NCBI GenBank assembly: GCA_964036045.1
Contig: OZ038387.1
Span: forward strand, 19,122,794 to 19,186,793
Direction: 5' to 3'
Length of the DNA: 64,000 bases
Source: Eutreptiella sp. 'Long Island Sound 2002'
Taxonomy: Eukaryota > Euglenozoa > Euglenophyceae > Eutreptiales > Eutreptiaceae
Shown here: positions 1-64,000 of the stretch, piece by piece
Position numbering within the stretch: position 1 is the stretch's first letter
Layout of the letters: every line of letters begins with the position of its first letter
Notes under the pieces: model-generated
Seen by the model: only the letters and a program-made list of their open reading frames with translations
Told to the model about the DNA's origin: nothing
Databases searched by the model: none
Made by a program: the position numbers and the translations under genes

Positions 1-840
1 ACATAGGCATCGCGATCAGCCCAACGGGTGGTGAATCCCTCGGTTGGGTTAGTGTCGATGTCATAGTCCACGTGGGCAAGGGTTGCCTCAAAGGTCCGGG
101 CCTTGTCTTTGGCTTGCGGCGGGCCTTGGCCTGTGCCTTGTGGTGGGGCCTGACCTTTGTCTTGCGGCGGGCCTTGGCCTTTGCCTTGTGGATGGGCTTG
201 GCCTTTGCCTGTGCCTTGCTGGGGGCCTTTGCCTTGCGCAGGGCCATGCCCTTTGCCTTGCTGTGTGCCTTTGCCTTGTGCAGGGCCATGCCCTTTGCCT
301 TGCTGAGGGCCATGGCCTTTGCCTTGCTGAGGGCCTTTGCCTTGGGCAAGGCCATACCCTTTGCCATGCTGTGGGCCTTTGCCTTGCTGTGGGCCTTTGC
401 CTTTGCCGTGCTCAGGGCCTTTGCCTTGCCAATGGCCATGGGGCTGTGTTTGCCCTCCGTTTGGCATGTTGTCTGGGTCGGGGCGCTGTGGCCGGGGACC
501 GAGAGCGAACTCCTGCGGCTCATAGGCCTGCAGTAGGTGAGTTGGGGGTTGAAAGACGACCCTGGTCGGGGCGCTGTGGCCGGGGACCGAGGGCGAACTC
601 CTGCGGCTCGGCGGCCCGCAGTGGGTGGATACGGAGGGGAACGACGACCCTGGTCGGGGCGCTGTGGCCGGGGACCGAGGGCGAACTCCTGCGGCTCAGC
701 GGCCCGCAGTGGGTGGGTAGGGAGGGGAACGACGACCCTGGTCGGGGCGCTGTGGCCGGGGACCGAGGGCGAACTCCTGCGGCTCAGCGGCCCGCAGTGG
801 GTGAGAGAGGGGGCAGGCCCAACTCAGATGTCTAGGTCAG
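1..840 (-). CDS. N-terminal part of an Upf1-like helicase gene (second element copy, partial)
   Basis: Reading the minus strand at 70-1 gives a peptide containing EGFTTRWADRDAY. This matches EGFTQRWLDRDKF in the helicase of the complete element (about 32900), so the helicase proper continues off the window's left edge. Upstream, at 840-85, the same strand encodes low-complexity sequence: Gly-Lys-Gln-Pro runs (85-460) and Pro/Arg/Gln-rich repeats (474-826). The complete copy has unrelated Pro/Gln/Ala-rich repeats in the same place. The 88-bp repeat period is not a multiple of three, so the frame rotates between units. I cannot fix the start codon, and the coding status of the repeats is uncertain. 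Confidence 0.5.
85..460. repeat. Low-complexity CCTTTGCCTTG-type repeats
   Basis: Irregular 18-24 bp repeats built on GGGCCTTTGCCTTGC. Plus-strand ORFs through them are Leu/Ala-rich shadows. The minus strand reads Gly-Lys-Gly-Gln-Gln-His-like repeats that would be the basic, flexible N-terminal region of the helicase. Confidence 0.8.
474..826. repeat. Four tandem 88-bp repeats
   Basis: The motif GACGACCCTGGTCGGGGCG recurs at 555, 643 and 731, giving a period of 88 bp, with a partial first unit from about 474. Each unit contains GACCGAGGGCGAACTCCTGC and a GGCCCGCAGTGGGTG-like end. A related motif (GACCGAG, then GCTCA-AGGC, then CAGTAGG) recurs three times at 26203-26375 in the complete giant element, upstream of its transposase gene. 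Confidence 0.85.
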
Positions 841-950
841 AGACGCAACGGTCTTGACCCAAGACGCACTTCCTCGCCTCAAGGGAGAGGTTGGAAATAA
901 AAGAGTGCCCTATGTGTAAGAGACGCCCGGTGCACACTTGCCGAAGAGCT
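828..950 (-). repeat. Shared 5' module, copy 1 (upstream of the helicase)
   Basis: About 110 bp containing, on the plus strand, GTC-AGGTCAGAGACGCAACG, CTTCCTCGCCTCAAGGG and AAAGAGTGCCCTATGTGTA. Diverged copies occur at 1914-2025 and 34930-35045 (both just upstream of the Pro-rich ORF) and in part at 33841-33885 (just upstream of the helicase ATG). Its position 5' of both genes suggests a shared promoter, leader or splice-acceptor region; this is inference. Confidence 0.65.
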
Positions 951-1062
951 GGAAATTGGAACGTTTCGCCGAAGTCTGTGGACGTTGCGGGGGGGCCTGC
1001 GCAGGCAGCAATGACCCAAACTGCGGCCTCTCCGGCGGGGGGGCGGACTGAGACGCACGGCG

Positions 1063-1866
1063 CTAGAGCAAAGAACCGTACTGCGGGGTGGGGCACGGCC
1101 GCTTCGGGGCGGGAGCCAAAGGGAGGAGGGAGGAGCGGCGGTGCCTGCTATACTGGGTCAGTGTCACCTGATCACTTGCTGGAGGGGGCGGTGGCCGACG
1201 AGGCACAGGTTGTGGGGCTGGCTTGGGGATACGGGGGGGTTTTGGGGTAGCACACAGGTTTTCAAGCACCACTGCTGCATGCTCCTCGTCCCTGGAAAGG
1301 AAATGCGAACGACTAATTCGCATGCCCTCCTGCCACACCCGCAAGGGGTTTTTCTTGGGCTGCTGAACCGCAAACCGGTACATCGCACGGCGGTTCAGCA
1401 CCCCGTCCACGAAATACTGAACCCCACCCCCGTAATTCTCCCGGATGAGCTGCAATGTTTTGGCACTGTAGGGCCCGTGAACAGTGGGTTTGGGGGGGGT
1501 GGGGGGGTCCTTGGGTATGTACTTGGGGGGTTGTGGGGGGGATGGCGGTGGAACGGCAGTGCACATCAGGGCCTCCTCCACGGCTTCCAGGGCTACCAGG
1601 TATGGGGTTGAGGTAACGTGGGGTCTGGGTGGAGGACTTACTGGCGTTGGAGAGGTTGCTGGTGAAGGGGGAGAGGGGGGCGGTGTTGGCAATGGAGGCT
1701 GGGGCGAGGCCAGTTCGCTGAGAGACTTCTCAGCGTCGGAGTCCCACGGTGGCGAGGGGGGTTGGTCTCCAAACCGCAATAGCTCCGGCAGATCCCCCCA
1801 ACCACATTCCAGGAACGAAGGGCTGGAGGGGACGGAAGAGGCCACGCTAAGGGGGCTAGACGACAT
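1063..1866 (-). CDS. Pro-rich unknown protein of the giant element (copy 1)
   Basis: A 267-codon ORF from ATG at 1866 to TAG at 1063. The first about 100 residues are Ser/Pro/Asp-rich. Then comes a compact part (residues about 130-205) with the conserved stretch GVQYFVDGVLNRRAMYRFAV and a QEGMRISRSHFLSR segment; the tail is Pro/Arg-rich. A second copy at 34911-34087 is nearly collinear, so the frame is conserved and probably coding. I recognise no family. The terminal TAG aligns with CAG in the second copy, so under a UAG=Gln code the frame continues through two further TAGs (near 915 and 835) to a TGA close to 797. It lies between two shared 5' modules and upstream of the helicase gene. Confidence 0.7.
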   Translation of the reverse strand: MSSSPLSVASSVPSSPSFLECGWGDLPELLRFGDQPPSPPWDSDAEKSLSELASPQPPLPTPPPSPPSPATSPTPVSPPPRPHVTSTPYLVALEAVEEALMCTAVPPPSPPQPPKYIPKDPPTPPKPTVHGPYSAKTLQLIRENYGGGVQYFVDGVLNRRAMYRFAVQQPKKNPLRVWQEGMRISRSHFLSRDEEHAAVVLENLCATPKPPRIPKPAPQPVPRRPPPPPASDQVTLTQYSRHRRSSLLPLAPAPKRPCPTPQYGSLL

Positions 1867-1913
1867 GGCAAACTGCGGCGCGCAGCGGGTGGTGGGGCAG
1901 GCCCAACTCCAAT

Positions 1914-2025
1914 GTCTGGGTCAAAGACGCAGTGGTCTAGACCCAAGACAGACTTCCTCACCTCAAGGGGGAGGTAGGTGACAAAAGAGTGCCCTATGTG
2001 TAGAAGAGGCCCCGTGCAGACGCGT
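1914..2025 (-). repeat. Shared 5' module, copy 2 (upstream of the Pro-rich ORF)
   Basis: It shares with 828-950 the order GTCTGGGTCAAAGACGCAG, CTTCCTCACCTCAAGGGG and AAAGAGTGCCCTATGTGTA. It lies 48-160 bp upstream of the ATG at 1866 on the minus strand. Confidence 0.65.
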
Positions 2026-2235
2026 CTCCAATGCAATACACGCATTTCCCATCAAATAAAATAAAAACAAAGCAAAACACGAAGCATCAGCAAAGCAGAC
2101 CATCAAATAAAAAAGAAACCAACCGAAACACAAACATCAGCAAAGCAGACCCCCCGTCTCAGTATTAGCAAAGTAACCGAAATGCGTTCTACATAATGAG
2201 CACATTCTGATCGGATGCAGAAACAAACATGTCAA

Positions 2236-2336
2236 AACCCCTTCTCAGCTGTTGGCAGCATCATCACTGAAGGGGTATATGGTCGTAGGCGCCAAGGCCT
2301 AGACCACACAAAACCTGAACACCTCCAGGGTGTTCT
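2236..2336. repeat. Three-hairpin element, copy a
   Basis: Three successive potential stem-loops. Arm 1 pairs ACCCCTTC with GAAGGGGT. Arm 2 pairs TGGTC..AGGC with GCCTAGACCA. Arm 3 pairs AACACC with GGTGTT. The same order occurs at 35149-35252, 35745-35848 and 36651-36755, with loops that differ and stems that stay paired. Confidence 0.7.
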
Positions 2337-3380
2337 ACATAATCACATTGAAACAACGGCAAAATGTCTGTGTCAGTGTGCTAGCCTGAGGTCCTGGAGC
2401 AAGCTGCAGAAATGGTGTCCTAATCATACCCAAGTCTGCACCCTTGCTGAACCCGGCGGATGTCTTACCGGTGCCACGGGGTACGCCCCGGGTCTCTCCG
2501 CCCCTAGGTGCCCAATTTCTGTGCTGGCACCCAAAATGCTTGGGGGAATACCCAGCGATAACGCCAAGGTATTGGTTTTCCCTACCTGCCTGTCTACTAC
2601 AGGGGAGGGGTGGCCAAAAGCTATGAGGCATGAAAACGCCTGTTTGCTGTGTGGCCAAAACCTAGGCTACCACTGCCACTGCCCACCGAAAACCCTGTTA
2701 AAATTCCAGGAAACTGGCAGGACAGTGACACACACACTGTAGGTCCTACACACCCTACTGTGGACCCAGCCTTCGAAGGATGACGTCATCCAGGCCTTCC
2801 ACTCCTACACGCACACGCTACTTGGTGCTGCTGTCAGCGAGGTCGTAGGCTCTACTGGCCTTCCTGTGAGAGAAGCAAGCAACACACAGCGCTGCTAAGC
2901 TGCTGTGGCCTGACAGGGACGCCATTACGCGTACCCCTGCCAGGGCTTGGAGGGAAGGAGTGCACTGCGGCGCAGCGTGAGTACGTGTCGTTCATGGCGG
3001 AGTCGTTCAGCGTCTTCTTCGGTGGTTCCCCATTTCTTTGCTGTGATCCGCGCCCTTTTTGCTGGGCAAAAATTTGTGCAGTCGAAGACAGCAAAGTGCA
3101 CCCATCACCCTGACCTACGCCACCTGAGAGGTTCACATGCAGGCACTGTTTTGGGCTGAGGAACCTAACCACCCTCGCCGTATTATACGGGTCCTCGAGT
3201 GGAAAATAATACGCTGTCCCAAAACAGGTCCTTCCAAGAAAGCAAGCCTAAGGGACTCCGCCTGTTCTCTTATAGAACGTAGGGCGGAGCCCCTGGGTAA
3301 CCTAAACAAGGGTTTACCGAGCGCACCACGCGTGGCCTACCCTTTAATGCGTCATGTGAATGCACAGGATACATAGCCGC
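2337..3380. other. No recognisable gene (subterminal part of the element)
   Basis: Short ORFs are present on both strands, the longest about 175 codons starting upstream of this interval. None has a convincing motif, a counterpart in the complete copy, or biased codon use. I see nothing definable here. Confidence 0.4.
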
Positions 3381-3381
3381 C

Positions 3382-3503
3382 ATGACTCTACCAGGGGGTG
3401 GCCCCTCCTGGGCTTACTCACCTTACCTACCACAAGGTCAATCTCAAACATGATGACTCTACCAGGGGGTGGCCCCTCCTGGGCTTACTCACCTTACCTA
3501 CCG
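3382..3503. repeat. Tandem duplication of a 71-bp unit
   Basis: ATGACTCTACCAGGGGGTGG, followed by the same CCTCCTGGGCTTACTCACC tail, occurs at 3382 and again at 3453. A second local duplication follows: TTTTCCTGAAGTGAAGTTCC at about 3570 and 3638. Both are in the G-rich subterminal zone of the element. Confidence 0.85.
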
Positions 3504-3915
3504 CTGCAAGCGAAAGGAGAGCAAACACAATGACATGCACACATGCGGACATATTTTCCCCAACCCACCATTTTCCTGAAGTGAAGTTCCCGTGTCTCTG
3601 TGGGGGTGGGGGGGGGGGGTACTGCGCTTTTATCCCCATTTTCCTGAAGTGAAGTTCCTATGTGTCTGGTTGGGGGGGGGGGCACTTTTATGATTCGAAA
3701 CAGGCGGGGGGGGGGTACTATGCTTTCCCCCATGTGCAACGTTTTCCGAGGTTCCATATTTTCCCATTTTCCATGTGTCCACTAGTCTGATATTCGGGGG
3801 GGGGGGGGGGGAGGTCTATCATGGGGGGCTTGGGTGCTGGCGGTTGGGGGGGATGGTCCATAAAAGTCTGAAGTCTGAAGTCTGATAGCCCATTGGGTTA
3901 CTATACCCATAGCTG

Positions 3916-4689
3916 TGGTGCTGGTGGTGGCCTCCTTGCAGGGGACCACCCCTGCCATGAAGGAGTGGGTGACGGGGTAGGCCGTCTGCGTGCACAAGTC
4001 CTACGCTTGGGTCCAGCGCGGTCCCGGGGCCCTGGTGGTCCTCCTTTGGGTTGACCAGTGTATTCACCGCTTGGACTTGGCGGTCGAAGGCGGTTAAGTG
4101 CAACAAGCGGCAGAGCGCACTTCTACCCGCCTCCAGGCTCTTGGCCAGCACGGGCCCGTGGCGCGGGAGCCCCAATGGCCACATCGATGCCAAGTTGGCG
4201 GGATGTGGCCATTATGGGGATGGGTTGTCCATTGGCGTTGCATGGGGCAGTGGTGGCCCTGGTCACGGACTAGGACCTCGGCGGTGCTGCGGGACGTCGA
4301 TCTGGGGTGCTACCCGCCTCTCTAGGGCCAAGGAGATAGTAGTCACAGTCCCGACCAAGGGGCATGGCATGTCTTCGTTCATGCACACCCACTACGAGCT
4401 TGTCCACTGGTTGGCCAGGGTGGCCCGGCACCTTGGACTACCGAGGCGTTCCTGCAAACCATGTGGGAACATGGCGGCCGGCCGCCACAGACGGGGCCGG
4501 TGGTGGGCGCGTTGCATGTCGTGTTCTCCTTGGGGTGGCGCTCCCGGGAGGGCTGGTGGTCCTGGGAAGTGCTAGGCAAGGTGGAGCCGCTGCACGCTGT
4601 GTAGGAGCCGCTCTGCCTCATCCGTTCTCGAAAGCTTGAGTAGCCATGCGTCGCGGTAGCCGGAGGCTGGCCGTCCGGTTACTTTTGGT
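3916..4689. other. GC-rich DNA flanking the element, no gene recognised
   Basis: Overlapping ORFs occur on both strands, as expected by chance at this GC content. No motif was found. The boundary with the element at 3915 is inferred from the terminal repeat. Confidence 0.4.
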
Positions 4690-5770
4690 GGCTTGGGGAA
4701 ACGGGACGGACGGGGATGCCTACCGTGCGGCGCTCTCGGTCGCCTCCACGGGACTTGAGGAATCACTTCCACGGGCCTATCGACTAGGGTAGTCTGAACA
4801 GTGGCGCAGGTATGCGGTCACAATTTGAGTGACCACTCCTTGTGACCGCACTGTGTGGGGGCCCATGAGGACGAGTTCCTCACCCTTTGGTGCTGCTGGG
4901 AGTGGGAGTCGGCACGCGTTGTGTGGCGCCCGTGGTTGCTTGACGCGGCGGACGGCCGCCGCAACTCAGCCCGACAGAGCCATGGCTAGCGTGCTTGCGC
5001 CGGGCACGCCTCACGCCCCTCCGCCTATCTTGTGGTATGGACCGCGCGCCCCCAAATGAGTTTTTGTATTGCCTGTATGGCATGTACTTGGCGGTATTGG
5101 GTGCCGGCATGGGCGTGGGGCAGGGGAACCCGGTTGGCTCAAGGGACGTGCTCGTCTCGGACAAGGCGCGGCCCCCGCCATTCAGGGCCTTCCATTCGGG
5201 TGACTTGGTGGGCCTCCTCCCAGGGGAGGTGTAGTGGGAGCGCCCCCACCTCCGATCGGGGATGCTGCCGGGCTGGCGATGGTCGCTGGATGTCTTGTAA
5301 GACCTATTGCCCTATGCGCGTGCCATGGCATGGCAACCTGGCCCAGGGGAAGTGTTGTAGGCTGAACTAGCCCTCAACTATGAGGCCTTCGTGGGCTGGG
5401 CCCTGGCAGCGGCCCTCGACCACCGCCTCCGCAGGGCTCACAGCCCCTTGGGGAGCAGGCGCAAGTGCTGAGCAAGGCAACCGGCTTGGCGGCGCAACAC
5501 TTGGTGGTTGGGCTCCTCTCATAGGGTCGGTATGTGGGGCGCTGCCATTCCTTGCCATTGAGAGGTTGGTTGTGCACGTGCCTCTCAACACGGCCCTTTG
5601 TCGCCGCCTAGCACAAGGTTGCCTTGCAGCTGTTGCACCTCGGCGACCACTTGAGGTGGCGGGCGACCGCTTCCTCATGGAATACTTTCCCCGGTCTCTT
5701 GAGGCAGGGCAACCGCACCTCCCCTATGCGAGGCGGCACAGTGGCACTATTAGCCCGGGCGGGGATTAGG
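4690..5770 (+). pseudogene. Possible broken protein-coding gene, unknown function
   Basis: Coding-like plus-strand segments occur in successive frames: one around 4703-4790, one at about 4850-4980 (includes DEFLTLWCCWEWES), one at 4995-5450 (includes NEFLYCLYGMYLAVLGAGMG), and one at 5460-5769. The 4995 segment meets TAG (5232), TAA (about 5298) and TAG (about 5367) before TGA, and reads smoothly as protein if these are Gln. I recognise no family. The frame changes suggest decay or unrecognised introns. High GC lengthens all frames, so confidence is low. Confidence 0.3.
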
Positions 5771-7512
5771 CATAGTGGGGCAATTTGCTTGGTGCAGGGG
5801 TCGCCCTCGTTCGCCCCACCGCACCCGAATGCGCTACAGCATAGGCCGCTGCTGCTAGGCGGGGCATGAGGAGCACCGCAAAGCTCTTTCGGACCTAGTG
5901 TGCCCCCCAGCGCCAGTTAGGTGCGCCCCGGGACGCAAAGTGCCGCAGTTGTAGGAGCGCCGGGCTATTAGCGTGGCTGGGCTTGGTGCGCCCTGTTGGA
6001 GTATACCCCCCCCCCAAGCGGCCGGTTCGCCGGTGGCGCACAGCCCTGCCATGTCCTTTGGGCGCCCAGCAGTCGTCGCTGCCACTGGTGGAGGGCAAGC
6101 TCCCGCGCAAGTAAGCGGGCGCGCACAGAGCTGACCCGAGGAGGGTATGGGACTAGCCGGCAGCAGAGGGGGGGGGGGGGCTACCTTATGCGTTTACCCC
6201 GCCGTGGCCAAAGTAGAGCACAAAAACGCGGGGGACCCTCTGTGACTCCCCCTCACAGGCCACCGGAGTCGATACTCCCCAACAATGCCCCTTGGGTTAG
6301 AGGCCATTACTGTGCTACTAGTGGCGATGTGTAGAATGTCCCTACCTATCGGCCATCTACGGATTTAACGTAGGGCCCTGGGTGGAACAATCCCACATGT
6401 ATGTTAGCCGTATCACCATGTTCCTTGGGTGCCAATAGCTGCTTGTTCACTCGATTATTCTGGTGCCTTGTGTCCTAGGTTACAGCAATCCATGTTACGA
6501 TGATCAAAACCATGAGATACAGTCACCTTGAAGATTCGCACAGAACTTGTTCGAGACGAAGGCAGAGACACAGGCACGACATAAGCAAACGAGAGTCGTA
6601 AACAAAGAAAGCCATTCAAACTGACAATGTAGCCCACGCCGTCTTCTTGTGCAAGTTCACTTCAAGGAGAGCCACCGTGATGTCCGCATAGCTGTGCCGA
6701 GGTGGGAGACCCACTAGGGAGAGGGCTCGTTGCATAACGAGGCGGAGTGCTGCCTGTCGGTTGACCAACGTGCAGCTTGGCATCTAGCCATAAGCTGAGA
6801 TGCCGACTGGGGTATCCGTATTCCATGGACCAAACCACACAACCATGTAGGGAGTAGGGGGGAAGATCCGGATGTGGAAGATCAAACATGCATTCACAGA
6901 TCTTAGTGAAGCACGGGGGTGGGGCGCGACTCTGTAAGTAAGTAGCAGAAAACCACTACACTACACTACACTACATTGCGTAGGAGGGCCCTGGGTGATT
7001 CCCATTCCGCTGATGAACCGGGGCATTGATAGCGACATCGTAAACACGGAAACCACCCAACACAGGATTGCGGGGTGTGGCCATTGTATGGTCCCATGAG
7101 CGGAAAAGGACCAGATGGAAGGCAGACTCTTCTCCGGATTTGGTTCAATCCATGACAAAGGCAGTCGTTCATTTTCTGAGATTTGAGCACAGTGGTCAGG
7201 CAGGGACGGGACGGCATGCAAACAATGTCTGGAGTGACTGGCGACGAGATTACATAACACGAAACCTAATGTATGACGCAATCCATTGCGCGTGATACCC
7301 CTACTGAGTAGAAGCTTTTCGTAAGTGCGTGTGATTTCGCCAGTGAAACCTAAATTGGCACAGGGATATACCATGGGACTGGATAGAGCAGCAGGGCCAA
7401 CCGAGATGCCAAACAAAGAATATCCGTAGAAAATTTGTGCGACGGATAACGTGACGCCGTTAACTAACTAGCGTGGCACCGAGTCAGAAATAGCCAGAGC
7501 CAGTTGGGCGTG
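5771..7512. other. No gene recognised; short CTACA microsatellite at 6952-6975
   Basis: GC-rich to about 6300, then close to balanced composition. A 151-codon minus-strand ORF (7416-6961) and an overlapping 83-codon ORF show no motif I can name. They could belong to the LINE interrupted by element A, but I cannot show this. CTACA is repeated about five times near 6952-6975. Confidence 0.35.
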
Positions 7513-8025
7513 CCCTAGAGACCCAAATTAAACCCAATATATCTAATTTTTGGCCAAAATCCAATATATTTAATTTTTGGCCGAAAATTAATTGATGAAA
7601 CCAAAGTATGCACTTTTTGCGGGGGCTTAGGGGCGTCACTTGGGAAAATTTTCACCCCGACGGAGTGCCTTGTGTGTTTGTCCACCATTTTACCCCTTGG
7701 TTTGGGGGGGGGGGGGGGTTCAACCGTGTTGATGTGTAAAAATATCAAAATGGCTCTCGGCTTTAAAAATTGAAATTAGTTTTTGGTACAAAATTTGTAA
7801 ATTTGAAATATCATGCGTCGCCGGGATTAAAAAATAAACCAACAAAATTTGAACCAACTTTCCGAATGAAACCTCCCTACACAAGCACAACAACACATAG
7901 AACATACGCATTAGCCTTCGAGGCTCATGTGCTTGGCCATTCCGGCCATTGTTGGCGTGTTACACCTCTCGGGAGCCGCTTCCGGGTCCCATAGTGCCGG
8001 GGTAGCTTGGGTTTCGGTTGGGGGG

Positions 8026-8682
8026 TTAGGCCCTTGGCTTTCTTGGGGGGGGGGGGGGGGGGCTTGACCCCTCCCTTTCCTCCTTCACCTCCTTTGCCTC
8101 CCCACCTCCCATCGCCCGCCAAAGCCCCGCATTCTCACACCCCAACCACCCTACCTCCCCCAAGTGTGCCCATTGACTGGGCTTGTAGGGCCTCAATGGG
8201 CCCCACAGCTCCCAGCACTGGCGGCCGTACTCCCATTCCTTCAAGCCGCTGAGCACGGCCAACCCAAGCGCGGAGTCTTGGGCGAGGAGCTTGTGCAAGC
8301 CCCCCAGCCACCGCGCCTCAACAAAAGCGACCTGAAGCCAGCTAATGGCCATGCAACAATAGCGGATGCATAGGAAAACCAAACACCGGTCAACCACGAT
8401 GTGAGGTTCCGCTATGCACCCCCCATTATCCAAGCTCCGACCAGTCACCTGATATTGGTGACGGGCGGCCGCCTCGTTGTCCAATGTCCGGCGCACGTCC
8501 ACCTGCAAACACGTTGCCGCCTTGTCCCACACCCCCATATTGTAAATAGACCCCACTTGGGGCGATGTGGACACCCCAATGAGGCGGCGAATAAACGGTT
8601 GGTCACCGCCAAAGACCAGCGCAGCAGGCACCCGACGGGATGCCCAACAGAAACTTTTGCAGTCGTGAATGGACTGCAGCAT
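8026..8682 (-). CDS. Element A protein, C-terminal exon
   Basis: A 218-codon ORF ending in TAA at 8026. Its start coincides with a likely splice acceptor: TTTTGTAG ends at 8683, directly before codon 8682. The upstream exon ends at a CAG|GTACTT donor (8845/8844), giving a 162-nt AT-rich intron with phase preserved. The segment GGDQPFIRRLIGVS has a counterpart in element B (RDDHPLVHRFIGAS, about 40370), which supports coding. The C terminus is Glu/Lys then Pro-rich, with a poly-Pro run encoded by the G-run at 8045. Function unknown; presumably part of the element's transposase. Confidence 0.55.
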   Translation of the reverse strand: MLQSIHDCKSFCWASRRVPAALVFGGDQPFIRRLIGVSTSPQVGSIYNMGVWDKAATCLQVDVRRTLDNEAAARHQYQVTGRSLDNGGCIAEPHIVVDRCLVFLCIRYCCMAISWLQVAFVEARWLGGLHKLLAQDSALGLAVLSGLKEWEYGRQCWELWGPLRPYKPSQWAHLGEVGWLGCENAGLWRAMGGGEAKEVKEEREGSSPPPPPPRKPRA

Positions 8683-8844
8683 CTACAAAAGAGTGTGTGC
8701 ATTGATATCCAGGCATCACTTTTTCGTTTAAAATTTAGCTTCAGATTTCTTTCGGTTTAAAGTTTAGGTAATTTTTTGATTTCAAACGAGGAACTTTGAA
8801 ACGAAGTGAGCCCGAATTCAATGCGACACAAAAGCGCCAAGTAC
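8683..8844 (-). other. Predicted spliceosomal intron (162 nt)
   Basis: Donor GTACTT at 8844, acceptor TTTTGTAG ending at 8683, AT-rich interior. Element B has a GT donor (AAG|GTTTGT, about 40612) at exactly the homologous codon, also followed by AT-rich sequence. This is good comparative evidence for splicing. Confidence 0.6.
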
Positions 8845-10276
8845 CTGAAGATTCTCAGCCCAAATAGTGGCCAAAGCAGCCATGTCGTTGTCGCCGCACA
8901 CGGCCATCCCAAAGACCCACAAGTAGGCGGGTGTGCGGCCCCGTTGCCGTGGTTGAAGAGCCTAATGGACAATTGGATCCAACTCCCACCCGCAGATGGG
9001 TAAACTTCCCCGCGCACAATAAACGTGATGGGCCGGCCCCAATGGTGTCCACTAGTGGTGCACGCGATGGAATGTAGTGGGCCCAATAGTGCACGGGCCA
9101 ACTGCGGCCACTAGCGGGTGGGTCGCCCACGTTCACGGGGGGGGGGGGGGGGCGCAACTCTAGCGGCTTAGCCATTTCCTTCCACGTGTCCAAGAAGGCT
9201 TGCCGCGTTGGGGTGGGTCGCGGGAAAGTCTGGCCCATAGCAGCCGTATAGTCAATGCCTCGCCGGGTCATGAACTCGGAGAGGTGGCAGAACCCCGTCT
9301 TTGTGACATTGAGATCCATGAGTAGCCCAATAAACTCGGGCGCGGGAAAAAGGGAGGAGGCGTATTGCTTCACCGCCTCCACTTGCTTAGTTTGAACAAG
9401 TGAGGGGTAGCCAACGTCCGTCGCCTCCACCCAACGGGCCTTGGCCAAGGGAGACGAAGCCACCCACTCACCAAGGAGTTGGGAGACCAAAGGGTCCCGC
9501 AAAGTCTTGGCTCCTAGACTCACTCCCCAAGGAGAATGCCGAGGCCGTGCAGCAGTTGTTGTACCGGCCACACACGGGGGTGAAGCTGGGTGCCACCGCC
9601 GCACCCGGTGGTGAGCATGCCACGGCCCTCCTCCTTGCATGGGAGGAGATGGGCCCACTATTGGCCTACGCACCGGAGGGCCCCGAATGGCAAGCCGTTG
9701 TTGCCATGAGGGATCTACTTCGGGACTTGAACAACGACACGCCCCCTCTCAATGACTTGGGGGCGTCTGTTGTCGCGCGGCAGCACCGTGCACATTGCCC
9801 CAAGCCTTGCCTCGTGCTTCAAGCACGCGATGGGGGTGCTGCATGCCCAGGGGTGTGCAGAATTTCCGAAGGTGTGTGTGTATGTGCGTGTGCTTTTCGG
9901 ACGCTTTGTTTAAAACTTTTGGTTTAGCATTTACATGTTCAATCGGCGCTTCAACAATTGAAGATTAACATTAGAAATTAAACAAAAAAATTAAAAAAGT
10001 CGTCCGAAAAATTTATTTTATCCCCCGGACCACAGCCTCCGCCTGCTTTGTTGCAGGTCAAGGACGTGGTGGTCTGCGGGGTCGATGTTCACCCCGTCCG
10101 TATCGTTTGGAGCGACAACGACGGGGAGAGGAGAGACTCAAACGCACAAGCGTCATGCTAAGCTCGAGAGTAGTGTCTCGAGGGAAAGGCATAACAAGTG
10201 CTACACAAGAGAAAAGGGGGTATGGAGTGGGGTTGGCGGTGGACCCAAAGAAGAGGACTAAGGGTTGGACCCCCAA
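8845..10276 (-). pseudogene. Element A protein, upstream exon, interrupted by an insertion and frameshifts
   Basis: The frame runs from about 10276 (the part with ALVMPFPRDTTLELSMTLVR) and is broken by the insertion at 9523-10133. It resumes with LRDPLVSQLLGEWVASSPLA, then TFIVRGEVYPSAGGSW and AVCGDNDMAALATIW. It is collinear with the element B ORF at 41421-40582. Two single-base frameshifts (near 9035 and 8943) separate the blocks, so this copy is not functional as it stands. The family is unidentified. Conserved acidic residues in RGD/RGE and CGD-D could be catalytic, but that is speculation. Confidence 0.6.
9523..10133. mobile_element. 611-bp insertion flanked by 7-bp direct repeats
   Basis: AGACTCA occurs at 9516-9522 and at 10134-10140. 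Element B is uninterrupted at the same point (CCACTCAAACGC). The insertion carries a plus-strand ORF (to 9927; blocks such as EHATALLLAWEEMGPLL look coding) and an AT-rich right part. Clear terminal inverted repeats were not found. The inserted family is unknown. Confidence 0.5.
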
Positions 10277-10486
10277 CCATTAGGCGATCAAACATCTCTA
10301 CAAACCCATTGTGCAACATTCTAGCACAAAAAACCCCCTCAAGACGCTAGCATACACATGCAATTACCGGCGCAAATAGTTTAAAATCTCGAAAATTCTA
10401 GGTATTCTCGTTTAACATGGCAAAATTTATCGGTTGAACATTTAACACGTTTCACAAATCAAAATTGAAAATGTGACATATTGGAT

Positions 10487-13080
10487 TTAACATAGGTCTT
10501 CAGGGTGTATGGCAATGCGGAAGAAATCCAAAAGCGGGCATTCCCGAGTGTAGTGACGTGGGGTGACAGTGGCCCCACACATGCAACAAGTGGCCGACGC
10601 AGGGGGGGTATAAGGGCTTTGTCTGATGGCAACTTTCCGGAGATGAATACCCCACTTGATGGCACGTACATGACAACCCATTCATACAAAATGACACTCG
10701 GAGAGGGGGGGTGATATGGGACTTGCAGGTGGTGGAGAACACAGGTAGGGATCTTTTTGTCCAAGAAAGCTTGGAAGTCTTGTACTTGCTGTTCATTGTG
10801 GGTGAAAAGAACCGGGAGCTCTTGGAGTTCCGGGATCCATCCGTATCAGGGGATTTGGAACATTCCCACTTCTCGTGCTAAGCAATCCAGCATCCATCAC
10901 GCGCTGGCGAAAGGTGCCCGTGAGGTGGGACTACAAGAGCCGGGGAGGGGCGTTTTTGTTGACTAAAGAGCGATACGCAATTAGGAGGGATGCAACGAGA
11001 GGGGAGGCGATGTCATTACGAGACCCTAGTGCAGTGATATAGAGATGGGAATCAAAGAGCGACCATCTTTCGTCACGCGTGAACCGGCATGCACAAGCCT
11101 GAGCACGCGGGACCACCGAGGCAACGTACAACTCAGCTTGGTATGAGTTGTCGCAGAAGATAGGGATCGGGATGCGATGCAACGTGTAATGAGCCGTATG
11201 CACATCTAGAACAGCAACAGCGCCCCCAGAATGTCGCCCTGTGGGGAACCAGGACGCTTCTTGAAGAAAGGTAGCATCGAGGGGCGCCAGGATACAAGGT
11301 TGAAGTGCACAAATGACATCGGAAAAAGGAATGGGGAAGGTAGTGGGACGAAAGCGAAGAGGCCATCCTGATGGAATGGCCTGCGCCTGAGAGTGATAGG
11401 GTATTGTCATCCAAAGGTGGGCGTCTTCCACCTGCCACTGCGAGGTAGCGTGGTGCAGGGCACACTGAAGAGAGGCATGTGTAACCGATGAGACGGAACA
11501 TGCACATCAACAGGCACGCGGTGGCACCATACGACGAACGAGGAGTGGTCGTCGCTGTGAGCAGAACAGACATGTACAATTCCCTATTGCACGCACGGCA
11601 TGTTCCGATGGAAGCAGGCCGGTGTCGAGTAGATGCCCTAACATGCGGGTTGGGGTGGTTTAACTGGTGCTGGTACGTGTACACGAAGGATAACGCCATA
11701 GTGGGCAAAGCATAGCATAGGCCAGTCCAACCGGATGCTACTTGCTGTAGAAAAAGCTGAGGCGGGGAATCCACGCTCATTGTCCAAAAATTTTCGCAAA
11801 AGGAAAGCAACCGTTAAGTTGGCCAAACGCATTGCACGGGGTAGGGGCGGGCGCATGGCAGAGCTCCACCTGTAGATACCGCCAGCAACGGCGTTATACA
11901 TGTGTATCGGATAATGAACGGGCAGAGTGCTCATAGACACAAGTGCAACAGCACGTGCTCGGCGACGGGATGCTATGGGCTCTCAGAAGTACTGTCGATG
12001 GAAGACGTGAGGTAGGGTGTGTCTGTCTAGAAGCCGAATGTATTCTCCTTCCTCCGGTATGCGCAGTGGCATACCAGAAAATTGGATGGGTTGACGGCCA
12101 AAGGTAACTCGCTTGCCTTGTAAGGCCGTGCCGAACCCGACGGTTTTCGTGGCATCCGAAAAAAGGTTGGTAAGGTTACCGGCAATGGGTAGACGGGAGG
12201 CAACATGTTGAATGTCGCTGTGCGACATACCTATCCACGAAGAGTCGCCGATCCAACCTACATTTCTCAAGGGACCCCCCGGGGTGTCGGTGAGGCCGGC
12301 ATATTGCAGGACTGGCTGAACCCGGATTTCGTTTACTGGACAGTAGAGGAGAGCGGAAATAGGGTCGCCTTGGCCCATGCTTGCTTCGTACACGGCCCGG
12401 AATAGACGGACTCCATGGTGCCCCCCCATGTGTAGGGTCAGATGCTGAAATGCGTACGGAATGAGGTCAGTGAGAGAGGGGTGCACACCCGCAGGGAGAA
12501 TTGAGGAACGCAGGGTATCGTGACTCACGCACCAAACTCACGGACAACATCGTCCACAAGGAGAAATGCCCACAGCCCACTCTACTAGCGGTGCTGCGTC
12601 TAGTCAAAAATGATGCGGAGTAGGTCGACAACGGAGGTAGAGCGTTGCATGGCCATTTGCGTACAACAGATGCGGTCGTTGTCCGTTAGCCACGTCCGCA
12701 GGGCTTTAGTGATCACGATGGAAAATAACTTCCAGATGACCGAAAGGTTTGACAATGGACGTCCATTCGCAACAACCCCATTTGGGCGTTTCTTAGGGAG
12801 GAGGGTGAAGTCTACGAAACGGAGGGTGTCCACTTTGCAGCCGGATAGAAGTCGGTTGTAAAAATTCGCTAAAATAGACAAGTGTTCGTCGTTAAGAAGA
12901 GAAACCATGGGGTATTCAATCACATCACTATACGGTGATGTCCAGGACTTGTCCGATAAAGTTGCGCGTAAGGCGGCAAGAGATACCAGCGGGATGTGGA
13001 AAAGTAGATTGGGCATTTTCCACCCCATGATTTGAAATACTTGCGCCGGCGTTAAGTGGGTGATGACGTGGACGCAGCTG
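10487..13080 (-). pseudogene. Decayed non-LTR retrotransposon: reverse transcriptase, RNase H, zinc knuckle
   Basis: Domains are in the expected order on the minus strand. RT fingers are at about 13028-12600, including FTLLPKKRPNGVV and GRPLSNLSVIWKLFSIVI. A motif A-like stretch (WAFLLVDDVV) is near 12560. RT motif B (MGQGDPISALLY) is at about 12370 and the catalytic loop (WIGDSSW) at about 12250. An RNase H-like region is at 11431-10931, with YQAELYVASVV and FDSHLYI. A zinc knuckle CCMCG..H..C is near 10600. Between fingers and motif A the frame contains three TAG codons but no TAA or TGA. Frameshifts separate the domains. The 5' endonuclease part is not identified. The YxDD equivalent reads IGDS, so the copy is probably dead. 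Confidence 0.75.
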
Positions 13081-13184
13081 GTCTAGAACAATACCCGCAT
13101 GTAAATGAGGGGGTATGGATACTGACACGATATACTTGGGGTCCAAACCTTGCGTATACGGTTTGTGGGTGATTACCCGCTAGG

Positions 13185-14062
13185 ATGAACCAGAAGGTGG
13201 TTGCGATGCCAACCCGCAGTCCCGCGCTGCCGAACTGCAAAATTTCCCTTCCCCAGACGACGTACAGAAGGTGCACCTCCTGGGGGTTATGTACCAACAG
13301 CCCACCCTTGCCAAAAAAGAGGTGGGCGTCATCTACAAGTTCAAGGGGGGGGGGTTGGGGGTGGTGGGGCAGTGGCTTTGGAAACCGTGGAGGAAGCATG
13401 CCAAAGCCCTTGACCCCTGGGGATTCTCCCCCCCCCAGAGTGACCAATTGTTGGACTGGGAGCGGATCATGGCCAACAAGAGGGTTGGGACACTGGAGAT
13501 GCGGGTGCGCCTGGAAGCGGGGGACGTAGAACCAAAGCACCTCGGGGTGACCCTCCCCGATTTCACGGAGTGGGCATTGCCCTACATCCTCCTCAGGGAT
13601 GAGGACACAGGTTGGGCAGGGTGGCATGACATTGAGGGGTTGGAGAGAGTGTGCCACACACAGGATTTGGCGGACCACGAGCAAAGGCCGGTGCAGTTTC
13701 TGCTGACCAAGCCCTTCCGCGAGGCCCAAACCTATTCCCAGCCCCCCCGGTCATCTGGCTACCGCACTGTGTCTCTGCCTGTGTGGCAGGATGCCTACAA
13801 GCACGTGGACATGGTAGGCTTCCTGGGCGATGACTTCTGCACACCCTTGGGGGTGTATGTGGCGTCTTTGCTCCATGGGGTGAGAGAGTGTGAGGGGGGG
13901 CGCGATGTGTGTGCCCCACATGCTGTTCACCGTGGACATGCCCAGCACTGTGGTTGGAAGCCATTGCCGGATCGCGTGAAGCGGTATGTCCTTGGCATGG
14001 TCGCACCGGCAGAGAAGCCTACATTTTCACCTGGCATCCCTCTTTCGGTTCGGAAATCATGA
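13185..14062 (+). pseudogene. Orphan copy of the giant-element helicase C-terminal domain
   Basis: From about 13360 the plus strand encodes about 230 residues collinear with the C-terminal domain of the helicase at 30720-30022. Shared blocks include DPWGF, DQLLDWERIMAN, LPDFTEWALPY and GVYVASLLHGV. The helicase motor motifs are absent. The frame is open for 264 codons and ends in TGA. It extends beyond the helicase's apparent end (TAA at 30022), which hints that that TAA may be read through. It stops 30 bp before a telomeric repeat, so it looks like a broken end of another giant-element copy. Confidence 0.75.
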
Positions 14063-14092
14063 CATGACCCTGGCTCTGTGGAACATTGGACA

Positions 14093-14134
14093 GCCTAACC
14101 CTAACCCTAACCCTAACCCTAACCCTAACCCTAA
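14093..14134 (-). repeat. Interstitial telomeric repeat, about 6.5 x CCCTAA
   Basis: A perfect CCCTAA tract (TTAGGG on the minus strand). On the minus strand it directly follows the stop codon of a LINE-like ORF (TCT TGA TTAGGG). Confidence 0.95.
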
Positions 14135-15400
14135 TCAAGACTGAATATTGGGACCGAGCAGGTACAGAATGACCTTGCCTACGGGATAGCGTGTCCAGAA
14201 CTCTGAGGGCGTCATCATAGTCTCAGCCTCCCAGTTCAGGATGCACACAGAGGGGGCCGTGGCCCGGGATAGATCAGAATTGCCAAAGATATCACTCAAT
14301 TGGGAGAAGTCCGACAGCGGTACCATAGATGCTTCATAGCAGGCCGTGAGAGTGGAAGGGTCATTGATACTCATACCAAGGTTTGACGGGGAACCCCGGA
14401 AGCGATGCCAATGCGGATGGCGGAGGATGACCGGGAAAGTAGATCATACCGGAGATCCACTAGGGGGCCGTGATAGGATGCGGGTACGGTAACGGAAACT
14501 TCTTGTGGCAGATGTCACAGCATCTGGAGTGCATCCGGAGGTTGAACGGAATCCCATGGGCGTCGGACAGATGCTTGCGTAATGAAGTTGCTGATGGGCT
14601 TCATGAGCTGTTTCTGAAGTGTTTTGTTGTCGCAAGATAATGCAAAAGCGACATCACGCTGCAACATGCGTGCGATAGAGCTACGCAGTGTGAAGGTGTC
14701 CATGGCTTTATGTGCCGGGGACCAAGCAGAGATGAGGGACGTTACCAGCGGATTATCATGATCATGGAGGTTTTGAAAGAGCCTAGGACCGGCCACCATA
14801 GCTAGAGGGACAAAGTGCGAGTTGACCCGGCGCCGTCAAAATCACAGTAGGTTGCTGTGCAGTGAAGGAGGATTCCTCTGGGGGACTAGGACCGCACCGG
14901 CATACGAAATGGATTGCAAGTGACCACGCAGGACACTCCAGCGGAGAGCATCACAGATTCCCGCAGCTTCATTGTTCCATGGTTCACCCAAGGCCGTTGT
15001 GGCTTGCGCGAGGACTTCGGGGGTAAATTGGTCATCCCATCATTTGAGGAATGTGATAGTGAGGGCGTGAGAAGCCACAGCGGCCTGCCTCATGCTCCGC
15101 TACAAAGAAGTGTCGTATGCCTCCATGTAGAAAAGAAACCGCGAGGGGTAGCGAAAATGGATTGCGTTGATAAGTAGTATGGATACGATGAATGGCGAGA
15201 GTATGAGTTCGTGAGGTTCCATGAATGCTAATTTCAATGAGCATTTCGGCGAGCACATCGGGGGGATCGGCACGGAGGTTCACAGACAGCGAACATGGGG
15301 GTGGGTAATGTACATTGCTCCGAAAGAAGAGGAAGGTAATCTATCAGAGAAGTTAACTCGATTAAAATACAGAAGGGGAATGAGCCTGTGTTCATACCAT
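14135..15400 (-). pseudogene. 3' end of a second LINE-like element, abutting telomeric repeats
   Basis: Open minus-strand segments at 15283-15032, 14799-14515, 14635-14444 and 14374-14135 are in different frames or separated by TGA. The last ends ILYLLGPNIQS, with its TGA immediately followed by TTAGGG repeats. The last about 30 nt (GGTCCCAATATTCAGTCTTG) recur at 50620, 52623, 53549, 57012 and 58337, each time followed by TTAGGG-like sequence. This suggests one retrotransposon family whose 3' end is joined to telomeric repeats. No RT motif is visible in this segment, so LINE identity is inferred. Confidence 0.45.
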
Positions 15401-15479
15401 GGTTTGAACATGTGGTAACTATCACCCGTGGTGATTACAGCATGGTCAGCAAGGGGATGGCGCAAGGCTTGGGGTTAAT

Positions 15480-15890
15480 CGACCGCAGCTCGAGTATGAG
15501 ATAGTGTGTGAGCAGCGCAGGGCGACACGAGGTTAACGTTGGGAAAGCTTGTTCTAGAGTATACCGACCTCTGCCCCGTTGGGCGTACATCGCGTGCGGC
15601 GAGTGGGAGTTTGGGTTGTTCTCCGGACAAGTGGGTACAAAAGCACCGTATGTATGAAAAGTGGTGTGGGTAGCGCGTCCTGGGGTTAATGTGTAGGGTC
15701 AGCTTGCTTCGGGGGCCACCAGCCTCCGCCTTGTTGGGCACACGTCGCGCGTGGCAAGTAACAGTATAGGTTACCCCCGGACAAGTGGGCACAAATGGAC
15801 CGTGTGTGTATGGAGCGACGTGGAAGGATGTGGGTGTGCACAAGCCTAATCTTCCGGAACGAGCCGCCATCTATAGAGGTGGAGGGTTGC
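15480..15890. repeat. Diverged tandem duplication, about 160-180 bp
   Basis: CTCTGCCCCGTTGGGCGTAC with GACAAGTGGGTACAAA (15570-15645) recurs as CTCCGCCTTGTTGGGCACAC with GACAAGTGGGCACAAA (15725-15797). Both open weak minus-strand frames. No function assigned. Confidence 0.5.
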
Positions 15891-16931
15891 CACGGGCGCA
15901 CAAGAGAGTAAGGTTTCCCAAAGGGGCGCAGTGCAGGAGACATAAAGGTGCAAAAACACAGCTCATAGCAGCATGGAGCGGGTGGGCAGGGCCCAAAGGT
16001 TCCGATGACGAGTTAAGGCAAACGGGTCAGTGGGGTTCGTCGGAGATTGCATCGATGGGCACCACAGTGAAGGATATGACTACCATTATTGTTTCCATCC
16101 GGGATCATAGGAAGTGTCCATTGTCCACGCCAGCCCCCCCCCTCCACGCCCCACGGACCCTGGGGCCGGTGATCTTGTCGTGGTGTCCGGGCCCGGTGGA
16201 CAACGGGACACCGCGAACAGAACGGAAAAGGGGGGTCCCGGAGTTGACTGGGACATCCCATTGGGGTCCCACCCCCATTGGCCTCGCTGCTTAACGAGAC
16301 GTTACCAGTTCCCCACCCCCCTTGTATCCGCACTGGTTCTCATAGTAGGGAGCAACGGGGGAGCGGGTGGGTGTTTCCCTGGCTCCTTTCTGTGTGCCAT
16401 TTTTCCCGCGTTGGCTGGTAAACAATTTACTTCGATCTCTAACTCGTCGCCTGACGATGTGCGTCCTGTTGGATGGAGACCATTTGATCAATACTCTACA
16501 AATTGACACACTATACTACATATGAACAATACTACAAGCACATTTTGAACTCCCCTTGTCTGAACTATAATCATGCATTCTTACAATTGCCCGTCTGCAG
16601 GCCTGACTCAATCTTCGTGTACTAAACTGATGCCCATGGTCCCATCAAGAATGGTGAACCTTCACTGATCATTATGGACACAACTTAATCTTGCCACTTC
16701 ACTAGTTACTCCAATGATTTCACATTCATCTCACAAACTTTCGTTATGACACTTGCCTTCAGAATGTCCCAACCCACTTGCATCTTGGATTCTGCACGTT
16801 ACATATCATTCCCATATGTCTCTGTCGGAACCATCCCCTACCCATGCCTTTTCTCGTGGGGTGATGACCCCGGCACGTGGCATCCTCCAGACCACAAAGG
16901 TACCTGAACCTGAATAATCCCCTACGGTTGA
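15891..16931. other. No gene recognised
   Basis: The first part is GC-balanced with overlapping ORFs of up to 169 codons on both strands; from about 16500 it is AT-richer with no ORF of note. Nothing definable. Confidence 0.4.
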
Positions 16932-17681
16932 TTGACTCATTTGGATCGGTGCATCCTACGGCCCCTCATGTTTGAACCATCTTCATCAATTCCGAGCCTA
17001 GGTATTCAACAAAGAACCGAGGGACATAAAATTTCACGCCATTCCCGCGAGGAGCATGCTGTGGTAAATGTGATCCTCGTCCCTCTTCCTCTACACTTCG
17101 CCCCTTTTGTTACTCCCCTTCCCTCCAACAGTACATAGATTTGCACAATGGGAAAGCGCAGTGGCGCCGGGCACTACAACCACATCCGTTGTAGCTGGAG
17201 GCGATCCAAGCACAAGAAATTGTGCGCCTGGAAGTTACAACACCCGCGCCATGTACACCTTCGACTACATGCGTGCGTGCTCCAGATAGAACTCAAACCC
17301 CCTGTGCCGATCTGTGATGCTTCCGCTGCTTTTGAACGCTTCCGAGGCGGGCTTATACGCACTGTGCGTCCGACGTGGCCTAACGTGCGCCCGGAACTGC
17401 ACTCCACCAAAACGGCTCGTACCCACCTGCATGACTAGCGATGGAGGCTGTGGATCGACAAGTCGAACTGCCGGGAGCTCGTGCTAGGGTTCACATCCCA
17501 TCAAGGAGAACACTGGTTCCACTTCCAAGGTGCAACACAGCTATTTCGGCAGCTGAGAGACGTGCTGTTCCCGGTCCACGACTACGGCGACCTTGTTGTA
17601 GCCCCCCAAGGCACGACGCGTGATGAGGAGGACCCTCCTGATGATGATGCGCCGCTGCTGCCTTACGTGCGCTGCTCCTGA
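16932..17681 (+). CDS. Unknown protein, reading frame open only if TAG is sense
   Basis: Between TGA at 16929 and TGA at 17679 one frame stays open for 250 codons except for TAG at 17136 and 17436. The product would contain a basic region (HIRCSWRRSKHKKLCAWK), a middle part, then a smooth stretch including HQGEHWFHFQGATQLFRQL and an acidic Asp/Pro tail (DEEDPPDDDAP). I recognise no family and no membrane segment or signal peptide. Under the standard code it would be three short ORFs of 68, 96 and 66 codons in the same frame. The giant element is inserted 13 bp after its stop codon, so this may be a host gene with the element at its 3' end. Confidence 0.45.
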
Positions 17682-17694
17682 ACTATGACGGGGG

Positions 17695-17702
17695 CTCACC
17701 GC
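17695..17702. repeat. Left target-site duplication (CTCACCGC)
   Basis: CTCACCGC directly precedes the terminal CAGCTATGTGTATA at 17703 and is repeated at 37122-37129 right after the other terminus. Eight base pairs is the length typical of hAT transposons. Confidence 0.85.
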
Positions 17703-18063
17703 CAGCTATGTGTATAAGGTCTGATGTCTGATGTCTGATAAGGGATGTTGTGTGTGCGGTCTGTCCACGAAGATGTCTGATATTCTTATGTACTGGAGGT
17801 GGGTCTAGGGGTCCAATGCCCCCCCCCCCCCGCCATTGTCCACACCAAATTCTTCACAGGAAACCCCCCCCACCCATCCCCCCCCCCACTATCGGGTGCT
17901 TTCCAGCCTCCCTCCCCCCCCCCCCCAAGGAGAAAAGGCGCCACAGAAAACACAGACCCCCCTGTTTGGAAAGCAATTGCACACCTGTTGTTGACAGTAG
18001 TGTATGTGACAACTTCAATTTGATTTTGATTTTGGTTGTTTGAGCAGACAATTTGTTTGTGTA
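17703..18063 (+). repeat. Left terminal inverted repeat region
   Basis: The outer 14 bp are perfect. Then comes a (GTCTGAT)3 tract at 17719-17739, C-runs, and a block from 17820 to 18063 that matches the right end in inverted orientation, with indels mainly in the C-homopolymers. The (GTCTGAT)3 tract lies in direct, not inverted, orientation relative to the one at the right end. Confidence 0.85.
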
Positions 18064-18065
18064 TT

Positions 18066-18157
18066 TGGGAAAGGGGAAAGGGGAAAGGGGAAAGGGGAAA
18101 GGGGAAAGGGGAAAGGGGAAAGGGGAAAGGGGAAAGGGGAAAGGGGAAAGGGGAAAA
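18066..18157. repeat. (GGGGAAA)n microsatellite, about 13 units
   Basis: A nearly perfect 7-bp tandem repeat just inside the left terminal repeat. The right end lacks it. Its ORFs (Gly-Lys-Glu-Arg repeats and the reverse) are artefacts. Confidence 0.95.
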
Positions 18158-18400
18158 TGTGGGACCAGGAAAAGTGGGAAAATTGAACAACCACCACACA
18201 AAAAAGCCAAATGGGAAACATCTCAAGAGATTGCATCATGACCATTGCAACCAGCATAAGCTAAATTCAGATCCACAAATAAAATGGTCGTGGTAATGCC
18301 ACAGAACATCAAATCAAATGTGCAAACAGGGAAAATGGGAAAAATCTTCGAAGACAGCACACAACAACAAAAGGGCACATGCAAATACGTGGGCATCCTC

Positions 18401-21400
18401 TCATTCATCGATGAGTCCATCCATGTCATCCACTGGCTGCGAGCAACTGGGCTGGGAGCTGCTTGGTGGTGCCGCAGAACGGGTGACACGGTCCGTGTCC
18501 GGCACAAAGGCATCCCATTCTTCCAATAATGGCAACGCATGCTGCGTAGCAAGGTCCCGCAGTTCCTGCCGATCGCTGTTACCTGCCACCTTCACACCAA
18601 GCACATCCAGACAGTTCAACAGCGCCCCCTTTGACCAATCACGCAGCCTGCCATTCTGCGTGGCCATCACCAATTTCGCCTGCATCCTGGCCACACCACG
18701 CCTCTTATTTGGCTTCCGTGGTGTGGCCAATTCGTCTGCACTATTGTTCTCCCCCTCATCACAGACATCATCTACAACATTCACCACCACGTTCCCACAA
18801 GGACGTGGACTTGCGCAAAAGCATGCATGGCACACCAGACATGTATTGCACCAGATGCGAACCTCCTTTCTGCATGTGGCACACTCCATACCTCTGCGAA
18901 AAGTGATGAAGTCATGGTTGCCAGCATGCGAGTCAGGGGTCCCATCAGGTGCAACAATGCTGACCACATCTGCCTGGTGCCGTTCTGTACCCTTTCCTGA
19001 GGGTGCCGTTGAGCTCAGTGGTGTACCCGGCCCTCCAAAGAAGGGCAGGCTGTCACCATCATCAGCCACTGCTTCATTACCTTGCAGACATTGAAGCATT
19101 GCGGCCTCCACAGATTCTCTGTCCCCTACCTTCTTTGAAACCCTTTGTCTTGGGCGCAGATCGAAGCGTGCATGGGCAGCCAGGTGGCGTGCCACTGCAA
19201 CGCCTTGTCCCTTTGCCCATTGCTGTAAAGGGGGCAAGTTGGAATGCAATGCCATGCACATGCTCAGGACATGTGTCTCCACGGTGTCATGCATACTACT
19301 GCAGAACCTCCCACGCAAAGAGATGGCACGCTCTACTGCAGCTTCAGCGGGGCAATATGTTCGCAATAATGCGAGAACGCGCCACACATTCCCCCACTGC
19401 GCATGTGCCCTTTCAGGTGCCAGTGCCTCCCACATCTTGGACATTTGCACAGTTGCAAAGTGCTGCACCATGTGCTCCTTAAGGCCTTCCCACTCTACCA
19501 AGGCACGGTCACAGTTCACATTGGCTGCACCCAACTCTTCTTGGTGTGAAGTCATGAACTGACGCAACTGCTCCACCCCATATGCAGCACGCTCATTGAC
19601 CGGGAGAGCAACGAAACGGCCATGGTCCAACAAGACTGCGCACTCCAACACCCCCCCGGGGTCAATGGTTGCGTGCCCCTCCTTGATGCCTGCAAGCAAC
19701 ACATCGGTCACTGCACGCGCCTGAACGCCTGGAAAAGGAGGGGTTGTTGCACACTTCTGCCCACCTGAATCAAACTGGACCCACTGCACACCACGCCACG
19801 CACCAGTTACAGTCTGCTCCTTGAATTGCAACCACCCTGGACCCTCCTCGCGAGCCACCCTCTGCAACCGGGCTTCTAGCATACCCGTTGCAGTGGCTAA
19901 GTGTGCACCAGTGGGCGCACATAGTTGTGCCACACTGTTAAAACACCGCATGCCATGCAGGATGTCCCCGTAGACCACCCCCCATGCAAGCAAACTGGCA
20001 TCATTGCAGTCCTCCCACACATCCTCCTCCTTGGTAGAATGCTGCACCTTGGAATCCAAGTGTCGTGCCACCCAAGGGACATTGGCCAAAAAAGCAGTGT
20101 TGCGCCGTGCATGCGCCTGTGACCACCTGATGCGATGACTAGTGGGGATGAGCTGCAAGCCACTACGTTTATCCTGCACATGCCTTTGCACACACTTTTG
20201 CAACTCCTTCCACTGCCGTGCCCCATTGTACAAGCCTCGTTGCCGATTGACGGCCGCCAAGTAATCAACATGGGTTGGGCCAGCAGCCTCCAATGCAAGA
20301 CCCAACTTGCGCTGCAACACATGGCACGGCTCACCCAAGGGTGTCATCAACACTAACCACTTCCCAATCAAGGCGAACACATTGCTCTCAATGTGTGAGA
20401 CATCAACAACCTGCCGCGCACTGGCACCCCGCACACCAAGGTTAGAAGCCCCGTCCACTGCAAAGGTCACTACCCTCTTTGCCCACCAATCACGGTCAAG
20501 AATCCAGGACATCAGGACGCATTCTAGCTGCGTTGCAACCTCATGCGCATCACCACAGGCCACATCCGGCACACCAAGGAACACCTCACACATGCCCCCA
20601 GGGCCAGTCCCCGGGAAAATAAGCAGAATGGCATACTCATTGATGCGATGCCTCTGCCTATCCGAGCCGTCAAGCAACACTGCAATGAACGTTGCCAGGA
20701 ATAGGGCATGCGTTACCTCATCCTGCATGGCATCATGCATTGCGGCAATAGCCTTCTCAACTATCCACCGCCGTGATGCATGGTGCCCAGGGGCGGATGT
20801 CAGAGAACAGTGCAGAAGGATGCGCTCACTTATAGCACGGATGGAAGTGCACATGCGTAACCCTATATACACCTCAACCAACCGTGACAGAATGGCTGCC
20901 TCAGCATCCGACACTGCCACACCAATGTCCATGGCTTCCCCCCTGACGAACACAACGGTCGCTCCCACCACCACAGCTGTGGCACCAGCAGTGGGGCACA
21001 ATGCGCGATACCGCTCTGCACAATGCAGCTTGAAGCTGTCCTCAGCCAATCGGTGGTGGTGCCCTGGCCTATGCAGATTCTTTCGGTTTGATGTTGTGCC
21101 ACGTGATAACCCCAAGTGGCTTTCCAACACCTCCTTCCGCCACGTTTTTGGGCCGGAGGTCTTCATGCGCATCCCTACAGCATATGTTCCCAATACCAGG
21201 GCTTCACTTTTCTTAGGGGGACGCGCCACCCCAGGAATGCCACACACGTTTGCCCACGCACAACACACACACTCAACACCCCCACTTGTCGTGAACTGAT
21301 ACTGCCAATGAGCGGCTACAAACATTTGTAGTGTCTTTGGACCACTGTCCAGCTGCATGGGAGTGGCCTGCATCAACACGCACAATGCGTCCTTCCCCGA

Positions 21401-22414
21401 TGCGGCCAATGCAACAGACCTCAACCTGTCTTGCTCGACTGATTGTGCCACTGAGGATTGTGACATGCCATGCTCTGCATGCCGCGCATCCCACTCTTTT
21501 GCATGCCGTGCTCTCAGTTGCATCTGGTGTGCTTCAACACGCACTCTCAGATGCCTTGCCACTCGCACCTTGCGCTTCTGCAGCAACTGTGCCACTGCCT
21601 CGACAAATTCTGAGGACGTCTGTAGCGGCGCCGAGGCAGCCACACACATCTCATTAGGCATGCTCTGGGCATGCGTACTGATGTCCCCTACCCTTGAAGC
21701 ACTCTGTGTTGCAGTTGGGGAAGGGGGGGGTGCGCCTTGTGCCAGCGCCATGGCTGGCACAGAGGCGACCATAGGCACGCTCTGGGCATGCATAGGCCTG
21801 TTCCTGATGTACCCCACCCTTGATGCACCCTGTGTTGAAGGAGGGGTGGGGGGGGACGCACCTGGTGCCAGCGCCATGGCTGGCACCGAGGTGTCAGTAG
21901 GTACGCTCCGGGCATCCCGTGTCTGACCAGGGGCAGGCGGTCCTGTCCGTTGGGAGGCACGCTGCGACATGTCTGGTACAACCAAATATGTCTGTTTCCG
22001 CTTGTATAGCAGAAACGTCGCCTTTCGCGGGTCGGGGGGGGGATTCATGGCCTTCACCGTGGTGTCGTTACACAACCAACACCTGTCGTTGAAAACGACA
22101 TGCACCAGAAAGTGACCCTCCTCCCTCGTCGCTCCAATGTGCAACACCATGGCATGCAAGGACCATTGCCACCCCAGGCAATCGAGAAACTCATGGTCCA
22201 CAACCAACTTGTACTCTTGCTGGTTGTGGACATGTAACCCCACGACCTCGTTGTACACCACCGATGTATACATTGGTGCCTCCCTGAGGTGACCCCCACA
22301 CGGACACGGGGGGGGGTTGTCAGGTAACCCAACCGGTCTCCCCTTCATTCCCTCCTTCACACGCTGGCGCATACTCTGTCCCTGGTTCGTCACATGCAAT
22401 ATCTGCGCTGGCAT
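18401..22414 (-). CDS. hAT-like transposase with USP C-terminal half, Cys cluster and SAP motif
   Basis: A 1337-codon ORF ending in TGA. Residues 35-145 are the His-box half of a USP-type peptidase (HAMVLHIG..EEGHFLVHV, then CWLCND; catalytic His about 101). Residues 165-250 are two Ala/Pro-rich repeats of about 36 residues. Residues 362-455 resemble a hAT-associated zinc finger (ECVCC, a TWRKEVLESH stretch, downstream His). Residues 575-710 carry hAT-like catalytic blocks: AVLLDGSD (Asp about 582), a FLGVPDV segment, FAVDGASN (Asp about 654), then PCHVLQRKLGLAL and RIRWSQ (about 762). A dimerisation-like end, AEAAVERAISLRG (Glu about 1028), follows. Residues 1178-1200 hold eight cysteines and 1253-1290 a SAP-like motif. 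The canonical C-x2-H of hAT is altered. The N terminus joins the upstream USP half if one G is removed from a G9 run near 22421. Confidence 0.8.
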   Translation of the reverse strand: MPAQILHVTNQGQSMRQRVKEGMKGRPVGLPDNPPPCPCGGHLREAPMYTSVVYNEVVGLHVHNQQEYKLVVDHEFLDCLGWQWSLHAMVLHIGATREEGHFLVHVVFNDRCWLCNDTTVKAMNPPPDPRKATFLLYKRKQTYLVVPDMSQRASQRTGPPAPGQTRDARSVPTDTSVPAMALAPGASPPTPPSTQGASRVGYIRNRPMHAQSVPMVASVPAMALAQGAPPPSPTATQSASRVGDISTHAQSMPNEMCVAASAPLQTSSEFVEAVAQLLQKRKVRVARHLRVRVEAHQMQLRARHAKEWDARHAEHGMSQSSVAQSVEQDRLRSVALAASGKDALCVLMQATPMQLDSGPKTLQMFVAAHWQYQFTTSGGVECVCCAWANVCGIPGVARPPKKSEALVLGTYAVGMRMKTSGPKTWRKEVLESHLGLSRGTTSNRKNLHRPGHHHRLAEDSFKLHCAERYRALCPTAGATAVVVGATVVFVRGEAMDIGVAVSDAEAAILSRLVEVYIGLRMCTSIRAISERILLHCSLTSAPGHHASRRWIVEKAIAAMHDAMQDEVTHALFLATFIAVLLDGSDRQRHRINEYAILLIFPGTGPGGMCEVFLGVPDVACGDAHEVATQLECVLMSWILDRDWWAKRVVTFAVDGASNLGVRGASARQVVDVSHIESNVFALIGKWLVLMTPLGEPCHVLQRKLGLALEAAGPTHVDYLAAVNRQRGLYNGARQWKELQKCVQRHVQDKRSGLQLIPTSHRIRWSQAHARRNTAFLANVPWVARHLDSKVQHSTKEEDVWEDCNDASLLAWGVVYGDILHGMRCFNSVAQLCAPTGAHLATATGMLEARLQRVAREEGPGWLQFKEQTVTGAWRGVQWVQFDSGGQKCATTPPFPGVQARAVTDVLLAGIKEGHATIDPGGVLECAVLLDHGRFVALPVNERAAYGVEQLRQFMTSHQEELGAANVNCDRALVEWEGLKEHMVQHFATVQMSKMWEALAPERAHAQWGNVWRVLALLRTYCPAEAAVERAISLRGRFCSSMHDTVETHVLSMCMALHSNLPPLQQWAKGQGVAVARHLAAHARFDLRPRQRVSKKVGDRESVEAAMLQCLQGNEAVADDGDSLPFFGGPGTPLSSTAPSGKGTERHQADVVSIVAPDGTPDSHAGNHDFITFRRGMECATCRKEVRIWCNTCLVCHACFCASPRPCGNVVVNVVDDVCDEGENNSADELATPRKPNKRRGVARMQAKLVMATQNGRLRDWSKGALLNCLDVLGVKVAGNSDRQELRDLATQHALPLLEEWDAFVPDTDRVTRSAAPPSSSQPSCSQPVDDMDGLIDE

Positions 22415-23150
22415 GGCTGTCTCCCCCCCCCTCCCGCAGAACCTTCACCCCACAGGCACCACAGTATTGCCAGAACTGCTCGTACGACAAACAACATGAC
22501 AGAGCAACCACCCCAGCGGCCGTGAGCTTGGGCACCATGTACTTCCAACACTCGGGCATCTCCGCCTGCCGCATCCATTGGAATTTTGGTGCAGGGGCTT
22601 TGCACTTGCATCGCCCGCTGCATCGGCACACCGTCTCACACATGGCATCCTCCATTGCCAACCTCTGAGCAATGTCCTGTGGATTGTATGCACCACCTCC
22701 TCCATGTGCCACAACACCCTGCCACAATGGTCCCCAAACACCCTCCTCGTCCAGGCATCCTGCGTGTCCTGCGTGTCCTGCATGTCCACCCGACGCCACC
22801 AACAGACACTGCAGCGTGGTACCCAACCAACACCAGTTGTACCCATGTGGATTCTCCATTCCCCATGGTCGCCGCGGTGCTCCACCAGGTGGCCCACTAT
22901 GCACCTGCATGTAAGCGGAAAGCGGTCTCATCGAGGAATGCACGGTCCCGCGGCGGGAGTGTCCACCAGTCACCACGGGAGTACAACACCACCAACCTCC
23001 TCTCCCCGTGCCAAGAACAAGTGCCATGCCATGCACCCGTACGCACGAAAACCGGTTGCTGGCATACATCGTACGTGGCGCCAACCCGTGTAACACCATC
23101 CAAGCATTCCATACTACATCTCCGTCCACCCCGACCATTACATACACCAC
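22320..23150 (-). CDS. USP-type ubiquitin peptidase, Cys-box half (frame fragment of the transposase gene)
   Basis: Only the part after about 22900 is meaningful. It contains NWCWLGTTLQCLL (catalytic Cys about residue 107, codon near 22831), the Cys box of C19 peptidases. A cysteine-rich insert (CETVCRCSGRCKCK) and a YEQFWQYCGACG stretch with a CxxC-like pair follow. The His box lies in the next ORF (18401-22414). A one-base indel in the G9 run near 22421 would fuse them, with ALL residues in family order. The first about 80 codons of the ORF overlap the dioxygenase region in another frame and are probably not translated. Role inferred: removal of ubiquitin-like modifiers; the target is unknown. 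Confidence 0.7.
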   Translation of the reverse strand: MVYVMVGVDGDVVWNAWMVLHGLAPRTMYASNRFSCVRVHGMALVLGTGRGGWWCCTPVVTGGHSRRGTVHSSMRPLSAYMQVHSGPPGGAPRRPWGMENPHGYNWCWLGTTLQCLLVASGGHAGHAGHAGCLDEEGVWGPLWQGVVAHGGGGAYNPQDIAQRLAMEDAMCETVCRCSGRCKCKAPAPKFQWMRQAEMPECWKYMVPKLTAAGVVALSCCLSYEQFWQYCGACGVKVLREGGGDSHASADIACDEPGTEYAPACEGGNEGETGWVT

Positions 23151-23664
23151 CTACCTCCACCCATATGTGTCCCCGTGTGTGCTGGCCGGTGGAAAACACT
23201 GCCGACCAAGGGGACGCGTCATGCACATGCTGATGCGGTTTTGTGAGCACATTGCAAGACAATTGCATGGTGGTCCATGTGAACCAATCAGGCAACATCT
23301 GCCTTGCCATCTTGTTCACCAGGGTCACTAGTGGCTTGTAGTGGCGTGTCCGTTGCACTAGACGAGTGCGGCGGCAGTCTGTTGCATTGGTGTGGCCCTT
23401 CATACCACCAACCCCTAGTTGCAAATGCCACGCTCTAACCCCCCCAACCGGCCCACGCTTGTATGCCAAGATGCCCATCATCCCGTGCAACGTGCAAAAG
23501 GGGGCTACCTGCAGCGAATGGTCAAAGACTGCACCCCGGAAATGACCACCTCCTTTGACACCATCTCGTTCCGCCTCGGCAATAACCACCACCGTCGCCC
23601 GGTGGCACTGCTCCTCCATATCCCCACAGTCACGGTAGTGCAGCGGATGCTCCCGTCCAGGCAC
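22897..23664 (-). CDS. TET/JBP-like 2-oxoglutarate/Fe(II) dioxygenase domain (frame segment of the transposase gene)
   Basis: A 255-codon segment continuing the OTU frame after a single TAG (23665). Residues 30-50 (VVVIAEA..GGGHFRGAV) probably supply the C-terminal His of the OTU domain. Residues 115-225 match the TET/JBP core: TTMQLSCNV, then PHQHVHD where the family has an H-x-D iron motif, then GHIWVE. Further on are WHGTCSWHGERRLVVLYSR, with the distal His and the 2-oxoglutarate-binding Arg, and a TLPPRDRAFL end. The iron Asp appears to be His (H144-Q-H146), so activity is doubtful. TET/JBP enzymes oxidise 5-methylpyrimidines in DNA; here the domain could counteract methylation of the element. 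The identification rests on motif order and needs a profile search. Confidence 0.65.
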   Translation of the reverse strand: MPGREHPLHYRDCGDMEEQCHRATVVVIAEAERDGVKGGGHFRGAVFDHSLQVAPFCTLHGMMGILAYKRGPVGGVRAWHLQLGVGGMKGHTNATDCRRTRLVQRTRHYKPLVTLVNKMARQMLPDWFTWTTMQLSCNVLTKPHQHVHDASPWSAVFSTGQHTRGHIWVEVGGVCNGRGGRRCSMECLDGVTRVGATYDVCQQPVFVRTGAWHGTCSWHGERRLVVLYSRGDWWTLPPRDRAFLDETAFRLHAGA

Positions 23665-24483
23665 CTAAACAGTAGCGGATGTCAACGCGCTGTCAATCCC
23701 AAACCCTGACGTCACAATGTTGTACCTGTCTGATCGCAGCAACACCACACTACCGTCCACGTGTTTCGCCAAGGCAGCAAAGTGGTCAGCCATTCCCCCT
23801 TGGGGCCGGCCACGCCATGTGTCCTTCTCAAGATCCCGGTTCACAGATAGTGAAGACTCTTGAATTGAAAGCCCACACATGTCGCGAAACACGGCGATGG
23901 CCCTTGCCCGCAGCGATGCGCCGTCCAACGGGGTGTTGCTGGTGATAGCATGCAGGCTTTGGGCCACGGCATAGTAGAAACATGCCCCGGCAACGTATTG
24001 GTCGGGAAGAATGCGAAGCTTCAAGGACCTTGCCGTTGGTAGGACTCTGCCAACCTCGGCCTTGCTGGGCTTTTTGTCCACGTGGTCCAATGCCATAGCA
24101 TCTGGATCTATCGGCGCTGTCTTTGTGCCTTGCTCTCTCTTGCCACGTTTCATGGCAGCCTTACTTGGTGGGGGAACCCCTGGGCGCTTCTTGCTCCGTG
24201 GGCTCTGTCCCACAGAACTGGGGTGTGCAACCGGGGTGGTCGCTGACTCTGCACTGGACTGACTGCAAGCCCTCACTGTCGCCAATGAACTAGGGTGTTC
24301 AACCAGGGTGTACCCTGAATCCGCACTAGACTGACTGCAAGCCTTCACTGTCGCCACAGTGCCTGTGCTAGAAGGACTGCAGTCCACAGCAGCTGGCTCC
24401 TTGGGTTTCTGTGCAAGTGGTACAGGAGACTCCTCCAAGGAACTCGCCACCCCTCCATCACTAGCCGCCGGTGTCAGACACAC
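23665..24483 (-). CDS. OTU-like cysteine peptidase domain (frame segment of the transposase gene)
   Basis: A 272-codon segment ending at TAG 23665, with the frame continuing in the next segment. Residues 40-92 are two Ser/Ala-rich repeats (TVKACSQSSADS and TVRACSQSSAES types). Residues 98-122 are strongly basic (SKKRPG, KRGKREQG), perhaps a nuclear signal. The OTU core starts near 160: D..VAGACFYYAVAQSLHA (catalytic Cys about 168), LRARAIAVFRD, then QGGMADHFAALAKHVDGSVV. The matching His (GGGHFRGAV) lies 41 codons after the TAG, so the domain is complete only if the TAG is read through. OTU peptidases also occur in KDZ/Zisupton-type transposons, so deubiquitinase cargo on transposons has precedent. 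Confidence 0.7.
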   Translation of the reverse strand: MCLTPAASDGGVASSLEESPVPLAQKPKEPAAVDCSPSSTGTVATVKACSQSSADSGYTLVEHPSSLATVRACSQSSAESATTPVAHPSSVGQSPRSKKRPGVPPPSKAAMKRGKREQGTKTAPIDPDAMALDHVDKKPSKAEVGRVLPTARSLKLRILPDQYVAGACFYYAVAQSLHAITSNTPLDGASLRARAIAVFRDMCGLSIQESSLSVNRDLEKDTWRGRPQGGMADHFAALAKHVDGSVVLLRSDRYNIVTSGFGIDSALTSATV

Positions 24484-25964
24484 AGGGTGGGGGGCCGGGG
24501 AGTGTGACTCACCGGCGGGGCAGACCTGGGACCAGGGGTCCGGTGTTCCACGTTCAACACATGCCGCGTTCGCACCTCCTGGGGGGGGGGGGGGGCAGGT
24601 GGACTTAACACCTCACCAGTCTCCACCCTAGGTGCACCTGCCGGGGGACCACGCCCTTGTGCCAGGGAGGACGAAGTGGGAGTCACAGACTCATCGCCTG
24701 AGGGGTCTCTTGCCATGCGCACCGCCGCTCCACCCTCCTGCGCTACGGCAGAGGACGTGGAGTCACTTGGGTCACCTCGGGGGTGCCCTTCTTGACTTAA
24801 AGGTTGGGTGCATGGTCGCTGTACACCGGCCGCCTCCATCTCCTCCATGCGCACCGCCGCCCCAACCCCCTGCGCTACGGCAGAGGACGTGGAGTCACTT
24901 GGGTCACCTCGGGGGTGCCCTGCTAGACTTAATCGTTGGGTGTATGCTGGCTGTACACCGGCCGCCTCCATCTCCTCCACTAGTACCTGCAGCATCTCAA
25001 GCCCTGCATCGTCCCTCCATGCGTTGTCCATAACCCGTACGGCCGCATGCAGACGACCGGGATGACTGTCTGGCACCTCTGGGCTAAAGGGGCTGCAACG
25101 CAGCAAGAGCTCGTTGCAGTCTTGCATAGGCACCCGCATGCTGTTCGCGAAGTGGCGGCCCAGCGTGTATGCTGCCACCAGGCTGTCCTCAGTCAATGGT
25201 TCTCGGCGCTGCTCTTGCAGCCCTTGGCATGCAATCGTGAGGCAGCGGGCTGCCCCATGGGCGGCTTGTAGCAACGCCTGGTCAAAGCGCTCTTGCCGTG
25301 TCTGGGTGACAGTGACACACGCACGTGGGACCGCAGCCTCAGGCAGCAACGAGTTGCGCCGACCGCTAGCGCGCGCCTTGGGGCTTGGCAACAGGTCGCT
25401 CACCAGTGGTTTGGGTCCACTTGTCGCTTGGGGCCACAGATATGGGCCAGGCGTCACATGGCGAATAGCCTTGTCATAGAAGTAACCCATGGTAGGGGTG
25501 GGATACGCCACGTCCCCAGTCCAGAACGGCCACTCGTCGACCAGAGGTAGGGCACGCACCAGTTCACACCAAACGTCCCTTTGCTCTGCTGTCTTCACAC
25601 TTGACGGCCACCCGGCAATAGCACCGGCCTTACGACTGCCTGGCCGGCCAGTGTTCCGTTTCGCAAGTCGTTCCCACAGGTCTGTGGCAACATCCCGGTA
25701 GTGCACGAGGCTCCCCCCATCATGCATGGTGGGCTTGGCAAACCCATGCTCGGTGTACATGAACCGGCACAATGCCCTGCAACCATGCAGATTCACCACA
25801 TCAAGGTCACACGAGGCCATGCGGTCCCTCAACCGTCGCCATAGGCGCCCGGCCACCTCCGGTGTGGCCTCCCACCCCAATTGTCCTGTGGCCAGCATTA
25901 GGCCATACTTCATTCTTGCTGGCTCCAGCAAGTGCTCCGGTGGCCATTCAGCAGGCTGGTCCAT
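24474..25964 (-). CDS. N-terminal region of the transposase polyprotein, unknown function
   Basis: A 496-codon ORF. Residues 1-270 look globular, with blocks such as GRLWRRLRDRMASCDLDVVN, CRALCRFMYTEHGFAKP and WCELVRALPLVDEWPFW; I recognise no family. Residues 320-400 hold two tandem repeats built on EEMEAAGVQ and GHPRGDPSDSTSSAVAQ. The tail is Pro/Ser-rich. It must change frame to join the OTU segment. Two explanations fit: an indel in the C14 run at 24581-24597, or a 104-nt intron with donor GTGAGT at 24512 and acceptor TTGCACAG ending at 24409, which restores the frame. It starts at ATG 25964, the first Met after repeated non-coding sequence. Confidence 0.6.
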   Translation of the reverse strand: MDQPAEWPPEHLLEPARMKYGLMLATGQLGWEATPEVAGRLWRRLRDRMASCDLDVVNLHGCRALCRFMYTEHGFAKPTMHDGGSLVHYRDVATDLWERLAKRNTGRPGSRKAGAIAGWPSSVKTAEQRDVWCELVRALPLVDEWPFWTGDVAYPTPTMGYFYDKAIRHVTPGPYLWPQATSGPKPLVSDLLPSPKARASGRRNSLLPEAAVPRACVTVTQTRQERFDQALLQAAHGAARCLTIACQGLQEQRREPLTEDSLVAAYTLGRHFANSMRVPMQDCNELLLRCSPFSPEVPDSHPGRLHAAVRVMDNAWRDDAGLEMLQVLVEEMEAAGVQPAYTQRLSLAGHPRGDPSDSTSSAVAQGVGAAVRMEEMEAAGVQRPCTQPLSQEGHPRGDPSDSTSSAVAQEGGAAVRMARDPSGDESVTPTSSSLAQGRGPPAGAPRVETGEVLSPPAPPPPQEVRTRHVLNVEHRTPGPRSAPPVSHTPRPPTLCV

Positions 25965-26202
25965 TGCTTGGCTCGTGCACCACGACTGTTAGTGGTTTGG
26001 GTGACCTTGGAGGCTTGCAGGGTCCACAACCGTGACCACTATGGGGCTCCCACAACTCGGGGGGGCAATCAAGGGCCGGTCCTTGGTACTCAAAGTGCCA
26101 GCCGGGCTGGTCCTCAGGCTCACCGGCTGGTCCAGGAGACGCCGTTGCTGGTGGGTTTGTTGTCGAGAGCGCTAGGGCTATGACAACAAACGAAGTGCTG
26201 CT

Positions 26203-26375
26203 GCTCAGAGGCACGCAGTGGCTACGTCAAGGCTTAGTTGCGAAGCGCAATGGCTTGGACTGAAACCGAAAGCTGAGGCTCAAAGGCGCACAGTAGGCGA
26301 TCAAGGTTCAGTCGCGAAGCGCAATGGCTCGGACCGAGCCAGGTAGCTGTGGCTCAAAGGCGCACAGTAGGCGAA
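26203..26375. repeat. Three tandem units of about 75 bp upstream of the transposase gene
   Basis: GCTCA(A/G)AGGC-CGCAGT at 26203, 26277 and 26352, with AAGCGCAATGGCT(T/C)GGAC between. It lies 240-410 bp upstream of the ATG at 25964 and could contain promoter or transposase-binding sites (inference). Related motifs occur in the 88-bp repeats at 474-826. Confidence 0.6.
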
Positions 26376-26469
26376 CTGGCAGAACGCGAACTCGCACAGG
26401 GAAAGGTGTAATGAGGCAAAAACAAACTACAAGGAGAAAAAGTACAGATCAGACCACAGAACCTGGACG

Positions 26470-29400
26470 CGGCGTACCCCCGAAATGTTTTGGAGGTGAG
26501 ATATTGGACCCCTTCCGTCAAATATTTGGGGGTGTAGACCCTCCAAATATTTGACGGAACCCCTTCCGTCAAATATTTGGGGGGTGGAGACCCTCCAAAT
26601 ATTTGACGGAACCCCTTCCGTCAAATAGTTGGTGGGTGTAGACCCACCAAATATTTGACGGAACCCCTTCCGTCAAATATTTGGGGGCTGTACACCCACC
26701 AAATATTTGACGGAACCCCTGTACACCCACCAAATATTTGACGGAACCCCTTCCGTCAAATATTTGGGGGTGTTACACCCACCAAATATTTGACGGAACC
26801 CCTTCCGTCAAATATTTGGGGGCTGTACACCCACCAAATATTTGACGGAACCCCTTCCGTCAAATATTTGGGGGGTGTAGACCCACCAAATATTTGACAG
26901 AACCCCTTCCGTCAAATATTTGGGGGCTGTAGACCCTCCAAATATTTGACGGAACCCCTTCCGTCAAATATTTGGGGGCTGTACACCCACCAAATATTTG
27001 ACGGAACCCCTTCCGTCAAATGTTTGGGGGCTGTACACCCACCAAATATTTGACGGAACCCCTTCCGTCAAATATTTGGGGGGTCTACACCCCCCAAATA
27101 TTTGACGGAACCCCTTCCGTCAAATATTTGGGGGCTGTACACCCACCAAATATTTGACGGAACCCCTTCCGTCAAATATTTGGGGGCTGTGCACCCACCA
27201 AATATTTGACGGAACCCCTTCCGTCAAATATTTGGGGGGTGTAGACCCACCAAAAATTTGACGGAACCCCTTCCGTCAAATATTTGGGGGCTGTAGACCC
27301 TCCAAATATTTGACGGAACCCCTTCCGTCAAATATTTGGGGGCTGTACACCCACCAAATATTTGACGGAACCCCTTCCGTCAAATGTTTGGGGGCTGTAC
27401 ACCCACCAAATATTTGACGGAACCCCTTCCGTCAAATATTTGGGGGGTCTACACCCCCCAAATATTTGACGGAACCCCTTCCGTCAAATATTTGGGGACT
27501 GTACACCCACCAAATATTTGACGGAACCCCTGTGCACCCACCAAATATTTGACGGAACCCCTTCCGTCAAATATTTGGGGGCTGTAGACCCTCCAAATAT
27601 TTGACGGAACCCCTTCCGTCAAATATTTGGGGGCTGTAGACCCTCCAAATATTTGACGGAACCCCTTCCGTCAAATATTTGGGGGCTGTACACCCACCAA
27701 ATATTTGACGGAACCCCTGTACACCCGCCAAATATTTGACGGAACCCCTTCCGTCAAATATTTGGGGGCTGTAGACCCTCCAAATATTTGACGGAACCCC
27801 TTCCGTCCAATATTTGGGGGGTGTAGACCCTCCAAATATTTGACGGAACCCCTTCCGTCAAATATTTGCGGGGTGTAGACCCACCAAATATTTGACGGAA
27901 CCCCTTCCGTCAAATATTTGGGGGGTGTAGACCCACCAAATATTTGACGGAACCCCTTCCGTCAAATATTTGGGGGGTGTAGACCCACCAAATATTTGAC
28001 GGAACCCCTTCCGTCAAATATTTGGGGGCTGTACACCCACCAAATATTTGACGGAACCCCTTCCGTCAAATATTTGGGGGGTGTAGACCCACCAAATATT
28101 TGACGGAACCCCTTCCGTCAAATATTTGGGGGCTGTACACCCACCAAATATTTGACGGAACCCCTTCCGTCAAATATTTGGGGGGTGTAGACCCACCAAA
28201 TATTTGACGGAACCCCTTCCGTCAAATATTTGGGGGCTGTAGACCCTGCAAATATTTGACGGAACCCCTTCCGTCAAATATTTGGGGGGTGTAGACCCTC
28301 CAAATATTTTTCACGGAACCCCTTCCGTCAAATATTTGGGGGGTGTAGACCCACCAAATATTTGACGGAACCCCTTCCGTCAAATATTTGGGGGCTGTAC
28401 ACCCACCAAATATTTGACGGAACCCCTTCCGTCAAATATTTGGGGGGTGTAGACCCACCAAAGATTTGACGGAACCCCTTCCGTCAAATATTTGGGGGCT
28501 GTACACCCACCAAATATTTGACGGGACCCCTTCCGTAAATATTTGGGGGCTGTACACCCTCCAAATATTTGACGGAACCCCTTCCGTCAAATATTTGGGG
28601 GGTGTAGACCCACCAAATATTTGGGGGCTGTAGACCCTGCAAATATTTGACGGAACCCCTTCCGTCAAATATTTGGGGGGTGTAGACCCTCCAAATATTT
28701 GACGGAACCCCTTCCGTCAAATATTTGGGGGCTGTAGACCCTCCAAATATTTGACGGAACCCCTTCCGTCAAATATTTGGGGGGTGTAGACCCCCCCAAT
28801 ATTTGACGGAACCCCTTCCCTCAAATATTTGGGGGCTGTACACCCACCAAATATTTGACGGAACCCCTGTACACCCACCAAATATTTGACGGAACCCCTT
28901 CCGTCAAATATTTGGGGGCTGTAGACCCTGCAAATATTTGACGGAACCCCTTCCGTCAAATATTTGGGGGGTCTACACCCCCCAAATATTTGACGGAACC
29001 CCTTTTGTCAAATATTTGGGGGCTGTAGACCCCCCAAATATTTGACGGAACCCCTGTACACCCACCAAATATTTGACGGAACCCCTTCCGTCAAATATTT
29101 GGGGGCTGTACACCCACCAAATATTTGACGGAACCCCTTCCGTCAAATATTTGGGGGGTGTAGACCCACCAAATATTTGACAGAACCCCTTCCGTCAAAT
29201 ATTTGGGGGCTGTAGACCCTGCAAATATTTGACGGAACCCCTTCCGTCAAATATTTGGGGGCTGTAGACCCTCCAAATATTTGACGGAACCCCTTCCGTC
29301 AAATATTTGGGGGGTCTACACCCCCCAAATATTTGACGGAACCCCTTCCGTCAAATATTTGGGGGCTGTAGACCCCCCAAATATTTGACGGAACCCCTGT

Positions 29401-29477
29401 ACACCCACCAAATATTTGACGGAACCCCTTCCGTGAAATATTTGGGGGCTGTACACCCACCAAATATTTGACGGAAC
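26470..29477. repeat. Palindromic satellite, about 57 units of 52 bp
   Basis: The unit is built around AAATATTTGACGGAA-CCCC-TTCCGTCAAATATTT, a near-perfect inverted repeat with a 4-base loop, joined by GGGGG(C/G)TGTA(C/G)ACCC linkers. Some units lack one arm. Linker variants (TGTACACCCACC, TGTAGACCCTCC, TCTACACCCCCC) are interspersed, suggesting ongoing exchange. Its weak minus-strand ORFs (EGVPSNIW repeats) are artefacts. It separates the transposase gene from the helicase 3' end and is missing from the partial copy as far as that can be seen. Confidence 0.95.
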
Positions 29478-29651
29478 CACATCTCATTAGGCATGCTCTG
29501 GGCATGCGTACTCATGTCCCCTACCCTTGAAGCACTCTGTGTTGCAGTTGGGGAAGGGGGGGGTGCGCCTTGTGCCAGCGCCATGGCTGGCACAGAGGCG
29601 TCCATAGGCACGCTCTGGGCATGCATAGGCCTGTTCCTGATGTACCCCACC
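29478..29651 (-). repeat. Captured 174-bp fragment of the element's own transposase gene
   Basis: Nearly identical to 21645-21818, with at least two substitutions (for example ACTCATG for ACTGATG). It corresponds to the Ala/Pro-rich repeat region of the 1337-codon ORF. It is bordered on both sides by satellite units, so it was copied into the satellite in the same orientation as the source. Confidence 0.9.
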
Positions 29652-29730
29652 ATTTTGGGGGTGTAGACCCCCCAAATATTTGACGGAACCCCCTCCGTGG
29701 AATATTTTGGGGCTGTAGACACCCCAAATT
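29652..29730. repeat. Terminal diverged satellite unit
   Basis: CCCCAAATATTTGACGGAAC followed by CCCTCCGTGGAATATTTTGG: a degenerate unit after the captured fragment. It shows that the fragment was inserted inside the array. Confidence 0.8.
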
Positions 29731-30021
29731 GTCATGTATTGTCCTGTATCATTGTTGAACGGCAATTATCGTTGGCGTGTCTTCAACCTCCTTTTTGGGC
29801 ATCCCCACCCTGAAGACCTTGGAGACCACCTTCAATCTTGGACAGTCAGGCATGGGCACATTCGTACCGCAGCGGACAAACATAATGAACGCACAGTGCA
29901 GCAAACCTGGTGGTGATCACATGTGTGTACTCTTTCCCGCTGGTGCTGTGGCCGGTACTGTTGTGATGTGCCAGGGATGGTCAGAGGCCATGGGTCAATG
30001 CATGTTCTTCTACATAAAGGG

Positions 30022-33000
30022 TTAGTGGCGCCCCAGAATGTAATCTTTCACCCCGTGGGGCAGCTTGCGCCACCCACATTGGGGGGCTTCCTCCTCGTGC
30101 ACTGTAACCGGAATCGGTGCACACACCCCAAGGGTCCCAGGGCAGGGGTGCACACCATGGAGCAGGGACGCCACGTACACACCAATAGGGGTGCGGAATT
30201 CCGCACACAAGAACGGCAGGGAATCCAGGCACGCGTACGCGTCCTGCCACAAGGGCAGGTGGATCGTGCGGTACGCCCCTACTGTCTCCTTGTTGCTGTA
30301 CTTTTGCTTCCAGAAGAGGGGCCTTCCCACCAGGTGCTGGACGAGTCGCTGCTCCCACACGTCAAGCTTGGATGTGTGGGTTACCCTCACCAGCCCCCCC
30401 CAGTCCCCCTCTCCCCTGTCCCCTTGTCCATCGTCCTCAACCAAGACGTACGGGAGCGCCCATTCGGTGAAGTCAGGCAGGATGACCCCCAGAAGGCGGG
30501 GTTTCACAATGTTCCCCCGTGCATCCCTCAGAGAAACAGACACCTCATCCTTCCGATTGTTGGCCATGATGCGCTCAAAGTCAAGCAACTGATCCGCACT
30601 GCCTGGTTGATACCCCCATGGGTCCCGTGCCCTCTTGTGCCTCCTCCATGGCTTCCACAGCCAGTGCCCCACCACCCCCCCAGCCAACCGGTAGATTGTG
30701 CCATGCACAATCTTCTCCACAGTTGCGGCCTCCCTCAGAACCCCTGCCAGCTCAAGAGTGTCGCTCACAGTCCCAGAGGCTGCTTCCCACTGCATCGCGT
30801 GCAGTGCCTCGAGCCATACACCAGGGGTGGGGTGGGTGGTCCACCGTGCAAAGTGCCCGAAGAGGTGCAGCTCCGACTGCGCCCTGTTGGTCAGGGTGTT
30901 TGACCGCCAGATGTCGTGCATGATCCCTGGTGTCTTGGACACCAGGGAGGCCAGGATCACTGGGGCTTGCAGCCCCTGGAACCTATCGAGGGTCGCAACC
31001 GTGCTGAGGAGGTTTACATGATGGGTCTGCCACTTGCGGCCAACAGACGCCACGCACTGTTTCAGCCACACCATCTGTGCGTGGTGAGTCGTCACTACCG
31101 CTATCGACTGTGCTGGGTAGGTCCCTTTCCTGGCAGCATACTCCAAAAAATGGCACACCAGCAGACCCTCCTCCATGCTCAGGCCCCCCTTGTTCAGCAA
31201 CACCGGATCCATTCGCAGGGTGGCCCATGCTTCCTGTACGTCGTGCCACATTCTACCTAGGTCCTGTGCCCCCAAAGTCTGCTCCAACTCCCCCCACCAC
31301 GTGGACCTAGCGAGGTCCACAATGCGGATGGGGTTGTTCAGGATGGGGTCGGGGAGGGGGTGCTCAGATGAGTGGTAGTGGCCAACTGCCCCCCCCCGTA
31401 AACAAGGCACGCATGACCGTGGCCAGCGGCTGGGTCATCCGGTACTGTTGTACCAGGATACTGGCCCGGCAACGCGTGCGGTACAAAAAGATTTGCAAGG
31501 TGCTGGTGGTGCAAAACCGATGTGAATCATGGCAATGCACTTCCGGGCCAGGACCGTCCATTACAACCCCGTTGAACTTGAAGGTGTCCGCCCGTGGCCA
31601 TGCCACTCTCTGGGGGACTACGTCAAGCCCCTCAGCCTCACACCAACTTGCCAAAAGCTGGACGTGGCTGTAGGGCCGCAACTGCCCTGGGTCACCACAC
31701 AGCAAACATTGGCTGCCCATGGCGGCCAAGTCCAGGCCTACAGAGATGCTGTGCCTCGACGCCTCATCCACGAAGCTGAACGCGAACCTGGTTTTTTCCT
31801 GCCCTTTCCCAAGCAGCATCTTGTGCCGGTTAGCAACCATCCCAGCCGTGGCAAACAGAACACGGCAGGAGTTGAGGGCACATTTGAGGGTAGGCTTGCA
31901 ACCTGGGGTCTTGCCCAAGGTCTTCTGCACCTCCTCCTGGTCGAAGGGTGCCAGGCCTGTTGGGGCAGTAGCCCGTTGGGCTCGGAGGCGCAACTAGGGG
32001 GCTGGGTGCTCGCCAAGCACCTTCTCACGAAACACACTGTCCTTGTAACACTCCTCGTGAACGCGTGCCAACAACATGTCGACTTGTGCGTTCGTGGGTG
32101 CAGTCACCAACACGCATGCGCGGGGTTGGGTATCTGACTCAGGTCCCCCCACCTTCCTGCCCATGTTCCACGTACTCCGGTCAGCAGGTTCAGGGTTCTG
32201 GGCGACCAGGAGGCCTTGCTGCCATAGCACGGCCTTGATGCATGCCACCAAAGTCTCCGACTTCCCTGTGCCAGCACCACCAGTCAATGCCGTGATGCAT
32301 GACTCATCCAACACCTGCCGCACAGCCAACGCCTGTGAGGGATTCAGCCCGTGCTGTTTGACAAGGTGTTTCAGGATGTCCTGGTCCTCGGTCGACAGGG
32401 GAGGCGTGTCCCTCGGTTCGGCCCGCATGTTTGCCAGCAGTTGGGGCCACGCTTCTCCGTCCTGGATCTCCCTACGCAAGGTCTGAAAGGCACCTGTGTC
32501 GGGGACAACCTTACACCAATAGGTGTCAGCGAGATTGGTGCGTGGCTTATTGGCACAGCTGATCCAAACACGCTGTCCTGAGATGCCATCTCCATGCACC
32601 CTCGCCTCGAAGTCCGGCTTGTTTTTATCCCAGTGGTGGTTGCTGCAGATCCAGCCACGCACCATGTCACCATCGGACAGCTCATAGTTGCCCCAGACCT
32701 CCATTTGGGAGGCCCATTGTGGCGGTGGGGGAGCATTCCCATCCCCATCGCCATCACCGTGGGGCCTCCATTCCTCAAAGGCCAGGCGCCGCTTGGTGCC
32801 GTTCTTGTCTGCCCACACCTCAGCGGCCGCCATCTCATGGACGGTGTACACCTCTGATGCTTTGGTCACGAACTTGTCGCGGTCAAGCCACCGTTGCGTA
32901 AACCCTTCGACAAGGTTGTCATCGGGCCCGTAGTCCATGTTGTTCAACGTGGCCGTAGTGGGCAACAGTGTTGGCTGCTGTGGCTGAGCAGCGCATGGTG

Positions 33001-33837
33001 GTTGTGAAGAGGGTTGAGCTCCTTGTGGCGCACCCGAGTCGACCGGCGCCATGGCCGGGACAGGGGCGGATTGCTGCAGCTCGGTGGCACGCATTGCTGG
33101 TGCAGAGGGTTGGGTACCCTGTGGCGCGCCCGAGTCAGCCGGCGCCATGGCCGGGACAGGGGCGGATTGCTGCGGCTCGGGGGCACGCATTGCTGGTGCA
33201 GAGGGTTGGGCACCCTGTGGCGCGCCCGAGTCCACCGGCGCCATGGCCGGGACAGGGGCGGATTGCTGCGGCTCAGGGGCGCGCAATGATGGTGCAGAGG
33301 GTTGGGCACCCTGTGGCGCGCCCGAGTCCACCGGCGCCATGGCCGGGATAGGGGCGGATTGCTGCGGCTCAGGGGCGCGCAATGATGGTGGTTGTGCCGA
33401 GGGTTGCGGTGGGATCATGACGAAATCCACACCCCCGGGTGGCGGCTGGGGCGGTGCCTGTGGGGGGGCAGAGGGTCGCGCGCCCCTGTCAGCCGGCGCC
33501 AGGGCCGGGACAGGGGCGGAGTGCAGCGCCTCTGGGGCGCGCGGTTGAGGTGCCATTGCCTTTGGGAGGCAAAGTGCGGCGCGCCCCTGTCAGCCGGCGC
33601 CAGGGCCGGGACAGGGGCAGACTGTGGCGCCTCTGGGGCGCCCGGTTGAGTTGCCGGTGCCTTTTGGGGGGCACAGTGCGGCGCGCCCCTGTCAGCCGGC
33701 GCGCGGGCCGGGACAGGGGCGGAGGCGCGCGCCTCTGGGGCGTGCGATGGTGATGGTGATGGTGATGGTGGTGGTGCCGTTGCCTTCGGCTTCGGCTTTG
33801 CACCATACTTGGTCTTGGCGAGCCATTTTGGAGCCAT
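30022..33837 (-). CDS. Upf1-like superfamily 1 helicase of the giant element
   Basis: The start is ATG 33837 (MAPKWLAKTKYG), a basic N terminus followed by Pro/Gln/Ala repeats (33780-32960). A linker domain with WADKNGTKRRLAF and DMVRGWICSNHHWDK follows. Motor motifs in order: Walker A GGAGTGKSET (about 32281), VTAPTNAQVDMLL, then RVLFATAGMV, motif II FVDEASRH, motif III CGDPGQLRP, QYRM, then TLDRFQGLQAPVIL and NRAQSELHLFG. A C-terminal domain of about 220 residues ends at TAA 30022. Breaks: one missing A near 33572, an in-frame TAG at 31994, and an extra G in the G9 run near 31392. Each is a single lesion and the motifs resume exactly. If UAA and UAG are sense, the stop becomes TGA at 29995. 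Probable role: unwinding nucleic acid during transposition (inference). Confidence 0.8.
32960..33780 (-). repeat. Tandem repeats encoding the helicase Pro/Gln/Ala-rich region
   Basis: Units of about 115-120 bp with GGCGCCATGGCCGGGACAGG or GGCGCCAGGGCCGGGACAGG recur at least seven times. Encoded units read QQSAPVPAMAPVDSGAPQG and variants. The repeats differ in sequence from those of the other copy (1-840) but have similar composition. Confidence 0.85.
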
Positions 33838-33840
33838 TTG

Positions 33841-33885
33841 GAAGAGTGCCCTACGAGTAAGAGACGCTCGGCGCACACTGCCCGA
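33841..33885 (-). promoter_or_regulatory. Partial shared 5' module directly upstream of the helicase ATG
   Basis: GAGTGCCCTACGAGTAAGAGACGCTCG matches GAGTGCCCTATGTGTAAGAGACGCCCG at 902 in the other copy, where it belongs to the longer module. It begins 4 bp upstream of the ATG at 33837. Regulatory function is only inferred from position. Confidence 0.4.
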
Positions 33886-34086
33886 AGAGCTGGAAATTCG
33901 AACGTCTCGCCGAAGTCTGGGGTCGCTGCAGGGGGGCTTGCGCAGGGAGCAATGACCCAAATTGCGGGGGGGCGGACTGAGACGCACGCCGCTGGAGCAA
34001 TGAACCGTACTGCGGGGTGGGGCATGGCCGCTTTGGGGCGGGAGCCAGTGGGAGGAGGGAGGTACGGCGGTGCCTGCTATATTGGG

Positions 34087-34911
34087 TCAGCGTACCTGAT
34101 CACTTGGTGGAGGGGGCAGCGGCCGACGCGGCACAGGTGGCGGGGCTGGCTTGGGGATACGGGGGGGTTTTGGGGTGGCACACAGGATTTCAAGTACCAT
34201 TGCTGCATGCTCCTCGTCCCTGCTGAGGAAATGCGAACGACTAATTCGCATGCCCTCCTGCCACACCCGCAGGGGGTTTTTCTTGGGCTGCTGCACAGCA
34301 AACCGGTACATCGCTCGGCGGTTCAGCACCCCGTCTACAAAGTACTGGACCCCACCCCCGTGATTCTCCCGGATGAGCTGCAGTGTTTTGGCACTGTAGG
34401 GCCCGTGTACAGTGGGCTTTGGGGGGGTGGGCGGGTCCTTGGGTACATACTTGGGGGGTTGCGGGGGGGATGGCGGTGGCACGGCAGTGCACATCAGGGC
34501 CTCCTCCACGGCTTCCAGGGCTACCAGGTATGGGGTTGGGGGGGCAGAGTGCGGCGCGCCCCTGTCAGCCGGCGCCAGGGCCGGGACAGGGGCAGACTGT
34601 GGCGCCTCTGGGGCGCCCGGTTGAGTTCATGTGGTTGGGGTTGGGTTAATGTGGGGTCTGCGTGGAGGACTTACGGGCATTGGAGAGGTGGTTGGTGCAC
34701 GGCAGGGTGAAGGGGGAGAGGGAGGCGGTGTTGGCAATGGAGGCTGGGGGGAGGCCAGTTCGCTGAGACACTTCTCAGCATCAGAGTCCCACGGTGGTGA
34801 TGGGGGTTGGTCTCCAAACCGCAAGAGCTCCGGCAGATCCCCCCAACCGCATTCCGGGAACGAAGGGTTGGAGGGGGCGGAAGAGGCCACACTAAGGGGG
34901 CTAGACGACAT
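34087..34911 (-). pseudogene. Pro-rich unknown protein (copy 2), interrupted
   Basis: Collinear with the 267-codon ORF at 1866-1063, starting with the same Ser/Pro-rich N terminus (ATG 34911). It is interrupted by an 83-bp patch (34545-34627) identical over most of its length to helicase repeat DNA at about 33572-33653. The conserved core (FVDGVLNRRAMYRFAVQQP) follows intact. A one-base deletion near 34088 then changes frame and creates TGA after SDQVR. Downstream, CAG stands where copy 1 has TAG. Function unknown; conservation between copies suggests it was a working gene of the element. Confidence 0.65.
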
Positions 34912-34929
34912 GGCAAAGTGCAGCCCGCA

Positions 34930-35045
34930 GTGTCTGGGTCAGAGACGCAACGGTCTAGACCCTAGACGCGCTTCCTCGCCTCAAGGGTCAAGGGTCGATA
35001 ACAAAAGAGTGCCCTATGTGTAGAAGAGGCTCAGCGCACACTTGT
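34930..35045 (-). repeat. Shared 5' module, copy 3 (upstream of Pro-rich ORF copy 2)
   Basis: GTCTGGGTCAGAGACGCAAC, CTTCCTCGCCTCAAGGG and AAAGAGTGCCCTATGTGTA occur in the same order as at 1914-2025, at the same distance from the ATG (34911). Confidence 0.65.
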
Positions 35046-35148
35046 CTCCTAGGCAATACACGCATTTCCCTTTGTGTCGAGAGAGACATGCACAACAAGG
35101 AACAGATAAGCGTTGAAGGGACATAGGTACCAGGAGCATGTGACATGG

Positions 35149-35252
35149 GACCCCTTCTCAGTAGCGGGCCGCATGTTCATCATTAAAGGGGTCTATGGTC
35201 ATAGGCGCCATGGCCTAGACCACGGACGTACTAAACACCTCAAGGGTGTTGT
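35149..35252. repeat. Three-hairpin element, copy b
   Basis: ACCCCTTCTCA...AAAGGGGTC, then TGGTCATAGGCGCCATGGCC with TAGACCA, then AACACCTCAAGGGTGTT. All three stems can form. Confidence 0.7.
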
Positions 35253-35744
35253 GCATGATCCACCAAATAAAGTAAAATCAAGTGCGATAAAACCAAAACA
35301 TACCATGAAATCACAACCACATTAAATCAATGGACCACCAGTACCCACATAGCAGAGCCCCTTCTCAGTTTTTTTTTTGGCTGACAGTGGGAATTCTGCA
35401 TCACCCAACTCAAATGCAGTCCGTCACATTGGACAGTACTGCGCCCAGCAAGGCAGAATGAAAAAGAAACCTTGGGGCCGGAATCTACGCAATGACCCGG
35501 ACAAGCTGTCAAGGTAGGGGCTGGCGTATGTTGTGCAGCACAAGGGTGCAGTAGGGCTGATTGCAGTGGTCTTTGGCAAGTTTGGCAAACATGCAGATCC
35601 GTTGGAGTATGGGGAGATGCCTGGCTCCATCCAACAAAATAGGGCCTATGACAGTAGGCCTTGGACAGATTGTTCCCACATGGCTGACACATCATCGAAG
35701 GGGATGCATACGTGGAAACATGGAAGCAAATACCAGGAAATCAG
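35253..35744. other. No gene recognised
   Basis: Holds one half-site of the hairpin element (CCCCTTCTCAG at about 35358) and short ORFs on both strands without motifs. Confidence 0.4.
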
Positions 35745-35848
35745 AACCCCTTCTCGATTGTCGTCAGCACATTCCTCATCGAAGGGGTCTGTGGTCGTAG
35801 GCGCCAGGGCCTAGACCATGGACATACCAAACACCTCGATGGGTGTTT
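35745..35848. repeat. Three-hairpin element, copy c
   Basis: ACCCCTTCTC...GAAGGGGT, then TGGTCGTAGGCGCCAGGGCC with TAGACCA, then AACACCTCGATGGGTGTT. Stem 3 stays paired despite a different loop. Confidence 0.7.
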
Positions 35849-36650
35849 TTCAGGAACAAACAGCACACGTTCAAATACACCTTCAAAAGAAATGCAATGC
35901 GACACGTGGCACCAAAGTTGCAAATGTTCACGACTTACACCATAACACACCTCTGAGAATGGTAGTCTGTGGGTAATCTGTAGTCTGTGATTTTTTCCAT
36001 GTTTTTCCACTACACACAGAACCAACAGAACATCGAACATCACAGACACACACCATGTGATGCTGACACTGAAAGAGGCGAGGCAGGCTTTTCCACACCA
36101 TTGCGCATGGGGTTGCGTGGGGGGTGTTTTCCCTACACTGTGGATTTCTCTGCATGGTTTTCCAAACTTCCTCAAGAAACACTATGGCAAGACGGAGGAC
36201 GACAAGACAGAGCACAGGGGTTTTAATGGTCGTCACCAGATCCTGCAATGAACAACAAAGCGTGAGCAGGGCATAGTGCAGCACATTGCAATGAGCCTTC
36301 GGGGCTGGGACAGAGGGGCGGTTTAAAACAAGGAAGTCAAATTCGAAATCACTTCAAAGCCCCTTCTCAGATGTATGTTGCTTGGTTTTCAAAATGGTTG
36401 CTGGCCATTGGAGGACATGGTGCACATTCTGGTGGACATGGTACACTGACTGCTGGGGGCAGTCCAATTCCTCGGCCGCAAATCCGCAAAGCTCCGTCCG
36501 CACAAAACAGGTCCTAAGAAACAGGTCCCTGCGGGGGTCGACACTGAAGACCCACGCGTGACGGAGCAGCACATGTAAATTGTCATGCATCGTCATTGAA
36601 GGGGCTCACAGTCAGCAAATTGTAATTGGTTGCAGGAGCAAACGTGCCAG
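35849..36650. other. No gene; contains an expanded first hairpin (36357-36606)
   Basis: AGCCCCTTCTCAG at 36359 and CATTGAAGGGGCT at 36593 are the two arms of hairpin 1, about 220 bp apart. The outer pair has changed from A-T to G-C on both sides, so pairing is kept. Nothing else recognised. Confidence 0.45.
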
Positions 36651-36755
36651 AACCCCTTCTCAGTTGTGATCAACGCGTTCATCATTGAAGGGGTCTCTGG
36701 TCTAAGGCGCAAAGGCCTAGACCAGAAACAATCAAAAACACCTCAAGGGCGTTGT
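36651..36755. repeat. Three-hairpin element, copy d
   Basis: ACCCCTTCTCA...GAAGGGGT, then TCTGGTCTAAGGC with GCCTAGACCAGA (longest stem, 12 pairs with one bulge), then AACACCTCAAGGGCGTT. It abuts the right terminal repeat region. Confidence 0.7.
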
Positions 36756-36757
36756 AC

Positions 36758-37121
36758 ACAAACAAATTGTCTGCTCAAACAACCAAAATCAGAATCAAAT
36801 TGAAGTTGTCACATACATTGTCAACAACAGGTGTGCAATTGGTTTCCAAACGGGGGGTTTGTTTTTTCCGTGGCACCTTTTTTCCTTGGGGGGGGGGGGG
36901 GGGTTGAAAACACCCGATAGTGGGGGGGGGGGGGCGGGGGGGGTCACGGGGGGGGGTTTTCCTGTGAAGAGTTTGGTGTGGACAAGGGCGGGGGGGGGGG
37001 GGGTTGATGTAGTGCATAATCAAGGGGTTGGGGGAGGGGGGTTCATGGTCTGGTAATGATGGTCCATAAAAGTCTGATGTCTGATGTCTGATAGCCGACT
37101 AGGTCGCTATACACATAGCTG
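36758..37121 (-). repeat. Right terminal inverted repeat region
   Basis: The reverse complement of the left end: ACAAACAAATTGTCTGCTCA, TGTCAACAACAGGTG, and G-runs in place of C-runs. Then come (GTCTGAT)3 (37072-37092), an imperfect palindrome TAGCCGACTAGGTCGCTA, and the terminal TATACACATAGCTG. Confidence 0.85.
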
Positions 37122-37129
37122 CTCACCGC
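37122..37129. repeat. Right target-site duplication (CTCACCGC)
   Basis: Identical to 17695-17702. Confidence 0.85.
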
Positions 37130-39059
37130 ACCCTTCCCGGCAGGACACCAGAGGGTCGGCACGGGGGAGCTTCAAAGCATCCCCCCCCACCACCTAGCGG
37201 GCTCACTGGACCTGCCCCCGCCCACAACAAGTCAGCGGCCAACAGCGTCTTCGGCGAGCTAGGTAGTTTCAACGCCATGTGACGTTTTTGTGGTGCATCT
37301 CTGGCGTCTTGACACATCAACGCACCGAGCAAGGGAGCGCATCCCCTTCTCCAGAATGTCAGCCCCTACTGGGGGCTAAGCCCCAAGATTGTGCTTGGAC
37401 ATGCAGGAGCTGGGAATGCAAAGTGCACTTAGTAGCTGCTTGATCCTCTTTGACCAGCCCATGCCCATTTGCAACCATTTGTGTCCAAACCACGTGTGCA
37501 CTTGGTAAGAGCTTGATCACTTGGCACCTGTGCAAACTTCATGTTCATGCACATGGTCATCACTCGTGTCCAAAACACCTAGCAACATATATACAAACCT
37601 ATGTACATCCTTCGTCATTGCAAAATGCAGTTGCTGAAGTGCTCTATGCTCACACGGATCCAGTGTATTCGTTGAAGCTGATTGCTGGTGCTCTTGCAAA
37701 CAGCCACTAGATGGGTGCACCTCCAAGTGGGTTGATGTGACTTGTGCATGGTGCAGAAGATAGCATATGCACCATGTACCATCTGGGCCCCGTACCGCAT
37801 CCGCCCCCCCACCCACCTTCGACGTGGGTAGAGGGCCCATCACAACCGGAGTGGGATAGCCGACCACTGCCCCGGCTGCAGCATGGAAGGGCGAGTAGGG
37901 AAGAGACATGGTCGCAACCAACTCGTCTTTTTGGGCTATATGGGATAGTTGGCGGGCCTAAATGGGAGGCCGGGCGCCCGAACTCACATCGGGCCACCTC
38001 CCGGTCCCTCCACCTCTGTACATAGGCCTATGGAAGTTAATCGGAGATTGCCCAAAATGGGTGTTGATTAGGTTGTTTAGTGGCACTTCAAAAATTTTCA
38101 AAGTTCCAATTATTCTGAAACCCTGCTACCGCCCCAAGGGTGGTTTGGGTGATCATTTGCTCATGATACGGGTACTTGAGCACCCATGGGGACCACATAG
38201 TGGCCGCTAGGCCCATGTAGCCCAGGTCATGGGCTCTCCCAAAAGCTCGAAATTGCTGCCGCTTAGTGGCAGTTGAAAAATTTTCAAAATTCCACTTTTT
38301 ATGAAAACTCCATTCTTCTCTTTCTTCGGGGTTCCTTGCTGAAGGCAATAGAATTTTTCACATGTAATGTTTTCCACAACCCTTTTGTCGCCCTTGTGAT
38401 GGGTTTGGGTGCTCATTTGCGCGGCGGCGCGGGGGGGGGGGGGGGTGCAGTCCGCATTTTTTCGCATTTTCCGCATTCCCACATTTTTTGGGCCACTGCT
38501 TCGTGTGATGTTGAAGAGGAAACATTTCAATAGGACCTTGCACTTGAACTAACATGTAGTCTTTCGGCCATTTAGTGTTTGCATGTCCACCCAACACGGC
38601 CACTTTTATGCCATTTCATTGCTTACATTCTTCCTTTTTCAATAGACATATCGGCTTCTATGCCCTCCACTTCTCCTTGTGAGCCCAATTTAGCTGATGG
38701 AAGCAACACCCCACCGAAGCGCAAGGTACATAAGCGCGCGACCAACAGCGCCCGCACATCATCGCTCCGCTGGGCCAAGAGGATCGGGCGGGGGCGGACG
38801 AACTTCAACATCAATTGTGAGGCACCGTCCAAGTACAAGTCGAACCTCACCGATGTCTGGCCAAGAAGGGCCCCGCGCGGGAGCACGTTAGCCCCCCACA
38901 ACAGGGCGGCCGCTGGGCGTCCATGAGCTGGCCGTCTGTACGGGATGGCTAGGTGCCCTCCGGCCCTAATAGGAGCAGAGTGGACGGCAACTTGCCGCCG
39001 CCAACACTTCGTGGCCGGCGTCCACAAGGCAGCAAGTTAGGAGTGTTGCCAAGATCCTA
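37130..39059. other. Flanking DNA, no gene recognised
   Basis: A diverged internal duplication is visible: TTAGTGGCACTTCAAAAATT near 38078 and TTAGTGGCAGTTGAAAAATT near 38262. A 115-codon plus-strand ORF (38579-38926) has a Lys/Arg-rich middle (PPKRKVHKRATN) and could be an exon, but has no recognisable domain. It ends about 130 bp before element B. Confidence 0.4.
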
Positions 39060-39642
39060 GTGACCTAGATTAAAGTCAATATGTTTAATATTTGGCCAAA
39101 AAATAACACGTTAATCTCAAGTTTCAATTTTTTTAGGGGGGGTTAGGGGGTTTGCCGTGAAAATTATGACCCCCATGGGTTGCCTTACGGGCTTGGGTGT
39201 CATTTCGTCCCGGGAGTTGGTGGGGGGGTCCTACCCATGTGGTTGTTTGAAAATGTTAAAATGGCTCTCGGCTTTAATTTTTGTTTTTAATTTTTGGATC
39301 AATATTTGAAAAGTTAAAAATTAAAGAGTCGCCAGCATTAATATTAATCTCACAAATATTAACCCTATTCTCCAAATATTAACCCTCCATAAAAATGCAC
39401 GACAACAAGCCAAACATGCTAGGGGGCATGCATAATTGTTGTGCCTTACCAAAATGGATATCCCCCCTTCCCCTTTTTCTGCACACACACTTCGTGCGGG
39501 AAAACAAGTGGGGACCAAACGCGGGGCACAACGTCAGTGAAGACGAAAGCAGGCGAAGGCAGAGCACTGGTCACCGAGACAATTTCATCAGGCCATTAAC
39601 AAAAAGGTAGGCAAGGTCCGAAAAAAAATAGACACTCAGAAA

Positions 39643-39644
39643 GT

Positions 39645-39722
<78 letters not shown>
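39643..39722. repeat. (CA)n microsatellite
   Basis: About 40 dinucleotide units with a few interruptions; a second run, (GT)n, lies at 39917-39948. ORFs through them are artefacts. Confidence 0.95.
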
Positions 39723-39723
<1 letters not shown>

Positions 39724-39914
39724 GAATGATATTGGCACCCCCACACACCCGAACTCTGCCACACACATCCCTCCTTGCTCCTTCATCTCTCCTCCCGTTG
39801 CCCTTGCTCTTAAGGTTTGGCAGGGCCCTTTCTTTCCACGGGTTATTTTTTTGAAGAAAAGATTGAAAATTGTGGAAGATCGTTGAAAATTGAGCAAGGA
39901 GAAAAAGGTTGTAG

Positions 39915-39948
<34 letters not shown>

Positions 39949-40069
39949 ATGCATGTGCGTCCATTGGGGCTAGTTTCTAGGTTGTAGAATGCCCCAAAGG
40001 AGATAAAGGGGCTAGTTCAGGTTTCATTGGCAATGCCACCCCCCCCCCCCCTTGGTATTGTGGTGTGTG

Positions 40070-40320
40070 ATGTTTGGGGCTATGGGGTCTAGGGTTATGG
40101 TTCCTAGGGCTGTGGTGTGTGGGTGTGTGGGTTCGTGGGGCTGTGGTGTGTGGACCTATGGTACGTCTCGGTGTGGTTTCTAGGGCTGTGGTGTGTGGGA
40201 GTGTGATGTTTGGGGCCGTGCTGTGTGGGGGAGTGGTTTCTAGGATTCTGGTGCGTGGGGCTGAGATTTCTAGGGTTGTGGTCTGTGGGGTTGCGGTGTG
40301 GGGTTGTGGTGGGTACGGCT
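40070..40320. repeat. Degenerate GGGCTGTGGTGTGTGGG-type repeats
   Basis: Irregular units of about 20-40 bp with (G/T)TTTCTAGGG and GTGGTGTGTGGG, within element B, where element A has its C-terminal coding sequence. Confidence 0.7.
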
Positions 40321-40406
40321 GTGGAGCCCACTATGTGCCATCTAGAGGCGCCAATGAAGCGGTGCACTAGGGGGTGGTCATCCCGAATGGCTAGCTCACC
40401 GGACAC
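40321..40406 (-). pseudogene. Element B, remnant of the C-terminal exon
   Basis: The short conserved stretch RDDHPLVHRFIGAS corresponds to GGDQPFIRRLIGVS in element A (8682-8026). After this the frame runs into repeat DNA, so the rest of the exon is lost. Confidence 0.5.
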
Positions 40407-40581
40407 CCTAGGTGTTGCCCACTAGAACCCCTTGCGGTCATCAATAGACACCTCCAAAAAAACCATGTGTTAATATTTACATTAATTTCTCGAGATTAAT
40501 ATTAAATGAATTTTTCAGTCGGCGTTAATATTAACCGAAATCTGCATATTAATCTCGAGAAATTAACGCAAAACGCAAAAA

Positions 40582-41421
40582 TTAACAAACAACGAATGGG
40601 CCACAAACCTTCAAGTTGCCGGCCCATATCGTTGCAAGTGCTGCCATGTCCTTGTCCCCGCACACGGCCATCCCTATCACCCACAAGTACGCGGGTGTGC
40701 GGCCCCGTGCGCCGTGGTTGAGGAGCCCAATGGACAGTTGGGTCCAACTACCACCGGCGCACGGGTACGCATCCCCACGCACAATGAAGGTGAGGGGCCT
40801 TGTCCAATCGAGGGTGTCCACTAGCGATGCGCGCGATTGGACGTACCGGGCCCATGAGGGTAGCGGCCAAGAGCGCCCACTCGCGGGGGGATCGGGGACG
40901 GACATGGATGGTCGTAGGTCAAGGGAGGTGACCAACTACTTCCACGTGCCCATGAACGTATCCCGAGTGGGGATGGGGCGGGGGAACGGGAGGCCCGTTG
41001 CGGCCGTGTAGGCCGGCCCACGGCGGCTCATGCACTCCGACACGTGCCGGAAGCCGAGCTTGGGGACATTCAAGTCCATGAGGAGGCCGATGAGGTCCGG
41101 GGCCGGGAAGAGGTGGGAGGCATATTGCTTCACCGCCTCCACTTGCTTAGTACGAATAAGGGAGGGGTAGCCAACCTCCATGACCTCGGACCATCGAGCC
41201 TGGGCCAAAGGTGATGAGGCCACCCACTCACCAAGGAGTTGGGAGACCAAAGGGTCCCGCAAACTCTTGGCCCCACTCAAACGCACGAGCGTCATGTTAA
41301 GCTCGGTAAGGGTGTCCCGAGAGAAAGGCATAACAAGGGCTATACAAGGGAACATGGTGGTGTGGAGGGGGGGCGGAATGCGGGCAACCGGAGGGGGGGT
41401 GTCCAAGACACCCACCAACAC
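40582..41421 (-). CDS. Element B protein, upstream exon (unknown transposase-like), with an internal TAG
   Basis: One frame runs from ATG 41421 to about 40613, broken only by TAG at 40936. The peptide before the TAG ends PTRDTFMGTWK and resumes with a stretch ending PPASGRSWP. Element A has TWKEMAKPLELRP there, so the TAG stands where A has Glu, consistent with Gln. Later blocks: LTFIVRGDAYPCAGGSWTQL, PAYLWVIGMAVCGDKDMAAL and TIWAGNLK. The exon ends at a GT donor homologous to that of element A. No known superfamily recognised. The conserved Asp residues (RGD, CGDKD) are candidates for a catalytic core. Confidence 0.65.
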
Positions 41422-41628
41422 AACATTGGAACCTCTCTACTATACCGTTGTGCAACAATATACCACGTAACACCGCTTATAGGTCCGCATATGTGCATGG
41501 AAAAATGGGTACAAATGGCCCAATCGCAAAAATTTGACTTTAACCTCTTAATATTTGCGAGATTAATATATTAACGCCTTCATATATTAAAAATTAAAAA
41601 TTAACATATTGACTTTAATCTAGGTCAC

Positions 41629-41725
41629 CGGGGGAAAGACGGCGGCGCCCGTGTTAGGTGTTAGGTGCCCGAGCAGAAAGTTGAAGTCCCCCTTGACTAC
41701 CTACGGGACGGCCCCATGCCCAACC
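41629..41725. other. Flank of element B
   Basis: Includes a short direct repeat GTTAGGTGTTAGGTGCC. Nothing else seen. Confidence 0.4.
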
Positions 41726-42109
41726 ATGTTCTATAAGGCCTCGTCCCAGAAGGCACGGTTCGGAGCCAGCTGGGCTGAGACCCCACAAGCTGCCTAGGTG
41801 TGCACTGCCTCCACCGCGGTACCCAAGCCCACAAGGGCGTGGCACCACCGTGTGGAGTTCCACGGCGCCTAGGAGACCACCACCGCTTTGTTTGCAAGCG
41901 CCCACTTGGGCGGCTACACCTAGCGTGCCGATATCAGCCGTCTTACCAGTATCACCCCCCCTCCTGCCCCCAAAACTCCAAGGGGGCACCCCGAAAGGCC
42001 TACCAGCCCGCTTCGCGCGCGCATGTCCTCCATCAGCCGGGTCTCAACAAGTAGCGGGACATCCACCTCCTAGTCGCTTACCGTATGCCACGCATCCGCA
42101 GACACATGA
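41726..42109 (+). CDS. Possible coding segment with four in-frame TAG codons
   Basis: From ATG 41726 to TGA 42107 (128 codons) one frame is interrupted only by TAG at 41795, 41870, 41921 and 42071, with no TAA or TGA. The product would be Ala/Thr/Ser/Pro-rich, with blocks such as FYKASSQKARFGASWAE and RAWHHRVEFHGA. No family recognised. GC-rich DNA gives long frames by chance, so this is weak on its own. It is listed because it fits the TAG pattern seen in better-supported genes. Confidence 0.25.
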
Positions 42110-45100
42110 CATTTGCCGGGCCATCCGGAGGGCCCTGTGTGGGGGTGCACGTTGCCACACCTCGCCGGCAGGGGGGGGGGGCGGAGAACACGCCCAATCC
42201 CTTACTCGGGGGGAGGGGGAGTGGGAGCTACGGGGGGGTTGCTCTGGCACACCACTACACGCCCCCACCCCCCCCCCCACCTCGGCCAGTGCTAGCATCG
42301 TCTGCCACCACGGGTCGTTGCCGCCGTTGACGTCCACATCGTCACCAACCATAGACAACTTCCACCAAAAGCCGACCCTAGGGCCGTCGTGCCTCCCCAC
42401 GGCACCTAGCAAGGCTATGGGCGTGGAGACACCCCCTGGGGAAGAAACATTGGTCCTAGGTCACGCCGAGCGCTTCCCTGCTCTAGGACTTGCCTGGGAG
42501 TGGTCCCGGGGCCGTCTAATGTCGCGCCACCCGTCGTCTTCGCCGTCACCACCACATGGGGGGCGGGGGTCGGGGGGCACCCCTCCCCCCCGAGGTTGGT
42601 AGGGAGAAGCTAGTCCGGTAGTGTGCCCTATGGGCCGCGATGACTAGCTGGGTTGTAGCGCAGCATCCCCGGCATTCCGGCTTGCCATGGGATCCCCTGC
42701 GGCTGTCTCATACAGCCCCAGCCGTGGGGATGGTTGGCCCAGCCCAAGTAGCACCGCCACTTATGCCACTCAGCAGTCAAGGAGGGCGGGCTCTCCCCAG
42801 TGGCACTCGGTGCACGGTTGCCGTGGTACAAACGCACAAGGTGGGATAACAGGACCCCTCAGCTTGTGCCCACGGGCAAGCAAGGAGCGTGGACCATCGC
42901 AGTTGTGTCCGCGCGGTCGTGTGGCAACAGGGTAGCATGTCCTTGTTACACGGAGAGAGCGATGCCCTAGCCTGCATCTCCCGTGTGGGCTCGGCATAAG
43001 CATGCCAAGGCGGCCCGTCGGTGCCCCCCACCCCACCCCACTCTTGACCTATGGCTGCTTTGCCCCCTCCACCACCCTACTTTGTTCTAGGGTGTCGCTG
43101 TGGATGGCCGCGACCACGCGGCAGGGGTCGGTTGCTGGGCTTGAGACTAGGACAACAACCCGGCGTGCCGCCCCCCCCTCTACCCCCGCCCTGAACGCCC
43201 CCTGAACAGATGTCGCCCACTTGCTTCCAGCCAGCATCACCGACATCTGGGCGTCATGCCGGAACCCGGCAAGATCACGGCCATGGCGGACACGGCGGAT
43301 GTGCTCATCCCTGTGCCCCGGAGCACCGGGCCCGGTTTCAGGCCATCCGCTTGGCAGGGGGCTAGGAGACGGAGTGCCCAACCCAGCTGTCTGTGTCACC
43401 CCTCACGCCGGTTTCACAACCTGCGCCCGCTATTGCGCCTTGTGGAGCCTCACCGTCGGCAAAGTCCTCCCCTTCTTCCTCCCCCTCGCCGACTCGGCTG
43501 AGTCCCCCCTCCCCTTCCTTGTTGACCCTCCCCTTCTTGACCGTCATGCAGCTAGCCCACGTACTCTAGGCGGCCCGGAACATTATCAGGTCTGCACACG
43601 CCCTCCCTTTCCTACCTAGTGCCGCATGGCTACTGCCGGCGACCGCCGGCCTCCCTTGTGAGGTAACTTCCGGGGGGGGTGTGGGGGGGGGGGGGTAGGT
43701 CCCCATGCGAGACCGTTCCTTGGGCTTGGGCATCCTTCCCTACCCAACCCCAAGGTTCAACTGCATGGCTATCCGGTTCCAAGGCCAAGTGCAGGACAAA
43801 CAACCGCCACACCACAGCGTCGACACTGTTGGTGTGTGCCCTCGCGCGATGTGGGAGGGAAGGTCCACCTGTTCGACTGTCCAGGGAGGAGTGTGTGGCT
43901 TGGTGCTCTAGGTCCAGTGGGGAGGCAAGGGAGCCGCCACAGGGGGGCCCGTGTCTCCTTCCACCATAGTGCCGGTTGGTAGGGCGGACGGAGGAGCGGG
44001 CGTTGGGGCGGGGCACGCATGCAAAAAGGACGTTGTCCCTGGGGTAGTGCCAATGCAGCCTCGTGGATCGTGGCACCCTTGGAAGCCAGCGGCGGGCCAG
44101 AAGCGATGGAGGGGCCTGGGACGGTGTTGAGCCACACCCGCCTCCCTGGAGCGGCCCTCAACGTGCTATCATGCATTCCACGCGCCCTGCAGCGGGTCTC
44201 GGAGGCAGAGAGAGCCGGGCCAAAGGGCATCCAGCGGGGTCAACATGCAAGCAAGGGAGGCCCGAGCCGCACGGTGCACAGGATCTGAGTAGGCACACAT
44301 GGCCCGCCAGTACCACCGGCGTAGGTGGCACAACCTCCTAGTTGCGGCGCTAGGCCAGGGGGGGGGGTCCTTGTCCCCGTGTAGGTCCACGTGGCATGAT
44401 AGAAAGAGACTCTGCATAGTAGGGGCGGGGTGGTTCAGACTCCAGCCATTGGAAGGGGCAAACACCCGGCTATCACGCACCCGCCCCACCGGATCCCTCA
44501 CGGCGGAGTGCACCCACTTGTGGCCCGCCGCCCCATGGGGTGTAGGGCCGCAGCGGAAGCAAGCATTCCGCAACGGCGAGTCCCCACGACACCATCCCCC
44601 TCATCGTGCAACCGCCGGGTGCCCGCCACAATGCCAAGGCACAAGCAAGGCCCCCATTCTAGGGCAGCACTAGTACCATCCCCCGCCCCCCCCCCCCGGG
44701 GTGCCTTCCAAGGCTCTATGCGTGGATCCTCCGGCCACGGGAGCATCCCGTGCCTCATGTAGGAGCTACCCAGGGTCGCTAGTGCCACCACCACCACAAC
44801 CGCCAACCAGGCATGCGAGCGCCGAGCGCCAAGGCACCCCACAAAAAAGCCAGCTAGAGGAGCCTGGGCGCTGCCCGGGGAAACCGGGCAACAAGCAGCT
44901 GGCCGTGTAAGGGTTAAGAACATTAAAAACTGTCCTCCTAGCTTCCCCATCCTCGGCCGCTGCTAGGTTCCCGTCGCCCATGGCCTCGTCCCCCATGTTG
45001 TCCATGGGCTGAAGCATGGGCTCTCACTCCGTGGTGGCCGGCCCCGCTCGGTGCATCCTGCCAGGCGCACCGCTGCACCCAGCTAGGCAACAGGTCGCTG

Positions 45101-45499
45101 GACCGGCCGGTCTCCAACCTCGAGCTAGAAGGTGTCCCGCTGGTTCTGGCTAGGGCCCGGCTCGGCGCGCAAGAGACCGGGCGTGCGGACCGCGTGTGGG
45201 AGTTGATGCAGCGGAACTCCAAGCAGCCAGTACTGCCCTGTGGGCCTCCCTCATCAAAACCTACGCTAGGGGCAACAATGATGCCCCTAGTATCACAAAG
45301 TATGGGTCTCCAGTACGGCTAGACGCCCAGATAGTTGCGCTAAGGGTGCCCCCTTAGGAGGGAGACCAGCATTGGCTTGCGTGGCAAGATTGGGGATGAC
45401 GACACATGGCTCGCTTGAGACCAGTATTGGCTTGAATTGGGGGGCTGGGGATGACGACAGGTGGCCACATCATGGCTCGTTTGTGTATGTGTGTGACAC
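42110..45499. other. GC-rich region, no gene recognised
   Basis: Overlapping ORFs of up to 250 codons occur in several frames on both strands, with many C/G homopolymers (for example 42170, 43680, 44685). No frame stands out by motif or continuity. There may be decayed coding sequence, but I cannot support a call. Confidence 0.4.
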
Positions 45500-45586
45500 C
45501 CAAGACATTCAAATTGTGCTCAAAGTGCAAAGTTCAACACCTAGGTCCTACTGCTGAGCAACCGAACCATGCATTTTGATGTTTTG

Positions 45587-45637
<51 letters not shown>

Positions 45638-45731
45638 TGTGTGTGTAAGACATTCAATTTGTGCTCAAAGTGCAAGGTTCAACACCTAGGTCCTACTGCT
45701 GAGCAACCGAACCATGCATTTTGATGTTTTG

Positions 45732-45803
<72 letters not shown>

Positions 45804-45845
45804 GTGTGGTGTGTGTGGTGTGTGTGTGTGTGTGTGTGTGTGTGT
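45500..45845. repeat. Duplicated unit with two (TG)n runs
   Basis: A segment containing GTGCTCAAAGTGCAA, CACCTAGGTCCTACTGCTGA and CATGCATTTTGATG occurs twice (from about 45508 and about 45650). Each copy is followed by (TG)n (45590-45646 and 45733-45845). Confidence 0.9.
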
Positions 45846-48800
45846 GGACCTGAGAGCATGTACAAGGACGGGGACCAGCATGGGTTAACGGAGCAGGCGC
45901 ATTGCCGGGTTACCGGTCTTATCCAGTCCAGCAACCCACTGGGCCCTCACAGATCCAGAAGCCTGCACACGCGCCCTGGTGCGTTGCAAAATAAGAGACA
46001 CAAATTACAACAGGGGCAAGGGTCATCGGTTTGGTTTGTATCGGACACCATGGGGCCTGACGTAGGAAGCAAGCAGCGTCTGCTAGAGCTACCAGACACA
46101 ACCTTTACATGGCGTGAACAGTGCACGCCCTTTATTCTGGGGAAAGCAGACCCTCACAAGGTCTGGACCGATAGCACGATGGTTTTCTAAGCAAGGTGGT
46201 GGAAACTAATTGCAAAAGATCAAAACATTGAAGCAATGCGCCCCATGATCTGGAATGGTTGCAGTAATGATTATCCAGGGAGGGGAGGGCAACTGCAACA
46301 CAGATGAAGGGACAAAATCTTTACGTCTCCTGCCCCTCTGTCTCCAAGTTCTTGAGGCTGCAGCGGTCATCATTTTTATGTAAAGAGGCCCCTGAATTCC
46401 CTCAGACTACGGTCTGATTGCCGTTTTGGTTGCTTCCAGCCTGCGTGCCTGCCCACCCCAAAAAGAAGAACCACCCGCTTTTGTGCAAAAAATGGAACGA
46501 AAACAAGAACCATCTCAACCCATCACCCCCAACGAACAACACTTACCTACAAAAATAAGACACAATGGAGGTTCGCTGCTTGGCAGGTAGCATATTGTAA
46601 ACAGGGTCAGCCTCAGGCACTGCTGCATCTCTTGCAGCCACCATTTACACAAGACCCATCAAAACGATCACCATCCCTGGTGGTAGGAAAAAACGACATT
46701 GAGAAACTGAATCACTCCACCCCCCCGCAAAAAAAAAATGGGAATCTCCAAAAAGATTCCCTTCAGTTGTTCCATAAACGACAAACATACAAACTGGTTT
46801 CCAAGTAGAGGTTTACCAAACTTCTCTTTCAAGAGTGGGCTTCCATCTACCTCAAAACAAAGCCTCCGTGCATCATGAGCTTCGAATGCAAATATTGATA
46901 CATGCTGAGAGTATGTGATACAGGCAATCCGCCTTAGAAACATCAGGGTCATACATGGACACACCACATACCTAACACCCTACGTTGTACATTGGCCTCA
47001 CCCATTCTTTTCTCTATCAGGTCCCAAGACATACGCCGCGTCGACGGCCCAAAGCGTGCCCACGCCTCCGGGTTGCCACTGCCGTCGAATATCGGGCCAT
47101 TGATCTCTGGGCTCTTTGGCACCGTGATCTTGACTATAAACCTGCCAGCATGCATGTATTCAGAGACACCCACCGAACGTCATAAATTACACCTGCCACA
47201 CTTCAGAACTTACAGGACTTTGGAATTTGAGTGGAGTCCGGCAGGCCAGCACTTGAGGATAAGAAAGCTCAAAAAAAAAATTGACTGCTTGATTTGTGTC
47301 TTGGTTGTTGTTGCTAGCTACATTTGAGGGGAGATACATATCCAGTATTAAGCCTCTGCAGTGTCAAGGGGCTGAAACTCGGCTCAAAGGGCTTGGGCCT
47401 GGCCTGTGGGTGTGGATGCCCCTAAACCCCCCTCCCCCCAGATCCCTCTTGACACCATGGTGTGTATAGACTCCCTTCAAGCGCTCTGTCTTTGTTTGCA
47501 GTACCGTGGAAACCTGCTTGCTTCCATCCGTCCTATGTTGTTCTTCTGCTTGCCTGTTAAGCAGGCGTCTGAACCAAGTCTTAGTGATAGAGGGCGAAGG
47601 GAGGGGGGATGAAATCTTGGAGGAGGCAAGCACTTTTTGAGGGCAGGCACTGCTTTTGTCCTACCCCTACCACAGGAGGGGGGGGGGGTCTAGCTGGGGA
47701 GACAGGCATCCACTCAACGCCTTGTCTTCTACCTTGCTGTGCTGCCCCTACCTTATGCACTGGCACGCCACGTTTTTGCCTGCAAGCCACTGCCCTTACC
47801 CCATGCGCCCAACCACCCGCGCAAGGATTCCAGTTTCCGCACAGTGGTGCCTTCTCCACACACGGTGGGCTAGTCAAGGCCTTGTTGCCACCCGTGTGGA
47901 GCCTTCCCTCCTCTTGCAGCAATTGCCCAGAACTGTCAACATTGTGTAACACAGCACTCAAAGCCTGCACATGATGTCCAGAACAAAATCCCAACCCACC
48001 ATTGGCCTACCCCCACCAGGGGGAGGGGGGGGGGGGGCGATGAAGGCAGCCATATTTTCAAAAAAGGCAGGCAGGCAGGCAGACCCCCCTACCTTAAAAG
48101 AGGCTTTGTGTGGACCTACATGTTTTTCGAGGTTTACAGCTTAACAACCCATACCCACAATCCGCGTTGTCTCTGCCAATGCGACGCAGACAGACCTAAT
48201 TGCTTGTTGCTTGTTGTTGTTGCTTACTTGATTTCAGGGAGAAAGAGGTGTAGAAATATTACTACATCCTTTCCATGACGTCTGCAGAAGCAACCAAGCA
48301 AGCAATCAACAAGCAACAAGCAACACTTCACGAATCCTTTCGTCAAAAACTCCGGTATACCGCTGCGGATCCACCCCAGACCTTGGGGTCTAGACCTTCA
48401 GAAGCAGTTTGGACAGAGCAACCTTACCGGTTTGGGCCCAAATTGCCCGCTGCTTGCAAGCGGTCTACCCTCCAAGAACGGAGGTGGCGGCAAAATCTCT
48501 TCAGTTAGGCAAAGTCAGCCTCCTATCCTCCCACCTAACACCTGACAAAAAGGTGATGGTGATTACATCGATCTAGAAATACATCTTTGGAATAAAAAGA
48601 ATTTTGGCAATAGCATTGCTATGGGAGTTGTGTCAGCGTCACAAAGAGGGGTTGGATATGTTTTTGGGACAACAGCAAAAAATTCCTTGAAATGTTGCAC
48701 AAGACGCATTGGTGCAAACAGGGGCGGGGGGAAATTGGCTTGCGCAAGGGTTGGAGGTTGCAGGTCATTCCAGCCCCTTTTCCAAGCCCTCCCCCCTTTC

Positions 48801-49100
48801 AGAGCTCAAAGGCCCAGCGGCTGAAAATGGCCAAATGTGGAGGCGCGAATGGTCGACAGTCAACAATCAGCCATGATTTTCCTATGCCCCTCCCCCAACA
48901 GCGGTGATACTTCTGTCCAGTTAATTCCAGCTGGATCCTGTACAAGAATCAGGAGATGGAATTTTTCTTTCCCCCCCTCCCCTCTTCCTTCGGATGTCTG
49001 CAAACAGGGTGTTACGCCTATTGGACATTTGACAATTGAATCACTGTCGGGCACACAAGGAGGCTTCCCCCGAGGCCCCAAGGTTATCATGGCGCCATCG
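45846..49100. other. No gene recognised
   Basis: Composition is balanced, ORFs are short and without motifs, the longest about 158 codons and mostly low-complexity. A small (GGCA)n run lies at 48063-48080. I see nothing that supports a gene, repeat family or RNA. Confidence 0.4.
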
Positions 49101-49499
49101 GGATAGTGTATCATATGATGGTCTACCACAGTGGCCATCAGGATGAGCATTATCATAATGGTATCATGGTGACCATCATGGTGGTGCATCAAATTGGAGC
49201 ATCCTGATAGACCATTAAGATGGGCAGCACCATGGTTATCATGATGGTGCATCATGAGGGTCATCATGATGGTGCATCCCCGGGGGGGTGACTACAACCG
49301 GTTTTGATGCGACCCACCACCCAACGATCTTTCAAAACTTGGGCGGGGGGGGGGGGGAGTTGGCGGGGGAGTCCAGCCGGGGGTCGGGGGGGGACGTTCC
49401 TGCCGGGGGTCGGGGGGGGGGGGGTGTTCCTGCCGGGGGTCAGGGGGGGGGTCTGGCCGGGGGTCATGGGGGCGTCCAACTAGGGGTGAGGGGGGGGGG
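49101..49499. repeat. Short ATGATGG/CATC repeats followed by G-runs
   Basis: 49128-49280 resembles the larger ATGATGG region at 58650-59640. 49340-49495 has repeated GGCGGGGG, CCGGGGGTC-type units and long G tracts that could form quadruplexes. Confidence 0.7.
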
Positions 49500-52400
49500 G
49501 GGGTTAGGGTTAGGGTCACCGAGCTGGTGGAACCAGTCTTGGTTTTATAACCCTTTTTAGTGTCAAGGGTGGACCTACCAGGTTTAGCAGCAGCAGCAGC
49601 AGCAGCAGCAGCAAGCAGCAGCACGCGCGAAATGGGTAAAAATCAGAATTCCGTCGTGGTGTTTTGGATTTGGTTGAAATTTTGGTGCATGATACCTATG
49701 GGTGTGAAGTACAATCACACAAAGTTTGAGCGAGAAACTCAACGGTGGCGGCCGGGAACGGGATTCGCAAGTGGCGGACCTCAGTTTCAAAAACTGCAGT
49801 TTAGGGCCAAAAACATCCATTTTTGGGCCAAAACAGCCCTGGAACACATTCAAAAAGGCCAAACGAAGGGAAACGGTGGGTACACTGCACATGCGGCTTG
49901 AATTCCCCCTGTCAACGAGCTCTAACTCCATGAAATGTCCCGGAAACGGCCCAAAAAGGCCCCCAGAAGCTCCAAATGCCGACAGCCACAAACCAAGAAC
50001 GGGCCATATCTTTGGCTACATGGCTCAAAATGCGATTCGGAGGGCACCTACTCCACCCGCAACCCCCCACTTTTTGTGTTTTCCATCCCTCAGATTTGCC
50101 CAAACGGACGCCTAGACCCCCATACGTAGCCCCACTACGCTGCGGCAAGCTGCAAGCTCAAGCCCAAACAAGTGGGTGCCCAAATGGGTCAACAGGGTCC
50201 AGTGGGGGCAAAAAGATGACTTTTCTCAAAAATGATCCTAGACCATGTGCGACGCTAAAACAAGTGTTTTTGGACTGTTTTGAGCTTGTGGTGGCCCATT
50301 TTGGTCCTCCGAAAATCCCAAAATGCCTTGAAAATGGGATGTTTTGGGACCAAAAATGGGTCAAAAATGGGTCAAAAACGCATTTTTCCAAACCTCATCC
50401 TAGACCATTTTGGGGTGCACAAACGGGTGAAATGAGCCCATTTTGAGCCCATTTTGGGGCATTTTGGCCCCTTAGAAGTCCAAAAAGCCTTGAAAGTGGG
50501 CCTTGTGGTGATGGGGTTCACTTGCAAGCTGATTTCACTTTGTCAAGAGTCATCAATGTGTGAATCATTCTTGATGTCGCTCACCAGTCATAGCTGATGC
50601 TCCCTCCTCCGGCAGCTGAGTCTCAATATTCAGTCTTGATTAGGGTCACCGAGCTGATGGAACCAGTCTTGGTTTTATAACCCCTTTTAGGGTCTAGGGT
50701 GGACCTACCACGTTTGGCAGCAGCAAGCAAGCAGCAGTAGCACGCGCAAAATGGGGAAAAATCAGAATTCTGTCGTGGTGCTTTGGATTTGGTGAAATTT
50801 TGGTGCATGATACCTATGGGTATGAGGGACAACCACACAAAGTATGAGCCGGAAACTCAACGGTGGTGGCCGGGAATAGCTGTCGCAAGTGGCGGACCTC
50901 AGTTTCAAAAGCTGCAATTTAGGGCCAAAAATAGCCATTTTTGGGCCAAAACAGCCCTAGAACCCATTCAAAACGGCCAAACGAAGGCAAAGGGTCGGAA
51001 CACTCCATGTGCAGCTTGACTTTCCTGTGTCAACGAGCCCTTTGCAGCCCTCTAACTCCACAATATGACACGGAAACGGCCAAAAAAGGCCGCTAGAAGC
51101 CCCAAATTTTGTGTACATTGGCTGGCGACGGCCACAAACCAAGAACGGGCCATATCTTTGGCTACATGGCTCAAAACGCGATTCCGAGGGCACCTAGTCC
51201 ACCCGCAACCCCCCACTTTTTGTGTTTTCCATCCCTTGGAATTGCCCAAACGGACGCCTAGACCCCCGTATCTAGGCCCGGTAGGCTGCGGCAAGGTGCA
51301 AGCTTCAAAATAGTCCAAGAACACTTGTTTTAGCATCACACATGGTGTAGGATCGTTTTTGAGAAAAGTCAGGTTTTGACCCCTATTGGACCCTGTTGAC
51401 CCATTTGGGCACCCACCTTTTACGGTTTGAGCTTGTGGTGGCCCATTTTGGTCCTCCAAAAACCCCAAAATGCCTTGAAAATGAGCTGTTTTGGGACCAA
51501 AAATGGGTCAAAAATGGTGCAAAAACGCAGTTTTCCAAAACTCATCCTAGACCATTTGGGGTGCACAAGTGGGTGAAATGAGCCCATTTTGAGCCCATTT
51601 TGGGGCATTTTCCCCCTCACAAGTCCAAGAAAGCCTTGCAAGTGGGCGTTGTGGTAAAGGGGTCTAGTGTGGACCTGCCGGGTTTGGCAAGCAGCAAGCA
51701 GCAACAAGCAAGCAGCACGCGCGAAATGGGCAAAATCAGAACTCTATCGTGGTGCTTCGGATCCAGCTGAAATTTTGGTGGATGATCACTACAGGTGTGA
51801 AGTACAATCACACAAAGTTTCAGCAATGAACTCAACGGTGGCGGCCGGAAACGCGATTCGCAAGTGGCGGACCTCCGTTTCAAAATCTGTCAAAAATGGC
51901 AAAAAAAATGCTATTTTTTGGGTGTCTAGGATGTCCATGGAGGGGTCCATTTGCATTGGAACCAATCAAGATGATCACCGAACACCTTTCATCATGGTTT
52001 GGTGTGTTATGTACCTGATTAGGGGCCTCAACGACCTCTTTTTGGGCCCAAAGCACAGCAAAATCGGCCTTGAAAAGCACCCTTTTTGCATACTTTTTCA
52101 AGTTGCACCTTCTTGTGCCGTGTTTTATAGCCATGGATCGCATTGGGCACCCTTGTGGTGATTAATAACGATGGATGGGATCACTTTTAAGCCTTTTCCA
52201 CATTGTCATCACCTTCCAATGCCCCATTTTGGCACGGCAGTGTGGTGTTCAGCGTGCACGGTGCACGTGCTGGGGTAGGGTTACATGGGTCATCTGTGGG
52301 TCCAAAAATGGTCCAAAATCATTTTTTCCAAATTTGTTCCTAGACCACGTGCTGGGGCTCAAACAAGTGTTTTTGGCCCGTTTTGAGCCCATGGTGGCCC

Positions 52401-52612
52401 GTTGTGACGCTCCACAATTCCCAAAAAGCCTTGAAAATGGGCTTTGTGGGGACCAAAAAGGGTCAAAAATGGGTCAAAAACGCGTTTTTCCAGAATGATA
52501 ACTAGACCGTTTGGGGTGCATAAACAAGTGAAATGAGCCCGTTCCGAGCCCATTGTAAGCGATTTTGGCCCGTCTAAAGTCACAAAATGCCTTAAAGGTG
52601 ATATTCCTTTCC

Positions 52613-52670
52613 CCACCAGCTCGGTCCCAATATTCAGTCCTGGTTAGGGTTAGGGTCACCGAGCTGGTGG
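52613..52670. repeat. Example junction: telomeric repeats within a 13-bp inverted repeat
   Basis: CCACCAGCTCGGT (52613-52625) and ACCGAGCTGGTGG (52658-52670) enclose CCCAATATTCAGTCCTGG and two TTAGGG units. The same arrangement is seen near 53580 in slightly altered form. Confidence 0.8.
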
Positions 52671-54261
52671 AACCAGTCTTGGTTTTATAACCCTTTGTAG
52701 TGTCAAGGGTGGACCTACCAGGTTTAGCAGCAAGCGAGCGAGCAGCAAGCAGCAAGCAGCAAGCAAGCAGCACGCGCGAAATGGGAAAAAAATCAGAATT
52801 CCGTCGTGGTGCTTTGGATTTGGTTGAATTTTTGGTGCATGATACCTATGGGTGTGAAGTACAATCACACAAAGTTTGAGCGAGAAACTCAACGGTGGCG
52901 GCCGGGAACGGGATTCGCAAGTGGCGGACCTCAGTTTCAAAAACTGCAGTTTAGGGCCAAAAACATCCATTTTTGGGCCAAAACAACCCTGGAACACATT
53001 CAAAAAGGCCAAACGAAGGGAAACGGTGGGTACACTGCACGTGCGGCTTGACTTCCCCGTGTCAACGAGCTCTTTGCGGCCCTCTAACTCCATGATATGT
53101 CCCGGTAACGGCCCAAAAAGAAGCCCAAACAGGTGGGTGCCCAAATGGGTCAACAGGGTCCAGTGGGGGCAAAAAGATGACTTTTCTCAAAAATGATCCT
53201 AGACCATGTGCGACGCTAAAACAAGTGTTTTTGGACTGTTTTGAGCTTGTGGTGGCCCATTTTGGTCCTCCGAAAATCCCAAAATGCCTTGAAAATGGGC
53301 TGTTTTGGGACCAAAAATGGGTCAAAAATGGGTCAAAAACGCATTTTTCCAAACCTCATCCTAGACCATTTTGGGGTGCACAAACGGGTGAAATGAGCCC
53401 ATTTTGAGCCCATTTTGGGGCATTTTGGCCCCTTAGAAGTCCAAAAAGCCTTGAAAGTGGGCCTTGTGGTGATGGGGTTCACTTGCAAGCTGATTTCACT
53501 TTGTCACGAGCCATCAACGTGTGAATCATAGTTGATGTTCCCTCCCCCACCAACTCGGTCCCAATATTCAGTCTTGATTAGCCCTAGGGTTAGGATTAGG
53601 GTCACCGAGCTGGTGGAACCAGTCTTGGTTTTCTAACCCCTTTTAGTGTCTAGGGTGGACCTACCGGGTTATGCAGCAGCAGCAAGCAAGCAGAAGCACA
53701 CGCGAAATGGGGAAAAATCTGTCGTGGTGCTTTGGATTTGGTTGAAATTTTGGTGCATGATACCTATGGGTGTGAAGTACAATCACACAAAGTATGAGCC
53801 ACAAACTCGACGGTGGCGACCGGCAACGGGATTCGCAAGTGGCGGACCGAGGTTTCAAAATCTGTCAAAAATGGCCAGAAAATGCCTTTTTGGGGGCAGT
53901 TTGGGTGCCTAGGATATGCGTGAAGGGGTCCATCTGCATTGGAACTAACCTAAATGATAAACAAACACCTTGCATCATCGTTTAGTGTGATATGCACCCG
54001 ATTAGGGGCCTCAACGACCTCTTTTTGGGCCCAAAATACGGCAAAATCAGCCTGAAAAGCACCCTTTTTGCATACCTTTTCAAATCACACCTTCTTGTGC
54101 CGTGTTTTATAGCCATGGATTGCATTGGGCACCCTTGTGGTGACTAATAACGATGGATGGGATCACTTTGAAGCCTTTTCCACATTGTCATCACCCTTCA
54201 ATGCCCCATTTTGGCACGGCCGAGTGGTGTTCAGCGCGCACGGTGCACATGCTGGGGTAGG

Positions 54262-54269
54262 GTTACATG
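54262..54269. repeat. Left target-site duplication (GTTACATG)
   Basis: GTTACATG is repeated at 55986-55993. The uninterrupted repeat units at about 52284 and 56667 read GGGTTACATGGGTC, showing the empty site. Confidence 0.85.
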
Positions 54270-54573
54270 AAGGGCTGTCCTTAACGCAAAAAAAAAAAAT
54301 CCCGTCCGGTACGGGGTAATTTCAAAAGAGCCCGCGGACAGTACATGTCTTCACCCCGGTGTTCCCAATTGTTCAACCATGAGTCCCTAGCCCCAAATTG
54401 GTCTCAGCACATAACAATATGATCCTTGCCCCACATGTGTTGCATGACCCTACCTCACACCCTGCACAATTCAACATGAAGAAGAGCAATACTTTTTTTG
54501 AATCAAATATAGTGATGCAGCGTTCGACCACCCGAATGTTCCATCGCCGGTGGCACAGCTGGAAACAAACTCC

Positions 54574-55348
54574 CTACTGCTGGTACAACCTGTGGAAGTG
54601 CACCCTGACACGCTCCATAAGCTCACCCTTCCCCCCTCTCACACTCAAACCATGCTTCCTACAAATGGCCTGAAACTCAACCTTAGTCCACTCATGCAAC
54701 CTCCCCCTCTCCATTGCACTCAACACCGCCTCATCCACATCATACCGAAACACCAACTGCGTGCCAGGGTTAGAAGAGGTGGAGGGGACAGCTGAGGGGT
54801 TAGGAAGGTCAGAAGAGGAGCTACTGGCAACTGCATCTGCCTGCTCCATATCCTCGTCCTCACTGTCTTCGTCCTCACCCTCCAACCCCATACACATCGC
54901 CAATGTCGGCGTCACGTGTCGCCCTCTTGGGGACAACCCACAAATCTCGAATGTCCAACGGAACCTCCGCCTCACCATCCTCTTCCAAAGAAACTGCCAA
55001 ATCCTTGAAAGCCGCAAACCCAAGCAAACCACCATCTTCCACCTCAACCGCATGCCCTTGCTTCCGTTTGCGCGGGCGGAAAGGGGCCTTCCGAAGGTCC
55101 TCAAAAACCTCAAAGGGCCCCCAATCCTCTGGTGCCTCCCCATTGCACCTTACCCACAGCGTCTCACACATGCGCTCCGTGGTTTGGCCAAAGTCCGTAG
55201 CCGTCACGTAGCTAAAAACTCTCTCACACGAACACGAGCTTGCCTCAACCCAATCCTCCAGGTTAGCACAGCCATCCCACTCAGCTCGCTTGAATCGTGC
55301 TTGTACATCCTCAATCAAACTACGAAGAAACTCAGAAGTGGCCCACAA
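54574..55348 (-). pseudogene. C-terminal hAT transposase fragment with SAP motif
   Basis: 55348-54890 encodes a hAT dimerisation-like region, with SSCSCERVFSYVTATD and TTERMCETLWVRC. After a single-base frameshift near 54890 the next frame carries an acidic stretch (GEDEDSEDEDMEQAD), a Ser/Pro linker, and a SAP-like end (AMERGRLHEWTKVEFQAIC, then GGKGELMERV) up to TAG 54574. The order hAT-C, linker, SAP is the same as in the giant element's transposase, suggesting related families. The catalytic core is missing. The first codons are formed by the adjacent minisatellite, so the 5' part was lost by deletion. Confidence 0.7.
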
Positions 55349-55862
55349 GTGGGCAAATAGGCTACCTCACCCCTGCCGTATCGGGGAGCCCCACCGCCTC
55401 AGAGCGGGGGGAAAAATCAGAAGTGGCCCACAAGTGGGCAAATTGGCTACCTCACCCCTGCCGTATCGGGGAGCCCCCCCCGCTTCAGAGCGGGGAGCAA
55501 AATCAGAAGTGGCCCACAAGTGGGCAAATTGGCTACCTCACCCCTGCCGTATCGGGGATCCCCACCGCCTCGGAGCGGGGGGCAAAATCAGAAGTGGCCC
55601 ACAAGTGGGCAAATTGCCTACCTCACCCCTGCCGTATCGGGGATCCCCACCGCCTCAGAGCGGGGAGCAAAATCAGAAGTGGCCCACAAGTGGGCAAATT
55701 GGCTACCTCATCCCTGCCGTATCGGGGAGCCCCACCGCTTCAGAGCGGGGGGCAAAATCAGAAGTGGCCCACAAGTGGGCAAATTGGCTACCTCACCCCT
55801 GCCGTATCGGGGAGCCCCACCGCCTCAGAGCGGGGGGCAAAATCAGAAGTGGTGCCCAAAAG
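55331..55862. repeat. Minisatellite, six units of about 85 bp
   Basis: TCAGAAGTGGCCCACAAGTG starts at 55332, 55418, 55503, 55589, 55673 and 55758 (partial seventh at 55843). Each unit has two short palindromes, GCCCACAAGTGGGC and CCCCTGCCGTATCGGGG, so it can fold. Open frames run through it in all phases and are artefacts. Confidence 0.95.
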
Positions 55863-57048
55863 AGGGCGGCGGGGGGGGGGTAGACATGGCCCGCGTTCGG
55901 CCGGGGGAAAACGGCCTCTAGGGGCTGTCCTTAAAGGCTGTCCTTAACAAAAAAAAAAAAATCTCGTCCCTTAAGGACAGCCCCGGTTACATGGGTCATC
56001 TGTGGGTCCAAAAATGGTCCAAAATCATTTTTTCCAAATTTGTTCCTAGACCACGTGCTGGGGCTCAAACAAGTGTTTTTGGCCCATTATGTTATGACGC
56101 TCCACAATTCCCAAAAAGCCTTGAAAACAGGCTTTAGGTTTAGCAGCAGCAAGCAGCAGGAGCACGCGCGAAATGGGGAAAAATCAGAACTCTGTCCTGG
56201 TGCTTCGGATTCGGCTGAAATTTTGGTGGATGATACCTATGGGTGTGAAGTACAATCACACAGAGTTTGAGCAAGAAACTCAACGGTGGCGGCCGGGAAC
56301 GCGATTCGCAAGTGGCGGACCCAGGTTTCAAAATCTGTCAAAAATGGCAAAAAAAAATGCTATGAACAATCACCTTTGGTCACTGTCTAGTGGGCTTTAC
56401 ACCCAGGTAGTGCGTCCAACGACCTCTTTATGGGTTCAAAACACCGCAAAATCGGCCTTGAAAAGCACCCTTTTTGCATACTTTTTCAAGTTGCACGTTC
56501 TCGTAATGTGTTTTTTAGCCATGAATCGCATTGGGCACCCTTGTGGTGATTAATAACGATGGATGGGATCACTTTGAAGCCTTTTCCACATTGTCATCAC
56601 CTTCCAATGCCCCATTTTGGCACGGCAGTGTGGTGTTCAGTGTGCACGGTGCACGTGCTGGGGTAGGGTTACATGGGTCATCTGTGGGTCCAAAAATGGT
56701 CCAAAATCATTTTTTCCAAATTTGTTCCTAGACCACGTGCTGGGGCTCAAACAAGTGTTTTTGGCCCGTTTTGAGCCCATGGTGGCCCGTTGTGACGCTC
56801 CACAATTCCCAAAAAGCCTTGAAAATGGGCTTTGTGGGGACCAAAAAGGGTCAAAAATGGGTCAAAAACGCGTTTTTCCAGAATGATAACTAGACCGTTT
56901 GGGGTGCATAAACAAGTGAAATGAGCCCGTTCCGAGCCCATTGTAAGCAATTTTGGCCCGTCTAAAGTCACAAAATGCCTTAAAGGTGATATTCCTTTCC
57001 CCACCAGCTCGGTCCCAATATTCAGTCCTGGTTAGGGTTAGGGGGCAA

Positions 57049-57232
57049 GAAACCGCGGGACTGGGGTACTTTGAGTGTATCCGAAGAGGGATATCAAGTC
57101 TGGCAAAGTCTGGTTTAGCCTCTGCCAATTCAGAGATAACATTCTGTGTGCGTCGAGCATGCGCCCGGGTCAGACCACCAATGTAATCCAGATGATCTCT
57201 GATACACTGTCCAAGATATTGGACCTGGAGGT
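57049..57232 (-). other. Unique 184-bp insert at a repeat-array junction, possible coding remnant
   Basis: It replaces the usual ACCGAGCTGGTGG sequence after the TTAGGG repeat. The minus strand is open and reads blocks such as RDHLDYIGGLTRAHARR and ELAEAKPDFARLDIPLR. These look protein-like, but I recognise no family. Confidence 0.35.
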
Positions 57233-58370
57233 ACCAGTCTTGGTTTTATAACCCTTTTTAGTGTCTAGGGTGGACCTACCAGGTTTAGCAGCAGCAGCAA
57301 TCAAGCAGCAGTAGCACGCGCAAAATGGGGAAAAATCAGAATTCTGTCGTGGTGCTTTGGCTTCCGCTGAAATTTTGGTGCATGATACCTATGGGTATGA
57401 GGGACAACCACACAAAGTATGAGCCGGAAACTCAACGGTGGCGGCCGGGAATAGCTGTCGCAAGTGGCGGACCTCGGTTTCAAAAACTGCAATTTAGGGC
57501 CAAAAACAGCCATTTTTGGACCAAAAGAGACCTAGAACCCATTCAAAACGGCCAGATGAAGGGAAAGGGTGGGTACACTCCACGTGCAGCTTGACTTTCC
57601 TGTGTCAACGAGCCCTTTGCAGCCCTCTAACTCCACCATATGTCCTTGAAACGGCCCAAAAAGGCCCCAGAAGCCCCAAGTTTTGTGTACATTGGCTGGC
57701 GACAACCACAAACCAAGAACGGGCCATATCTTTGGCTACATGGCTCAAAACGCGATTCCGAGGGCACCTACTCCACCCGCAACCCCCCACTTTTTGTGTT
57801 TTCCATCCCTCAGATTTGCCCAAACGGACGCCTAGACCCCCATACGTAGCCCCACTAGGCTGCGGCAAGCTGCAAGCTCAAGCCCAAACAGGTGGGTGCC
57901 CAAATGGGTCAACAGGGACGAATAGGGGCAAAAAATGATTTTTTTCAAAAATGATCCTAGACCATGTGTGATGCTAAAACAAGTGGTTTTGGACTATTTT
58001 GAGCTTGTGGTGGCCCATTTTGGTCCTCCGAAAATCCCAAAATGCCTTGAAAATGGGCTGTTTTGGGACGAAAAATGGGTCAAAAATGGCGCAAACACGC
58101 AGTTTTCCAAACCTCATCCTAGACCATTTTGGGGTGCACAAGTGGGTGAAATGAGCCCATTTTGAGCCCATTTTGGGGCATTTTGGCCCCTCACAAGTCC
58201 AAAAAAGCCTTGAAAGTGGGCCTTGTGTTGAAGGGGATCACTTGCAAGCCGATTCCACTCTATCAACGGCCTTCAATGTGTGACTCATTGGTGTCCCTCA
58301 CCTTCATAGCTGATGTTCCCTCCCCCACCAGCTCGGTCCCAATATTCGGTCTTGATTAGGGTTAGGGTTA

Positions 58371-58649
58371 GGGCTAGGGTTGTGGTTGATGTTAAGGCCT
58401 GCAGCCCTCCTGTAGCCCTCCTTCGGGTCAAAATTTTTTTCTTGTTGTTTCAACACAAATATGAATTCTGTACAAAATTTTGAGTATTTTGAGTATCAAC
58501 ACATAGTATGAAAAAAAAATTGGCGCCGGACAGTTTTCTCTAGAGACACTTGTTGGTGGCCAACCCGGCACCGCTATCTTTCAAACCCCGGGGGGGGGGG
58601 GGGACCTGGGGGGGGTTGCATACAAGGACCGGGCCCGGCCGCCCCCCTA
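58371..58649. other. Spacer with G-run
   Basis: AT-rich, then a G-run at 58591-58618. Nothing else seen. Confidence 0.4.
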
Positions 58650-59640
58650 GGGGTGCATCATGAGGATCATCATGATGGGCCATCATGATGACAATCACAA
58701 AGACCGTCACAATAGACCATCATTATAAGCATCACCTGCATCCTGTTGCTGATAACGATGGTCTATCGTCATGGTCTTCGTGATTGTCATCATGACTATC
58801 ATGATGGGCCATTATGATGGCTCATCACAATGGGCCATCATGAGGGCCATAATGATGGTCAGCATGATACGGCATCATGATGGTCATTATGGTAGCCATC
58901 ATAATGACCATCATGATGACCATCACTACGGCCATAATGATGACAATCATGATGATGACAATCATGCTGGACCTTTATGATGGCCATTATGCTGACCATC
59001 AAGAGGACCATGCTAATTGCCATCATGATGACCATCATGATGATCATCAGGATGACTATCATGATGGACCATCATCTTGGCCATCATGGTGGCCGTTGTG
59101 ATGGAACTTCATGATGGCCATCATGAGGATCATCATCATCACCCTCATGGTGGCCATCATGATGGCCATAATGATGGTGCCCCATGATGGTCATCCTACT
59201 CGCCATCATGATGGCCCATCATGATGGTCATTATGATGGACCAGCATGGTGACCATAATGATGGTCCCTCGTGATGGTCTTTGTGATCGCCATCATGATG
59301 ACCATGATGATGACCCATCACGATGGCCATAATGATGGTCCGTCATGGTGGCCCCTCATGGTGCATCATGATGCCCATAATGATGGTCCATTGTGATGGT
59401 CTTTGTGATCGTCAGCATGGCCATCATAATGGACCATGGCCATAATGATGGTCTATCGTGGTGGTCCATTGTGATAGCTATCATGATGGCCATCACGATG
59501 GACCATCATTACGACCATCATGGGTGATGATGATGACTATCATGAGGGTCCACCATGATGAACCATCATCTGACTGTCATAGTGGCCAGGATGATGGTCC
59601 ACCATGATGTCCATCATGATAATCCATCAACGAATGGATG
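58650..59640. repeat. Degenerate ATGATGG(C/T)CATC repeat region
   Basis: About 1 kb built from CATCATGATGG and ATGATGGCCATC variants on both strands. The motif is nearly self-complementary, so extensive foldback is possible. His/Met/Asp-rich ORFs across it are artefacts. Confidence 0.9.
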
Positions 59641-61030
59641 GATGATACCTAGGACTGCCAAAAACCCTTGACACTTGGCACTTTTCTGAAAGAAATGGTG
59701 CAAACGAACCTGTTTCAGGTTTTTCTTTTCAAGCCACAGCCAGCACCAAACAGGGCTAGACATTACAAAATCTGCCCTTCTGTGTCCTATATGTGTTGTA
59801 GTACCACAATATCACCAACTAAACCCCTCTAGGTCAACAGCAATGGATACCTGGGACCACCCGAAACCCTCTCAGCTGTTGCAGGCTGGTAGATGGGGGG
59901 TAGATGGATCTCCCCACGCTGAGATGGCCGATTTCAGAGGAACAACAAAAACAAGACCCAACGGGGACCACTGAGCTGAAAACTACAGGGGGCCTATTTG
60001 CCTGTCGATCCAGGAAAAAAAACCTAAAAATTGCAGTTTATCGATCCAAAGTGTGTGTCATGCATCCCGGAGCAAGCACAATGGGACATACCGGTTCTGA
60101 CTCACTTTGATCATCTCGCATTTTGCCGAGACTTGCCTTGGATCCGGCTGCAACAAAGACAATGGGCATCCATGAAAATCCATATTTTGACTTCAAAGGA
60201 ACACAAATAGACATGCGATACACACATAATCAGCCAATAAGACACCATAACAACACATAAGAAAATTTGTTCCTCCAAACACAGGTTTCTTCAAAGATGC
60301 ATGCACACAAAGGACAAGGCAGTGATGATGCAAGATGGGTCCCACGTCCCATGTGGCTCTCCTGCGCCGATTTTCCGCAATGCTGCTTGCTTCTACGGCG
60401 AGCCGTGCCTTAGTTTCTCTGCAGCGCAAGCCACAAAGAACTGCATGGCAATTCTGGAGGGCGTCAGAAGAGAACTTCGAATATCCTCTTTTGTTCAGAG
60501 TTGGCATAGATTTTCACACTGTGCTTATTTATTGTCGATTGTTGTGCATGTTGTTTGACTGGGACGGTGAATTGGCTTCTTGTTGGCAGCACTGTGCTCC
60601 TTTGCATCTACTTTTTATCGATTTAAGGTCACAAATGGTGTAAGACCTTTTGTGCACAAGCAACAAGATCAGCCACTTGCATAGCACAATTGAAACAGGC
60701 CCACTCATGGTATTCAATCAAACCATGTTGCTCACACTCAGTTCTCATGTGCCCTGCACGTCTGCATACACAAAGAAGTCGCCCAAACATGTTCACTTTG
60801 ACATGGACTCCAGTTTAGACTTCAGTTCTGACGCTACACCATTGATGATGACGACACATTCCCGCGGTCTCCCCTGTGCACCGCATGGCGTCTTTGCAAT
60901 GTGCAATGGCACATCCATGGAGACCTCGATCTTCTACCCATGCTAGCTGACCTCCAGTGGTGGGCGCAATATGATTGAAGTGCTCGCAATTGAGGCTAGG
61001 TGCTTCTAGACCTCATGCTTAGCCCAAATA
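59641..61030. other. No gene recognised
   Basis: Short ORFs of up to 104 codons occur on both strands with no motif. Codon use and length do not support a call. Confidence 0.4.
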
Positions 61031-62015
61031 CCCGGGGGTGGGGGGGGGGGGGGGTGGCGCCAAGTCAATTTTGCGGTGGTAAATTTCGCTGTGGGAAATT
61101 TTGCGGAGGCCACCGGATTTTGTGTGGTAAATTTTGCTGTGGTAAATTTCGCAGACACTCCCAGAAATGTGTTGAGGTGCGTAGGGCTTTGCGGGCTCGG
61201 TGAAGCTTAGCCACAGGTACCACTCACAATGCAGCAGAGACCCATTCCCCACACTATGCCAGTGATGAGGGTCAATGTGTTTGAACTTTGAAAGTGGGAT
61301 TCGACTTACACCCCTGGCAAGGGCAACCGTAACTCCCTGCAAAGCAGCTCCTGGGCCTTGCTCTTTTCTCTTTGTGGGCATTAATCGTTTGCAGTGGCCC
61401 GCCTCTTTTCAGTTCACATTCATACATAATGCATAGCATTGAACATCAGAATAACGAGACAACAAGTTGGCAAGCCGGGCTGTGTACAGATAATCATTTG
61501 CCACAAAGATAAAGCAAAATAGGGTGTTGCAGAAGTTGTGACTCTACTTCTTTGAGAATTGCAGACATCCAAAACCAATCAGCGCCATCGGTTGTCCTCA
61601 GAAATGTCAGCAATCGTTGATGGTCGCTGATCTGTGTCGTTTTCTCTCCATTTGAGACCCTTCCTATGCTTCCATAGGACAGGGGCTGAATGAAACGTGA
61701 ATGCAGACAGTCCTCAAGGGGTTTAAGCTGAGACAGTGGTACAGGTACAAGCACTCAAGACAGTCAACACTCATGACAAAAGTTCATTTCACGTTGTCGC
61801 TAATTCCCCTTGTAAAAACACTGAAGCCAGGGTGGGGCAAATGCTCTGACCGCACCTGTTTACCATCAACCTGAGGAAACAGAGTATCACCCCACCCCAC
61901 AGTCCACGGCATCTGCTACTAGTGTGCGGGAAATTCGCGGAAGCCCCTAGATTTCGCGGCCAATTTGAAACGCGAAATTTGCCACACGAAATTAAAGTGC
62001 CGCGAACCCCCCCCC
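61031..62015. mobile_element. Possible small inverted-repeat element
   Basis: The left end, after a G-run, reads CAATTTTGCGGTGGTAAATT then TCGC. The reverse complement of the right end, also after a G-run, reads TAATTTCGTGTGGCAAATTT then CGC. Both ends carry several AAATTTCGC motifs (61079-61170; 61930-61995). No coding sequence or clear target-site duplication was found. The similarity is imperfect, so this is tentative. Confidence 0.35.
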
Positions 62016-62109
62016 CCCTCCGCCTGTATGTGGCTTTAGGCCCAGTGCATTGGTTGCAGCCAGCTGTAGGATGCTGAGGTACAAATGGTAGGCCATGCGG
62101 CGATAGTCG

Positions 62110-62475
62110 GCACGAAGTCGCCCCCCCGTACCCCCCCCCCCTACCCCTCCCCCCTACCCCTCCCCCCCGTACCCCCCCTGTATCCCCCCCCATATCCTTC
62201 GGCCCGCTACGCTCGACAGAGGGCTCGCTTCACTCGACGCGGGGGCCAGCCCCCGCACCCCCCTTAAATAACAAGACTCCTGCGGTGGCCACAGACCGCC
62301 TCGTGTGCACACCGCCTTGTGTGTGCACCGCCTTGTGTGTGCACTGCCAAACCTTCCCTTACGTACCCCCCCCCCGTACCCCCCTCCCCGTACTCTCCCC
62401 CCCGTACCCCCCCGTACCCTCCCCCCCGTACCCCCCCCCCCCCCGTACCCCCCCGTACCCTCCCCCCCGCCGGCG
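62110..62475. repeat. C-rich GTACCCCCC tracts
   Basis: Repeated GTACCCCCCCC and TACCCCTCCCCCC units in two clusters (62125-62185; 62363-62470), separated by a short CGCCTTGTGTGTGCAC triplication at 62315-62345. Confidence 0.85.
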
Positions 62476-62498
62476 ACCCGACCAACATTGTCTAGCAA

Positions 62499-64000
62499 GT
62501 GGGGCGCCCCTCCGAGCGCCAGCTAGACTGGGTCCTCATCGGGCCAAAGACCCCCTGCGTTGGGGCGGAGAAAGTCCTGGTCCCTGGCCTCAGCACCCAC
62601 CAGATGGTGCAGTGCGACCCGGGGTTCGTGGAGCGCACCTTCGCGGCGGCGGACCCATCCTGCCGCTGCTTCCGGTGGTCACAACTCCGGCCAGAGCAGC
62701 GGGCGCCTGCGGCAGCAGCCGCCTCACTCGCGCTATGGTGGTCGGCCGACGCCCGCCTGAGCCTCGACGGTGCCATTCAAGCGGTGTGGACCGCTCTAGA
62801 AGGCCTAGTGCCCTCCCAGCGGCACTCTTGGCGCCTCGCGGACCGGGATGTCCTGCGAGCGGCCTGGGAGCTAGATGAGGACGTCGGCTCGGCGTCCGCT
62901 GATGCGGTCCAGGCGTGGTGGCAAGAGCGCCAAGACGCCGCGTACGGGGCCCTGCTGCGTGTGGAGAAGGCCAAACTCGAAGGGGTCGCCCTGACGTCCC
63001 AGACGGGGAGAACGCTGCGCCTCCGGCCGCCCAAGTTCCGCCTCCTCACCGAGGTCAGCCCCGATGGCGTCCGCTTCCCGAGACGCTGGAGGCCTCCAGG
63101 CTTCCAGGCAGAGCTCCTCTGCCAAGCGCAGGAGCTACACTGTGGCCACACGGGGTCTGCCCCTGGACCTCATCCACCTCATGGCCCCAGTCCGCCCAGA
63201 AGACCCCGCGGACGACCCAGACTTCGTCTCGCGTATGCGGTGCGGCGCTGCCCCGGCCGCCGGAGTCACCGGTTGCAGGAGCCTCGCCGACTTATCACGA
63301 GATGGAGCTGGCCATCCAGAAGGGGTCTACGGTCACGTGCCTCGACGGGCTGCCGGCCCCTCGTATCTGCCCTGCCGGGCTATGCACTGCAGCTCCTGGT
63401 GGACATCTTGCACGCCCTGGTGTCCGGGACACCTAGCCGCCTGCTCTCGGCGGTCGTCCACCTCTGCCTCGCTAAGAAGCTCCCGGCTTGGCTCGTGCGG
63501 AACAGCCGGCCGGTCATGCCGGAGCCCGACCTCCGGCGGCTGGAGACGGGCGTTGTGCAGGAGCGCCCTGTCACCCGCCGAGAGTTGAGGCGCGCAGTGT
63601 CCCCCGAGCACTTCGCGCACCAGCGGCAGCTGTCCGGCCAGACACTAGCCTTGGCCTGCCGCTGGCGGCTGGCGGGCTAGGCGGTCCAGCATGGGGAGGT
63701 CTGGGATGAGGCGAACGCCTTCTGCAACCCGGACCGCGAGGCGGCCGGGGCGTGGGACCACGAAGCCCGTGAGGAGTCGCTTTCGCCGTGGCTTTGGCGC
63801 TTCTGCGAGGGGCTGGAGGCCTGGGTCGCCTCCCCATACGGCTTGGCCGGCCCGTACAAGCTGCGCCATGGCGGGGCCCAGGGCGACAGCCAGGGGGTGG
63901 GGTACTTCTCCAAGGTCTTGGAGAAGCGGACCGAGTACCTCCGGCATGCTGTCCGGGAGCGGCTGCACCCGGAAGACCTACGACCGGGCGCCCCGGATCC
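62499..64000 (+). CDS. Non-LTR retrotransposon endonuclease/reverse transcriptase (partial, runs off the window)
   Basis: The start of the frame resembles the C-terminal end of an AP-endonuclease domain (RQLDWVLIGPK, then GLSTHQMVQCD in place of the usual SDH). A linker follows, in which conserved-looking stretches shift between frames (63075-63360), suggesting one or two indels. RT fingers are at about 63470-63540 (LAKKLPAWLVRNSRPVMPEP, then DLRRLETG). After an in-frame TAG at 63678 the same frame continues with WDEANAFCNPDR and RT motif B, GLAGPYKLRHGGAQGDSQG, near 63840-63890. The frame may also extend upstream through TAG 62493. The style resembles LINE proteins of microalgae and dinoflagellates. 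The catalytic YxDD box would lie beyond the window. Confidence 0.7.

Follow-up and report, generated by a model that had tools for sequence, protein, structure and literature searches.

The window analyzed here, a stretch of 64,000 nucleotides, contains an element that spans 17703-37121 (19.4 kb) and is bounded by perfect 14-bp terminal inverted repeats, CAGCTATGTGTATA at 17703-17716 (plus strand) and its reverse complement at 37108-37121 (minus strand), each of which occurs once in the window. Both flanks carry the 8-bp target-site duplication CTCACCGC, found twice in the window (17695-17702 and 37122-37129), and a pair of subterminal inverted blocks lies inside the ends at 17819-18063 (plus strand) and 36755-37002 (minus strand). 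Over about 245 bp these blocks are 86% identical (221 of 257 positions, with 21 gap positions), a figure raised by the long C/G runs within them. The initial annotation had described the perfect termini, some 240 bp of further inverted homology and the flanking direct repeat, and all three were borne out. The left boundary is identical in other copies with other flanks, and the terminal repeats of other copies are the same, with one to two changes at the right ends of those in C2 and C12; a chance origin of the repeats is excluded because other copies share the ends.

Genes and satellite

The three recognized genes all lie on the minus strand. The main frame of ORF3 (18404-22444), for which 53 genomic matches were scored, encodes the His-box part of a USP-like domain, a transposase and a C-terminal Cys-rich part. 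The motifs DGSD, DGASN, RW and VER follow one another in that order, with D582 at 20669-20671, D654 at 20453-20455, RW at residues 763-764, and VERAIS carrying E1028 at 19331-19333. The N-terminal part of ORF3 lies in another frame (22323-23150) and contains the Cys-box-like stretch NWCWLGTTLQCLL, a putative USP catalytic Cys box assigned by visual comparison with the motif. In several other copies this part is joined with the transposase in one frame of about 1,578 aa, and in the C17 copy a single frame of 1,578 aa holds both the USP-like domain and the transposase. A Pfam UCH match was obtained in the relative P0027 (3.4e-6, 27.3 bits vs a cut-off of 23.9), covering only the last quarter of the profile (196-254 of 254); there the domain shares a reading frame with the transposase N-terminal region, whereas the ORF3 frame of the window scored 18.4 bits, below that cut-off. 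The PDB matches of P0027 were at chance level, the best being TREX1 (E 0.11) and others including USP12 at the corresponding position (E 0.39-0.45), and a PDB sequence search with the transposase gave nothing useful. The transposase that had been proposed for this locus is supported, and the USP-like domain joined to it is an addition to the earlier description.

ORF2 consists of an N-terminal part (24477-25988) and a C-terminal part (22900-24612) with an in-frame TAG at 23665-23667; the two parts are joined in the C17 copy, where they form a single frame of 1,073 aa. The C-terminal part contains a stretch that we take to be OTU-like, followed by one that we take to resemble 2OG-Fe(II) dioxygenases, both on motif grounds. 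ORF2 had no match in Pfam, OTU included, its pieces gave one chance match and nothing useful among PDB sequences, and the relative P0006 likewise gave nothing useful there. An AlphaFold2 model of the OTU/dioxygenase part (three sequences) was too poor, at a mean pLDDT of 35.9, for use in a structure search; ORF2 is termed OTU-like only on the basis of its motif. This second gene had gone unnamed in the initial annotation.

ORF1 (30025-33589) encodes an SF1 helicase with a Pro-rich, repeated N-terminus. It matches Pfam AAA_11 (4.1e-11) and AAA_12 (2.6e-9) above cut-off, a pair to which the label "UPF1-like" is applied, and has the Walker A motif GGAGTGKSET (32252-32281), VDEAS (31757-31771), CGDPGQL (31679-31699) and later motifs (30862-30984). 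Its PDB similarity is to aquarius (E 0.0013). In several other copies ORF1 is 1,352 aa long; the window copy has an in-frame TAG at 31994-31996 and a frame change near 31400. The helicase had been correctly predicted, but the separate Pro-rich protein listed beside it was rejected as a gene of its own, as this part (31997-33589, with 96-bp repeats at 33004-33390) is in the helicase reading frame and forms the helicase N-terminus, with Walker A at residue 437.

Between ORF2 and ORF1 lies a satellite array (26508-29398) with a 52-bp unit and some 83-bp spacings, confirming the array that had been noted inside the element; the 52-bp satellite is also found in stretches of other copies. Beside it, at 29478-29654 (minus strand), is a copied 177-bp fragment of ORF3 that is 98% identical to 21645-21821. 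The frames of all three genes are interrupted in the window copy, which probably needs proteins supplied by other copies.

Copies and the empty site

Genome searches found the ends of the element at many other loci. The left end (298 bp) gave matches at 40 places scored of 1173 candidates (96-100% identity) and the right end (300 bp) at 40 places scored of 1471 candidates (94-100% identity). The exact terminal sequence adjoins 38 distinct 40-bp left flanks, a count that leaves out loci with an altered terminus; insertion sites show a weak preference only, with A absent at position 6 in 38 of 38. At 21 further loci that were read at both ends, the 8-bp duplication is perfect in 18 and retains 7 of 8 bases in three. 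Neither of two stretches inspected for right ends (L040 in C9, L043 in C7) matched the window; L040 lies past the point where a short copy stops. The genome also contains an empty site (read from C1:183503600-183504190), which aligns without gaps at 579 of 589 positions and holds one CTCACCGC. Ends, duplications, copies and empty site all support the proposal that one 19.4-kb mobile unit carries the transposase, the helicase and the satellite.

The element is a real mobile unit and no misassembly. An assembly artefact, in which the ends of two different elements were fused across the satellite, would suit both the large satellite in mid-element and a duplicate of the window copy, 98,243 bp away, that has identical flanks yet is 1,822 bp longer, but it is exceedingly improbable and, the satellite length of each copy excepted, already refuted, as the perfect duplications matching across the whole unit at those 18 other loci and the gapless empty site rule out misassembly of the ends.

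The tabulated copies range from 1.8 to 27.1 kb. All three genes are matched within 8 of the 21 tabulated elements, equivalent to 8 of the 12 that are at least 17 kb long, and these eight include the window copy and its duplicate. A search with the transposase core gave 53 scored matches of 1738 candidates, 95-100% identical, and by our own count the matched transposase part is free of stops in 35 of the 53. Across 30 copies the core has a mean identity of 98.9% and a pN/pS of 0.45 (435 pairs). These data show a giant family with precise ends, an 8-bp duplication and many recent dispersed copies, including large multi-gene and small internally deleted forms.

A 6,814-bp copy retains both ends and a perfect duplication while carrying, of the three genes, the USP-transposase only; ORF1 and ORF2 are therefore dispensable in cis. 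Deleted copies of this kind, which lack the extra genes, would also be expected of an ordinary hAT transposon with captured host genes as passengers. We regard that explanation as improbable, given that the helicase, the OTU-like gene and the USP-transposase recur as a set, with long open frames, at scattered loci, and that among relatives with a transposase approximately 66-69% identical, P0027 and P0004 have the same USP fusion and P0006 has an OTU-like gene.

Relationship to hAT transposons

hAT transposons make 8-bp duplications, encode an RNase H-fold transposase, excise by way of hairpins formed on the flanking DNA and are usually a few kb long. The element had been put forward as an unusual giant member of this group; the 8-bp duplication and the motif order fit that placement, but there is no Pfam hAT match and profile comparison is near chance. 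ORF3, its fragments and an alignment of 17 sequences (that of the window plus 16 relatives, some of which were themselves fragments) matched none of the Pfam hAT or KDZ models, and among all the proteins tested there was no match to the KDZ transposase and CxC domains, both of which have models in Pfam. PF05699, the C-terminal hAT dimerization domain, gave no match at E up to 10, while all of the 150 other loci scored in the same genome passed its cut-off. With a home-made hAT model (11 of 12 fetched hAT loci of the same genome), the VERAIS of P0011 fell on the hAT motif VERLFS at 4.7 bits, shuffled controls reaching 4.1, and the window protein scored 1.3 bits, below several shuffles. In local profile comparison with hAT, the top-scoring alignment set DGASNL on DNASNI (E 0.077, or 0.11 in another run); at this catalytic-type motif, DGASN, the match was equalled by 8 of 200 column shuffles, and the reversed profile scored 22.5 vs 23.6. 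An AlphaFold2 model of the transposase core (17 sequences) had a mean pLDDT of 29.9 and was useless for structure search. hAT membership is not proven by these comparisons, and we call the element a hAT-like giant variant.

It is possible, though doubtful, that the element is not a hAT transposon. It would then belong either to a distinct superfamily of DDE transposons, so far undescribed, that make 8-bp duplications, or to a remote lineage within P, KDZ/Zisupton or some other group; P, KDZ/Zisupton and some other groups make 8-bp duplications too. The missing Pfam matches of the 17 aligned sequences point this way, as do a global profile alignment with hAT in which the motifs were not lined up at all, an insertion-site preference that is weak and without a clear nTnnnnAn, the pattern preferred by hAT elements, and protein searches (approximately 8,000 scored candidates each) that gave this family alone, with 6 and 27 proteins. 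The DGASNL/DNASNI and VERAIS/VERLFS matches nevertheless argue for a hAT relationship: the two motifs follow the expected order, although neither match by itself exceeds chance.

Discussion

We consider it likely that this locus represents a family of giant cut-and-paste DNA transposons whose transposase is hAT-like. In this model, the ORF3 transposase, of the D, D, E type, would bind the 14-bp termini together with the subterminal blocks, excise the element and insert it at 8-bp staggered cuts, and small deleted copies would be mobilized in trans. Support is thinner for the accessory proteins: the USP-like domain and the OTU-like ORF2 may deubiquitinate the transposase or, at the donor or target site, chromatin, and the SF1 helicase could help to handle or repair very long element DNA or, alternatively, shield element RNA. 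More tentatively, the family might constitute a superfamily of its own, made up of giant cut-and-paste transposons in high copy number that combine a deubiquitinase-joined transposase, an OTU-like and possibly dioxygenase-bearing protein and an SF1 helicase, and that would counter silencing based on ubiquitin and perhaps also on DNA modification.

The recent spread of a family with copies of 17-27 kb shows that a cut-and-paste element can remain mobile at such a length while housing three genes and a satellite. Its cargo, a deubiquitinase-like domain on the transposase and a helicase gene, is far above what is usual for such elements, and the fusion would tie ubiquitin directly, and testably, to transposon control. 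Furthermore, a satellite inside a mobile element whose total length varies between copies with identical flanks provides a route for transposon-borne satellite spread.

Comparison with known systems places the element beside several groups. Like Polinton/Maverick, Teratorn and Starships it is multi-gene mobile DNA on a scale of at least 20 kb, but their ends and duplication differ from those of the element, in which the frames scanned showed no recognizable polymerase, capsid or tyrosine recombinase. KDZ elements (Kyakuja, Dileera, Zisupton) are also large, and Zisupton makes 8-bp duplications. TET/JBP dioxygenases are reported to occur in DNA transposons of such groups (PMC12730594). Unlike them, the element has no KDZ-type Pfam match in its proteins tested. 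Ginger elements and Helentrons resemble it as transposons with a ubiquitin-protease-like (OTU-like) domain, but Ginger has a Gypsy-integrase-type transposase, and Helentrons move by a rolling-circle mechanism and are not known to make 8-bp duplications. Helentrons combine the OTU-like protease domain with a helicase (PMC6431247), Ginger elements reportedly carry an OTU-like protease domain (PMC6431247; Ginger paper, PMC2836005), and the word "hat" is absent from the main text of PMC6431247. In the literature covered, which lay outside subscription journals and repeat libraries, no hAT-like element with a USP, OTU or SF1 helicase was found. With hAT elements proper (Ac/Ds, Hermes, Tol2) the element shares the 8-bp duplication, short terminal inverted repeats starting with CAG, subterminal repeats, the coexistence of autonomous and internally deleted copies, and, as candidates, D, D, E-type motifs in order; unlike them it lacks a Pfam hAT match and, at approximately 20 kb rather than a few kb, carries three genes and a USP-like domain on its transposase.

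Ends, target duplications and the empty site

The hAT-like giant transposon occupies positions 17703-37121 of the window (19,419 bp), and its first and last 14 bases form perfect inverted repeats that have no other occurrence within the window, with CTCACCGC immediately outside both ends. Further inverted copies lie subterminally inside the element (17819-18063 versus 36755-37002, 221/257 identical with 21 gap positions), and a TCTGATG-type repeat is present at both ends, at 17720 and 37073, in direct rather than inverted orientation.

The element is a mobile unit. In the 2.28-Gb assembly, eukaryotic to judge by its size and gene types, the window lies on contig C10; there the left 298 bp of the element gave genome-wide at least 40 matches at 96-100% identity (the best 40 of 1173 candidates) and the right 300 bp at least 40 at 94-100% (the best 40 of 1471), both counts being lower bounds because scoring covers the best candidates only. 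Among the fetched loci, the exact terminal sequence is abutted by 38 distinct 40-bp left flanks, a count that leaves out loci with an altered terminus, such as L027 and L031. Right ends were paired with correctly oriented left ends of the same contig, and 21 such pairs were read besides the window element, whose duplicate (a second C10 copy with the same flanks) was left out. A perfect 8-bp duplication was found by script in 17 of the 21, and reading the right end of the C12 locus, with two changes in its inverted repeat, supplied an eighteenth; the duplication differs at one of eight bases in three pairs. The empty site that the initial annotation had suggested looking for exists at a paralogous place on contig C1: the window element's two flanks, joined as a query, gave 36 matches, of which this one alone is full-length; the remainder either belong to the window or its duplicate or are more distant, partial matches. 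Over 589 of the 600 bases the C1 site is identical at 579, without gaps and with one CTCACCGC. Together with the 18 perfect duplications among 21 other loci, this bears out the initial reading of one mobile unit with an 8-bp duplication.

Coding capacity

All three recognised genes are on the minus strand and so read leftwards, away from the element's right end; two plus-strand ORFs tested gave no Pfam match. ORF1 (30025-33589) encodes Pro-rich repeats and then an SF1 helicase, with Pfam matches to AAA_11 (4.1e-11) and AAA_12 (2.6e-9), helicase motifs that could also be read directly, and similarity to aquarius in the PDB (E 0.0013). In other copies its open frame reaches up to 1,472 aa; it measures 1,352 aa in five of the matches listed, one of which has a stop in the matched part and two of which are apparently the same copy on two contigs.

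ORF3 forms a single 1,578-aa frame in the C17 copy, in which a USP-like domain runs on into the transposase. A putative USP Cys box, NWCWLGTTLQCLL, was read by eye, and the related protein P0027 has a Pfam UCH match (3.4e-6) spanning the His-box part. The ORF3 frame overlaps by about 250 nt that of ORF2 (22900-25988), which is 1,073 aa long in the C17 copy and in three further matches listed. Within ORF2 we take ACFYYA, a WGG-like block and GGHY to mark an OTU-like stretch; the C-terminal part of ORF2 (22900-23664) presumably resembles 2OG-Fe(II) dioxygenases (AWHGT, GERRxVVLY), with what we assume to be an atypical metal-binding motif. Neither stretch had a Pfam match or a PDB match better than chance, and the structure model of this part was poor. 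A dioxygenase there would be reminiscent of the TET/JBP enzymes that other transposons encode. Each of the three frames is interrupted in the window copy, which is therefore probably not self-sufficient.

Copies, age and mechanism

Lengths were tabulated for 21 elements (19 of the 21 paired loci, the window copy and its duplicate) and range from 1,820 to 27,098 bp. The 1,820-bp copy consists of the left 354 bp joined to the right 1.47 kb, and a 6,814-bp copy of the left part to about 23033 joined to the right 1.4 kb, so that of the three genes it retains just the USP-transposase. Scored matches to all three genes lie inside at least 8 of the 21 elements; among the 12 elements of at least 17 kb the count is likewise at least 8. 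Gene content was entered from 41 of 53 (ORF3), 13 of 142 (ORF2) and 14 of 99 (ORF1) matches, inspection of the others by eye yielding none inside the tabulated elements; because just the best matches are listed, a missing gene may only mean a copy outside the best-scored. Across 30 copies of the transposase core, mean pairwise identity is 98.9% (98.1 to 100%) and pN/pS is 0.45, or 0.41 against their majority. This set counts the window copy as well as its duplicate, and a copy on C7 along with what is probably its duplicate on contig C1865; four of the 30 contain stops.

These loci show insertion with an 8-bp duplication, dispersal and copies with internal deletions, and the existence of the small copies shows that ORF1 and ORF2 are not required in cis. 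The ORF3 protein probably acts on the ends and subterminal blocks, resulting in cut-and-paste movement. Deubiquitination may protect the transposase or open chromatin, and the helicase might assist with the long DNA.

Satellite, duplicate and neighbouring features

A 52-bp satellite array lies inside the element at 26508-29398, and the same satellite makes up stretches of other copies on contigs C1, C5 and C7 (L042, L090 and L061). Next to it, at 29478-29654, the element carries 177 bp of transposase gene sequence (98% to 21645-21821). The duplicate (C10:19238739-19259979) lies 98,243 bp downstream of the window element, with flanks identical over 1,500 bp on the left and 521 bp on the right, and represents either a recent segmental duplication or haplotypes put in tandem by the assembler. 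It is 1,822 bp longer than the window copy, and match positions place the extra sequence between ORF2 and the helicase, in the interval that holds the satellite; either the array, presumably longer there, changes length fast or it was assembled differently.

Positions 829-3915, together with the adjoining stretch L059 outside the window (C10:19121000-19122793), hold the right-hand portion of another, related element; helicase-region similarity (about 77%, DNA) extends into L059. Positions 901-1613 share 90% identity with 33842-34541, and the right end is matched by 3852-3915, whose terminal repeat (TATACCCATAGCTG, 3902-3915) carries one change. Elsewhere in the window are a diverged-repeat block of another kind (49500-58400, many pairs at about 78-98% identity) and a short interstitial, telomere-like CCTAAC array of 6.8 units (14094-14134). 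On C7, the stretch at 40029249-40032249 (L043), whose distance to the left terminus of the copy at 40011330 is 17.9-20.9 kb, has no match to the window; a further insertion, a longer section without a match or truncation of that copy would account for this.

Relationship to hAT transposons

The initial annotation had proposed a giant member of the hAT group, and that proposal is partly supported. No Pfam hAT model matched the element's transposase, unlike the ordinary hAT loci of the same genome; such loci with PF05699 are abundant (at least 150, the best of 1757 candidates). Searches of 5.8 billion proteins found only the element's own family, 6 and 27 proteins among about 8,000 best candidates each. 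The family profile was compared with a hAT profile of 10 proteins, made from one hAT ORF of the same genome plus 9 of the 14 proteins that this ORF hit in the database. The best local alignment paired DGASN with DNASN (E 0.077 and 0.11); its score of 23.6 is reached by 8 of 200 column shuffles and is close to the 22.5 of the reversed profile; global alignment of the two profiles did not line up the motifs. A hAT C-terminus model built from 11 genomic segments, one of 12 fetched loci being left out, placed VERAIS of the related protein P0011 on VERLFS at 4.7 bits, with shuffles reaching 4.1 and the window protein 1.3.

In favour of the hAT superfamily are the 8-bp duplication, the 14-bp ends starting with CAG, and the motif order DGSD (582), DGASN (654), RW (763-764) and VERAIS (1027), which we take to be hAT-like; the place of the best local alignment, at DGASN, counts on the same side. 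With evidence on both sides, we therefore say that the element appears to work like a hAT element, and call it hAT-like without assigning it to hAT.
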